A DNA stretch of 64,000 nucleotides. Source: Taxillus chinensis. Lineage: Eukaryota > Streptophyta > Magnoliopsida > Santalales > Loranthaceae. A model generated the notes under the pieces. That model searched no databases and had not been told where the DNA came from. It saw nothing but the letters and a program-made list of their open reading frames with translations. The stretch is from contig CM042092.1 in the NCBI GenBank assembly GCA_023512835.1, positions 50,784,400 through 50,848,399 of the forward strand, written 5' to 3'. The translations under genes were made by a program, and so were the position numbers. Positions 1-64,000 of the stretch are shown here, in pieces (position 1 is the first letter of the stretch; each line of letters opens with the position of its first letter).

Positions 1-2281
1 CGAAATTCAGCAAAATATAATGTCTCCACTGAGTTTTGAACCCAAGACCTCCTCCTTATATATGTTGCTGTCAAACCATTAGGCTAACTCTATTTTGTTA
101 TATAAACTTATGTAAATAATATATATACTTATCATATCACATATAAATAATAATAATAAAAATAACAATTATGATAATTATAATTATTAATATTAATAAT
201 AATATTATTATTAATTATAATGATAATAATAATATTAATAAAGAGTGCATAGTTTATTAAAAAAAAGTAATTACAATATATATATATATATATATGTATT
301 ATCATAAAAACTAAATGTACTATTACTATTTTGATATAAAATATAAATTAATTAAATTCAAATTTAGTTTTTTATTTATTAATAAGTTGATTTTATGATT
401 AGATGATTTAATCAAATATTATTTGATTGAAAATGTATTAATATTTAAAATAATAATATTATTTACATATTTTATTACTTTTAATTTAAATATGAAATAT
501 ATACTATCAAAAGTTAAAGTCACTCTCACAATATATGACTTATATCATGAATAAAATAATTTATAGATTGACGTTAATTAGATTCAAATTTAGTTTTAAA
601 AATTATTAATATATGGATTTAATACAAAATAATCTAATTAAATATTATTTGGTCGAATAATTATAAGATTACTTATGGCATAAATAATATATTGTTCATA
701 CTAATATACTATATAATTATATCACTTGTATTTATATGCTTGTATTTTATATTAAAACATTGCTTTTATTTTTCAATGTTTATTTTTATTAAAATATAAG
801 TATATATACTCTGTAATTGATATTCTTTTTAAAGTAAAACATTTACTCATTATTATTATCATTAATACTAATAGTAATGTTATTATTATTATTGCTACCA
901 ATATTATTTATATGTCATATTTAAAGTATATATACTAATTATGTAAATATAGTAACAATAATCATCTATGAAATATCTAATTATCAACTAACTCTCTGAC
1001 ATCAGTTATTAGATTTTAGATACTCAACAATTATCATATTACTTATGTTATATATGGTATATATATATAGTTATATAATTGTCACTATATATATATATAT
1101 ATGCATTTATAAATTATAATCAATAAGTAATAACTTGAATATCGAGTAGTAATAATGTAAATAATACAATTATCATTGATAATAAATGATAACACATTAG
1201 TGAAAACCTAATTAATATAATTATATAACATAGTTATCATATTATTTTTGTTATAAGTAATACAATATTATGAAAAGTCATGTTTCTCAAACTTATTTTT
1301 CTTAATGTAATTAAAACTTATTTTTGTTATAAGTAATACAATAATATGATTATTTTTGCATAATACTAGTCATTGAGTGTAAGTGTATATATATGTATAT
1401 ATTATTTGATATGATAAGTGTGTGTGTGTATATATATATATATACTATTATAATTATAATTAATGTTATTAGTTAATTAAACAATACTAACAAGTTTGAT
1501 ATACTAAAAAATACATGGTGAAAGTGAGTTTTGACTTTTGATAGTATATATTTCATATTTGGGTTAAAAGCTTAAATAATAAATAATGCAAATGATATTA
1601 CGAGTTCATATATAAATGTATTTATCAATCAAATAATACTTGATTTGATCATTTAGTTTTAAATTAACATATTAATAATTTTAAAACAAAATCTCAATCA
1701 AATTAATATGATTAGTATCCCTAATTTATTTTTTATGTGATATGAGTCATCCACAGTGAGATTGAGTTTTGAGTTTTTTTACACTTGATAGTATGTATTT
1801 CATATTTAAATTAGAAGTAATAAAATATGTAAATGATATTAGTAATTTAAATATTAATATATTTTCAATCAAATAATATTTGATTAGATCACCTAATCAT
1901 AAATCAACTTATTAATAAATTAAAACTAAACTTGAATCTAATTAATTTGTATTTTATATCAAAATAATAATAATACATTTAATTTTCATTATAATATATA
2001 TATATATATATATTAATTACTTTTTTTAAATAAAGTATGCACTCTTTATTAGTATTATTATTATCATTATAATTATAATAATAATAATAATTATTATTAT
2101 TATTATTATAATTATCATAATTGTTTTTTTATTATTTATATGTGATATGATAAGTATATATATTATTTACATAAGTTTATATAACAAAATAGAGTTAGCT
2201 TGATGGTTTGGCAGCTGCATATGTTAGGAGGAGGTCCTGGGTTCAAAATTCAGTAGAGTCATTCTATTTTGCTGAATTTCG
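1..2281. repeat. Giant AT-rich foldback (long inverted-repeat) element
   Basis: The first bases, cgaaattcagc, are the reverse complement of 2271-2281, and the pairing continues inward through the text about bad-quality 'cctcctcc', 'gctaactctattttg' and the long AATAAT tracts, giving arms of at least about 550 bases (1-560 against 1735-2281). Inside each arm a block of about 180-240 bases is present twice (around 350-530 and 570-660 on the left, 1530-1700 and 1770-1930 on the right). The middle (about 660-1500) is AT-rich with TA microsatellites. No open reading frame of note lies inside. The window starts exactly at the left tip, so any TSD cannot be checked. This is a non-autonomous foldback-type DNA element or a large MITE-like palindrome; the superfamily is not determined. 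Confidence 0.75.
2196..2250 (+). other. tRNA-like A-box/B-box pair in the foldback terminus
   Basis: tagcttgatgg (2196-2206) resembles a Pol III A box and ggttcaaaatt (2240-2250) a B box, with tRNA-like spacing of about 33 bases. The mirrored copy lies near 30-85 on the other strand. There is no cloverleaf, so this is not a tRNA gene; a tRNA-derived end is only an inference. Confidence 0.3.
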
Positions 2282-2620
2282 GTGGGCCGGGCGAGGGGGG
2301 GGGGCGTGTGCGGGTGGGAGGGGCTAGTCTGGTGCGGGCGCGAGCGTGGGCAGAGGGACTGGCTGGGGCGCGCGGGTGAGTGCTGGTTGGGCGCGCTAGC
2401 GGACGCATGGGAGCTGGGTCGATGGCGAATACCAGCAGGTCGGGGATTTATCCCGAGATGGGGCAGGTACACGGGGCGGGGGATGCTTGCCCCGTCCCGC
2501 CCCGTGCCCCAGTGGGGCAAAATATATTCGCCCTGCCCCCACCCCGATTAATCTAAAAAAAACCCGCCCCATTCGGGGCGGGTCGGGTCCCCGCGGGGAT
2601 GGGCAAATTGCCATTCCTAG
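2282..2620. mobile_element. GC-rich block ending like a hAT-type transposon terminus
   Basis: The block is strikingly G- and C-rich after the AT-rich foldback, with internal short palindromes such as gcggggac/gtccccgc and gccccattcggggc around 2565-2600. On the minus strand it begins taggaatggcaatttgccc at 2620, a terminus like those of plant hAT-type elements (TAGGGATGGCAA class, from memory). The left end is not visible; it may lie outside the window, with the foldback inserted in it. Translated stretches here are proline/arginine-rich composition artefacts, not genes. Confidence 0.4.
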
Positions 2621-3289
2621 TACATTCTAATTTTAGAAAAAGAAAGTGGGATCTAGGCCCATGTGACAGTATTGCATTTTTTATAAGAAAACAAAAGTAA
2701 TTTTCCTTTTTTAGAAAGGAAAACAAAAACAAATTGAATTCAAACATGAAAATACTTCCATAATTGATATTGGCCTAGACAGACTAGGATATGAGCATTT
2801 AGGGCTTAACCCCATGACCGCCCAGACCTTGTTTTAATTTTTCTAGAAAATATGTTCTTTTGATTGTCCTTTTTTATTTTTGAAGAAAGAATGAATAAGA
2901 TTTAAAAGAAAAACTGTTTTACTTTAAAATATTTGAGAAAAGAAGTTTTAACAATTTGAATATGAAGAAATTAAGGAGAAGAACCTGGGTGGTCTTTTTG
3001 TGACCGAACTTGGAGATCTTCCTCCAAAATTCTCCCTGAAAATAAAAACATTAGAAAGAAAAATGAAGCTTTCCTTCCTTGCCTTAAGCCTTCAGTCTCC
3101 ACAATTTCAGTATGCTTCCTCCTTGATTTGGAATGTCCCCATTTAGGTGCTCGAAGATAAGTATAACTCTCTCTAATTTTTCCTCTCTCATATGTGATCC
3201 CCGTTCCCCGTCCAACAAGCTCTTTTTTTTTCTGATAAAAATGATATCCCCCTGCTTTTGCCTCTTGGGGCGATCTATTTATAGGGATC
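2621..3289. other. Spacer without a recognised gene
   Basis: No coding region is supported. On the minus strand a TATA-like ctataaataga (about 3275-3285) is followed, in that direction, by a purine-rich leader and a possible splice acceptor ending tattttcag near 3040. This could be a remnant of another LTR promoter. The Copia element is inserted just upstream of that TATA. Confidence 0.35.
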
Positions 3290-4732
3290 TGATGGTCCCT
3301 TGGAGCCTAGAGGGGGGGGGGGGGGTGTGAATAGGCTCTTATCGAAACTCTTTTTATTCTCTTATGACACAAACACTTATCTAGTTAAGTGATAGAATCA
3401 TTGCGGAAGATAACCAGATAGTGGAAGTATTTTGTTTTATTATCAAAAGATAAATACAACAAAATAGAAGCAAGACTCTCTTACACTCTGTTTACAAAAG
3501 GATTCACACACTAGCCTATATTATGTCTTTGAACTCTTGTACATACACAGGATTGATTCAGGCTCGCTCACACTCTCTTATTTGCAAATGTACAAGTATG
3601 AATATTTATACAAAAACATTCCTAAAGGACAACCTTGGAACTTGTAGTTCCGGAATGCGTTCAGCACTAACTATTCCTCGGTAATCTCTCTGCCTTGACT
3701 GCTGTGGTTTGTGGAGCTCAAGATCTTGGGTTTGAAGAGTATAATTGCCTTTGTGAGTTCCCAAGTATAATTAAAGTTGTGTCCACATATCCGGGTGATC
3801 CACGTGTAAGATTCTTCAGGCTCTCAACGAGTTTGTCTTACATCGGGACACCACGAGCTGATAACTTTAAATGCGGTAAGTTGAAGTAGAATCTTCTTGG
3901 TCTAATGTAATTTTCCTTACTCCATTGCTAATGAAGCTCGGAACCTTACTCCGTGTCAATGGTTGCTTACTCCGTATCTATTTGGTACTGGAATCCTTAG
4001 TCCGTGTCAGCGCTTCCTTACTCCATGTGAATGAGAATGTCGGAGTGCTTATTCCGTATCAGTGCTTCCTTACTCCGCATGTAAGTTCCTTACTCCGTAT
4101 GTAAGTTTCTTACTCCGTATGTAAGTTTCTTACTCCGTGCGAGTCTAAAGGATCGGATGGCTTACTCCGTACTAGCACATCCTTACTCCACATGAGTGAG
4201 TGGTCCGGATTCCTTACTCCACATTTGGTTTCCTTACTCCGTGCGAGTAAAGACTCGGGTCCTTATTCTGCATCAGTACTTCCTTACTCCGTATATATGA
4301 ATGACTCGGATGCCTTACTCCGTGTCTTCTTTACTTTAGTTCACTTGAGTGGAAGACTTAACTTTTTAGCTCCGTGTCGACTCTTTTACTTCGTGCGACC
4401 TTGTAGATCAAGATTCTTACTCTGCATCAGTTTGACTTAGTCCGTTTGAGATATTAAGAGCAGATTCTGTAATCCATAGCTTTTAAGTTCTTAGTCCGTA
4501 CGAATGTTCCTTATTCCGTATGTATTGGTGACTTGGTTATTTACCAAGTGTTTGACGACACTCACTCTTGTCCGGATCAGGATTATGTATCCTGTCCTTA
4601 GCTTTGTTCTCACGAGTGTATCTCCGGATTAATAACATATCTTCTCGCAATGATCAAAGAAACACAAAAGATCTCAAATCAAATTACATAGGGCTTTATC
4701 AAGATGATCCAAATTCTGGGCTTGATCCAACA
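3290..4732 (-). repeat. 3' LTR of the Copia element
   Basis: It matches 19981-21414 almost throughout and, on the minus strand, starts TGTTGGATCAAG and ends CCATCA. A run of G/C near the end differs in length between the copies. About 3900-4530 is packed with short cttactccgt repeats at 20-40 base intervals. The 60- to 80-residue ORFs in it are not genes. Confidence 0.95.
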
Positions 4733-4745
4733 ATCTCCCCCAATT
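4733..4745 (-). other. Polypurine tract of the Copia element
   Basis: Read on the minus strand the bases are ttgggggagat immediately before the 3' LTR, the usual Copia plus-strand primer and position. Confidence 0.85.
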
Positions 4746-4875
4746 ATGGATATGCCCAAACCCTTTGTAATCTGATTTGGTAAACAGCGCAAAAAGATAA
4801 CATACAGAATACACATCACAACCATTTTCATTTATCAGCAACAAAATACAATTCAGCCTTTATACAAGATTTTCA

Positions 4876-6222
4876 TTAAGGTACATAAGGCTTATTATAC
4901 TTGAAGATCATTGTTGCTGCTTTCTCTCTAAGCTCCATTGTCTGCTTCATCGAATAAGTGGTGTGTTGGCTCCAAGATTTGTCCACACTTAAGAATGACT
5001 TGATGAAGTAATAGATAAAGGCCCCGCAACTATCTCCATCTGGCTGTTGTGGCACTTGCTTCTTGCCCCGGAATGTCGCCTTCAGCTTCTCAGTTGGTCT
5101 CAAAGGAGTGATGCTCAACTTTTCATATAATCCGGCTTTCTTCACAGCTTCAGTCAACCTGAGACATAGTGGTTCCCATTGATTCTTTCTTACATACTGC
5201 TCTACAATTTGATGAGAATCAATTAGAATCATCTGTTTGGACTGAATCATGAAGACAGCCGTCATGAAATGTGGCGACATGATCCGGTACGGAATGAGGA
5301 TAGTTGAGAGAGTTCTCCATGGCTTCCTATCCTCAGCAGTTCTGTCGATAAAGGACTGAATGACATCTATACTGGGAAGATAGCCCTCATTCCAGCACGG
5401 CAGAACTTCAAACAAGTGGCCGTCATTGTACAAAGATGGAAACAGCCTCATCTCCATTTTAGCAGCCCTAGAGAAGTTATCAATGTCGTCTGTTGTAAAG
5501 AGGCCTTTCTCTGAACAAAAGGTCCGAATGTTGTCCGGGGAGAAGGGGTATAGGTCAGAGAGACATCTTCTCTCAGCAGAAGACGCAGCATAGCACATCA
5601 TTGCCTTACGCACGCTTCCGTCCGCATCAAGAGGGTCACACGCCGCGTATGATGGGAGGAAGGTGTCAGCTGCGGATGGAGAGGATGGAGGAAGAGCTGC
5701 AGTCGAGGAGCTTGGCTGAGAGAAGCAGCTACGTTTGGGGATTTGAACTCCCTGAAGCAATGAAGAGGCAGGCCGCTTCTCAGCACGAGTGGATGAATGT
5801 GATGCAGGAGGAGCAGAAGGATCAGATGACACTTTCTCCCCCAGTTTGGCAGATCGCCGGGGAGCAACGGGAGGGCGAGCCATCGTGTGCGCTAGGTCCG
5901 CGAAGGAGGTAGACAAGGAGTGGACGGACAATGCGACTAGGTCCATCTTTTGTTCCATGGAGGTGGAGGAGTCGGTGAGGGCGGAGAGGAGTTGGGCGCC
6001 AAGAGCATCAACCTTGGCGGCGATGGCGGATATTTGGGCGCTTTGAGCTTGGGCGTGGCGGTCCAGCTGGGCGGAGAGCACAGCGTCGGAGTGGACCGTG
6101 CCAAAGAAGCACGCCCAAGGGCCAACTCTGAAGCTTTGGAGGACTCCCCCGTATGAACAGGAGCAGGAGTGCATTGGGCGAAGAGTCCGCAGGAGTATCG
6201 CAGGCAGCAGCAGAAGGGGCAT
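4876..6222 (-). CDS. C48 (Ulp1-like) cysteine peptidase part of the Copia cargo gene, intact frame
   Basis: The open frame has 448 codons; the first 40 or so are probably out-of-frame read-in, because sense resembling the family starts near residue 44. Residues 44-110 are a heptad-rich coiled coil, 116-190 are Ser/Pro/Ala-rich and basic, and 200-448 are the peptidase domain. The probable catalytic residues are His318 (SPHFMTAV), Asp335 (LIDSHQ), Gln392 or Gln393 (VPQQPD) and Cys399 (GDSCGAF), in the His-Asp-Gln-Cys order of Ulp1/SENP enzymes. The His-Asp spacing of 17 equals that in the Athila copy. The active-site residues survive although the 5' half of the gene is broken. A SUMO or ubiquitin-like protease activity is inferred from the motif only. 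Confidence 0.75.
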   Translation of the reverse strand: MPLLLLPAILLRTLRPMHSCSCSYGGVLQSFRVGPWACFFGTVHSDAVLSAQLDRHAQAQSAQISAIAAKVDALGAQLLSALTDSSTSMEQKMDLVALSVHSLSTSFADLAHTMARPPVAPRRSAKLGEKVSSDPSAPPASHSSTRAEKRPASSLLQGVQIPKRSCFSQPSSSTAALPPSSPSAADTFLPSYAACDPLDADGSVRKAMMCYAASSAERRCLSDLYPFSPDNIRTFCSEKGLFTTDDIDNFSRAAKMEMRLFPSLYNDGHLFEVLPCWNEGYLPSIDVIQSFIDRTAEDRKPWRTLSTILIPYRIMSPHFMTAVFMIQSKQMILIDSHQIVEQYVRKNQWEPLCLRLTEAVKKAGLYEKLSITPLRPTEKLKATFRGKKQVPQQPDGDSCGAFIYYFIKSFLSVDKSWSQHTTYSMKQTMELREKAATMIFKYNKPYVP

Positions 6223-7567
6223 CCGGAGCGCGGAGACCCGCTTTGACCGGATAGGTCAACAACGGGAATGTCAACGAGCGGGAGAAGAAGGTCCAGCCTT
6301 AGCAGGGGAAGGACTCCGTGCGGCATGAACCGGACTGGAGGGGTTAGGGAACGGCACATCGGGAATGGAGGCCGACGTAAGAAAGCCTTGGTCCAAATTC
6401 CAGATGATCATGGTCTCCGGGGATTGAGTATGGCGAGTGTAAATGGAGGCTGTCGAATGGGGGCTGAAGGCTGAAATGGAGCCAAAGGTCCGTTAAGGTG
6501 TCGGCGGAGAGATGGTCAAGGTAATCTCGGGGTTGAGGTAGGGGAGGCAAAGGAGCTTCCGGGATAGATTCCTGGACATCAGCAATGGCGGCAGCAACGG
6601 CAATATCAACCGCGGCAGCAACAGCGGAAGTGGAGGGAGTGGGGACATCCGTAGCAGAAGGGGCTGAGGAAACACCTCTAGGGACATTGCGCTGAGATGG
6701 CCCCGCAACCTCAGAGGGTTCGGCACGGACGCTGTGCTGGGAGGCCCGAGAAATGGAGGGTGCAGCAACGGACCGAATCCGGGAGGATCGGTGAGCTGAG
6801 CTGACGGCAGGGGCATGGCTGTCGGAGGGGTCACCAACAGAACTGCCTTGTTATTCCGTGGCAGGGAGAAGGCGGAGAGCGGAAGAGGGATGGCGGGCTG
6901 TCATGTTCCCATCAGGCGTGATATAGCGAAGATAATAAGCCAGAGGAAAGGGAACAGCGTCAGAGCGGGCAAAATGGTCCAGATGAAGATGCCGGAAGAC
7001 AATGCTTAGGATGCGCCTGAAGGAATGGTTCTTGGGTCCAGTCTGCAGCAGTTAGAACAAAAACGTCCCCCAGTCCATCGGAAGACCTTCGAAAATGCCG
7101 TACATGACTAGAAGAAGATCGTACGGAACAGAGTCCAGAGCGGAAGTGCAAGCCAGTAAACATCGACTCAGTATGATCGCCATACAGCGATAGCGACCTT
7201 GGAAGGACTTCACCTTGTATTCCTTGCCTTTATAGGTGCAACCCATAGAAGTCGCCATGGGATCGGCATTAGGGCGCTGTGATTCACCGGGGGGTAGACT
7301 GAGAGCAGCGCGGAGAACGTCGGGGGTAATGAGGATGGATTCACCGCAAACATAGGAGACGATGGAGTCGGTGGTACAGCGGATCCGTTGGTAGTACTCG
7401 AGAATGTCGTCTATAAGAAGATCTACAGGATTGGAGATCAAGTCGAGTATGTGAGAGGCTTCTAGAAGAGGGCGAATATGGAAAAACCAGTCCTGAGGGT
7501 TGGAGACAGCGCTCCAATCGACCAAATGTCCAGGATTGACGCCGGAAAGAGAGGTTCTGGGTGCCAT
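4876..7567 (-). pseudogene. Extra gene of the Copia element: plant-transposon-protein-like domain plus C48 (Ulp1-like) peptidase, broken
   Basis: A gene of about 900 codons lies between the pol remnant and the 3' LTR, on the same strand as pol. It starts at ATG 7567 (MAPRTSLSG). The first 171 residues (to 7052) resemble the N-terminal domain of the Athila element's extra gene: DILEYYQRI, ITPDVLRAALSLP, RYRCMAIILSRCLL and ALDSVPYDLLLVMY each have a counterpart there at the same spacing. An in-frame TAA then interrupts it near 7050, although sense continues beyond. A Ser/Pro/Ala-rich linker follows with another stop near 6845 and at least one frameshift before 6222, and the peptidase half runs to 4876. 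No Copia structural protein looks like this. In C48 families the enzyme cuts SUMO- or ubiquitin-like modifiers off proteins; substrate and role here are unknown. Confidence 0.8.
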
Positions 7568-7682
7568 TGTAGATGAAAGTTGAAGGGCGAGAGGGAAAGC
7601 GAGGTCTTAGGGATTGAAGGAGCAATGAGAGTTTTAAGGATTTGAAAAGGGTAACACTCGTGCTTCGCAGGAATGACCAGAA

Positions 7683-7688
7683 TATATA
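7683..7688 (-). promoter_or_regulatory. Candidate TATA box of the Copia cargo gene
   Basis: TATATA in the context cttatatattc on the minus strand lies about 120 nt before the ATG at 7567. The interval becomes pyrimidine-rich (ctcgctttccctctcgccc) right before the start codon, like a plant 5' leader. Confidence 0.45.
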
Positions 7689-7691
7689 AGA

Positions 7692-9088
7692 CCGAGTCCG
7701 TGAATGTCAGCGGGTCTAGGAATTTGGCGAGTGAAACAGTAGACCGCTTGACAGGCTGATGTCATTAGTCTTGATATTGGTGTGCCTCCGAATTAAAAGA
7801 TGACGTGGAGACGGCATGACCAAGTAAGGATAACAGCTGTTTGCCTTCCAGGGGAAGTGTGTGCATCCCGAGACATGCATTTAATGAATCATCATTATTC
7901 CTCCTCAAAAGCACGCGATATAAAATAAGACATGGATTATCGCAATTTGACAGTGTCAGGAGTCCGGAGGAATGAACCGACAATCATCCGGAATCAGCGA
8001 TAGTCGAGTAATGAGTATCCGGATGAAAAGTAGACCGTGTCCGTAGTAACAGAGTGCGGTGAGAAAAAAGTAGATTCCTTTGCTGTCAATAAGTCGGAGA
8101 GAAGAGAAGTACCACAACACTTCAAATCCAAGACTATGGACTGTATTTATCGATAAGGGTGCAAAGAAAATCTGAACCTGTAGCTTCACAAAAATAAGCT
8201 AAAAGTACAAAAGCTTAACAGGCAAGGATTAGTACGGATAGGAGAAAATAGTCAGTGAAGAGCTATATAATCCGAACTAATGAGTAGCAGAACTTGTGCA
8301 TTACAAAGCAGAACTTGTGCATTACAAAGAATGAAATAGACATATACATACTAGAGAATGATCAATGTGACTGAATCAGGGCATATGTCAGATAATAAAT
8401 ACACAGGTTCATATAGGTCAACATAACGAAACCGTCCTCCTGAACGACGTAGCTAAGATTAATTAAAAATCATATGATTTGACCAAACTAGGATTCATGA
8501 GTGAAAAATGAGGAAGGGGACACATGTCAAAAGCAAGCAGTTGATTATCCGATTAAAATGCATGGTTGAAGAAAAAAATACATCCAAGCATGCCATACTT
8601 CTGTTTCAACAACGCATGTCTAGTTAGATCTGGAAGTAAAGGTTTAGAGGAGGGAGTATCTGAGACATATTAGGGGATTATTACTGAGGTAATAGATGAA
8701 GCCTAGGCTCCCCCGTAGATCATTCGATCCTCTCAATGAAAGGCTCCCCCTCGAATAGACAGCCAGGAAAGAGGTCATGAGACATATACGGGGGGTATTA
8801 CTCGAATAATTTATAAAGCATTTTCTCCCCCGTAGATTGTGCAATCCTCTCGATAGACCTTTCCGGCTTAAAGAAACTCAGCACTGTCTATCTTTATAGG
8901 AAACTATACTTCAGAAGCTGATTAGACTGCGATTGTGTATTCATCCACCAGGCATTCGAGCTAACCCATTTCATTTCTTCAACTATACATGTTAATAGAG
9001 TAATCTAAATGAACAGGCATTTGTCATGTGGTGATCAGTGGAAATTAAGATCATGAAACCAGAATGAGGTTAATCATATAAACTTTAA
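7692..9088 (-). other. Non-coding Copia sequence between pol remnant and cargo gene
   Basis: No gene is supported. Two near-identical blocks containing ctcccccgtagat (8709-8738 and 8825-8853) read on the minus strand as purine-rich tracts like the element's own polypurine tract. The rest of the RNase H coding region, expected next to 9089, is missing or scrambled. Confidence 0.5.
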
Positions 9089-9387
9089 TCATGTTTGCTT
9101 AAACGACTTCAGTCGGGAAACGCAAGTATCCTCCAAATATGAAGTTGATATCAATATCAGAAGCATGAACCACGATAAACAGTAAGTATGATCAACATTA
9201 AGAGTCCCAAATTCATCGTTTGGGTACCAGAGTCCCAAATTCATCGTTCCCTTGAGATACCTTAATATCCGTTTAACATGAAGCATATGTGACTCCTTGG
9301 GATTCGCCTGATATCGTGCACAGATGCAAGTTGCAAACATAATGTCTGGGCGACTTGCTGTAAGATACAGCAAGGATCCTATCATCC
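9089..9387 (-). pseudogene. End of Copia reverse transcriptase / start of RNase H, interrupted
   Basis: RGMIGSLLYLTASRPDI and HVKRILRYLKGT are typical of the RT-RNase H connection of Copia polyproteins. The frame joins 14902 across the nested chromovirus: removing it restores D-Y-R-G-M-I. After about residue 65 the family pattern (the GYSDAD region) is lost, so RNase H is deleted or scrambled from here on. Confidence 0.85.
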
Positions 9388-9391
9388 CTCT
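9388..9391. repeat. Target-site duplication (left) of the Reina-like element
   Basis: ctct here equals ctct at 14898-14901. A 4-bp duplication, rather than the usual 5, is confirmed by the restored Copia reading frame. Confidence 0.85.
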
Positions 9392-9776
9392 TGTCACGGA
9401 CTGAGGCTTACCCTAGCATACTTAGGCCATTTTGGGGTATTTCCCCTTTGTAAAGTGTTGTACTTAGCTTATAGAGTAAGTTGTAGAGATTTTAGATTTC
9501 GATCATATATGATGTCTCCTGGCGACATAGCCAAAAACGTGTTAACATCTATATGTAGGGGAGTGATGTTGTAAAGCTTTCAAGCAATCAATACAATCGT
9601 TTGTTGCCTTCGTTTAAATCGATCTTCCGCTAAGCGCTTCCCTACACAATTGCTTTACAACGGATCGATGGGTTCCGATCCAAATGCGACGAGTTAGGCT
9701 GACCTAGCGTTCCTTCGTACGGGTGGGAACTAGGTGCCGCACGGGTTAAGCTGCTATAAAGGCTGACCCCGTGACA
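9392..9776 (+). repeat. 5' LTR of the Reina-like element
   Basis: The 385-bp LTR begins TGTCACG and ends CGTGACA, a perfect 7-bp inverted repeat, and is nearly identical to 14513-14897. Confidence 0.96.
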
Positions 9777-9778
9777 AG

Positions 9779-9790
9779 TGGTATCAGAGC
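9779..9790 (+). other. Primer-binding site (initiator Met tRNA)
   Basis: tggtatcagagc lies 2 bases after the 5' LTR and is the complement of the 3' end of plant initiator-Met tRNA. Confidence 0.93.
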
Positions 9791-9843
9791 ACGGTTGGTG
9801 CCAAAGTTCGGTGGAACAATCAAAACTTTGAGACGGTGCAAAA

Positions 9844-12800
9844 ATGACAAACGGAGGATCTGTTGTCATTAGTGGTGGCGACCACGAAGGCCGCGACAAG
9901 GAGCACCACGCTAAGGAACGGAGGAGAGATAAGTCCGTTTCGAGGGAAACATGTCCGCTGGAGAGTCGGCTAGCCAAGTTGGAGTTGGCGTTAGCCGAAC
10001 AGATGGAGGTGGTCGAGGAGCACACTGAAAGCATCGAAAAGCTGGACTCGAGGGGTGAGGAAAGCTATGGGAGGATGCAAGGGCTTCTCAACTCCGTCAT
10101 GGACGACATGAACTCTCGATTTGAGGGCTTGAAGGGTTCTCTCATGTCCCAAATCCTGGCGATGCAAGAGGAAATCAAAGAGATCAAGGCGGATTGGTCT
10201 CTCTGTAAGATGGCGGTCACCCAAGGTGGCGTTGGCGGCCATTCCAGCTCCAAAATCGATGTGCCAAAGCCTAAGACCTATGCTGGGTCTAGGAATGCAA
10301 GGGAGTTAGACAACTTCCTCTGGACCATGGAGCAGTACTTCGATGCCTTGAATATTGTTGACGAGGCAAAGAAGGTGAAGACCGCTCTGCTATACTTAGT
10401 CGATTCGGCTATGGTGTGGTGGAGGCGACGATATGCCGACAAGGAGTGCGGCCTATGCATTATCGACAATTGGGCAGATTTCAAACGGGAGATCAAGGCC
10501 CAGTTCTATCCCCAGAACGCAGAAGACGAGTCCCGGGCGAAACTTCGGCGCCTTACCCACAAAGGCACGGTGCGGGAGTACGTCCGCGAATTTTCAGAGC
10601 TCATCTTGGAGATCCCGGACATGTCCGCGAAGGATTCATTATTTTCCTTCATGGACGGATTGCAACAATGGGCGAAGCTGGAGTTGCAGCGGAGGAATGT
10701 GCAGGACCTGGCGTCGGCCATGGCGGTGGCCGAATCACTCATCGAATACAAGAAGCCGGAGAAAACCACCAGTTCTTCATCGACTTCCAAGGCGAACAGG
10801 TTCCACAAGGAGAAACATGGGGGAGACAACCGGAGTGAAGGAAAAGGGAGACCCTTCCAACCGTCTAAGGACTTTCGCCCAAAACACTTTGCGAATGGTT
10901 CCAAAGACGGGGAGAAGCCAAGGATCTCCTGTTTCCTTTGTGAAGGCCCTCACAAGGCGTTCGAGTGCCCGAAGCGCTCCAAGCTCTCCGCGATGATCAA
11001 CGAAGACGAAGAGAGGAATGCGAGGGATCCACGACTTGGTTCCTTGCAACTCCTCAATGCAATCAAGGCGAAGGTGGAGGTGCCACCATCCGGACGACAG
11101 AAGGGGCGCATGTACGTGCTCGTTAAGGCCAATAACCTTGAAACTAAGGCCTTGGTGGACACGGGTGCGACCAACAACTTCATTAACGTGGAAGAAGCTC
11201 GTAGACTGGGGATAGTCTACAAAGAAGAAAAGGGCTGGCTGAAGGCGGTGAACTCCAGCGCCAGTCCAATCCATGGCGTGGCTCGAGGTGTCGAGCTAAG
11301 TATTGGCGAGTGGAGAGGCAAGGTGAATCTCTCCGTGGTGTCGATGGACGACTATCCCATGGTGTTGGGGATGGAGTTCGTTAACCAGGTGCGGGCAATT
11401 CCAATTCCTAGCACCAACACAATGTGCATCATGGACGAGGGGAAAACGTGCATGGTGAAGGTAATGCGGGAGGAAGAGCTCAAGGCGAAGTCTCTTTCGG
11501 CGCTCCAACTGTCTAAAGGAGTTAGGCGACAGGAGCCAACCTTCATTGCTATGGTGAAGGAAGGATGCCCAAGTGTTGGGGAGGAGCCCCCAATGGAAGT
11601 GAAGACGGTCCTTGAAGAGTTTGGGGATGTTATGCCACCCGAACTCCCCAAACAACTTCCGCCGAAGCGGGAGGTGGACCACAGAATCGAGCTAGAGGCC
11701 GGTGCAAGGCCTACTGCTGCGGTGCCCTATCGGATGGCACCACCGGAGTTGGAGGAACTTCGAAAACAATTGAAGGACTTGTTGGATGCCGGATTCATTC
11801 GACCATCCAAAGCGCCATTTGGAGCACCGGTGTTGTTCCAAAAGAAGCACGATGGGTCGATGCGGCTGTGCATTGACTATAGGGCGCTAAACAAGATTAC
11901 AGTGAAGAACAGCTACCCCATCCCACTAATATCCGACCTGTTTGATCAACTTGGTGCTGCGAGATGGTTCTCAAAGCTAGACTTGCGGTCGGGATATTGG
12001 CAAGTGCGGATAGCCGAAGGTGATGAGGCAAAGACGGCGTGCGTCACAAGATATGGCTCTTACGAGTTCTTGGTGATGCCCTTTGGCCTCACAAACGCCC
12101 CTGCCACATTCTGTACGTTGATGAACCGGATCTTCCAACCATACTTGGATAGATTCGTCGTGGTGTACCTTGACGACATTGTCGTCTATAGCAAAACGTT
12201 GGAGGAACACAAGGCACACCTACGGCGGGTTTTCCAAATCTTAAGGGAGAACCAACTCTTTGTGAAGAAGGAGAAATGTGACTTTGCGAAGAAGGAGGTG
12301 CCCTTCTTGGGTCACATCATTGGCGGCGGCAAGTTAAACATGGATAACAAGAAAGTGTTAGCCATCAAGGAATGGGAGACGCCCAAGAAAGTCCCTGAAA
12401 TGCATTCCTTCCTTGGCTTGGTTAACTACTATAGAAGATTCATCCGCGGCTATTCCCACATTGCCGCACCCTTGACGGAACTATTAAAGAAGAACAAGAC
12501 TTGGGTGTGGGATGATGCTTGCCGAGAGGCATTCGAGAAGTTGAAGCAAGCCGTGACAAACGGACCGGTGATGGCACTGCCGGACCATACAAAGCCTTAT
12601 GAAGTTCACACGGATGCTTCAGACTTTGCCATCGGTGGAGTTCTTATGCAGGAGGGGCATCCAGTAGCATATGAGAGCCGGAAACTCAATGGCACCGAAC
12701 GGAGGTACGCGGTGCATGAAAAGGAGATGACGGCCGTTATGCATTGCCTTCGGGTGTGGAGGCATTACTTGCTAGGGTCCAAGTTCGTGGTGAAGACGGA

Positions 12801-13704
12801 CAACATTGCTACGAGTTACTTTCTTACTCAAAGGAACTTAACTCCGAAGCAAGCACGGTGGCAAGGACTCCTAGCGGAATTCGACTTTGTGCTCGAGTAC
12901 AAACCGGGCACAAATAATGTGGTGGCTGATGCACTAAGTCGGAAGGCGGAACTTGCAGCCATTAGCCAACCACAATTCCCCCTGGTAGACAAATTAAAGG
13001 AAGGAATGGAGCATGACCCATTAGCCAAGTCCTTGGTGGAATGCGTCAAAGCTGGGAAGACGCGGCGATTTTGGCTAAGGGATGACTTGCTCCATACTCG
13101 AGGGGAACGGGTGTACGTTCCTAAATGGGGAAGTTTGAGGAGAGACATCCTCAAAGAATGTCACGACTCGCGGTGGGCTGGCCATCCCGGAGTCGATCGT
13201 ACCTTGGCGTTGGTGGAAAGGAGCTACTATTGGCCTCAACTTTACGAGGACGTTCAAGTGTACGTGAGGACTTGTCTTGTGTGCCAACAAGACAAGATAG
13301 AGAATCGGCAGTCGGCGGGACTGTTAGAACCTTTGCCTACTCCGGAAAGACCTTGGGAAAGTGTTTCGATGGACTTCATTGTTTGTCTCCCAAGATCCGA
13401 AGGATGCGGTACGATCATTGTGGTGGTCGACCGATTCTCTAAGTATGGAGTTTTCATTCCAGCTCCGAAGGACTGCACGGCAGACGACACGGCCCGACTA
13501 TTCTTCAAGTACGTGGTGAAGTACTGGGGCATTCCAAAGACAATCGTGAGCGATCGGGACTCACGATTCACTGGGCGGTTTTGGACCGAGCTGTTCCGGA
13601 TAATGGGTTCGGACTTAAACTTTTCAACAAGTTTCCACCCACAAACAGACGGCCAAACAGAACGTGTCAATGGCTTATTGGAGCAGATTCGAGGCACTAC
13701 GTGA
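9844..13704 (+). CDS. Gag-pol polyprotein of the Reina-like chromovirus (frameshifted in integrase)
   Basis: The 1,286-codon frame starts at the first ATG after the primer site. In order: gag capsid with a VWWRRRY-type region (about residues 130-310), a zinc knuckle [13 protein letters not shown] (about 360), aspartic protease [11 protein letters not shown] (about 437), reverse transcriptase with YLDD (near 776), RNase H starting [10 protein letters not shown] (about 925), and integrase with its zinc-binding HPGV..CLVCQQ region (about 1115-1150), SMDFI and SDRDSRF. At about 13690 one base is missing relative to the frame of the following segment, so this frame ends at RGTT while the integrase continues in the next one. 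It acts in the virus-like particle that copies the element. The knuckle has three rather than four residues between its second Cys and the His. Confidence 0.93.
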
Positions 13705-14537
13705 GTGCCAACCAAAGAGATTGGGCCAAGTTGTTGGACATAGCCCAATTCTCATATAACTTGCAAAAGAGCGAGTCCACGAACGAGAGTCCGTTCGAAC
13801 TCGCAACTGGGCAGCAACCATTGACGCCCACTTCCATCACTCGGGGGTACACTGGAAAAAGCCCCGCGGCGTTCAAGTTTGCAAAAGGATGGCATGAACA
13901 GACGGATCTGGCCAGGGCATACTTGCACAAAGCGGCGAAGAAGATGAAGAAGTGGGCGGATCAACAAAGGAGGCCCTTGGAATTCCAGGAAGGAGACATG
14001 GTGATGCTCAAACTCCTTCCGCGCCAAACCAAAGCACTTAGACAATTGCATAAGGGTTTGGTGCGCCGATATGAGGGGCCTTTCAAAGTACTTAAGAGAG
14101 TTGGGAAGGTCTCATACAAACTGGACCTCCCGACTAGCTTACAAAGGCATCCGGTGTTCCACGTTAGTTTGCTCAAGCCTTACCACGAAGACTTGGAAGA
14201 TACGAGCGGACAACGGGTGGTGCGGACACCAACAGCATCAACGGGCAAGACCTACGATAAAGAGATAGAGAAAATCCACTCTCGTAGAGTCGTGCCAAGA
14301 AGGGGCGTAGAACCAAGCCGGGTGGAGTACTACGTCCAATGGAAGAACAGGCCAGTTGAAGAGGCAAGCTGGGAGAAGGAAGAGGATCTGGGGCAATTCT
14401 CCAAAGAGATTGAAGAGTACCGGGAAGAAACCGAACGCTACATCCAGCAGTTCGACGAGTTCGAGGAAGCCGAAGACGCAACGAGGACGCTGCGAAATCG
14501 GGTGGGGGAGAATGTCACGGACCGAGGCTTACCCTAG
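13690..14537 (+). CDS. Integrase C-terminus and chromodomain of the Reina-like element
   Basis: This continues the integrase after the one-base loss ([15 protein letters not shown]), with the [15 protein letters not shown] region, then the C-terminal DNA-binding part ([12 protein letters not shown]). It ends in a chromodomain ([16 protein letters not shown]), which in chromoviruses steers integration toward marked chromatin. The stop codon (14535-14537) lies inside the 3' LTR, which starts at 14513, so the last eight residues or so are LTR-encoded. Confidence 0.88.
14499..14512 (+). other. Polypurine tract of the Reina-like element
   Basis: gggtgggggagaa lies directly before the 3' LTR and also codes for the end of the polyprotein. 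Confidence 0.85.
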
Positions 14538-14897
14538 CATACTTAGGCCATTTTGGGGTATTTCCCCTTTGTAAAGTGTTGTACTTAGCTTATAGAGTAA
14601 GTTGTAGAGATTTTAGATTTCGATCATATATGATGTCTCCTGGCGACATAGCCAAAAACGTGTTAACATCTATATGTAGGGGAGTGATGTTGTAAAGCTT
14701 TCAAGCAATCAATACAATCGTTTGTTGCCTTCGTTTAAATCGATCTTCCGCTAAGCGCTTCCCTACACAATTGCTTTACAACGGATCGATGGGTTCCGAT
14801 CCAAATGCGACGAGTTAGGCTGACCTAGCGTTCCTTCGTACGGGTGGGAACTAGGTGCCGCACGGGTTAAGCTGCTATAAAGGCTGACCCCGTGACA
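14513..14897 (+). repeat. 3' LTR of the Reina-like element
   Basis: 385 bp, one visible difference from 9392-9776. It is followed by the TSD ctct at 14898-14901. Confidence 0.96.
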
Positions 14898-14901
14898 CTC
14901 T

Positions 14902-17620
14902 GTAGTCAGTCACATTTACTGATATGCCGTCCACATCAGGATCTAACTTGGCACTGACAGGCATGGGAGTTTTGACGGGAGATGAACCTTCTATACCAAA
15001 CTTTTTAATAAGATCGCGAGTGTACTTAGCTTGATTAATGAAGATTCCTTCCTTCAATTGTTTAACTTCTATTCCAAGGAAGTAGGACAGTTCTCCCATC
15101 ATGCTCATCTCAAACTTGCCTGTCATCAACTTTGCAAACTCTTCACAAAGCTTCGGATTTGTTGATCCAAAAATGATATCATCCACATATATCTGTATGA
15201 TTAGAGTGTGTCCTTTCTCTTTTCATAGAAATAAGGTGGTGTCTATCTTCCCTTTTTGGAAGTTGTGAGCAAGTAGGAATTCTGACAGTGTGTCGTACCA
15301 GGCTCTTGGAGCTTGCTTCAAACCATATAAAGCTTTCCGAAGCTTGTAGACTAGATGTCCTGCCTTAGGTTCAACGAACCCGAGAGGTTGTTCAACGTAC
15401 ATCTCCTCTTGAAGATCTCGATTCAGGAATGCGCTCTTGACGTCCATTTGATAAACTATGAAGTTTTCATATGAAGCATACGCCAGAAACATTCGGATTG
15501 CCTCAAGTCTTGCTACCGGAGCAAAGGTCTCATCATAGTCTATTCCTTCTTCTTGACGATATCCTTTGGCTACCAGTCTGGCTTTGTTCCAAATTACTAT
15601 TCCATCCGTATCAAGCTTGTTCCGGAACACCCATTTAACTCCTATGACTTGTTAAGACTTAGGCCTTGGTACTAGAGTCCACACATTATTTCTCTTGAAT
15701 TGATTCAGCTCTTCTTGCATGGCTTTTATCCAATTGGAATCCTGAAGAGCTTCATCTACCACCTTTGGTTCTATTTGAGATAGAAAACACGAGTAAAGAC
15801 ACATGTTGAAGGTGGCTGCTCTTGTTCTTACACTAGCAGTAGGATCACCAATCACTTGATCTGAGGGATGGTTTTGGGTCCATCTGTAATTTTGTGCATG
15901 TGATGGTTGATCTTGAATAATTTGAAGCTCTGCCAGATTAGGTGGTTCAGGTATATCTGCTAGTTGAGCTTCTTCCGGACCAGATGTTTCCGTATCAGAA
16001 GGTATGGTTGAACTAGGTGGTTCTTCAACACTGTTTCTTTCAGTGTTAACTGGTCCGGACGGGCTTGAAGGTGCTCCAGAATTTTAGGTATCCGAAGGAG
16101 TATTTCCGGAGCTTAATGGTAGTCCCAAGTCCGAATCATCCGTAGTATCATCCATATAATTTCTTTGTGCCTCGCTGATGAAACGTGGTTGGTCAGAATG
16201 TGTAACAGGAACATTCATAAACTTCGAATAGTCGATGTTGCTGTCCGGGACCTGTACATTTGAACTTGAAGAAGCAACTTTTGACCAATCAAGATTAGTT
16301 TCATCGAACGTCACATGGATAGATTCTTCAACTTTAAAAAGTTTTCTATTGAAGACCCGATAAGCCTTGCTATGTAATGAGTACCCGACAAAAATCCCAT
16401 CATCAGATTTTGGTTCACATTTATTCCGGATTTCTTTGCCATTTATCAATATATAGCAAGTACACCCAAAAGCTCTGAAATGTGAAATTGTAGGCTATCG
16501 TCCTCTCCACATCTCATAAGGTGTTTTCATGGTAGATTTATTTATTAGAGTTCTGTTCTGAACATAGAAGGCAGTGGACACAGCTTCAGCCTATAGACTG
16601 AGAGGAAGCGCTACCCCTGCTAACATAGATCTTCCAACCTCGACTAAAGTACGATTCTTACGCTCAGCTACCCCATTTTGTTGTGGAGTTCTGGGCGCAG
16701 AGAAGTCATGCTGAATGCCCTGTTCAAAACAATATGATCTCATATCTGAAAAATCAAATTCTGTACCATGATCACTCCTGATGCATTATGCTCAGTCCTT
16801 GTGAGTTGCTTATCCAGTTGAAAAGATCTACAAGATGCTCAAAAGTTTGATCCTTTGATTTCAGGAACATCACCTATATGTATCTGGTGAAATCATCGAT
16901 AACCACAAGGGTATATCTCGCACCAGCCAGCGAAGGAACAGAAATAGGACCACAGAGGTCCATATGAAGAAGTTGCAGAGAAGCAGATATTGAGTTAACT
17001 GATTTGCTCTTAAAGCTATGTTTGGTCTGTTTGCCAAGTTGGCATTCTCGACAGAGAGTGTCTCTGGAGTATTTGAGTTTAGGTAGACCAGTGACAAGAT
17101 CAAGTGATGCTAACTTAGACAGTGTCTTAAAGTTTAAATGTGCACATCGCTTGTGCCATAACCAATTATCTTCATCTGAAGCTTTAGTGAGGAAGCATAC
17201 AGGGTCAGAAGAATTATTTCTTAAGACCACTAGTATTTCCCCATCTCTTGATCCGGATAACTTAACATCTCCGGATAAGTTTTCCCTTACTATACAGGTG
17301 TTGGACATAAAGGAAACAGTAAATCCTTTGTCACATAAATTACTGACACTTAGCAAATTATGCTTCAAACCTTCGACTAGTGCAACTCTAGTGGTTGATA
17401 CACAGCCATTGGTTAAAGTGCCATACCCGACAGTCTTTCCTTTGCTGTTGTCGCCATATGAAATGGATGGACCTCGTTTTTCATTAACTTCTACAAGCAA
17501 AGTCTGATCACCCGTCATATGTCCGGAGCATTCACTATCGAGGATCCACTTGCTTTGATTGATCTTTAACTTCAAGTGATCCGGCAGTACATTCCAGAGA
17601 TGCTCCTGAAAAACAGCAGT
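14902..17620 (-). pseudogene. Copia pol: protease, integrase, reverse transcriptase (several lesions)
   Basis: Reading down from 17620: protease WILDSECSGHM, where the catalytic D-S-G is changed to D-S-E; the gag-pre-integrase zinc region (WHKRCAHLNF..CRECQLGK); the integrase core with HMDLCGP, SDHGTEF and QQNGVAERKN supplying the two Asp and the Glu; then RT with [31 protein letters not shown] and the MDDIIFG active site at about 15186. Lesions are a TAA at 17621, a TAG replacing a Trp codon at 16874, a frameshift near 16780, further stops around 16500-16600, and stops at 16084, 15652 and 15223. Most single stops are one substitution away from sense. The gene continues at 9387 after the nested element. 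Confidence 0.92.
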
Positions 17621-19919
17621 TTACACTTTTGGTGCCCAAACTTGTTTCGGGCGGTTAGAAAGAACAGCAGTAATGTCAACAGTTCCGGATTTGACTTTGC
17701 TAGGACTTTTAGCTCTCCAAGTTGACTTTAATTTGTTAGTTTCAGCTGCTTCTTTTATTTGGGTTATCTTGGGAGAGATACTCCTTTGAGGTTTAGATTT
17801 TGTTTTGCTCAAAGAACCCTTTTTATTGAACTGATCTTTATTGGTACGAATTTGATTACAAAGCCAGTTATCAGATAAACTCCAACATTGATAGTGATAA
17901 TGACCTATTTCCCTACAGATGGAGCAGACACTATAATGCGGAGTACAAACAGGGGATACAGGTCTCTTAGATTTTACAGACTTTCTACTCTGTTCCCTGT
18001 GGCCTAATGCATTGCGTTTGGGTGACACGCTCTTGGCCCTAGATGCGTCAGCCTTTGCCTTTCCTTTCTTTTTGGGTGCTACAGTTTTGGCTTTAACTGC
18101 AGCAGCCTTCCCTTCATCATTAGTTACGGGTGCTACTGCTTCGGGAAGTGCAGTAACAGCCTCGACTCCATAGTCATAAACTATGGTGCCACCTGAAATG
18201 AAACCATCCAACGGTTTAGACGTACTAATAGGATATAAGTTGGTTAGTTTTGGAGTGAAATCCGGAGGACACTCAGTAGCTTGAGCATTGGAGGTTGATG
18301 ATTCTGAGCCTAGGCCAGGTTTGACTCGAACATTATCCGGATCAGGCCTGAATGAAGAGGTTATTTCCCCAGATTTAAGCCACTTACGATTTATTTCCTT
18401 TTCTTGTTCAAGTTCATTCTCGAGTCTTTTTACAATAACTTTTAGGCCTGAGAGATTGGTATTTAGCAGATGATTTTTAGCCCTTAGATCGTGATACCAA
18501 GCTTCTTTTCCTCTGAAGTCAGCTATGTCCTTTTCAAGTCTAGTAATAGTAAATTCAAGACCTTTATTCTGACTTTCCATATCTTTGTACATTTGAGTAA
18601 TTATTAGTCTCTCATTCTTTTCATGATCATGTTCAGTAATAAGAGATTCTATTTTACTCATGAGCTCAAGATAGAAGGTACCTCGATTTTGCCATGAGGC
18701 AGACGTTCGGCTTAGGAGTTGGCTCATCATCCGAGGATTCCTCCTCTTCTTCCGAGCCACTAATGTACTTTGTCACAAGCGCCTTCCTCTTGTTCTTGTT
18801 GTTTTCTGAGGTGGTACGTCGAGGAGTAACCTTGTCACTTTTCTCTGCCGTCTTAGATTTAGATCTGCATTCCTTGGCCCAGTGACCGGGTTTCCCACAA
18901 TCAAAGCATTCTTGGGAGCTCGACTCCGATCGTTCCTTCCTTCTGGATGATGAGGAGCCTCTTCTGAATCCTTTTCTACTTTTCCGAAGGAATCGTTCAA
19001 AGGATTTAACAAGAAGAGCTATTTCCTCTTCTGCGTCTGAGTCAGAATTCTCTGACTCATCCGTATCATCCTCTTGATGATTATTGGAGCATTCCATAGC
19101 TTTGAGGGCTACCCCTTTTTCTTTCCAAGCTATTTTCTCATCACGGTCAGTGTATCTGAATTTGACCTCATGAGTCCGAAGCTCTCTGTATATTTCTTCA
19201 AGGGCAGTAAACGGCCAGTTTTTGTCAGCTTGCATCTGGAGCTGCTTGGAGTAGTAGCGATCCGGCACGGATCGAAAGAACTTGTCATTGATTTGAGACT
19301 GAGTGTAGTGTTCATTGACAGTTTTTAGCTCTAGAATGAGCTTGCTGAATCACCGATATATACTCTCAAGGGATTCGCCAGGTTTGTGATTGAAACTCTC
19401 AAAGTTCTGTCTGAGAGCACATATCACGTTTTGCATCTGGGACTGACTTCCCTCATAGAGGATTGTCAGTTTATCCCAGACAGCTTTTGCTAACGTGCAG
19501 CCCTGGACGTCCGTGAAAGCCTCGGAATCCAAAGACGATATAACGTAAGCCAGAGCCTTTTCGCTTGCGCACTTCCAGGCTCTTTCATCGTTGGTAAGTT
19601 CGGCATCCGTCTTTGGCCTTCTAACTCTATGTTCTCCGATAGTCATCGGAATTGGAATCTCCTGATGAAGACAGGGCCACATGAGATGGTCATGGCATAC
19701 CATGAACATCTTCATACGAGCTTTCCACTGGGAGAAAAGCTCAGGTGTGAATTTGGGCGGTTTTGTCAGAGTAAAACCAGAACTCCATGGTTGAGTAGTG
19801 GAGGCAGCAGCAGGTTGAGGTGGGTCGACGTTTTCACTGCTGCTTCGATTCGAGATGGGCACTTGTGCACCTCCGGAGTTAAGGCGAGTGTTGAATAACA
19901 TACTGCTTTCTTCGGCCAT
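17621..19919 (-). pseudogene. Copia gag, long form with coiled coil and two zinc-knuckle-like motifs
   Basis: It starts at ATG 19919 (MAEESSMLF), just inside the primer site. The first part (to 19350) is the Copia gag core (KPPKFTPELFSQWKARM, KAVWDKLTILYEG) ending at an in-frame TGA at 19350, after which the frame continues. CFDCGKPGHWAKEC near 18900 is a canonical CCHC knuckle. A one-base frameshift lies near 18700. After it come a long coiled coil (about 18650-18390), a Lys-rich region and a second knuckle-like CSICREIGHYHYQC near 17925. An extended gag tail like this is a feature of SIRE/Maximus-type Copia elements. The product would form the particle core; this copy cannot make it. Confidence 0.9.
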
Positions 19920-19966
19920 TACTGAGAGTGAAAGAGTGAGATCTCTACTTAGAACAAATAGAACTT

Positions 19967-19978
19967 GCTCTGATACCA
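19967..19978 (-). other. Primer-binding site of the Copia element (initiator Met tRNA)
   Basis: Minus strand tggtatcagagc lies 2 bases inside the 5' LTR. Confidence 0.93.
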
Positions 19979-19980
19979 CT

Positions 19981-21414
19981 TGATGGTCCCTTGGAGCCTA
20001 GGGGGGGGGGGTCAATAGGCTCTTATCGAAACTCTTTCTATTCTCTTATGACACAAACACTTATCTAGTTAAGTGATAGAATCACTACGGAAGATAAGCA
20101 GATAGTGGAAGTATTTTGTTTTATTATTAGAAGATAATACAACAAAATAGAAGCAAGACTCTCTTACACTCTGTTTACAAAAGGATTCACACACTAGCCT
20201 ATATTATGTCTTTGAACTCTTGTGCATACATAGGATTGATTCAGGCTCGCTCACACTCTCTTATGTGCAAATGTACAAGTATGAATATTTATACAAAAAC
20301 ATTCCTAAAGGACAACCTTGGAACTTGTAGTTCCGAAATGCGTTCAGCACTAACTATTCCTCGGTAATCTCTCTGCCTTGACTGCTGTGGTTTGTGGAGC
20401 TCAAGATCTTGGGTTTGAAGAGTATAAGTGCCTTTGTGAGTTCCAAAGTATAATTAAAGTTGTGTCCACATATCTGGGTGATCCATGTGTAAGATTCTTC
20501 AGGTTCTCAACGAGTTTGTCTTACATCGGGACACCACGAGCTGATAACTTTAAATGCGGTAAGTTGAAGTAGCATCTTCTTGGTCCGGTGTAATTTTCCT
20601 TACTCCGTTGCTAATAAAGCTCGGAACCTTACTCCGTGTCAATGGTTGCTTACTATGTATCTATTTGGTACTGGAATCCTTAGTCCGTGTCAGCGCTTCC
20701 TTACTCCGTGTGAATGAGAAGGTCGGAGTGCTTATTCCGTATCAGTGCTTCCTTACTCCGCATGTAAGTTCCTTACTCCGTATGTAAGTTCCTTACTCTG
20801 TATGTAAGTTCCTTACTCCGTGCGAGTCTAAAGGATCGGATGGCTTACTCCGTACTAGCACATCCTTACTCCGCATGAGTGAGTGGTCCAGATTCCTTAC
20901 TCCGCATTTGGTTTCCTTACTCCGTGCGAGTAAAGACTCGGGTCCTTATTTTGCATCAGTACTTCCTTACTCCGTATATATGAATGACTCGGATGCCTTA
21001 CTCCGTGTCTTCTTTACTTTAGTTCACTTGAGTGGAAGACTTAACTTTTTAGCTCCATGTCGACTCTTTTACTTCGTGCGACCTTGTAGATCAAGATTCT
21101 TACTCTGCATCAGTTTGACTTAGTCCGTTTGAGATATTAAGAGCAGATTCCGTAATCCGTAGCTTTTCAGTTCTTAGTCCGTACGAATGTTCCTTATTCC
21201 GTATGTATTGGTGACTTGGTTATTTACCAAGTGTTTGACGACACTCACTCTTGTCCGGATCAGGATTATGTATCCTGTCCTTAGCTTTGTTCTCACGAGT
21301 GTATCTCCGGATTAATAACATATCTTCTGCAATGATCAAAGAAACACAAAAGATCTCAAATCAAATTACATAGGGCTTTATCAGCATGATCCAAATTCTG
21401 GGCTTGATCCAACA
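19981..21414 (-). repeat. 5' LTR of the Copia element
   Basis: 1,434 bp, matching 3290-4732, with the same cttactccgt repeat cluster (about 20590-21215). It ends at 21414 and is followed by tgatc, which nearly matches ggatc left of the other LTR. Confidence 0.95.
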
Positions 21415-21984
21415 TGATCCTAGGGGAGACAACCCATGCCTTAGCATTGATTGGATGCCTTACAATCCCCATAAGTCAACTACGGTGTTCTAATGAATTA
21501 ATAACTTCGAAAATAGGATTCTCGGTTCCCAGGTATTAATTAGAAGCAATTTATAATGATTCCTAGTTCTTGTGCTTTGAAAAAGGAGTCTCAAGACATT
21601 TTAATTTAATATTCGGAGACTCCTCAATTCTCACATTTGAAAAGAGAGTTCCAAGACACTGGTAGCATTTAATGCACTTGAAAAAGGATTTTTCTGGATT
21701 TTTCAGAGTCCCAATGCTGTGGAGGAGCAATTTTGCAGCTTTTCTCAGATCATTGGGATAATTTCTGGACCAATGAGTCCTTATTCCGCATCAATCGGCT
21801 TATTCCGCATCAACGGGATTATTCTACATCAATAGGCTTATTCCGCACCAATGGGCTCTTATTCCGCATCAACGAGCTTATTCCGGATGAATGGGTCCTT
21901 ATCCCGCATCAATGAGCTCTTATTCCGCATCAATGGGCTTATTCCGCACCAATGGGCTCTTATTCTACATTAATTTGACAAACA
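21415..21984. other. Spacer without a gene
   Basis: No supported coding region. It includes the minisatellite at 21776-21970. The preceding 300 bases contain loosely repeated phrases (gagactcc/gagagttcc, gaaaaagga) and nothing identifiable. Confidence 0.5.
21776..21970 (+). repeat. Minisatellite of about 20-24 bp units (ttattccgcatcaa core)
   Basis: About nine imperfect copies of cttattccgcatcaatgggc in tandem. The core resembles the cttactccgt repeats of the neighbouring Copia LTR but lies outside it. Confidence 0.85.
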
Positions 21985-23010
21985 AATTTTTAACCTCTCT
22001 CTAACAGAGTTTAGCTATTGTCGTTTAAATCCATGCCAAATAATATTTTTAATCCCTAGATGCTTTCTACAGTGTAGTAGCAAGTAAGGGGTCGAACCCA
22101 CAGAGATTGCTTGGATAAAAGTCTGATCAAATCACTGATTTACTAATGCTTTCTAAATTGTTTTGGTAAACCAGTAAACTTTTAAACTAAGAACTAATTT
22201 TTATTTTGTTTTCTTTAATTTTCAGATAGTAGAAATTCAAAATTGATACCAAGAGATTGAGGTTCTAGGGTCACAAGTTCACCTCCCTATGCTGCTGCTA
22301 CTGATTTTATGGTTCTTTCGGGTTGTTTTGATGACAGCATGCTATATAGTAACCAAGGCACTACAAATGCTCATTGCAAGACCTTCTAAGTGCTGACTGC
22401 TTGAATGGTCATCACAGTAGCAGCATACACAGCCAATAAATCACGCATACAAAAGGATAATGGTCACACCAATCATAAGCATGTCATGACTCTCATGTAT
22501 ACCCCAGACTAGGGCTAAGAAAACCTAGGTGTACAACCCAGATATTAAAAGATGAAGAACAGATTCATAAAAACATGAAATTATCAAATGCCAAACCCAG
22601 AATTCATTAAATCGTCACAACAGCATAAGGGGGCTACATTGCTCCACTAGAAAAGAGAATTACACACCCATAATAATCAAAATAATCTCAATAATAATCC
22701 ACAAACCCATGAACAGAAGGGGGGAAGAGATAGATGGTCACCGTCTCCAGCCCTAATCTCCAGAGTATGCAACAGTGCTTGATCTCTTCAAGTCCAGCTC
22801 TTACAGAACACGTTCTGCCCTTCTAATCCCTTCTCCAGCCGTCGTCTCCTCTCCTCCAAGGTGGAGGAAGAACCTTAGCTCCTCCCAGATGTTCGATCCT
22901 CAGAAAAGAAGTGTTTTCCCCTTTCTATAGGGCTGCAGGTCGATCTAAGGATGTGCCCTAACCCACAGCTGGCATCTCTTTAGTGAAACTATGTCGTTTT
23001 GCTTAGTGGA
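21985..23010 (-). repeat. Diverged Athila-type LTR fragment
   Basis: It is clearly related to the Athila LTRs at 23164 and 46263 in the same orientation: tgtcgtttaaatcc, aaggggtcgaacccacagagat, tagggtcac..ttcacctccctatg, ccccagactagggctaaga and gggggctacattgctcc all recur in the same order, but with much divergence and no U3 start. It stops near the phrase actatgtcgttttg. It is a truncated relic, cut at the start of the Tat-like fragment. Confidence 0.8.
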
Positions 23011-23090
23011 GACCAAACAGTATTGTTGATTCATACAAGATTGGGCATACCTACAATCTCAGATCTAGGCACAAGCAAATATCACAGCCA

Positions 23091-23163
23091 ATGGCAGAAG
23101 CGGCAGAAAATAGGCTTACTGGATTGGAGCAGTCACAATAGGAGGTAAATGGCAGTATATAGG
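23091..23163 (+). pseudogene. Start of a Tat/Ogre-type gag, cut by the Athila insertion
   Basis: ATG at 23091 opens MAEAAENRLTGLEQSQ, then a TAG at 23139, then EVNGSI. Removing the Athila element with one copy of its TSD joins this in frame to 47763 (QALQGQITVMMAM), giving a continuous coiled N-terminus of the gag that runs to 48474. The host of the Athila insertion is therefore a Tat-type element. Confidence 0.75.
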
Positions 23164-24674
23164 TGACGAATGGGTATTTCGTGAGCGAAACCGAAGTGAG
23201 GGTTAAGCTACTGTCGTTTAAATCCCTTCTCAAAATATTAATTCCCTTAATTAATGCTAAATAGAATAGCGACAAGAAAGGGGTCGATCCCACTGAGATT
23301 ACCAAGTTATCTAGCTTTAACTAAAATCACCAAATTAATCTTGCTTAAAATAATGTCTTGGCAAAAACGAATTCTTTTTATAACTAAAGATCTAATTTTT
23401 ATTTGGTTTTCTGAATAAACAAGAAAGCAAATAGATTTTAGGATTAAGATTCAAGGATTAAAGGCATCTAGGGTCACAATTTCACCTCCCTATGTTACCT
23501 CTACTGATTCATGGTATTAGGGTTGTCTGATTGAAAACATGATAAACATAAGCCAAGGACAACAAATGGTCATTGAGGTCCTTTTAAGAGTTGTATGCCA
23601 GAATGGTCATCTAAACACACAGATATGCAAAGCCAATAAATCATACTTGCAAAAGGATAATGATCACACCAATTACAAATAAGTTATGAATCTCAATCCG
23701 CCCCAGACTAGGGCTAAGAATACCAAGGTGTACATCCAAAGATAGAAATTAAGAACAAATTCATAAAACATGCAAAACTCAATCATCCAAACCCAATATT
23801 CATAAACACAGCAAAGCAACAAGGGGGCTACATTGCTCCCCTAGATTATAAGAACTACTCATGCATGATTACAATCAAAACCATAGCAGTAAAGCTAAAC
23901 ATCTTCTTCTAATCCATGCGCGCAACAAGGCTTCAAATCCAGGCTCCAAAATCCGCGACAGCTGCGACGGCTGTGACGGCTGCTCTCCTAGGTCAAGGAG
24001 CAACCTCCAAATCGTGAAGCCTCTCTCTCTCTCTAAAAACGTGTAGGGGGGTCTAGGATGTCTAGTAGGGGCGTGGAGGCTTTATTTATAGAGGTTGGAT
24101 GGGCTTTGAGGTGTGTACCCTAGCCCATCTATCAAAACGACGTAGTTTTGATAAGTGACACTCCAAACGTTAAAATCTCTATCTTCCATCCACAATTTGG
24201 ACATGGGCCTTCAGAAACAAATGATCAGCATGGAAAAACGATAGGATCAGTCCAAAAATATCTCTGCACGTCAATTTGCACGTGATATGGTGAATTCACG
24301 TGCAACTCCAAATCAGCTCAAACTTCTCCCCAAGCTTCCTTGCATCCTGTAGAGGCCTGAGAAGCAAAAATATGCTTGCACGTGAAATGGGTGAATTCAC
24401 GTGCAGCTCCAAATGCTCTGAAATTTCTGTGGTAGGTAGAGGACATCATTCTAAGCAACTTTTATTCTTGCATGCCAATTGTTTGAGGCCATCTACTATG
24501 TCAAAAGTGAGCTCCAAAATCTACCAAAACAACTTAAAAACGCATGTATTTGCAAATAGCATCTTCCTAGGGGTTAGAGTAAATATATATGATATATGAA
24601 GCAATAAGGCTCTAATCATGCTCTTAAACATCCTAAATAAACAATAGAATAACGGCATAAAATGCACGTTATCA
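23164..24674 (-). repeat. 3' LTR of the Athila element
   Basis: 1,511 bp. On the minus strand it starts TGATAACGTGC and ends TCGTCA. U3 holds a G-box module (cacgtg pairs around 24270-24400), the ACGT palindrome at 24131-24152 and TATA (tataaataaa, 24081-24090), followed by a CT/GA microsatellite near 24023. Confidence 0.95.
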
Positions 24675-26176
24675 AATACACCGCACTTGAACCATTGCTT
24701 GTCCTAAAGCAAAAACATACAAGCATGCAAAAATAAAATAAACACGCAGTCAAACGGAAGAAAAATAAAATAACAATCAAGGAGAATCATGGTTTCCTAA
24801 GCATGCAACTCTATCATGATGAAATGGGAATTTAAGCATCAAAATGAGTCATAGCTTAGTTCATTCATGTCCATATCCCTAGTCCAACAACCATGCAATA
24901 TCACCACTTAAATTTCATATATGAGCAAGCAATCCATGATAAAATAGCACCTAGTTTCCCTTTAAGTTCTTACCAAGGATAAGCAGCCTCACTCAAATAT
25001 AATAATTCTCAAGCCCAATACCTATCAATGAACAATGGATGGAAAACTCTATCTCTATACTCGCCATCAGCTATTGATTAAGTACTTGCCAAGCAATCAT
25101 GAGAGTTCCCTATTGTGCTCATCAAAGAAAACACACCCTCTATTCTACTTTATTCGAACTCACACTCTAGTCTAAACTGATAAAACAAAATCATGAGCTA
25201 AGGGTTGAGCTCAACACTCTCAAATAAACAAAACTCAGCCAATATGGCTACCAAACTAACTAATTACTCATATGAACATCAAGCCAATGTGGTTTTTATT
25301 CTAATTTTTTTTTTAGTAATAACCTTACAAGGTTGCATTTTATGCTCTCCCTTGATGGATTATTCATTCTTTTTTTTTACTCACATAACACATAAATAAG
25401 ACTGATTTTTCTAATGCATACCCCTTGCCATTTTGCTACATAAGGAGAGACAGAAATTCATTGATGTCTCACATCCCATTTTCCAATTAAGTGATGGCTT
25501 TTTCACATTCTATATCACAGCCTTTTCCAATAATATCACAAAATAAAGAAAAGAATGCAAAGACAGTCACAGTGACTTAGAGGTCTTGCCCCCTAACTCC
25601 ACACACCAAACACTGAGCACTAATAAGTAATCACATGCTTACTTGACTCCTACCATTAAATAACTAATGTTGAATGCAGAGAGGAGTAGCAATTATTACC
25701 CATACCCTAAAATGGCACTCAAAGGCTAAAAGAAGCTGTTCTCATTTTTCATTTCTTTTTCACTCAACTTTAAGGGTTACTTAGGTCTATCATAGCATTT
25801 CATGTTTAACTAATATTCAAAACTCAGCTCCAAAAACATGGTGATATCATTCAAAGGATAAAGACATGATCAAACTAAATTAGAGCACATTTTAACTACT
25901 TAAAAACCCTTATCACAACATGATACTAATGTGGCATAAAAAATTAAATTTTAAGCCAAAATTGCATACGTAATATCCATGCCTCCACAAGCAAATCATT
26001 CAACCAGACAACTCAAACAATCATGCAACTAAAAACAGTTTTTTTTCTTTTTTTTTTTTAAATAAAACATGCAATCACAACATAAAAAACAAGCAAGTGG
26101 CTCAAGTCACTCCCCATACACCACACTTAAAATATGTTATGTCCTCATGGCATAAAGTAGGGAGTAGGAAAAACAC
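24675..26176 (-). other. Non-coding 3' region of the Athila element
   Basis: AT-rich, with T/A homopolymers around 25310, 25370 and 26040, and no coding potential. A purine/GT tract next to the LTR (minus strand aagtgcggtgtatt) sits where the plus-strand primer should be. A near copy (taagtgtggtgtatgggg) lies at about 26107-26130, right after the peptidase stop codon. Confidence 0.6.
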
Positions 26177-28174
26177 TTACCCCTGGTTTAGCACACTGTA
26201 ATAGTAGATGACATTGGCTACCATTCGTCGCACCTGAGCCACAAAGTCAACCGACGTCTCGCTGCGCACTTCCCAAGTTTCCTTCCCTTGCAGAATACCC
26301 ATCATGTAATAGCAAGCAAAGATCCCACAGCTGAATTGGTCAGGGTGTTGGGGAATTTGCATTTTGTTGTAGTGAATAAGAGGGAGCTTGTCCGCCAATA
26401 AGCCTTCTTTGATCATCGCCGCTTTGATTCGTTTGATGACCCCATGCACTAACTGTCTTTTCCGTCTGGCAAACCCTTCGCCTTGGCTTGGATCATATAG
26501 CACGGCATGTCCTACATCCAGATTCAAACGGACCAATACATAGTGGCGGTCAATGTGCACCGGAATCAGCACCTCATGCATACCATGCCAAGGGCGGTGC
26601 CCTTCATTCTCACTATTGATGCGTTGGCACCACACCTCTTCGGACAAGGGTTGATTGTATATCTCGCACAGCATGATGGAAGTGAACTGAGCTAAGGGGT
26701 AGTTATGAGGCTCAGCCTCCACTACATAGCGCATGGTCCTGCAGAAGAGGTTTATCTCTTCAGAGTAGAGATATTTATTCTCTGAGATCCTCTTTAGGCC
26801 AAAAGGGGTGAAGATATCATTATCCCGTATAAAGCGAGCCCTCTGAACCGTGGAATTGATGAACTCTTCAAATGCTTCTTGGCTCTCGTCGGATGATAAA
26901 GCTGGATTAATGATTAAATGGATAGGAGGGCCAAGAAGGTCTTCAGGTTCAGCAGGCATGTATGTACCCCAAGAGACAGGATGTATAACAGGCACAAGAG
27001 CCTGAGAATATGCAGGATCAGTAAAAGGCTGGAAGGGTGAATACCCCTCTGCTGGCTCTGTCTCCTCTTGAGGCTAGAAGGGTGAATACCCTGTTGCTGG
27101 CTCTGCCTCCTCTGGTTGATAGTAGGATGGCCTAGCTGAAGATTCTGGTTGAGGTGGATCCGCCTGGGATGGATAAGAAACTTCAGGGGATGGAGAGGGT
27201 TCTTCATCAGATATCTCCACTATAGGAGAACGTTTTGATGCTTTCCTCTTGCTCAAGGCCTTCCAGATTTTGCCTAGGAGGCCTTTGACTTCTTTGTTGT
27301 CCTTCCTCAGGGCTTCCACCTCGTGCTGGGTTCTGGCATTTGCCTCCCTGAGCTGCTGTGTTTCTTGCCTCCAAGCTTCGATAGATGCAGCAGGAGGAGC
27401 TTCTGGGGCTTCCCATGCTCTAGGAGATGCATAAGCAACTACGTCTGGGGCCTCCCATGCTCTGGTTCTAGGTTGTGAAGTAGCTTGTTGGTCTCCAGAG
27501 ATGAGGGCCATTAATTCTTCAAATTGGGAACTAGTGATGTGCCCATTAGTGACTGCCCAATTGATGACCTCCACTACGCTCACCACCTGCCCACGAATGC
27601 CTTGAAAGAAATTGAAAATATCTTCTTTGTGTACATTGAACTGCATGTACATGGCAGTGAGTCTGTATAGAGTCTACTTCCTTTGATCCACATGAGGAGA
27701 GGTCTCCCTTGCAAAGTCAGTGGATCGCTCCACATGAACACTGTGCCTAGCGGGCTGTGATGGAGGAGGAACATTGGTTGCCCAATGATCTCTGGTACTG
27801 ATCCCCAAACCCCCTTCAGCATGCAATACTCTTAACACCTTGTGAGAAGGAAAAGTGATGCTATCCATGGAGGAAAAATGCAAAGCAGGCATGCTTTGAA
27901 ATATCAAACACAAAAATCTGCCATTTATCTGCTTTAATGAGTTTTTCTTCCACCATTTAAAAATCGTAGTGGCCCAATCCACATTTAGCATATGATCAAT
28001 GCTATACATCAACTCCAGGTGTGGCTTAGGCACACTATCTATCCCACTGGTCTGAATCAATAAGCATTTCCCTACTAGGTAAGCTAGGCATCTAAATCTT
28101 CCAACAAAACCATTCTTGGTATACTGCCTTCGACTTTGAAATTTTCTAGCATAGTTGCATGCAGTACCAAATTC
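26177..28174 (-). pseudogene. C48 (Ulp1-like) peptidase cargo gene of the Athila element, C-terminal two thirds
   Basis: One frame of 665 codons runs from 28174 to 26177, broken only by a TAG at 27674 and a TAG at 27074. It continues the N-terminal part at 39428-39783, from which the Tekay element separates it. The first part completes the transposon-protein-like domain (RFRCLAYLVGKCLL, GIDSVPKPHLELMY). A coiled coil follows (about 27380-27230), then a Pro/Ser/Glu-rich linker with a duplicated EPA.GYSPF phrase. The last 272 codons (from 26995) are the peptidase: His151 (DRHYVLV), Asp168 (LYDPSQ), Gln216 (IPQHPD) and Cys223 (FSCGIFACYY). The position six before the Cys, usually Gln, is His; Gln is one residue earlier. 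Modifier-cleaving activity is inferred from the motif only. Confidence 0.82.
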
Positions 28175-28848
28175 TCCTATGTAAGGACCCGTACCTTGAG
28201 TTAGTCACAGTTTTGCCTTCTGAGTAGAGTTTTTTTTTCTAGATTTTGACCTAGTGAATGGGCTCAAATGAATTCACGTGCAAAAGGAAAGATGCTTAGA
28301 ATGATGTCCTCTATCTACCACAGAAGTTTCAAGCCAAACGGACGTGTATGTGAGGTGCACGTGAAATGGGTCCATTTCACGTACAAGTGTGGTTGTCTTC
28401 TACATGATGCAAGGAGGCTAGGGGTGAAGTTTGAGCGCATTTGGAGTGCATTTGGAGTTGCACGTGAATTGGGGAATTCACGTTCAAATTGGCATGCAGC
28501 CATATTTTTGCATGATTCCCTTGGTTTTGACATTCTAATGATCTTCCTCCAAAGGACCATGTTGAAATTCTGAGTATTTTGGCCTATATGGGTGCGGAAA
28601 GGTGCTAACTTGTGTGATCAAAACTAAGTCGTTTTGATCCTGGGATTTACTTAATCGAAACTACGTCGTTTTGATGTGGGTAGTGTCTATATAATGAGGG
28701 CTTGAGTTTGAGTTTAGGGTTCTTGTGTTCTTCTTTGCTGCAGTTGCTGCCAGAGAGAGAGAGAGAGAGAGAGGATCTCTGGGCAGTTGTCGTGGTGGTT
28801 CGCGTCGTTGGAAGGTGTCTAGTGTAGAGGTTAGGACAAAAGTCTGAG

Positions 28849-29748
28849 GTAGGGATTCATGTTCTTCCTAACTCTCCTCTATTCTAGGATATTCGCCTAT
28901 ATATATATATGTAAATCCATATAGGTGTGATCTCCTATATGGATGTTGGCCTTGATGGCATGTTCTGTTGATTCGATGTTGAATTTGGCCTGAGGATTTT
29001 CTGGGTTTGTTTATGCCCACCATGTGTTTGATGAAATGTCTGTGAGGCCTGCACACTATGTATTTGATAAAATGCCTGTGAGGCCTGCATGCCATGTATT
29101 CAATATAATACTTGTGAGACCTTGTATATGGGTGTCTGATGATATACCTGTGTGACTGGTGTGTACTGTGTTTGATTTGTATTTGATAAAAAGCCTGTAA
29201 GGCTGATGTGTGTGGCTTGTATCTGACTATGTTGGTCCCTCTGAAATAAAGTGTAAATGCTGTGCTGAGTTTACATGTCGAGATGTAATGCTATCTTTGT
29301 TCGTTGGTCTGTTTGAGACCGAAGCCGAGATATGGGCCAGGCACAATAGCTGGACCCCTTTGAGATTTGGCCAGGACGTGGTCGTGAGTCTCGGTGTAGC
29401 ACTCACGACGGTGGGCTAAGTCTACACCCATTCCTGAGGGTAGGTATGGTGCCCGAGGAGGTGGTTGACCATATCTGGCTCGGGTGGAAAATGTTGCATT
29501 GGTGTCCATGCAACATTCACCTGGATGTGGTATGTCATGTTGCCGTGGTGGCGGGGTGTCCTCTGCCCTTCAGTGCGGGCTCAGGTAAAGAGTGTTTACT
29601 GGGTGATGTTTGCTACTTTAGCCTTAGGCACGACACGAGCACAAGCATACACATATCATGCATGTTGTAGAGCGGGACGGGTCTGGGGAGACTGGATCCC
29701 TACTAAGCTATTGTTTGCTCACCCCTCCTATAAACTGTCCTTTTGCAG
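28849..29748 (+). other. Predicted intron in the Tekay-like LTR
   Basis: Donor ctgag|gtaggg, a branch-like tactaag at 29701, a pyrimidine-rich stretch and acceptor ccttttgcag|gg. The equivalent in the 3' LTR is 36265-37165. Three other LTR families in the window have the same arrangement. Confidence 0.45.
28915..28944 (+). other. Conserved 11-bp stem-loop in the LTR leader
   Basis: atccatatagg, loop tgtgatct, cctatatggat: a perfect stem. Copies lie at 36331-36360, 38049-38078 and 49500-49529 (minus strand). The last two have T-A where this one has C-G at the third pair. Confidence 0.7.
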
Positions 29749-30153
29749 GGTTTAGCAGGCGGTAGGTGAAGGCTGAGGAGCTAGGTCCCTGAGGCTGGGA
29801 GTTTTATGTTATTTCCTTTGTCGTGCTTGTGGTTTTATGTTCTAGAATTTGGTTTGGTTTTATTTGTAACAGTACACCTGGCTTCATAGGGGTTTTTCCC
29901 CGACTGGGTTGTAATAAACATTTAGTCTTTGAAATGAAATAAAATGAGATGTTGTTATTCAATTTGTGTTTGTGTGCATGGTTTGGGAGCAGGAGCATGC
30001 CCCTTGGCATGTTAGCCTGGTTGTGCAGGTTTGGGACAGCACCCATGCTAGAAGTCCTTTTAAGGTGCTTGCACCAACCCCTTGTCCCTTCGGGTGCGGG
30101 CATGGGCAGTCACTACTCATTTCCAAGTGGAAGGAAATTGGGGCGTGACAATA

Positions 30154-30165
30154 TGGTATCAGAGC
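30154..30165 (+). other. Primer-binding site of the Tekay-like element (Met tRNA)
   Basis: tggtatcagagc, three bases after the 5' LTR. Confidence 0.93.
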
Positions 30166-30617
30166 GATAGTTCATGGTCTGGTGGACCTAGGATAGTGGG
30201 GAGGCCTGGGCGCTTCGAGACTCTTAGGAGGCGGTATAGGACACGCCTGATCAACGTGGTCCTATCTGGTCTTCCGGGGTGTACTCGGGGGGTAGTTAGA
30301 CCAAGGAGTAGGGCATTTGCATTTGGGTTGAGGGTGCATACATGCATTGGCATTAGGGCACTAGTTTAATTTCAGTATGAGTATCGTGATTGGACATGCT
30401 ATGTTGCTGAAACTTGTTGCTAAAAACAAAATTTTGTTGCTGTGAAATTCGGTGATTTTCTGTGAGGCTTGTTGCTATGAATTGCTGCTGTGTACTTCTG
30501 TGATTTACCTGTGTGTTTAAATGTAAAACGTTGCTAGAGTACGTCATTGCCCATGGGGATGAGGGTGTGTAGAGCTTGAGAGAAGCTGATCCTAGTTTGG
30601 TTTAAATTATGTAGACT

Positions 30618-33600
30618 ATGCCTCCTAGGAGAGTAACCCGAGCTACTCCAGCTGTAGAAGATGAATCTTCTGCACGTGCTGGAGAGGAAAGAGGACAGCA
30701 TGTAGAGGGCGATGATCCCCTGGAGCGGATCATGGCCCAAGTCCGGGCCCTAAGTGAGAACGTGCAAGGCATGCGTGAGGACCTCAAGGGAGAGATCCTA
30801 AACGAGGTGCGTCAGGAGATGATGGCACGACAGGCAGTGCCACCCTCTCCACCCCGTGAGGCGGAACCTCCGTGTAGGCGGGAAGTGCCAGTGAGGCGGG
30901 AAGAGGGAGACGTGTTGACGCAGTTCCGAAAGGAACATCCACCAAGGTTCAAGGGAGGAGCCGAACCTCTAGGAGCAGAGCACCTGGCTGCGGCAGATCG
31001 AGCATGTGTTCTCCTTTCTTCGACCACGGGAGGAAGACAAAGTGAGACTAGTAGTCTGGCAGTTGGAGGAGGAAGCCTTGGAATGGTGGCTTAGCATCTC
31101 AGGAAGCCGGGACATGGAGACCATGGCCTGGTATGAGTTCCTCTAGCTGTTCCATGAGGTGTTCTTTCCAGAGTCATTGCGGTGGCAGAAGCGGGAGGAG
31201 TTCGGCGGCTGAAGCGGGGGATCGCGCTCGGTAAGCGAGTATGAGCGAGATTTCCGGGGGCTGAGTCGGTTGCTCCAGAGCAATATCAAGGGAGGACCTG
31301 AAGGCCCATAAGTTTACCATGGGTCTCAAACCTGCCCTGAAGCAAAGGGTGGAGATGCTGTGACTGAAGACCTATGCTGAAGTCATGGACACCGCCAAGA
31401 TTGTTGAGAGAGGATTAGAGGAGGGAAGACAGGCTCACCAGGAGCGGATGGGGCAGAGCACGCGCGACAAGCACGGTGAAACCAAGAGGCAGAAGGTTGA
31501 GCCCGGGAGTGGGACTTTTCCCAAGGATAGGGGCCAAGCTTCAATGGCTCCACCTAGATCCCGTTACTTTGGAGGACAGGGAGTGTCTTTGGGAACTTCC
31601 CAAGCGGGTGTACCTGTTGTGGCTGTCGGGGGCACGTCAAACGTGAGTGCCCCAAGCGGCACTTGACGTGTCATAGCTGTGGGAAGGTGGGACACATCAG
31701 CAAGGTGTGTTTCAGCAAGGGGAACAGCCGGAGAACTGGAAGCTTAGCACAAGGGAGCAGGGGTGGGACCCAATTTCAGGCCCCAGCCCCTAAGCTAGTA
31801 CATTCGTGGCAGGCCAGTCAGGCTAGTTCTAGTCACACTAGGCCACAGGGGGAGAGGCAACCACAAGGAGGATCGAAGGGGCGTCCCAGTGGACTGCAGG
31901 TAGGAGAAAAAGGGAAGGCAAGTGAGGCTAGTGGTGGGGCAGGCCAAGGCAGAGTGTTCGCGCTTACCTCAGCACCAGCTGAAATGGAGGAATTACCATC
32001 ACCCTCCGAGGAAGGTGGGGCTGGACCTTCGGTGGTTCGAGGTACTATTCTAATATCTCGCACTATTGTTGCTGCATTGTTTGATACCGGAGCTTCGTGT
32101 TCCCTGATTGCTAAGTCCTTGGTGGAGAGCCTTGGACTTGATTGTGTGGAGGCTGATAGACCTCTGAGGGTCGAGTCCCCAATGGGAGGTGTGGAGTTGA
32201 TCCACCAAATGTGTCGAGAGTGTGCGCTTACGATAGGAGAGGTTGACCTCTCATTTGATTTGTACGTAATGCCCATGAGGACTTTTAGTTTGATTATGGG
32301 GATGGACTGGTTGATGGCCTTTCAGGCTAAGATTGACTGCTATAGGCGACGAGTATCATTTACTACACTCACAGGATCTTCCTGTACCCTAGTGGGTGAA
32401 TGGGATTGGAATGCTGGGAGAGTTGGACCGACGAGGGAGCTATGGGGCAATATTACCCATAGGCTTGCCACCCTAACCTTTGAGGAGGAAGGTAACTTAG
32501 AGAAAAGGGTGTGGCCAGATGTTGTCGAAAATTTCCAGGATGTCTTTCCTGGGGAGTTGTTGGAGTTGCCTCCACACAGAAGTATCGAGTTCATGGTTGA
32601 ACTGTTGCCAGGGGTGGGACCCATCTCACAAGTAGCATACCGGATGGGACCTGCTGAGTTGCGGGAGCTTTAGAAGCAAATAAAGGAACTGGGAGATAAA
32701 GGTTTTATCCGTCCTAGTACCTCACCTTGGGGTGCACCGGTCTTGTTTGCTAAGAAGGCAGATGGTTCGTTGCGACTTTGCATTGATTATCGGAAGCTGA
32801 ATCAAGTAACGGTAAAGAACAAATACCCTTTGCCACGGATCGATGACTTATTCGACCAGCTGAGTGGAGCACGGTGGTTCTCAAAAATCGATCTGCGTTC
32901 GGGATATCATCAATTGAGGGTCAGGAGCGAAGACATCCCTAAGACGGCGTTCAGGTGCAGATACGGACACTATGAGTGGTTAGTGATGCCTTTTGGGCTC
33001 ACGAACGCACCTGCCGTGTTCATGCATCTAATGAATCAGGTATTTGCCCCATACCTGGATTCCTTCGTGGTGGTATTTATTGACGACATCCTTGTGTACT
33101 CCAAAACCCAAGCTGAGCATGAGGAGCACTTGGCCGTGGTGCTTGCGGGCGCTACGAGATCATCACTTGTATGCTAAATTTAGCAAGTGTGACTTCGGAT
33201 GCGAGAGGTGCATTTTCTTGGGCATGTGGTATCTGCCGAAGGAGTTAGAGTGGACCCAACCAAGATTGAGTCCATAGCATCTTGGAAGAGGCCCACAAAT
33301 GTTTTTGAGATCCGGAGTTTCTTGGGTCTGGCAGGGTATTACCGGCGTTTTGTGGAAGGATTTTCTCGGTTGGCGGCGCCCATGACAGCTCTTACACGGA
33401 AGGGAGCCAAATTCGAGTGGACGGACAAGTGCCAGCAGGCATTCGAGGAGTTGAAGACTCGCCTGACTACTGCACCGATGTTGAGTCTACTGCAGGAGGG
33501 AGTGCCATTCGAGGTGTATTGTGATGCGTCTCGCGTTGGACTGGGGTGTGTTCTGATGCAAGAACGCCACGTCATAGCATATGGCTCGCGACAATTGAAG

Positions 33601-35346
33601 TCCCATGAGCAAAACTACCCAACACACGACCTGGAGTTAGCAGCAGTTATTTTTGCCCTGAAGTCTTGGCGACATTACCTGTTGGGAGAGAAATTTGTGG
33701 TATATATTGACCACAAAAGCCTACAGTATATCTTCACCCAGAGAGACCTAAATTTGCAACAACGGAGGTGGGTAGAGTACCTGCAAATGTTTGACTTCAC
33801 GCTCTCCTACACGCCTGGGAAGGGAAATTTAGTAGCCGACGCGCTAAGTAGAAAAGGGAAAGCTGAGGTTTCCATGAGAGAATAGAAAATGATGGAGCAG
33901 TTGGCAGTGCTTCAGGTGCAACCTGCTTTTAGCAGTGAGGGAGCTATCCTGTGTCCTCTCACTGTGATACCAGAGTTGTATCAGCGTGTCCGTGAGGGAC
34001 AGTTAGGCGACGTGGACTGTGAGATGATCCGGGCCCAGATAGAGGCTGGAGAGCTGTCAGAGAGCTGGACAGAAGGAGTTGAGCATGAGCTGAAATTTCG
34101 GGGGCATTTGATAGTACCACCTCCCTTGCGTGAGGATGTGCTGAGGGAATTTCATCATTCCCGTTTGGCTGTACATCCAGGAGGGTAGCAGAGTTTGTTT
34201 CCAGGTGCCTCACCTGTCAGCAAGTGAAGGCAGAGCACCAACGACCCGCTGGTCAATTGCAGCCTTTACCTGTACCTGAGTGGAAGTGGGAGCATATTAC
34301 CATGGACTTTGTGACGGGACTTCCTACCACTTCTGGGAGGAAGGACATGATTTGGGTCATAGTGGACCGCTTAACTAAGTCAGCCCATTTCTTGGCAATT
34401 CGAGAGCGCGACTCTATCGGCACGTTAAGCTAGTTGTATGTTGATAAGATTGTCCGCCTGCACGGAGTGCCCTTGTCTATTGTTTCGGACAGGGATGCGC
34501 GGTTTACATCCCGGTTTTGGGGAGGTCTGCAGGAAGCATTAGGAACCCGACTTAATTTGAGTACCGCATTCCATCCTGAGACTGATGGTCAGTCCGAGAG
34601 GACCATTCAAACATTGGAAGACTTGTTGAGGGCTTGTGTACTTGATTTTGGAGGATCATGGGCTTCCCACCTTCCTCCTGGTGGAGTTTGCCTATAATAA
34701 CGATTACCGGTCTTCGATTGGGATGGCCCCGTTTGAGGCATTGTATGGCCGACCGTGTCGGTCTCCATTATGTTGGGCGAGCGGAGAGGCAGCTATGTTA
34801 GGACCTCAATTGGTCCAGGAGGCTACGGCAAAAGTTCAGCTGATTCGGCAATGCCTTCTTCTGCTCGGAGCGCGACGAAGTCTTATGCGGATCGCCGACG
34901 CCGACCGTTGGAGTTTTTGGTGGGAGACCACATATTCCTTCGTGTTTCTCCACGGAGAGGGCATAAGAGATTTGGGACTGGGTCCAAGTTGTCCCCTTGG
35001 TACATTGGACCGTTCGAGATTTTGAGCAGAGTTGGACTGTTGCTTATAGGTTGGCGTTACCACCTAGTTTGAGCGAGTTCATAATGTTTTCCATGTATCC
35101 CGGTTGCGGAAATATCATCCAGATCCCACACACGTGCTAGATTGGGGTACCCTAGATCTTGGAGAGGATGTGTCATTGTCGAGGCACCCATCCGTATTGT
35201 AGATAGCGCGAGAAGCGGCTGCGAGGTAAGACTATTCCGTTGGTTCGGGTGTTGTGGCAACACCGAGGGCTGGAGGAAGAGACCTGGGAACGTGAGGCTG
35301 AGATGCGTGCTCATTATCCTGCTCTGTTCGAGGACGAACAACTCTG
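30618..35346 (+). pseudogene. Gag-pol of the Tekay-like element, heavily mutated
   Basis: It starts at ATG 30618 (MPPRRVTRATP). Gag runs to about 31660, with a one-base insertion near 30980, a TAG at 31146 and further lesions. Then a zinc knuckle CHSCGKVGHISKVC (31669), protease ALFDTGASCSLI (about 32080), a TAG at 32671, RT from 32700 with FIDD at about 33078, a frameshift near 33145, RNase H ([12 protein letters not shown]), a TAG at 33883, and an integrase with stops near 34187 and 34431 and frameshifts from about 34680. Remnants of a Tekay/Del-type chromodomain follow, ending at CRTNNSEG-like sequence near 35346. At least ten lesions are visible. The related pol at 55202-60001 has different lesions. 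Confidence 0.92.
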
Positions 35347-35572
35347 AAGGAAGGGAGGAGGGCAAGCATCAAACTTCAACATAATCAGGTATTTGCCCAA
35401 CTAGTTAGGTAACCTGAGAATATAACATCGCTACATGACCATGTGGAGTGTATAAATGTGTGAAATAATTTGTGATTTGTTGTGTATTAATTTGTGCTAG
35501 AGGGTGTTAGAGGCCTATGCATTGGTTGTGATTGTTTTCTTTCATTCCACCTTTTCTTTTCGAGGACGAAAA
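35347..35572 (+). other. 3' untranslated region of the Tekay-like element
   Basis: AT-rich, no gene. It ends with a second copy of the ttcgaggacgaa phrase that also closes the coding region (35325 and 35558). Confidence 0.6.
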
Positions 35573-35590
35573 GTCTTAAGGGGGAGAGGA
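35573..35590 (+). other. Polypurine tract of the Tekay-like element
   Basis: cttaagggggagagga lies directly before the 3' LTR. Confidence 0.9.
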
Positions 35591-37205
35591 TGTAAGGACC
35601 CGTACCTTGAGTTAGTCACAGTTTTGCCTTCTGAGTAGAGTTTTTTTTTTCTAGATTTTGACCTAGTGAATGGGCTCAAATGAATTCACGTGCAAAAGGA
35701 AAGATGCTTAGAATGATGTCCTCTATCTACCACAGAAGTTTCAGGCCAAACGGACGTGTATGTGAGGTGCACGTGTAATGGGTCCATTTCACGTACAAGT
35801 GTGGTTGTCTTCTACATGATGCAAGGAGGCTAGGGGTGAAGTTTGAGCACATTTGGATTGCATTTGGAGTTGCACGTGAATTGGGGAATTCACGTTCAAA
35901 TTGGCGTGCAGCCATATTTTTGCATGGTTCCCTTGGTTTTGACATTCTAATGATCTTCCTCCAAAGGACCATGTTGAAATTCTGACTATTTTGGCCTATA
36001 TGGGTGCGGGAAGGTGCTAACTTGTGTGATCAAAACTACGTCGTTTTGATCCTGGGATTTACTTAATCGAAACTACGTCGTTTTGATGTGGGTAGTGTCT
36101 ATATAATGAGGGCTTGAGTTTGAGTTTAGGGTTCTTGTGTTCTTCTTTGCTGCAGTTGCTGCCAGAGAGAGAGAGAGAGAGAGAGAGAGGATCTCTGGGC
36201 AGTTGTCGTGGTGGTTCGCGTCGTTGGAAGGTGTCTAGTGTAGAGGTTAGGACAAAAGTCTGAGGTAGGGATTCATGTTCTTCCTAACTCTCCTCTATTC
36301 TAGGATATTCGCCTATATATATATATGTAAATCCATATAGGTGTGATCTCCTATATGGATGTTGGCCTTCAGTGGCATGTTCTGTTGATTCTGATGTTGA
36401 ATTTGGCCTGAGGATTTTCTGGGTTTGTTTATGCCCACCATGTGTTTGATGAAATGTCTGTGAGGCCTGCACACTATGTATTTGATAAAATGCCTGTGAG
36501 GCCTGCATGCCATGTATTCAATATAATACCTGTGAGACCTTGTATATGGGTGTCTGATGATATACCTGTGTGACTGGTGTGTACTGTGTTTGATTTGTAT
36601 TTGATAAAAAGCCTGTGAGGCTAATGTGTGTGGCTTGTATCTGACCATGTTGGTCCCTCTGAAATAAAGTGTAAATGCTGTGCTGAGTTTACATGTCGAG
36701 ATGTAATGCTATCTTTGTTCGTTGGTCTGTTTGAGACTGAGCTGAGATATGGGCCAGGCACAATAGCTGGACCCCTTTGAGATTTGGCCAGGACGTGGTC
36801 GTGAGTCTCGGTGTAGCACTCACGACGGTGGGTTAAGTCTACACCCATTCCTGAGGGTAGGTATGGTGCCCGAGGAGGTGGTTGACCATATCTGACTCGG
36901 GTGGAAAATGTTGCATTGGTGTCCATGCAACATTCGCCTGGATGTGGTATGTCATGTTGCCGTGGTGGCGGGGTGTCCTCTGCCCTTCAGTGCGGGCTCA
37001 GGTAAAGAGTGTTTACTGGGTGATGTTTGCTACTTTAGCCTTAGGCACGACACGAGCACAAGCATACACATATCATGCATGTTGTAGAGCGGGACGGGTC
37101 TGGGGAGACTGGATCCCTACTGAGCTATGGTTTGCTCACCCCTCCTATAAACTGTCCTTTTGCAGGGTTTAGCAGGCAGTAGGTGAAGGCTGAGGAGCTA
37201 GGTCC

Positions 37206-37210
37206 CTGAG
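37206..37210. repeat. TSD (left) of the solo LTR at 37211
   Basis: ctgag, repeated exactly at 39061-39065. The intact 5' LTR has this motif once at the same place. Confidence 0.95.
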
Positions 37211-37550
37211 TGTAATGACCCATGTTTTGGGTAGAACAAGCTGGAACGAAGATGAACAATACCCTGGGCGAACGCTTGGGTCGAAAGGTGGAAGACCCGA
37301 AGATTTGGGTCGTAGGGTCGAAGACCGAGGGTCAAAGTTCGAAGGTTTGAGGGTCGAAAGTTAGATCTTCGAGACAGATCTTCGAGGCCACGTTTCCAGC
37401 TAATCTTCGAAGGAGTGTTTCTACGAGTCTTCGTGGCTTGGTTGTTAGAGTGTAATGAGCTCAAGTGGGAGCGTGTAGAGGCTGCGTGTGACAATGACCA
37501 TGTTCGGATTGTGGGTATTTTGTCCTGTGTGGAAGCGGAGTGGTTAGTTC

Positions 37551-37765
37551 ATGTTTTATTTATCAAAACTACGTCGTTTTGATGGTGTGTTTTATTTATC
37601 AAAACTACGTCGTTTTGATGGTGTGTTTTATTTATCAAAACTACGTCGTTTTGATGGTGTGTTTTATTTATCAAAACTACGTCGTTTTGATGGTGTGTTT
37701 CATTTATCAAAACTACGTCGTTTTGATGGTGGGATTTCATTTATCAAAACTATGTCGTTTTGATA
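37551..37765 (+). repeat. Tandem 36-bp repeat built on the ACGT palindrome
   Basis: Six units of tttatttatcaaaactacg.., each holding one palindrome with core actacgtcgttttgat, ending 8 bases before the TATA box. Other LTRs have one or two copies. Open frames on both strands here are repeat artefacts. Confidence 0.93.
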
Positions 37766-38344
37766 AGTGAGGTCTATATAAAGAGGAGCTCTCTTTATTT
37801 TGGGTTTAGGGTTTTTGTTGTCAGCCGCCGCAGCCGTCACAGAGAGAGAGAGAGGGAGATTGAGAGAGAGAGCTCCGGTTCGTGGGTCGTCGTTGTCATT
37901 CCCGTGGTTGGACGGCATTAAGCGTGGAGGCAAGAGCGTGGAGGATCTTTGAGGTAGGGGTTCTGTCTTTCCTGGGTATGTTCCAGGGTTAGGCCCTGTG
38001 GATATTTTGTAAAGTTTCCATTGTTATTGCTATAATACTTATATGTAAATTCATATAGGTGTGATCTCCTATATGAATGTTGGCTTTCAATGGCATTTTG
38101 GTGTGATTCTGATGTTGGGTGGGTAGTGCATGTTAAATGTTTGATAAAATGCCTATGTGAATATGTTTGTATGAATATGCCCAGTATGTGTTTGATAATA
38201 TGCCAGTATGGCTAGAATTGTGAGTTGGTAAAGGTGTGCATGCCAAGTGCTGGTTTTTATGCCTGAGTGGTTGGGTTTGTACATTTGTGAATGTGTGCCT
38301 ACTAAGTGTTTGGTTTTATGCCTGAGTGGTTATGTATACTGTGT

Positions 38345-38525
38345 TTTGTGAAACCCGGTGGCTGTGGAAGCCCGGGACTGTTTTGTGAAACCTGGTGGCT
38401 GTGGAAGCCCGGGACTATTGTGAAACCCGGTGGCTGTGGAAGCCCGGGACTGTTTTGTGAAACCCGGTGGCTGTGGAAGCCTGGGACTGCTCTTGGAAAC
38501 CCGGTGGCTGTGGAAGCCTGGGACT
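38345..38525 (+). repeat. Tandem repeat, 35-38 bp unit (ggtggctgtggaagcc)
   Basis: Five imperfect units inside the predicted intron of the solo LTR. A similar 38-bp array lies in the intron of the solo LTR at 48475-50423. Confidence 0.9.
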
Positions 38526-39427
38526 GTTCATGTGTTAGCCTGTGTGGCTGTGGAAATAATTGTATTTGCTGATATAGCTTGCCATTATATTTGTTGAAAT
38601 AATTGTATCACGACACTGCACTTGTACACATGGCATGTAGATGCTAGGAGCATGGGATGGGTTGGGGAGACATAATCCCTATTGAGCTGTGGTTGCTCAC
38701 CCCTCCTACTGTGTTTGGTTTTTCTACAGGGACCTACAGGCGTTAGGCGGGAACACCCAAGTTGGAGGCAGTTCTGTTTTGTGGCTTTGTTTATTATTAT
38801 TTGAGTTTCACTGTTTTTGTGTGAGCTTTGTAACCCCAGTGGGAGGATATTGTAATGAGGAGTTTTATGTAATAAAAGCATATTTGGGCACTCTTGTATG
38901 TTTGGACTTAATAAAAATATGGTTTTTGTCTCTCTAAATATAAAATGTGAAGTGTATGGTATCCTGTGTGAGCATGTTGTATTCTATCCCCTTTATCCAA
39001 ACTCGGGTAAAGGGAAGGTCACGTTCCGGTCTCCTCGGGTTGGAAATCTGGGGCGTGACACTGAGGCTGGGAGTTTTATGTTATTTCCTTTGTCGTGCTC
39101 GTGGTTTTATGTTCTGGAATTTGGTTTGGTTTTATTTGTAATAGTACACCTGGCTTCATAGGGGTTTTTCCCCGACTGGGTTGTAATAAACATTTAGTCT
39201 TTGAAATGAAATAAAATGAGATGTTGTTATTCAATTTGTGTTTGTGTGCATGGTTTGGGAGCAGGAGCATGCCCCTTGGCATGTTAGCCTGGTTGTGCAG
39301 GTTTGGGACAGCACCCGTGCCAGAAGTCCTTTTAAGGTGCTTGCACCAACCCCTTGTCCCTTCGGGTGCGGCCATGGGCAGTCACTACTCATTTCCAAGT
39401 GGAAGGAAATTGGGGCGTGACATCCTA

Positions 39428-39783
39428 GGCTTAGTTGAGGAAGGCTATCACTGGGTGCAGGGAGGTTAAAGCAATGTCTAATAATTTCAGGGGTAATTCT
39501 GACATAAACCCCTTACACGACCCCTATCAGTTCATCCTCACTCACACAGACAGATGCATAAAATTCTTGTAGGGCAGAGTAGGAAATAGCTGGGTCAGGC
39601 GGATACTAACCTTTGTAATCCCAGATTTTGAATTTTAAGAGCCACCTCTCTAGCCCAGCCCAGCTCTAAAGCCTCCAAAGCCTGCATATCAAGAGCATGC
39701 CCCAAGAGTATTTCCTCTTCAGGTTCGCTATCAGCACTAGGTGAGTGCACCTCCTCCTGGCCAGTCCTCCTTGTGCGCACCAT
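39428..39783 (-). pseudogene. N-terminus of the Athila C48 cargo gene
   Basis: ATG at 39783 (context aagATGG) opens MVRTRRTGQEEVHS, an acidic leader, then WAREVALKIQNLGLQRLVS. A frameshift near 39600 and a TAA at 39515 interrupt it, but sense continues: SALQEFYASV and VYVRITPEIIRHCFNLP match DILEYYQRI and ITPDVLRAALSLP of the Copia cargo gene at the same spacing. At 39428 the reading frame passes without a stop through one TSD copy into 28174. The domain resembles the plant 'putative plant transposon protein' family, which often accompanies Ulp1-like domains. The name is from memory; the match between the two copies is seen directly. Confidence 0.78.
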
Positions 39784-39849
39784 CTTTAGAATGAGAATAA
39801 AGAGCAAAGAGCAGAAAACTGAAGAGCAAGAGAGCAAAAGAGCAGAGTT

Positions 39850-40400
39850 TCTCTAATACTCAGATCTGGAGTGATTTTGGTGTGGAAGCCTTTGAAGATG
39901 GCCTCTCTTTATATAACGTGCAGAAGGAAAGATGCTCCAATTGGCGTGATATACGTGCCCCTAAATTTTCAAAGTGTTCTGACCAAAATAGCCCTTGCAC
40001 ATGAATTGGTTGAATTGGCGTGCAAGTCAGAATCGTACCAAACTTTGGTGGTGGGTCCCCCTTGAGCTGGCAAGCAATAGTCCCTTCTGCACGTGAATTG
40101 TTTGAAGCTTCTAGGAGGGCTAAAATCGGTAGTTTGCATTTTTGAGCCTCCATATGACAGCTAACAATTCGCGTGCAAAAGTAAACGTGATTCACATGGT
40201 CTTCATCTACCATTCCAGAAAGTTACAGCTCAAAAGGAGGTGCACGTGAATTGGGCAATTCACGTGCAAATTCACGTTCAGGCCCAAACTGGCCCAAATT
40301 TCTCCATTTAGTTGCTTGTGCATTATGGACCATCTTTAAGTCTTGCACGTGAATTGTTTGAGCCCATCTTCAAGTACTTTTGGGCTTCACTTGCTCCTTG
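39850..40400 (-). promoter_or_regulatory. LTR-like promoter module upstream of the Athila cargo gene
   Basis: It sits between pol and the cargo ATG and holds several G-box/half-G-box pairs (gcacgtgaattg and caattcacgtgc around 40240-40270, plus 40085, 40160 and 40345) in the same style as the U3 regions of the Athila and Tekay LTRs. A TATA box lies at 39908-39915. No coding sequence is present. Confidence 0.5.
39908..39915 (-). promoter_or_regulatory. Candidate TATA box of the Athila cargo gene
   Basis: TATATAAA on the minus strand (gttatataaagagagg), about 125 nt before ATG 39783. The interval is rich in gctctt/ctct, like a plant pyrimidine-patch leader. Confidence 0.55.
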
Positions 40401-40638
40401 CTCCTTGACTTTGACTTTAAAAATAATTCCACCAGTGCAGGACCCAATAATTTGCTCATCCTGCAAATGGTTAGTTAAGAAAGAAGCAAAGTCTCCTGCA
40501 CAATGGTTAGCTTGCAAACAAATTTATTGAATAAAATAGATAAAAGAAAATAACATAAAATAAAACATAGCAATAAACATTGGGTTGCCTCCCAACCAGC
40601 GCTTTATTTAAAGTCTGTAGCTAGACTTTCAGTTATGA
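40401..40638 (-). other. Non-coding spacer after Athila pol
   Basis: It contains the phrase (minus strand) agcgctggttgggaggcaaccc, which recurs after the other Athila pol (63720-63740), a conserved post-pol motif of these elements. No gene. Confidence 0.6.
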
Positions 40639-43437
40639 TCATGCAATGGTGAAAGAGGGGGAATCAACTATCTCCCTCTGAGTTGAATCAAAGTATGGTT
40701 TCAGTCTGTTGCCATTCACCCAAAATTTCTTGCCATCTACAGCTTGGAGCTCAAAGCTCCCATATGGCTTCTTATCAACTATCACAAAAGGTCCCATCCA
40801 CTTGGACCTTAATTTTCTAGGAAATAACCTCAACCTTGTGTTAAATAGAAGAACTTTCTGCCCTAAGGTTAAAGGTTCATTGTTGAGTTGCCTATCATGC
40901 CATTTCTTAGTTTTTTCTTTGTAAAATTTAGCACTATCATAGGCATCCAGCCTAAGCTCATCTAACTCAATTAATTGGGTCATCCTAAGCTCCTTGATCT
41001 CTTGTGGGTTAAAATTTAACTTCTTCAAGGCCCAATGAGCCTTGTGTTCTAGTTCCACTGGCAAGTGACATGCCTTACCATATAGAATACGGTAAGGTGA
41101 CATCCCAATGGGAGTTTTGTAAGCTGTCCTATATGCCCATAAAGCTTCATCAAGCCTTTGAGACCAATCTTTCCTATTGGCTCCAACAGTTTTCTCTAAA
41201 ATGGCCTTAATCTCTCTGTTGGACACTTCTGCTTGTCCATTAGCTTGTGGGTGGTAAGCTAAAGACTTCCTATGAGTGACACCATACTTGTTCAATAACT
41301 TGTCAAACAATTTGTTGCAGAAATGACTACCCTCATCACTGATTATAGCCCTTGGTGTCCCAAAACGGCTAAAGATGTTTCTAGTAAGGAAGTGAGTCAC
41401 AACCCTAGCATCATTCACTCTAGTAGGAATAGCTTCTACCCACTTAGACACATAATCCACAGCAAGCAAAATGTATGAATGCCCATCAGAATTGGGGACT
41501 GGCCCCATGAAGTCAATGCCCCAAATGTCAAAAATTTCAACTGGAAGGATTCCAGTTAAGGGCATCTCATTTTTCCTAGACAGACCACCTATCCTTTGAC
41601 ATCTATCACACTTTTTGATGTGGACATAGGTGTCTTTCACCATGTGAGGCCAATAAAAGCCACACTGCATGATTTTAGCCACAGTTCTTTGCACCCCAAA
41701 GTGGCCCCCATAATGTGATGCATGACAATGATGTATTATGTCATCTACCTCCTCCTCAAGGACACACTTTCTAATGATTTGGTCAGAACACCTCTTATAA
41801 AGAATTGGGTCTTCCCAAATGAATTTCTTAGCATCCACTAACAATTTCTTTCTCTGGTGGTAGTCTAACTGCTTGGGTATGAACCCAGTGGCTAAATAAT
41901 TTGCTATGTTAGCAAACCAAAGAAGATGATGCACCTGAAACAACTTCTCATCAGGAAAGTCATCTACAACGGGTAGAGACTTAGGTGCATTCTCCACATG
42001 GGAGAGGTGATCAGCCACAAAATTTAGGGCTCCCTTTGTGTCTCTAATTTCAAGGTCAAATTCCTGTAAGAGGAGAACCCACCTAATCAAGCATGGCTTA
42101 GCTTCTTTTTTAGCAAACAAATATTTCAATGCAGCATGATCAGTATAAACAATGACTTTAGACCCAAAAAGGTAGGGTCTAAACTTGTTGCAGCCATAAA
42201 CCACGGCTAGCAACTCTTTCTCAGTGGTGGTATAGTTCTGTTGAGCATCATCTAAGGTCTTACTAGCATAGTAAATGACCCTAAACACCTTTTCTCGCCT
42301 TTGCCCTAAGACTACCCCCACAGCATAATCACTTGCATCACACATTAGCTCAAAAGGCTGAGCCCAGTCAGGTGTGACTATAACAGGTGCAGTGACTAAC
42401 TTACCCTTGAGGATGTTGAAAGCTTCTAAGCAATCTGCATTAAACTCAAAGCTTGTGTCTTTTTCTAACAACCTACTCATGGGTTTTGCAATTTTGGAGA
42501 AGTCCTTAATGAATCTCCTATAAAAGCCAGCATGGCCAAGGAAACTTCTCACTCCTTTTTCATTGGTTGGAGGTGGCAGAGTCTCAATAGTGGAGATTTT
42601 TGCCTTTTCTACCTCCAAACCATGTGCAGACACCTTGTGCCCTAGAACTATCCCCTCAGTTACCATGAAATGGCATTTCTCCCAATTTAGGACTAGTTCC
42701 TTCTCCTCACATCTCTCTAAGACCACATCTAGATTTTTCAAGCACTGTTGGTAGGAGGAACCAAACACCGAAAAGTCATCCATGAAGACCTCCATGATCT
42801 CTTCAACCAAACCCTGAAAACTGGCCATCATACACCTTTGAAAGGTGGCAGGGGCATTACAAAGCCCAAATGGCATTCTCCTAAATGCAAAAGTGTCAAA
42901 AGGGCACGTGAAGGTGGTCTTTTCTTGGTCCTCGGGCTTAACCATGATCTGATTATACCCGGAATAGGCATCTAAAAAGTAGTAGTGACTATAGCCAGCT
43001 AACTTATCCAACATTTGGTCAATGAAAGGAAGAGGAAAATGATCCTTCCTAGTAGCCTTGTTCAGCTTTCTATAGTCAACACACACTCTCCACCCCATCA
43101 CAGTGCGAGATGGGATCAATTCATTTTTCTCATTTTTAATCACGGTCATGCCCACTTTCTTGGGCACAACATGCAATGGACTCACCCACTCACTATCGGA
43201 AATAGCATAAATTATACCCGTATTTTTCCATTTTAAAATTTCTTTTCTAACAACTTCTTTCATGGCAGGGTTTAATCTTCTTTGTCTTTCAGATAGGGGT
43301 TTAAAATCATCATTCATCAAAATTTTATGCATGCAAATCCCTGGACTAATACCCCTAATGTCTTCAATGTTCCATCCTAGGGCCTTTTTGTGTTTCCTAA
43401 GGACTTCTAGCAATTGAGTACACTCCACATCATTCAA
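40639..43437 (-). CDS. Athila pol: reverse transcriptase, RNase H, integrase (intact frame)
   Basis: 932 codons with no interruption; the frame is open back to a TAG near 43480, so there is no firm start codon. RT spans residues 50-300 with [20 protein letters not shown] and the active-site FMDD at 218-221. RNase H ([32 protein letters not shown]) spans about 360-480. Integrase has its zinc region ([14 protein letters not shown]), then [15 protein letters not shown] and [16 protein letters not shown] carrying the catalytic Asp, Asp and Glu. No chromodomain is seen, as expected for Athila. The open frame stands out beside the ruined gag and cargo genes. The relative at 60845-63687 aligns along its whole length. 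Confidence 0.95.
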
Positions 43438-43628
43438 ATTAGAAGCAACAATGACAGGGGAACCGATTTGTAGAGTCTAGAAATTCGTACCTTAGGTGTC
43501 CAGGCAGCTCCTTCGGTTCGGAGCTGGAGGCACGTCATCTTCTTTCTCCTCCTCGGCTTGCTCCAGAGAGTTTGTAGTTTGCTCATCTTCCTCAACTGTC
43601 AAGTACATCTCTTCATCTTGTTGAGCTT

Positions 43629-44375
43629 CTATAAGTCAAGGGCTCCATTATTGGTGGTGGTAATTTCTTCTGCCAAGTAGTCTTCCACCAATTCCTCAAG
43701 GTCTTCATCCCAAAGGCAGTCCTCCTCCTCTTGACCTTGCAAAGCCTTCCCCATGTGGAAGACTAAGGTCTCCTCATTAATTCTCAGAGTTAGCTGCCCT
43801 TGAGCAACATCAATCAATGCACAACCCGTTCTGAGAAACGGTCTTCCAAGGAGTAGCTGAACTCCTCTATCTTCTTCCATCTCCAAAACTACAAAGTCCG
43901 CTGGAAATATGAAGGAACCCACTTTGACTAACACGTCTTCAATTATCCCTTCAGGCCTTCCAGTAGACCGGTCGAAGAACTGCAATGATATGGAAGTGGG
44001 CTTTATGCCCTTAAGCCCAAGCTGCTTGTACAAAGCAAAGGAGATCAAATTGATGCTGGCCCCTAAATCACATAGGGCCTGCTGCTGCGGTGCATTGCCA
44101 ATCACACAAGGGAGATTAAAATTTCCCGGATCTTTATGCTTGATGGGCAAACTCTGTTGAATAACACTGCTCACCTCATTAGTGACTGCCACCGTCTCAT
44201 GATCCCCATATTTCCTCTTCTTCGTCACAAAATCTTTGATGTATTTTCTGTACCTAGGCATCTGCTCCAAGATTTCCACAAATAGAATGTTAGTTTCAAG
44301 CTTCTTGAACAAACTCAGAAAGCGCTCATGCTCTTCTTCAACCCTCTGGTTCCTCAGCCTCTGAGGAAATGGCAT
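43629..44375 (-). CDS. Athila aspartic protease region
   Basis: 248 codons. Retropepsin-like core QALCDLGASINLISFAL at about residues 105-120, where the usual D-[ST]-G-A reads D-L-G-A, a variant common in Athila-type elements; then LLLGRPFLRT (about 175) of the flap/second half, and an acidic tail (QGQEEEDCLWDEDLEELVED). It is separated from pol by about 190 non-coding bases with stops, so gag-protease and pol are not one frame here. Confidence 0.85.
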   Translation of the reverse strand: MPFPQRLRNQRVEEEHERFLSLFKKLETNILFVEILEQMPRYRKYIKDFVTKKRKYGDHETVAVTNEVSSVIQQSLPIKHKDPGNFNLPCVIGNAPQQQALCDLGASINLISFALYKQLGLKGIKPTSISLQFFDRSTGRPEGIIEDVLVKVGSFIFPADFVVLEMEEDRGVQLLLGRPFLRTGCALIDVAQGQLTLRINEETLVFHMGKALQGQEEEDCLWDEDLEELVEDYLAEEITTTNNGALDL

Positions 44376-46051
44376 AGTAGGCCTGAGCTCTTGCCTCTAT
44401 TCTTCAGTATTCGTCTTGACTCAATTTCTGGTCCTTCTTTTCTTGCACTCTTTCTTGAGCTTTATCTGATTTTCCTTGGTCATCTGCTTCCAAGGGTCTG
44501 CTTTCGTTCTTCCGGAATTGCCTTCTTCTTAGGCTCTTCGATTCCTTCGATGCTTTCCCCGCTTCTTAGAGTAATAGCCTTGCAGCTCTCCTTGGGGTTC
44601 ACCTCAGTATCACTTGGAAAAGATTTAGCTGAGACTCCTCGATTTACATTCTGGGCCAAACTCACAAGCAACTTTTCTATATTCTTCATTGAAGATTCTA
44701 TGGTGACTACCCTTTCCTCCAAATTATCCTCTCTTTTGGTTGGCTCATCCACATTCTAATATACTCTTCCTCTTTCTTGTTGAGGCCGAGGTCAAGTCGC
44801 TCGAATCCTGGAGGTGGGTGTAAATAATTGTCCGTAGCATACGGATTCTGCTTCATCCCTGGGGGCACATATTTGTACTGAAATGAGATATCTCCCCCTC
44901 GGTTCTGGTTTTTCTGAAATGGCAGAGATTGCTGCTGGTTCTGGTTGTATCCTTGTTGTTATTGTGGAGGATAAAATTGCTACTTCTGATACAAGCCCTT
45001 TCCTCCAACATAATTTGCTTCTTCAGCTCCACTCTAGCCCTGCTCAGCTACTGGTAAAGCTTGTTGTGATCCTTCAACTTTCAGAGCCAATACTTCCATG
45101 CCTTTCACTAAAGCTTGAATCGTGCTTGCATATCATTGGAAGAATTATCAACTGAAGCTATCTTCTCCCTTGGCTTTGAAGTACGCACATTAGACCACCG
45201 CCAATCAGCTAATGACGGCCTCTCCAAGAGCTTTGTTCTTGCGTCAGGCTCTAGATTCATCAAGCTTCCTCCAGGAACGCATTCACCTTGTCTTGTGAGT
45301 GGGACCAAGACCTGTGTAGAAAGATTCAATTTGAATCCACTGGGGTCTTCCATGATCAGGGCATCTTCTCACTAAGTCTTTGAAACGCTCCCAAGCTTCA
45401 TGAAGAGTCTCCATCTCATCTTGCCTGAATCTGCTAATCTCTCCTCTGAGATGGATCACCTTGGAAGGAGGGAAGTACTTTGACATGAACTTGGTCCGCA
45501 TCTCCTCCCAAGTGTTGATTGAACCTGTTTGGCAGTCGTTGAGCCAGCCAAGAGCTCTATCCCTTAAAGAGAAAGGGAAAAGCCTTAGCTTTATTGCCTC
45601 CTCCGATACATTGTTGATCTTTATGGTGTCGCACATCCTGGTAGAACCTCATCAAATGCTGGTGTGGATCATCCACGGCTGTTCCTCCAAACGCGTTGTT
45701 GCTCACCATGTTGATCAACGCCGGCTTCAGCTCGAAGCTATTTGCTTGGACTCTTGTCTGCCGAATCCCAGAATAATGGTCTGACATCATTGGCCTCGCA
45801 TAATCTAAGAAGGTTCTGGGCATAAACCGATTACCCTCTTCTTCTGGATATTAGCCATTGTAATTGGCCCCTCCTTGCGGTGCACCACCATCAGGCCTTA
45901 AATCTGCCATCAATTCACCTACTGAATGCTCTAAGCCTTGCAGTGCTTCTTCAGCCTCACGTGCTGCTTCCCTAGCTGCTCTACGACGAGCTCTGAACAA
46001 TCTTTCAGGTTCCCGATTAAATGGTATAAACTCCTGTCTTGGCATGCACAA
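44376..46051 (-). pseudogene. Athila gag, degenerate
   Basis: Pieces in order: 46051-45851 (FNREPERLFRARRRAAREAAREAEEA, a basic helix), a TAG, 45823-45650 (ALINMVSNNAFGGTAVDDPH), a frameshift near 45630, 45636-45283 (LFPFSLRDRALGWLN..INTWEEMRTKFMSKYFPP, the gag core), a stop-rich stretch, and 44752-44480 (NPKESCKAITLRSGE, the tail before protease). At least five lesions are visible and no zinc knuckle remains recognisable. Confidence 0.88.
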
Positions 46052-46241
46052 CTAGGAATTCCTCAAACACTTGGTGTATGTTCCTATAAAACAACAAGAA
46101 CACACCCATCAGCTCCGAACAATGCAAAATAACAAATAAAGAACACAAAATAACAGAAAATAAAAGACAAAATAAAACACCAAGATCAGAATTCAAACAA
46201 TTTCACTCAATGTTGATTTCTAAAGCTAGTCAACCGTTGAA

Positions 46242-46259
46242 TCCCCGGCAACGGCGCCA
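46242..46259 (-). other. Primer-binding site of the Athila element (Asp-tRNA type)
   Basis: Minus strand tggcgccgttgccgggga, three bases inside the 5' LTR; this is the Athila-type primer site. Confidence 0.9.
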
Positions 46260-46262
46260 ATT

Positions 46263-47761
46263 TGACGAACGGGTATTTCGTGAGTGAAACCCAAGTGAGG
46301 GTTAAGCTACTGTCGTTTAAATCCCTTCTCAAAATATTAATTTCCTTAATTAATGCTAAATAGAATAGCGACAAGAAAGGGGTCGATCCCACAGAGATTA
46401 CCAAGTTATCTAGCTTTAACTCAAATCACCAAATTAATCTTGCTTAAAACAATGTCTTGGCAAAAACGAATTCTTTTTATAACTAAAGATCTAATTTTTA
46501 TTTGGTTTTCTGAATAAACAAGAAAGCAAATTGATTTTAGGATTAAGATTCAAGGATTAAAGGCATCTAGGGTCACAATTTCACCTCCCTATGTTATCTC
46601 TACTGATTCATGGTATTAGGGTTGTCTGATTGAAAACATGCTAAACATAAGCCAAGGACAACAAATGGTCATTGAGGTCCTTTTAAGAGTTGTATGCCAG
46701 AATGGTCATCTAAACACACAGACATGCAAAGCCAATAAATCATACTTGCAAAAGGATAATGATCACACCAATTACAAATAAGTTATGAATCTCAATCCGC
46801 CCCAGACTAGGGCTAAGAATACCAAGGTGTACATCCAAAGATAGAAATTAAGAATAGATTCATAAAACATGCAAAACTCAATCATCCAAACCCAATATTC
46901 ATAAACACAGCAAAACAACAAGGGGGCTACATTGCTCCCCTAGATTATAAGAACTACTCACGCATGATTACAATCAAAACCATAGTAGTAAAGCTAAGCA
47001 TCTTCTTCTAATCCATGTGCGCAACAAGGCTTCAAATCCAGGCTCCAAAATCCGCGACGGCTGCGACGGCTGCTCTCCTAGGTCAAGGAGCAACCTCCAA
47101 ATCGTGAAGCCTCTCTCTCTAAAAACGTGTAGGGGGGGTCTAGGATGTCTAGTAGGGGCATGGAGGCTTTATTTATAGAGGTTGGATGGGCTTTGAGGTG
47201 TGTACCCTAGCCCATCTATCAAAACGACGTAGTTTTGATAAGTGACACTTCAAACATTAAAATCTCTATCTTCCATCCACAATTTGGACATGGGCTTTCA
47301 GAAACAAATGATCAGCATGGAAAAATGATAGGATCAGTCCAAAAATATCTCTGCACGTCAATTTGCACGTGATATGGTGAATTCACGTGCAACTCCAAAT
47401 CAGCTCAAACTTCTCCCCAAGCTTCCTTGCATCCCGTAGAGGCCTGAGAAGCAAAAATATGCTTGCACGTGAAATGGGTGAATTCACGTGCAGCTCCAAA
47501 TGCTTTGAAATTTCTGTGGTAGGTAGAGGACATCATTCTAAGCAACTTTTGTTCTTGCACGCCAATTGTTTGAGGCCATCTACTATGTCAAAAGTGAGCT
47601 CCAAAATCTGCCAAAACAGCTTAAAAACACATGTATTTGCAAATAGCATCTTCCTAGGGGTTAGAGCAAATATATATGATATATCAAGCAATAAGGCTCT
47701 AATCATGCTCTTAAACATCCTAAATAAACAATAGAATAACGGCATAAAATGCACGTTATCA
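46263..47761 (-). repeat. 5' LTR of the Athila element
   Basis: 1,499 bp, closely matching 23164-24674. ACGT palindrome at 47218-47239, TATA near 47168, G-box module 47350-47500. Confidence 0.95.
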
Positions 47762-47762
47762 A

Positions 47763-48474
47763 CAGGCCCTGCAAGGGCAAATAACTGTAATGATGGCAAT
47801 GCTTACAAAGTTGACTGGGGAAAAGGAGAGGACCTCAACAGGAGGAACAACCAATCACCCTCAAGTGCAAGGACCTGATACAGGACTACCTTTAAACATG
47901 GTTCCCAACTATATCCCCTCTGATCCCGCTCCAATGGTGCATCCCCCTATTTCCAACCAAACTCCACCCACCATACCTGTTGTGGCACACATGGTAGAAG
48001 CAGTTGGGTCTCCATCCTTTCCCGAACACGTCGAGTCCCCTGCCTTAAAGCGTCTAGAAGAAAGGCTAAAAGCAGTTGAGGGAATCGAAAGCTATGGCAT
48101 GACTAGTCCACAAGATTTATGCTTAGTTCCTGGGGTGGTGTTACCCCCGAAATTCAAGATGCCTGAGTTTGAAAAGTTCAATGGTACCCGTTGCCCGAAG
48201 ACCCATCTGGCCATGTACTATCCGAAAATGGCGGCCTATGCAGGGGAAGACAAGCTCCTCATGGACTGTTTTCAAGAAAGTCTGACAGGAGCATCCCTTC
48301 GTTGGTACTTTCAGTTAGACGGTAATCGTATCAAGACATGGAAAGAGTTGGCCACATCCTTTTTAGCACAATACAAACATGTTACTGAACTAGCATTAGA
48401 CCGGTTAACTTTGCAATCATTGGAGAAAGGAACCAATGAAAGTTTTAAAGATTATGCTCGAAGGTGGAGGAAAC
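47763..48474 (+). pseudogene. Tat/Ogre-type gag, main part (truncated)
   Basis: It continues the frame from 23163. After a coiled-coil start (QALQGQITVMMAM) and a Pro-rich stretch, the gag core reads VLPPKFKMPEFEKFNG, CPKTHLAMYYPKM, CFQESLTGASLRWYFQL and TWKELATSFLAQYKH, then NESFKDYARRWRK, as in Tat/Ogre gags. It is cut at 48474 by a solo LTR, and beyond that the sequence switches to LTR-type text at 50429, so the rest of the element was lost before the solo LTR arrived. Confidence 0.88.
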
Positions 48475-50423
48475 TGCTGTAGAAGTCCAACCACCTCTAC
48501 AGTAAGAAAGTAATGTGGCCACCTCCACCGGTACGTGACTCCCCTTTTACCCACACGGAGGGCAAAGGGGTTAGGGTGCAAACCCCGAATATAACATTTT
48601 AAACATCCACAACACATTCAAGAAAGTAATGTTCATAAAAGCGATCCACAATCCAAACCAGTCTTTATTAGAACAAAATCCTCTTTTCAATCCATCCCCA
48701 CTGGGTTACATCAATTCCCATAAAAATAACATAAATGGAAGACAATAAAGTAAATAAGGTCTTCCACCTTGGGGTCCCACCTAACGCCTGTATGTTCCTG
48801 AAAGAAAACACAACATAGAGGGAGGGGTGAGCAACCACAGCTCAGTAGGGATCATGTCTCCCCAAGCCATCCCATGCTCCTAGCGTCTACATGAGGGTGT
48901 GTACAGGTGCAGTGTAGTGACAATAAGATATAAACAGGTTGTGTTCCACAATCACACGGCACACACATATCCACAGCCATACAGGCTTAGCCATATAGGC
49001 TAACATATCCACGGCCATATAGGCTTAGCCACACGGGCTAACATATCCACGGCCACTCAGGCTTAGCCACACGGGCTAACATATCCACGGCCATGTAGGC
49101 TTAGCCACACGGGCTAACATATCCACGGCCATGTAGGCTTAGCCACACGGGCTAACAGTTCCAGTCCCGGGCTTCCACAAACACAGCATACAAGGTCACA
49201 CAGGCATTAAACCAAACACGTAGCATACACACTTTCACAGGCATAATACCAAACACTTAATCCGCACAGCCAATCAGGCATAAAATCAAACACTTGACAT
49301 GCAGAGTCTCACAGGTATTTTACCAAACGCTTAACATGCATACATTCACAAACCCACAAACCCAGCCACACAGGCATATTATCAAACACATACTAGGCAT
49401 ATTCACACAGACATATTCACACAGGCATTTTATCGAACACTTAATATGCACTGACCACCCAACTTCAGAAATCACACCAAAACGCCACTGAAGGCCAACA
49501 TTCATATAGGAGGTCACACCTATATGAATTTACATATAAATAATATAGCAATAACAATAAAAACTCGATAAATCCTCTACACAGGGCCTAACCCCGGAAC
49601 AGACCAGGTGAGACAGAACCCCTACCTTAAAGAAGATCCTCCTTGCTCCCGCGCTAGATGCCGTCCTCCCCACGCAAGACACTCCGGCAGCAACCAGCAG
49701 TTCTCCTCCTTTCCCTCTCTCTAGCTCTCTCTCTCCACGACGGTTGCAGTGGCTGAAAAACCCCTAACCCTAGAACAAGGAGTCTCCTCATCTTTATATA
49801 GACTTCCCACTATCAAAACGACGTTGTTTTGATTAAGTGAAACCCATGATCAAAATGACGTAGTTTTGATTACACAAGCTACCACCTTCTCGCTTCCATA
49901 CACGCCAAAATATCCACAATTCCAACATGGTCCTTTGGGGAAAAATCATTAGAATGACAAAACCAAGGTAACCATGCAAAAACATGTTTGCACGCCAATT
50001 TGAACGCCAATTCCCCAATTGGCGTGCAGCTCCAAATGCACTCAAACTTCACCCCAAGCCTCCTTGCATTTTGTAGAGGTCTGTGAAGCAAAAATATGTT
50101 TGCACGTGAAATGGGTGAATTCACGTGCAGCTCCAAATGCTCTGAAATTTCTGTGGTAGATAGAGGACCTCATTCTAAGCAACTTTTGTTCTTGCACGCC
50201 AATTGTTTGAGGCCATCTACTATACCAAAAGTGAGCTCCAAAATCTGCCAAAATAGCTTAAAACCGCATGTATATGCATAGCATCTTCCTAGGGCATAAA
50301 TGTACGTTAACACTTGTCACATGCACCTCCCAAAAGTCCCCTCTTGGGCTCATCTCTTACCTCAAACTTGTGCCCCAACATCCAAGGTGTTTGTGGTCAA
50401 CTTCTTACACACGGGTCATTACA
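48475..50423 (-). mobile_element. Solo LTR (Tekay-like family) in Tat gag
   Basis: 1,949 bp with the exact TSD gaaac at 48470-48474 and 50424-50428. On the minus strand: TGTAATGACCCGTG start, G-box module, two ACGT palindromes (49849-49870 and 49812-49833), TATA near 49795, CT/GA microsatellites near 49725, predicted intron 49625-48798, stem-loop 49529-49500, and a 38-bp tandem array (48973-49160). Confidence 0.94.
48973..49160 (-). repeat. Tandem repeat, 38-bp unit (aggcttagccacacgggct)
   Basis: About five units, inside the predicted LTR intron. Confidence 0.93.
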
Positions 50424-50428
50424 GAAAC

Positions 50429-50597
50429 CAATGATAAAAAATAGAGTCGCCACCAACTGTTTTTCGGGTACAGTTGGATACCCTCTACTTTGAGTAGTTT
50501 CGATGTGGTCTACGCTACCAGAAATGAGTTCGGGAGTTGGTTACATGTGGAAATCCTACAATGCCCTTTCGGTACCTATCTTAGAAAAGGAGGTTTC
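50429..50597 (+). repeat. Tat/Ogre LTR-type fragment
   Basis: atagagtcgccaccaactg and gttcgggagttggttac are phrases of Tat/Ogre LTR ends. It follows the gag fragment directly once the solo LTR is removed, so the Tat element was internally deleted. It resumes after 53049. Confidence 0.6.
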
Positions 50598-51929
50598 TGT
50601 CACGCCCCCGAATTCCAGGGAACCCGGAACCGGGTACATGACTTCCCCTTGCCCGCACCCGAAAGGTCAAGGGGTTGGTGACTAGCACCAATAGAGACTA
50701 CACCGCGGGTGCTGTCTCAATTATGCAACCCTGTACAGTCATACATCAAGGGTAATCCTGTACTTTCCCATATATCATCATGCATACAAAGAGTCAAACA
50801 GTCATACAGACATCACATCATACGAGTATGCAAATACAATCGTCCACGGACCCATGTCCGGGATATCACATAAAACAATACAGAATATAATCGGATCATA
50901 CATCGAGTAGTGGGCGTCCTCCTGGAAGAAAGTCCTCCACTAGTCTCGGGTCACACCTGAAAAGGGTAAGCAACAAGTAGGGGTGAGCGACAAGCTCAGT
51001 AGGTGACCCTAACACTCCACATCATGCAACACATATAAGTCTATACTATATGCTCGGTGTACTCGTGCACCGTGTAGTGTGCACAATCATCAAGACTCGG
51101 CTGCAACAAACATCAGGGACAACTTGTCCACGATCCTCCATGGGATCCCGGCTCGGGGCACTCGGCCCTAGCTCCACGAGCTCAACGGCTCAACTCAGGC
51201 CTTAGCCTGTCCACGCGCAATATGCCCGGCCACAGTCGCCACACAGGCCTGCCATCGGTTCATATGCCTGCCACGTCAACCACATAGCACCATCGGTGCA
51301 TCACGGTGAGAACCAAATCAAGTCACGGAGTCCATGCCCCAATACCTCACATCAACATACTAACATTAGTATGGCATGTCATTCTCAACATTTCCTTTAG
51401 AATTGTAGCCAGTCTTCACAAGTAAATCCTCAACCCTTGATTTATGAAGGAAGTACTCATAGTCGCTATTTTCTTGAAATTAAAAGTCCCGGCATTGGGT
51501 TCCCTTATCATAAATAAGATAATCTGATTTTTGGGGATTTTTCCGAGATGTCTAACCCCACTTTCCAAAAATTCACCACTACGAACTTTTGGGTTTTTCC
51601 GAGATTTTACACTAAAACCCAATTTTCACATTTTGAAATAGTGGGAATTAATTTTTCTAGTATTTTTTTTTGAATCCAAATGAGGGGTATTTCGTTATTT
51701 ACATTGTAACTTAATACTTAAATGTGGAGAGGCATAATGGTTTACAATGTAAATGTCCAGGTGCGGTGCGGTTGCCGCAATGAACACTTGTTCCACTCCT
51801 ACGGATTTGATGTTTGGGATCGATTCTACGGATCACTGTTTCATCGCTACGGATTTGATGCTCCGGACCGATGCTACGGATCATCGTTTCACTCCTACGG
51901 ATTTGATGTCTGGACCGATTACTCCGGAC

Positions 51930-52170
51930 TGCGATCCGGACTAACTACTCCGGACTACTGATCCGGACTAACTCCTCCGGACTAACAACTCCGGACTACT
52001 GATCCGGACTAACTCCTCCGGACTACTGATCCGGACTAACTCCTCCGGACTAACTACTCCGGACTACTGATCCGGACTAACTCCTCCGGACTACTGATCC
52101 GGACTAACTCCTCCGGACTAACTACTCCGGACTACTGATCCGGACTAACTCCTCCGGACTACTGATCCGG
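51930..52170 (-). repeat. Minisatellite rich in tccgga palindromes
   Basis: Tandem phrases of gatccggactaactcctccg, about 12 in all, alternating two unit lengths, so the tccgga hexamer recurs every 15-20 bases. Confidence 0.93.
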
Positions 52171-52280
52171 AAAAACACTGTTCACTTAGTCCCGGAAACA
52201 CTGTTCACTTAGTCCCGGAAACACTATTCACTTAGTCCCGGAAACACTATTCACTTAGTCCCGGAAAAACACTGTTCACT
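52170..52280 (-). repeat. Short tandem repeat, about 25 bp (cccggaaacactgttcactta)
   Basis: Four to five units of tcccggaaacactgttcac directly following the previous array. Confidence 0.9.
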
Positions 52281-53053
52281 GTCGTTTTTGCCAATTTTCT
52301 CAGCTAGAACGGCAACCCGGCAACCCCAAACACTCATAAACACATTTATTTTGATATACACCCCATTACACGTCTTAAATAACTCTAAATTTCATGTAAT
52401 CAACAGAAATACCTCTTTTATGCATTTAAATCACAAGATTCAACCAAAAATTGGGTTTCCCCCAAATCTTAAGGTTCACCCCCAAATTCCATGATTTCAC
52501 CCAAATTAAGCATGCTAAGCCTACTATGAATCATATAAGGAGTTAGAATCACCTACCTGGAAGCTTCTTTGCGATCCACGAGCTCCAATTGCCCCAAAAT
52601 CGCCAAGAAAGCTCTACGCTCTTCACCTTCTCTCTCTCTCTCTCTCTTGCTCAAACACGCACGCACCAATAATTGGAAATTAAAGAGATAAGGCAGTTCT
52701 TAATTATATATATACCGTTGCCAATAATTGGCCTCCCAGCAATAATTGACCCGAACGCAATAATTGACCTCCCGAGGTCACGAACTCCAAATTGAGTCAA
52801 ATTATCGCAAAACGCTCGAAATAACGAGCACAACACTGTTCAGATATTATCACACTCAAATGATTGCTCAAACGCAAAGTCAACCAATAAACCCCAAAAA
52901 GTCAACAATCGGGTCAAACGGGGCCCCGACTCGAAATCGGGCCCAAGTACAGTCAAAATGCTCGCATCGACGGCTACACTACCGTCCAGATAGTTACATT
53001 CCCATAGAATGACTATCTCTCAAAACTACCCAAATACGAGTCTTTACAGTTTC

Positions 53054-54360
53054 TATTTGTTTTATTGTTTGTGTGATTTTAACTGGTCTAAGACTATGTT
53101 TATTTTTCTAAAGGCCTAAAGTTCTAACTTTTTTATTTCACTAAATTTTTTATTGAAGTTTAGAATTAAATTCAGTTTAACCTAAGCATCTACAGGGAAT
53201 CATAATGAATTCTATCAGTTTTTTTTTTTGCTTTTCTTTTTGTTGGTATTTATTTATTTATTTTTAAAAGAGGATGAGAGGAAAAAGAAAGATAGGAAAA
53301 ACTCAAATATTTTAAAGATTTAAAACAAAACATTTTATTTCATTATTCTTCAAGAAAACAACATAAAAAAATCCTTTGGAAAGCATTTTGTGTTTTTATT
53401 TTTCTTTTGTTTGTTTTTTTTGTTTTTTTTTGAGAAATCATTTTTTGTTTTTATTTTTTTTGATTTTTTTTGTTTTTATGTGTAAATAATGAAAACCAAA
53501 ATAGGATACCTTCGTTTTGTTTTTTTTTTTGTTGATTTTGTTTTAAAGAAAATAGTTTTTTTTGAAATAATAAGAACTAATAACTAACACATGTAAAAGA
53601 GAAACAAAAAATATGACGCTTTTGTTTCCTTTTAAATAGCAACCAAATATGACATTGTTTTGTTTTTTTTTTCTTTAGAAAAAACATTTGGTAAATAGCA
53701 ACCAAATATGACATTGTTTTGTTTTTTTTTTTGTTTACAAAAAACATTTGGTTTTCAAATAAACAATGAAAATTAAGAGCAAACATATATACAAAAAATG
53801 ATGTGTGTGATTATGACATCCATAAAATAAAAACTACTTACTTCTCTCTTCCCCTTTTTTATACTTCTTTTTTTACTCCCCCCCTTTTTTTGATATTTTA
53901 CGTTTTACATATTACAACACATGCCACAACATAAATACATAAAAGAAAAAAAACAATAAAAATTAAAAGATTACATCAAACACAAGAATAAATAGGCGTA
54001 AATTAAAACGAAAAAACAAAAAAAAAATGAACCCACTTTAGCCTTGGATAATATTCCAACAGTAGTTTCCCATCCGAGCTATCCTGTCCGCTCTAGTAGT
54101 CTTCCGATAAAGTAGCCACTACAAATTTGATAGTGAGAATTATAAAAATAAGCCGGAATTTGATTTAGAGGCTGGAATGATATTTTTGGAGATGAGATAA
54201 ACTAAATAAATAAAATAAAAATAAAAGCAAAAAACGTGTTGGATGGAGAGCAAATGGGGGGATTGATTTTTTTTTGAGTCCCCTTTTTTGTGGATGGGAA
54301 ATAGTGGGCGTAAGAGATTTTTTGTTTGGGTTTTTTTTGTTTTTTGTTTTTTTGAAAGTG
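53054..54360. other. Homopolymer-rich spacer
   Basis: It begins as the continuation of the Tat fragment after the solo LTR, then becomes T- or A-run rich. A tandem duplication of about 59 bases (tagcaaccaaatatgacattg unit) lies at 53636-53753. No coding region is supported. Confidence 0.5.
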
Positions 54361-55077
54361 GCAAAGTCGTGAGAGGGGAAGGAAGGAAATTGAATTTGTG
54401 TTTTTTTTTTTTAGATCAGATTTGGAGAGAAAAGGATGGGAAGAATTTGAGTTTTTTTTTTTTTTGTTTTTGAGATGATGGAAATAAGATAAGAGAAAAG
54501 AGAATTAAAAATTTTTGAGCTTGAATGGAATTGGTGGAGAGATATGGGTGTACGTGGGTTTTTTAGGGAGGATAGAAAATGATTTTGAATTTTGGGATTA
54601 ATGGAGTGATATGGAGGTAGGTGGAAAAATCGTGAGAAGAGGAGACAGGTTGAAAAAGAAAGAAAAAAAAGTGATGACTATGAGAGCTTCTTTTTCCTGG
54701 GCGAGAATGAGAGAAAAAATTAGAGTGCTCTGCCTTTTTTTTTCCGTCCAGGAAAAAGAAGCCCTCATAGTCATCACTTTTCTTTTCTTTCTTTTTCAAC
54801 CTATCTCCTCTTCTCACGATTTTTCGACCTACCTCCAAATCACTCCATTAATCCCAAAATTCAAAATCATTTTCTATCCTCCCTAAAAAACCAACATACA
54901 CCCATATCTCTCCACCAATTCCATTCAAGCTCAAAAATTTTTAATTCTCTTTTCTCTTATTTCCATCATCTGAAAAACAAAAAAAAAACTCAAATTCTTC
55001 CCTTCCTTTTCTCTCCAAATCTAATCTAAAAAAAAAACACAAATTCAATTTCCTTCCCTCCCCTCTCACGACTTTGC
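54361..55077. repeat. Long hairpin-forming inverted repeat
   Basis: Left arm 54361-54700, right arm 54748-55077, loop of 47 bases. Matching blocks include gcaaagtcgtgagagggg/ccctctcacgactttgc at the tips and cttctttttcctgg/ccaggaaaaagaag at the loop, with small gaps and substitutions between. Open frames in it are mirror images of each other and not genes. Confidence 0.93.
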
Positions 55078-55201
55078 AATCTCAAACACATTTTGCAATC
55101 TCAAAACACATCTCAATAAAAATATCAGTTTACAAGTAGAAATACAAATACACCAAATCATGAACCACAAGAAAACACATCACTACAGCCACCTCCCACC
55201 C

Positions 55202-58200
55202 TTAAGATTGTTCGTCCTCGAACAACTCTCGGTGCTGCTCACGCATCACGGACTCACGTTCCCATGTCTCCTCCTCAATGCCACGGTGCTGCCATAGCAT
55301 GCGAACCAAAGGAATAGCACGACCATGCAAAAGCTTCTCCCGCCGATCTAGGATACGGATAGGGGCCTCAACAACGGACATGTCATCCTCAATGTCCAAT
55401 GTCCCCCAATCGATCACATGAGTGGGGTCAGGACAATACTTCCTCAACTGGGACACGTGGAACACATTATGCACCCGACTCAATCGCGGTGGCAATGCTA
55501 ACCGGTAAGCGATAGGCCCCACACGAGCTATAACCTCAAATGGACCAATGAACCGGGGAGAGAGTTTGGAACCTCTCCCAAAGCGCCGATGTCCACGTCG
55601 TGGAGAGACACGGTGAAACACATGATCGCTCACAGAAACTCCAAAGGTCGCTGCCGCTGATCTGCATAAGATTTCTGTCGACTCTGGGTTGATAACAAGC
55701 GCTGACGAATCAACTTGACCTTCTCAGTAGCCTGTTGAACCAACTGTGGTCCCAAGAGAGCTGCCTCTCCTACCTTAGTCCAACACAAGGAGTCCAACAC
55801 AAGGGTGAGTGGCACGGCCTCCCATACAATGCTTCAAAAGGGGCCATTCCAATGGATGCCTGATAATTGTTATTGTAGGCAAACTCCACCAAAGGAAGGT
55901 GAGTTGCCCACGAACCCCCAAAATCTAGCGCACAAGCCCTCAACATGTCCTCTATGTTCTGATTCGTCCTCTCAGTCTGACTGTCAGTCTCAAGGTGAAA
56001 GGCTGTACTCAAGTGAAGCTTGGTCCCCATAGCCTCCTGCAAACCTGCCCAAAAACGGGAAGTGAACCTCGAATCCCAGTCAGAGACAACCGATGATGGT
56101 ACGCCATGCAGTCTCACAATCTCGTTCATGTATAGCTGACTCAAGGTCCCAATAGAGTCCCGCTCGCGAACAGCAAGGAAATGGGCCGACTTTGTGAGCC
56201 GATCCACAATCACCAAAATCATATCTTTCCTCCCCGTGGTGGGTGGAAGGCCAGTCACAAAATCCATCGCTATGTGGTCCCACTTCCACTCCGCTATGGG
56301 CAATGGCTGTAACATGCCCGCCGGCCGCTGATGCTCAGCCTTCACTTGCTGACACGTGAGGCACCGTGAAACAAAGGCAGCCACATTGTGTTTCATCCCA
56401 GGCCACCAAAATGTCCCCCTGGATGCACAGCAACTCTAGACTGGTGAAGCTCCCTCATCACCTCATCCCTGAGAGAAGAAGCCACTACTAACCGCCCCTG
56501 AAAAGACAACTCATGCTTAGGATCCTCTATCCAGTCCTCAGATAGCTCACCAGCCTCAATACGGGCACGGAGAACCTCACACTCAATGTCACCCAACTGT
56601 CACTCCCGGACGCGCTGGTACAAATCAGGCACAACCACCAAAGGACTCAGGACTGTCCCACCATCACGAACAACAGGCTGCAACTGCAACATCGCCAACG
56701 TTCCATCAGCTTCCACTCTCTCACGGCCACCTCAGCTTTCCTTTTTCTGCTCGACGCGTCAGCCACAACATTACCCTTGCCCGGGGTGTAGGTAAAAGTA
56801 AAGTCAAAGGTCTGCAAATACTCTACCCATCTCCTCTGCCACAAATTCAAGTCCTTCTGAGTAAAGATGTACTAAAGGCTCTTGTGATCGAAAACACCAC
56901 AAACTTCTCCCCCCAAAAGGTAATGTTGCCAACTCTTCAAGGCAAAGATGACAGCCGCCAACTCAAGATCATGAGTAGGGTAATTCTGCTCATTAGGCTT
57001 CAGCTGCCTCGACCTATAAGCTACCACACTATGCTCCTGCATAAGCACACACCCCAAACCAACCCTGGACGCATCACAATATACCTCATATGGGATATCC
57101 TCCCGAGGTAACCTCAACACCGGTGCAGTGGTCAAACGAGTTTTGAGAGCCTCAAACGCCTGCTGACACTTGTCGGTCCACTCAAACTTCACTCCCTTCC
57201 GGGTCAACGCCATCATAGGAGCTGCTAAGCGGGAGAATCCCTCTACAAAACGACGGGAATACCCTGCCAAGCCAAGAAAGCTACGAATCTTGAAAACATT
57301 GGTTGGCCTCTCCCATGATGCCACAGCCTCAATCTTGGTTGGGTCCACTCTAACCCCTTCAGCTGACACTACATGGCCAAGAAAATGGACCTCCTGCATC
57401 CAAAAGTCGCATTTGCTAAACTTAGCAAACAACCACTGATCCCTCAAGGTTTGGAACACTGTTGCCAGATGTTCCACATGCTCCCTCTCGGTCTTGGAAT
57501 ATACCAAGATATCGTCTATAAACACCACCACGAATGAGTCTAAGTATGGGGCAAAGACTTGGTTCATCAAATGCATAAACACTGCCGGCGCATTAGTGAG
57601 CCCAAAGGGCATCACTACCCACTCATAGTGCCCATACCTGCACCGAAAAGCAGTCTTACGGATGTCCTCCTCCCTAACCCTCAACTGATGATACCCCGAC
57701 CGTAGATCTATCTTGGAAAACCACCGGGCTCCACTCAACTGGTCAAATAGGTCATCTATGCGAGGCAACGGATACTTGTTCTTCACAATCACCGAGTTTA
57801 GCTCCCTATAGTCGATGCAAAGGCGTAACATGCCATCTGCCTTCTTTGAAAAGAGTACCGGAGCACCCCACGGTGAGGTACTCGGTCGGATATACCCCTA
57901 GTCCACCAACTCCTCTATCTGCCGCTGAAGCTCCCTTAGCTCAGCTGGCCCCATACGATATGCTACTTGGGAGATTGGGCCAGTCCCCGGTACCAACTCA
58001 ATGGTGAACTCTACACTCCTCTTAGGAGGTAAACTCCTCAACTGGTCAGCAAAGACATCCTGAAATTGGTCAACAACAGCTGGCCACACTCTCTTCTCCA
58101 CTTTCCCATCCTCAGTAAAGGTCAGGGCTGCCAACCTCTGGGTAATGGCACCCCACCGGTCTAACATTGGCCTAGCCCGACTCGCCTCACAGTCCCACTC

Positions 58201-60001
58201 CCCTTGCAGGGTGCAAGAAGTCCCTGCGGGTGTCACAAAGGATACACGCCACCGGTAACAATCTATCTTGGCTTGGAAAGCCATAAGCCAATCCATACCT
58301 AAGATCAGATCAAATGTACGCAAGGGCATTACATGCAAGTCAAAATTTAGCTCCACATCTCCTATGGTTAACACACAGTCACGACAAACATGCCGCACCT
58401 CAACCATGCCTCCCACCGGAGACTCCACTGCTAGGGGTCTCTCTGCCTCAATACATGCTAACCCCAATCCCTCAATCAAAAGTTCAGCGACAAACGAACA
58501 AGATGCACCCGTATCAAAAAGTGTAGAAACAAGCGTACGAGAGATTAAGAGGGTACCTTTAACCACTGATGGTCCTGCCCCACCCTCCGCTGGTGGAGGT
58601 GGTAGCTCAGCCTCCTCCGGGTACGTCGCCTCCAGCGCAAACACCCTCCCTTGGCCCGTGCCACTGGTCGGCTCACTCACTGGGCACTTCCCGCCAAGAC
58701 TGCCTCCAACTTCAGTCTGCTGCCGCTCCGGCCTCCCCTGGGGTCGGGTCTGGTTGGATCCTACCTGACTAGCCTGCCACTAACGAGCTGGTCTCTCTGG
58801 TGGTGCACAGAAACTGGCGTCACTCCTTGTGCTGGATGTCATGCCTCCAACTCCCCTGTTGCCACTCCGGCAAACCCGGCTCAGATGGCCCTCTCGTCCA
58901 CAACTATGGCATTTTCAGTCCTTCTTTGGACACTCCCTCCTAAAGTGGCCTTGCTCTCCACAGCAATGACAACCGCTGGGGAGACCTCCTGCTGGACCTC
59001 CCTGCGCCACCGCCAAAGCTAGACCTCCCTGGGTTCACCAATGTCTGTCCCCTGTTGCGGAAGGAACTACTATCTCTCTCCTCAGTCTTAGGCCTCTTGG
59101 ACCCCGAATCGCGTTCAGACCCACCTTGCAACTGGCGACCCTGATAGACCTGCCTCCCATCCTCCAGCTCCCTCTCAGCTATACGTGCTGTCTCAACAAC
59201 CTCAACATAGGTCCTCAAACGCAGAATCGCCACCCTCTGCCTAAGAGCTGGCCTAAGGCCCAAAGTGAACCTGTGGGCCTTCAGGTCCTCCTTTGCCACA
59301 GTCTCGGGAGCAAACCTACTCAAGCTCCGAAACTCTTGCTCATACTCAAGTACCATCCTTGATCCTTGTTTCAGGCTGCCAAACTCCTCCCTCTTCTGCC
59401 ACCTCAAAGATTTTGGGAAGAACTCATCATTGAAGAGCTGTAGAAACTCCTCCCAAAGCATGAACTGCACTGTACGGCTCCCCGCGACACTCAACCACCA
59501 CTCCAGGGCATTCCCCTCCAGTTGCCGAATGGCCAGTCTCACCTTATCCTCCTCCCGGGGTAGGAGAAAGGAAAACACATGCTCGATCTGCCTCAGCCAG
59601 TGCTCAGCTAACACTGGGTCCTCCTTCCCTTTGAATCGCGGAGGTTGTTCCTTTCGGAACCGTGTCACCACGTCATCCTCTGCACGAGTCGGTATGCAAC
59701 TCAGCGAACCCTCACGCTCCCTTGGTAACTCCCCCACTGGTGGTGGCGGTGGTGGTGGCACCACCTGCTGTGCCGCCATCTAACGGCGCACCTCCTCCCG
59801 GACTTCTTGCCGGATACCCTCCCTCAGCTCTTGGACCTCTAACCGGATGCTTTCTCGCAGCTGCGCCAGCAACAGTGCATGTCCTCCAACAGACTGCCCC
59901 GCACCCGGGCCCTCATGGGCAGATGACTCATCAGCCACTACCCCGGACGCACGTGTGACTCTCCTCAGTGGCATTCTTACTACATGAAGTAAGAAGCACA
60001 A
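55202..60001 (-). pseudogene. Gag-pol of a second Tekay/Del-like element, decayed
   Basis: It starts at ATG 59974 (MPLRRVTRASG, like the other Tekay element). A stop near 59780 and the gag core follow (59779-58940: RFKGKEDPVLAEHWLRQIEHVFSF), then a broken zinc-knuckle region near 58900, protease STLFDTGASCSFV (about 58525) and a TAG at 57898. RT and RNase H run 57885-56650 with FIDDILVYS and a frameshift near 56900. The integrase (56596-55630) has a frameshift near 56395 and a short tandem duplication (agtccaacacaagg, near 55785-55813) that shifts the frame. The chromodomain-like end (PIRILDRREKLLHGRAIPL) closes at 55202. The polypurine-like run cttaagggtgggaggtgg follows at 55188-55206. A one-to-one match with 30618-35346 along the whole length supports the call. 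Confidence 0.9.
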
Positions 60002-60344
60002 ACGTCAGAACGCGTTCGACTACTATCAAGTTTCACTACCTCTACCCCATTATCAAGTCAAGTAGTACATGGCATCACAGACATTTTACATATTGCACCA
60101 ATCAACATCGCACACCATTCAAATAAACAAGGACCTTTCCTTTTAGTCATGCTCAAGGTACTTCAAGTAAAATCAGAGTTGCACAGTTCATACCTTATCA
60201 CATTATTCACATTTTTCTTTTATCACAATTACAGTTTTAACAGTTATCCACACCTTCACATACAACAACTAATGCAACTAGTGCCCTAATGCCAATGCAT
60301 GCAAATCGTACCTCAGGTCTGGACTACCCCAATATGGCTGCATG
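60002..60344 (-). other. Leader of the second Tekay-like element
   Basis: The phrase gtgccctaatgccaatgcatgc matches, on the other strand, the leader of the first Tekay element (30340-30365). The primer site and the R/U5 end of the LTR, expected just upstream, are missing. Confidence 0.6.
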
Positions 60345-60844
60345 CCATATTGCACACCATATCCCCAATTGGCGTGCAGGTCCAAATACCCTGAAATTCT
60401 ACCTCAAGCTTCCTTGCATCATGTAGAAGGCTGGTATGCAGTAAAATGCTTGCACGCCAATTGGTCCAATTGGCGTTCAAGGCCTTTGGCTCTGAAACTT
60501 TTGTGGAAGGTAGAGGACATCATTCTAAGAAACTTTTGTTCTGCACGCCAATTGATTTGAGGTCATTTACTTGGTCAAAATCAATCTCTAAAACCGGACA
60601 AAACAGCCTAAAAAAGCCTGTATATGCAAAAAGCATCTTCCTAGGGCATAAAAGCACGTTATGAATTGTCACGTGCACCTTCCAAAAGTCCCCACTTAGG
60701 CTCATCTCTTACCTCAAACTTGTGCATCAACATTCAAGGTGTAGCTAAAGTGTGTGGGAAGGAAACTCCCTAAAACCCAACAATTTCCACTCATAAGGCA
60801 TCTGCGGTTAACTTCTTACATGCCGCAAAACACGGGTCATTACA
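60345..60844 (-). repeat. Truncated LTR (U3 only) at the 5' end of the second Tekay-like element
   Basis: On the minus strand it starts TGTAATGACCCGTG at 60844 and is related to the solo LTR at 48475-50423 (same order of phrases, including cttcctagggcat and the 18-mer cttagaatgatgtcctct). It stops after about 500 of the expected 1,950 bases, so the promoter, R, U5 and primer site are lost. No TSD partner was found on the far side. Confidence 0.75.
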
Positions 60845-63687
60845 CAGGGGCGTTACCCTATGATAGTAGCTACGTCCTTAACAGTAGAAGAAACCAGTCA
60901 ACTACTAGAAGTCTTAAGGGAGCATAAGCAGGCCCTAGGTGGTCTTTGGATGATATAAAAGGTATAAGTCCAACGGTTTGCAGGCACAAGATACTGATGG
61001 AGGAGTCTTATACTCCTACTGTAGAGCGCCAACGCAGGCTCAATCCTGCAATGAAGGAAGTCGTTGGCAAGGAGATTCTGAAGTCGAGGAAAGCTGGCAT
61101 CATATATGCCATTTCAGATAGCTCCTGGGTTAGTCCAGTGCAAGTGGTTCCCAAGAAGGGCGGCATGACAGTGATACGCAATGAGAAGAACGAGCTCATT
61201 CCATCCCGCACAGTGACCGGGTGGCGCGTGTGCATCGACTACCGCAAGATGAACAAAGCCACTCGTAAGGACCACTTTCCGTTACCTTTCATTGATCAAA
61301 TGCTAGATCGGTTAGTTGGCTACCCGTATTATTATTTTCTGGATGGTTATTCCGGATACAACCAGATAGCAGTTGCCCCGGAGGATCAAGAGAAGACTAC
61401 ATTCATGTGCCCTTTTGGCACGTATGCTTTCAGGCGTATGCCATTTGGTCTCTGCAACGCACCTACTACTTTCCAGAGGTGCATGATGGCAATATTTCAA
61501 GGGTTGGTGGAGGACATTATGGAAGTCTTTATGGATGACTTCTCAGTATTTGGTTCATCTTTCTCCATCTGCCTCAGAAATCTAGAAACCGTGTTGATCC
61601 GATGCAAGGAAAAGGACCTGGTCTTGAACTGGGAAAAGTGTCACTTCATGGTCAAGGAAGGAGTCGTCCTTGGGCATAGAGTGTCCGCAGATGGGTTGGA
61701 AGTAGACAGAGCAAAGATCTCCACCATTGAGAGTTTACCTCCTCCCACCAATGTGAAGGGCATCCGGAGCTTTCTGGGACATGCAGGGTTTTATCGGCGG
61801 TTCATCAAAGATTTCTCCAAAATTGCCAAGCCCCTAAGCATGTTTTTAAAGAAGGATATTGCTTTCGTGTTTTCTGAAGACTGCCTTCGGGCATTTACAG
61901 TGCTGAAAGAGAAGCTCAGTTCAGCACCTGTGATAGTAGCTCCAGACTGGTCGCAACCCTTTGAGCTGATGTGTGATGCGAGTGACTTTGCAGTCGGAGC
62001 GGTGCTTGGGCAGAAACGGGACAAGGTTTTCAGGGCAATATATTATTCCAGTCGCACACTCAATGAGGCCCAGCTCAATTACACTACTACAGAGAAGGAG
62101 TTACTCGCTTTGGTGTTTGCTTATGATAAGTTTTGGTCGTATTTATTGGGAACTAAGGTAATTGTTTACACCGACCACGCTGCCTTGAGATACTTGTTCA
62201 GCAAGAAGGATGCTAAACCCAGGTTGATCAGATGGGTTTTGTTACTTCAAGAGTTTGATCTGGAGATTAAAGACTTGAAGGGGACTTCCAACACTGTGGC
62301 AGACCATTTATCAAGGCTGGAGCTAGGGGAAGGTAGCACTAAAGGTATTACTATTTCTGACACCTTCCCTGATGAGCAGCTCTTTGTAGCTGAAGCAAAG
62401 ACGCCATGGTTTGGTGATATAGTGAACTATCATGCATGCGACTATGTACCTACCGACTTCACTTATCAGGAAAAGAAGAGGTTCCTCTTTAATGCAAGAA
62501 GATACATTTGGGATGAACCTGTCCTCTACAGGCAATGTGCTGATCAGATCATCCGAAAATGTGTGCCAGAAGAGGAAGTGGACAACATATTGAGGCATTG
62601 TCATTCATCTGACTATGTTGGCCATTTAGGAGTCCAAAGTATGGTGGCAAAGAGCCTACAAAGTGGGTTTTACTGGCCAACCATGTTCAGGGACACATAC
62701 ACCTTTGTTAAGTCATGTGATCAGTGTCAAAGAACAGGAGGGGATACAAGGAAGCAAAAGATGCCCCAAACTAGTATTATGCCAGTAGAACTTTTTGATA
62801 TATGGGGAATTGATTTCATGGGACCTTTCCCACCATCAGATGGGTTTTCCTACATCCTTCTAGCTATTAATTACCTCTCCAAGTGGGTTGAAGCTATACC
62901 CACTAGGAAGAATGATGCTCAGGTGGTAACCAAGTTCCTTCGCCGCAACATATTCAGCAGGTTTGGAACACCTAGAGCAATTATCGGTGATGAAGGGAGT
63001 CACTTCTGTAATAAGCTTTTTGAAAAGCTCTTAAACAAATATGGAGTTCAACATAGGTGTACCTTAGCCTATCATCCACAAGCAAACGGCCAAGCTGAAG
63101 TCTCAAACCGTGAGATCAAGCAAATTTTGGAGAAGACAGTGGGAGGCAACCAAAAAGATTGGTCTCTAAAACTCGATGAGGCGTTGTGGGCTTACCGCAC
63201 AGCATTCAAAACGCCCATTGGAATGTGTCCTTATCATCTACTGTATGGAAAGGCTTGCCACTTGCCTATTGAATTGGAACACAAGGCATTTTGGGCAGTT
63301 AAAGAGCTAAACATGGATCCCAATGTTGCTGCTGAACTACGATTGCACCAACTAAATGAGTTGGAGGAATTTCGCTTCAATGCCTATGAGAGTGCTAAGC
63401 TGTACAAGGAGAGGTCTAAGCTCAGACATGATAAGAAGATCAGCCCCTCTACTGTTGAACCAGGATAGAAGGTGCTTCTGTTTAATTCCAGAATTAAACT
63501 CTTCCCTGGGAAGCTGCGATCTAAGTGGATGGGGCCTTTCACTGTTACAAAGGTTTTCCCATATGGCAGTGTTGAACTCCAATCAACCTCTGGGCAAATA
63601 TTCAAAGTAAATGGTCAGCGTGTGAAACCTTACTTCATTCAGGACCATGTTAAAGAGGTTGATCATTTCACTCTGAGCACAACTTGA
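60845..63687 (+). pseudogene. Second Athila pol, nearly intact
   Basis: It aligns along its whole length with 40639-43437. A one-base loss near 60932 (before DDIKGIS) and a TAG at 63466 (QKVLLF expected) are the visible lesions; between them 840 codons are open. RT active site FMDD near 61532, RNase [10 protein letters not shown] (61975), integrase zinc region [15 protein letters not shown], then [15 protein letters not shown] and [16 protein letters not shown]. The end ([16 protein letters not shown]) closes at 63687. Gag and 5' LTR are not present upstream, where the Tekay LTR starts at 60844. Confidence 0.92.
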
Positions 63688-64000
63688 CAGAGGGGACGGT
63701 CAAGCTAAAGACCTAAACTCAGCGCTTCATGGGAGGCAACCCATGGTGATTTCTTTTTTATTCTATTCTATTTTATTCTTATATTTTATTGTGTGCTTTA
63801 ACCCGTAGTCTGTAGGGAGTGCATATCTGCTTTGTTTTAATTTTCTTTGCAACATTTGAACCAGGGCCTAGGCCCATATTTCTTGATGGAACTTATGTCT
63901 GCTTGGGCTTACTTGGGCCTGTGCATCAGAACTTTAGATAACTTTTCTAAGGCGCAAATCCAAGCCCAGTTGAATTGAATCAGAGGGGCCCACTCCAATC
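63688..64000 (+). other. Post-pol spacer of the second Athila element
   Basis: It contains the conserved cagcgcttcatgggaggcaacc motif also found after the first Athila pol. The window ends before any cargo gene could start. Confidence 0.6.

Follow-up and report, generated by a model that had tools for sequence, protein, structure and literature searches.

The question raised by this locus is whether the extra genes carried by a Copia element and a neighboring Athila-type Gypsy element are one gene or two, and what such a gene would encode. The name endogenous plant retroviruses has long been applied to two groups of plant LTR elements, Sirevirus-type Copia and Athila. The window analyzed was the whole stretch of 64,000 nt of Taxillus chinensis DNA (GCA_023512835.1, CM042092.1, 50,784,400-50,848,399, forward strand), and the coordinates given below are positions in it. 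It was found that the two elements have in common a homologous extra gene, decayed and dead in both copies, which lies in sense orientation in the slot between pol and the 3′ LTR.

Results

The cargo genes are enclosed by LTR elements

The features of the two elements are listed in Table 1. Just before the Copia 3′ LTR, the minus strand reads TGGGGGAG/AT/TG, in agreement at 11/12 positions with the Sirevirus PPT consensus (AGGGGGAG, then AT/TG), and the 5′ LTR is adjoined by the PBS TGGTATCAGAGC, which we take to be of the tRNA-Met type. As for other Sirevirus traits, only the terminal PPT copy was found within 0.5 kb of the 3′ LTR (one exact octamer lies at 8744, upstream of the cargo gene), and the CGG-CCG palindromic repeats of Sirevirus LTRs numbered 0 in either Copia LTR. 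Other TCCG/CGGA boxes are frequent in the Copia LTR. The second element, for which we assume the lineage name Athila, has a PBS-like sequence TGGCGCCGTTGCCGGGGA adjoining its 5′ LTR, and its pol ORF has RT, RNase H and integrase of the Gypsy type with no chromodomain match. LTR stretches common to this element and another Gypsy in the window were also seen, as was a further LTR-like insertion (37211-39060) within the Gypsy that splits the Athila cargo gene.

Table 1. Coordinates of the elements, cargo gene parts and candidate promoter features in the window.
Feature	Position	Strand	Basis or remark
Copia element	3290-21414	-	LTR pair, self-BLAST
Copia 3′ LTR	3290-4732	-	self-BLAST, 96.6% to 19981-21414; boundaries and junction
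Copia cargo, C48-like peptidase	4897-5724	-	aligned with Athila, z 29
Copia cargo, coiled coil (predicted helical)	5878-6087	-	AlphaFold2 helices, residues 57-126 of piece 4876-6255
Copia cargo, Ser/Pro/Ala-rich low-complexity stretch	6347-6850	-	direct reading; without Pfam match
Copia cargo, Transposase_32-like (PF20167) region	7043-7405	-	stop at 7054 read through with X
TATATAT, TATA-like box	7682-7688	-	-121 of Copia cargo ATG
Copia RNase H-like frame	9391-9092	-	by eye; past nested Gypsy from gag-pol
Nested Gypsy within Copia element	9392-14897		
Copia gag-pol	14898-19980	-	several stops and frameshifts; gag_2, CCHC, gag pre-integrase, RVT_2
Copia 5′ LTR	19981-21414	-	self-BLAST and boundaries
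Athila-type element	23164-47762	-	LTR pair
Athila 3′ LTR	23164-24675	-	self-BLAST, 96.9% to 46263-47762
Athila cargo, C48 peptidase	26198-27025	-	PF02902, SENP1 alignment
Athila cargo, middle part	27077-27673	-	coil-like stretch (by eye) and linker
Athila cargo, rest of N domain	27677-28177	-	44% identity over 57 aa to Copia; z 25.8
Nested Gypsy splitting Athila cargo	28180-39422 (LTR ends approximate)	+	target duplication TCCTA on both sides
Athila cargo, 5′ part	39423-39783	-	ATG 39783, frameshift near 39600, stop 39513-39515; Transposase_32-like start
Athila pol-cargo gap	39784-40638	-	four CACGTG boxes resembling those of its LTR
TATATAA, TATA-like box	39909-39915	-	-132 of Athila cargo ATG
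Athila pol	40639-43476	-	open, 945 codons; RT, RNase H, integrase
Athila 5′ LTR	46263-47762	-	self-BLAST and boundaries

Target duplications matching at 4/5 positions flank both elements (GGATC/TGATC for Copia and ATAGG/ACAGG for Athila, taking CA, one base short of the end of the alignment, as the LTR end). Because the LTR pairs and these near-perfect duplications enclose each gene along with pol, neither is a host gene; the reading that the elements merely inserted into an independent host gene, which the first-pass annotation had named as an alternative, is hardly credible.

It could also be supposed that the genes are part of a KAONASHI-like MULE nested in both elements, as MULEs carry C48 genes and an Arabidopsis Ulp1 family gene has been annotated with a DUF1985 N domain (PMC5821449). 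However, six inverted repeats were found in the flanks and genes and not one of them encloses a gene, no inverted match between the two flanks of either gene was seen at E up to 1, the distance from the end of the Copia gene to the PPT is about 140 bp, each gene is enclosed by LTRs, and a Pfam search of the cargo pieces gave no DUF1985 or Mutator match. Some MULEs are without terminal inverted repeats (PMC13317346). We consider a nested MULE very improbable.

Structure and decay of the cargo genes

The motifs quoted in the first-pass annotation for the Copia gene (4876-7567) and for the two parts of the Athila gene (39428-39783 and 26177-28174) were all found in their places. The Copia gene starts at ATG 7567, has in-frame stops at 7052-7054 and 6851-6853 and one or more frameshifts within the interval of about 6350-6255 (up to two extra stops depend on the place), and is open from 6255 to 4879. 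It has a low-complexity stretch also ahead of its coil, which was modeled by AlphaFold2 with a block pLDDT of 66-84 over residues 61-120 of piece 4876-6255. Beyond the nested Gypsy, the Athila gene is read in a single frame (28177-26177) with two TAG stops.

In total, in-frame stops numbered 2 (at most 4) over the 864 codons of the Copia gene and 3 over the 786 codons of the Athila gene. Simulation from the LTR divergence gave 1.3-1.5 stops for Copia (95% 0-3 or 0-4) and 1.8-2.0 for Athila (0-5), and random sequence of that composition would be expected to contain 29 and 42, respectively. These counts fit a gene that was open at insertion and decayed afterwards.

Identity of the encoded domains

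The curated cut-offs are 20.7 bits for PF02902 (Peptidase C48) and 45 bits for PF20167 (Transposase_32). The Athila peptidase matched PF02902 above this value (37.6 bits, E 2.7e-9), whereas the Copia peptidase, for which PF02902 was the sole Pfam match at E up to 10, reached 18.0 bits; because this is under the cut-off, we call the Copia domain C48-like. The catalytic residues are present in the Athila domain aligned to SENP1 (His 26545-26543, Asp 26494-26492, Gln 26350-26348 and Cys 26329-26327; the identity of the catalytic residues in SENP1 is our assumption), and all four positions are kept in the Copia domain aligned to Athila (His 5271-5269, Asp 5220-5218, Gln 5049-5047 and Cys 5028-5026). 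The His-to-Asp spacing of 17, previously pointed out as a likeness of the two genes, is indeed identical in both but is not distinctive, because SENP1 has the same spacing in the alignment, and it is therefore a family trait.

In comparison with solved SUMO proteases, the Athila peptidase scored 14.6 bits and the Copia peptidase gave no match at E 10, and a profile made from both peptidases found SENP1 as the best among all PDB sequences (E 0.0043). The structure models were poor (mean pLDDT 42 for the N part and 28-63 for the Copia peptidase blocks); in a Foldseek search with the low-confidence Copia model, yeast Ulp1 took ranks 1-3 of 248 at non-significant E values of 0.10-0.17.

PF20167 was the sole Pfam match of both the Copia N part (7043-7405; 20.0-20.6 bits, E 4.5e-4, profile positions 20-149 of 177) and the Athila 5′ part (14.7 bits, E 0.029, positions 18-63), the matches beginning at nearly the same profile position. 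Because both are under the cut-off, the N domain is called Transposase_32-like. The Athila N part after the insertion gave no Pfam match on its own, and the Athila middle part gave no family over the Pfam cut-off. Thus, one of the four domain-gene combinations, the Athila C48 domain, fully passed its profile, whereas the other three were sub-threshold.

Sense 3′ ORFs of this kind are often labeled envelope-like, and the slot is described as that of ENV in Sireviruses and Athila (PMC7264820, PMC2829016). The C48 domain speaks against this label, as does, for the Athila gene, a simple hydropathy scan: the Athila pieces have no strong membrane segment (maximum 19-residue mean of 1.32), and in the Copia gene the scan gave four marginal windows in two stretches, one Ala-rich (1.76) and one beside the frameshift (1.63). 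An envelope-like protein is therefore improbable, and the likely role predicted from these domains is that of an intracellular de-conjugating protease.

Homology of the two genes

Local-alignment scores of Copia versus Athila pieces were judged by shuffling the Athila piece 1000 times. The peptidase parts scored 176 (shuffle maximum 63, 0/1000 as high, z = 29), the N part after the insertion scored 133 (maximum 48, z = 25.8), and the N part before it scored 67 (maximum 54, z = 9.7). In contrast, the coiled coil and linker gave no alignment above shuffles (z of -0.5 and 0.7). Therefore, of the motif and domain sharing previously described, homology in the same order holds for the N and peptidase parts but not for the coil and linker.

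In tblastn searches against the whole window, the two peptidase pieces found each other (E 1e-16 and 3e-17), the Athila N part after the insertion found its Copia partner (E 1e-17), and the Copia N part found Athila (E 3e-12, and E 0.003 to the Athila 5′ part); as queries, the short Athila 5′, Athila middle and Copia low-complexity pieces found no partner in this search. Taken together with the element boundaries, these results support the conclusion that the Copia and Athila genes are one two-domain gene in the same slot and orientation, and to this extent the earlier interpretation was supported.

Such likeness could also have arisen by two separate captures from host or MULE, in which case it would be the common likeness of the C48 and plant-transposon families. 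Plant MULEs are described as capturing C48 genes repeatedly (PMC6117577, PMC13317346), the coil and linker do not align, and the Athila peptidase is little closer to its Copia counterpart (46.5 bits on the HMMER scale for the core peptidases, 64-74 by BLAST) than to PF02902. However, both end domains are homologous and in the same order, and the Copia peptidase is far closer to Athila than to PF02902 or the solved SUMO proteases. The mutual match exceeds the PF02902 match, by a large margin for Copia and a slight one for Athila, and this argues against separate captures, which we regard as unlikely; the same scores favor a common gene in which the two domains were already joined. We therefore prefer, with a probability of roughly 55%, the reading that this is an accessory third LTR-element gene, and that the Copia and Athila elements hold descendants of one fused intracellular C48 peptidase gene.

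A candidate internal promoter

TATAWAW motifs at -121 and -132 have Markov chances of 1.8% and 1.2% in a 100-base stretch picked after the boxes were seen, or about 4.5% each by motif density in 2300-64000, and TATA boxes are too common to prove a promoter. The four CACGTG boxes of the Athila gap were matched in 0/854 same-length windows outside the listed LTRs, whereas motif enrichment upstream of the Copia gene was ordinary (reached by 74/849 windows). The TATA boxes, together with the LTR-type boxes before the Athila gene, suggest that the cargo gene may have its own internal promoter.

Discussion

According to the shared-gene reading, one lineage or both would have received the gene by transfer between mobile elements; it may have been acquired twice from a single source or exchanged between the elements, as the first-pass annotation considered. 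The gene, putatively transcribed from the internal promoter, would encode a protein in which a Transposase_32-like N domain is combined with a coiled coil, with flexible linkers and with a Ulp1-type (C48) catalytic domain. Recruitment of the enzyme to its target, or its oligomerization, may be the task of the N domain together with the coil, and the peptidase may strip SUMO or a related tag off host silencing factors or element proteins, which would aid element expression or integration. The product may thus counter SUMO- or ubiquitin-dependent silencing, as the first-pass annotation proposed; for the C48 genes borne by Arabidopsis MULEs, an action on SUMO has been considered improbable (PMC6117577).

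A directional form of this reading is that an old PF20167-type Athila 3′ ORF gained the C48 domain and reached Copia by template switching between co-packaged RNAs. This is consistent with PF20167 in a sunflower Athila 3′ ORF (PMC11728184), with the report that 16% of Athila elements have Athila ORF-1 (PMC6317226) and with the LTR stretches that the Athila-type element has in common with another Gypsy here. However, two sequences give no direction, and no C48 domain is reported for the 487-aa sunflower protein in the part of that source describing it, so that an Athila origin is possible but doubtful.

The occurrence of PF20167 in Athila and of C48 in other transposons is already known, the latter in agreement with the first-pass annotation, and our literature search found no report of a Transposase_32-like and C48 fusion in Copia or Athila. 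A recognizable enzyme domain in a gene common to Copia and Gypsy gives the gene a testable function, and the gene would be a case of exchange between LTR superfamilies. Tentatively, and with the odds against it, we suggest a more general scheme, in which the envelope slot of Sirevirus-type Copia and Athila would hold one exchangeable, self-promoted de-conjugating protease gene, third genes would serve intracellular counter-defense or protein stability rather than cell entry, and the module would pass between superfamilies, perhaps with LTR-like promoter boxes. A 2020 review still calls both the role of the extra 3′ genes and the existence of an envelope among them unclear or controversial (PMC7264820).

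The env-like aORF-3S and eORF-3′F of SIRE and Athila likewise lie in sense orientation between pol and the 3′ LTR (PMC6317226, PMC7264820). The SIRE 3′ ORFs, present in 74% of elements, sort into 19 groups that resemble one another little, and the relevant portions of these sources name no C48 for the SIRE and Athila sense 3′ ORFs, whereas here one peptidase-encoding gene is common to Copia and Athila. The sunflower Athila 14 3′aORF is likewise a sense Athila 3′ ORF with Transposase_32 (PMC11728184), but in the present genes this domain is followed by C48 and its PF20167 match is sub-threshold. In Sireviruses, LTR-type boxes are repeated upstream of ENV (PMC2829016), as is clear here for the Athila gene but not for the Copia gene. 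The KAONASHI and KIU genes of Mutator-like elements are also transposon-borne C48 genes (PMC6117577, PMC13317346), but they sit in DNA transposons, and the N domain here matches PF20167, not DUF1985. Ginger1 transposases and the NeSL and Utopia non-LTR elements likewise have a C48 domain, there fused to the transposase or RT protein and in other element classes and hosts (PMC2836005, PMC4640811). With LTR elements now added to MULEs, Ginger1 and NeSL/Utopia as carriers of Ulp1-type domains, the picture would be one of mobile elements repeatedly making use of de-conjugation.

Homology and domain assignment of the extra genes

The decayed extra genes of the Copia and Athila-type Gypsy elements were compared by aligning their pieces separately, the N-terminal part of the Athila gene being split by a nested Gypsy, and setting the scores against 1000 shuffles. 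It was found that the peptidase parts aligned with a score of 176 (shuffle maximum 63), and that the N-terminal parts of the Athila gene after and before the insertion aligned with the Copia gene with scores of 133 (maximum 48) and 67 (maximum 54), respectively. The first-pass annotation had claimed that the two genes share order and motifs; the motif pairs that it quoted are all real and both end domains align in the same order, but the coil and the middle linkers gave no signal. Across 241 residues the core peptidases are 23.7% identical, with scores of 63.9 bits (BLAST) and 46.5 bits (phmmer). In a tblastn search of the window, each peptidase piece found its partner, as did the Copia N part and the Athila N part that follows the insertion; nothing was recovered with the middle and the short 5′ pieces of the Athila gene or with the Copia low-complexity piece.

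The same annotation had proposed C48 (PF02902, Ulp1-type) and PF20167 domains in both genes, families that co-occur in database entries. C48 in the Athila piece is above the cut-off of 20.7 bits (37.6), whereas the Copia piece is below it (18.0), no other Pfam family being listed for the latter up to E 10. For the Copia N part, Pfam listed PF20167 and nothing else (20.0-20.6 bits, profile start 20), and likewise for the 5′ part of the Athila gene (14.7 bits, profile start 18). Both scores are far under the cut-off of 45, and no Pfam family matched the piece of the Athila N part that follows the insertion. Because of these scores relative to the cut-offs, we adopt C48 as working name for the Athila peptidase and C48-like for that of Copia, and call the two N domains Transposase_32-like.

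The Athila His, Asp, Gln and Cys align with their counterparts in SENP1, a solved SUMO protease, and with the Copia residues, and the spacings are 17 (H-D) and 7 (Q-C) in both genes and 64 (Copia) and 55 (Athila) for D-C. The identical His-Asp spacing put forward earlier is thus present in both, but the SENP1 alignment indicates a family trait, and it was dropped as an argument. A profile of both peptidases retrieved SENP1 (E 0.0043); the Copia piece alone matched nothing among solved structures. In structure prediction of the Copia C-terminal piece, the coil alone was predicted with fair confidence; the N part model was unusable. Among the VIA-align matches listed for the C-piece model, 49 of 50 fell within residues 1-138, on the coil side, and the remaining one, on residues 358-425, was not a peptidase, so that these matches say nothing about the peptidase fold.

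Element architecture

As shown in the table, LTR pairs enclose each gene together with pol, and the flanks form near-perfect target duplications (GGATC/TGATC for Copia and ATAGG/ACAGG for the Athila-type element, each with 4 of 5 bases the same), for which reason a reading as host genes was rejected. A separate nested DNA transposon is unlikely, because no inverted repeats bracket either gene. The gene is in sense orientation in both elements and occupies the interval from pol to the 3′ LTR.

Repeats and nested elements in the window
Feature	Position	Strand	Remark
Copia element LTRs	3290-4732 and 19981-21414	minus	96.6% (self-comparison of window)
Athila-type Gypsy LTRs	23164-24675 and 46263-47762	minus	96.9% (self-comparison of window)
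Gypsy with chromodomain, nested in Copia element	9392-14897
Other Gypsy, nested in Athila element	about 28180-39422		target duplication TCCTA
~330 bp shared LTR stretch	24191-24506, 28244-28572, 35656-35984, 47278-47593, 49912-50294, 60331-60646

The Athila name for the Gypsy element is putative and based on the pol type, a PBS-like site and the slot of the extra gene. The PPT junction of the Copia element agrees at 11 of 12 positions with that of Sireviruses; PPT and LTR checks found neither clustered PPT copies nor CGG-CCG palindromes, and therefore the element was not filed as a Sirevirus.

Several other features were observed. The Copia LTRs each contain nine ACGGAGTA/TACTCCGT units (3913-4321 and 20596-21005), and the Gypsy nested in the Athila element carries, in its right LTR, an LTR-like insertion (37211-39060) where a CAAAACTACGTCGTTTTGATGGTG unit is repeated several times. 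An AT-rich long inverted repeat at 1-2281 (1-651 against 1630-2281, 84%) is perhaps another transposon or a foldback. On the plus strand, 60928-63468 holds a second Athila-like pol with 846 codons open, the 3′ gene slot of which lies past the window's end.

Coding state

The Copia gene contains two same-frame stops in 864 codons (up to four, depending on the frameshift position) and the Athila gene three in 786, each with at least one frameshift. The Athila peptidase piece 26177-27073 is free of interruptions. When substitutions were simulated at roughly half the divergence of the LTRs, under a simple model of our choosing, 1.3-1.5 stops were expected for Copia (95% limit 3 or 4) and 1.8-2.0 for Athila (95% limit 5), compared to 29 and 42 in random sequence of matching composition. 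Because the counts are near the substitution expectation and far below random, both genes probably still had open frames at the last movement of the elements, and had stayed so during the divergence of the proteins by three quarters.

Expression and promoter sequences

The start of the Athila gene lies 0.86 kb beyond pol (40639), and that of the Copia gene 1.5 kb beyond the last frame that, by eye, resembles pol (9092). Given these distances, simple read-through from pol is improbable, and the gene was probably expressed separately. Exactly one TATAWAW occurs in the 500 bases upstream of each gene, at -121 (Copia) and -132 (Athila); for a 100-base stretch picked after the fact, its chance is 1.8% (Copia) and 1.2% (Athila) by Markov resampling, and about 4.5% per gene by motif density in 2300-64000.

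The Athila pol-to-gene gap contains four CACGTG boxes like those of its LTR, a number reached in none of 854 other windows outside LTRs, and parts of the gap match its own LTR (E down to 6e-9) and that of the nested Gypsy (5e-10), in both orientations. Upstream of the Copia gene there are 12 TCCG/CGGA boxes, as in its LTR, compared to 4.1 in shuffles; this signal is weak because 74 of 849 other windows have at least as many, and it was dropped as a promoter argument.

The Athila-type and nested Gypsy LTRs have in common a stretch of ~330 bp that is ~71% identical and lies in the same element orientation; a related motif, ATCAAAACTACGTCGTTTTGAT, occurs just upstream of the TATA box. The stretch is interpreted as LTR promoter sequence common to Gypsy groups.

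Discussion

On the HMMER scale, the core peptidases match each other with 46.5 bits, compared to 18.0 (Copia) and 37.6 (Athila) for PF02902, and against solved SUMO proteases Athila reached 14.6 bits and Copia nothing; the phmmer score is used here because BLAST bits should not be set against HMMER bits. With the two domains also in identical order, such a pattern would hardly be expected had two different host genes been captured independently. Separate captures by each element are accordingly rather unlikely in our estimation, and one mobile source may have been captured repeatedly.

The combination of a C48 peptidase, a transposon domain at the N terminus and a coil, together with the lack of a clear membrane segment, fits an intracellular enzyme. 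An envelope reading was rejected on the C48 domain and on the absence of a strong membrane segment from the Athila pieces. The peptidase would strip a ubiquitin-like tag, with host silencing factors or element proteins as candidate targets.

Protein searches for relatives gave 7997 and 7986 candidates, none at E 0.001, and a further one 423, none at E 1. A scan of viral contigs gave one pattern match, which was not confirmed. These absences say little, because the Athila pol control likewise had none of its 14 pattern matches among viral contigs confirmed. We found no report of Copia or Athila elements with a C48 domain among the papers listed by searches of the open-access literature, some of which covered 20 of 78, 20 of 69 and 15 of 1,440 matches; an earlier mention in a subscription journal may exist. 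The domain is not mentioned in PMC11963269 or in the accessible portions of PMC12786077, PMC13013560 and PMC2410132, and the available text of PMC5240378 and PMC10438386 mentions Ulp1 genes in passing, none in an LTR element.

Among known systems, a survey available in part reported that 74% of SIRE elements carry additional 3′ ORFs, which form 19 groups that resemble one another little, and that ORF-1 occurs in 16% of Athila elements (PMC6317226). A review, in the portion available, has the 5′ LTR driving transcription of env-like genes (PMC7264820). In Sireviruses, according to the accessible text of PMC2829016, repeats are common to the LTR and the region before ENV; the Athila gap likewise has LTR-type CACGTG boxes, whereas the Copia counterpart is weak. 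A likeness in domain content is seen in the 487-aa 3′ ORF of a sunflower Athila element, for which PF20167 was reported, as in the N domain described here, but, unlike here, no peptidase in the part of the article available (PMC11728184).
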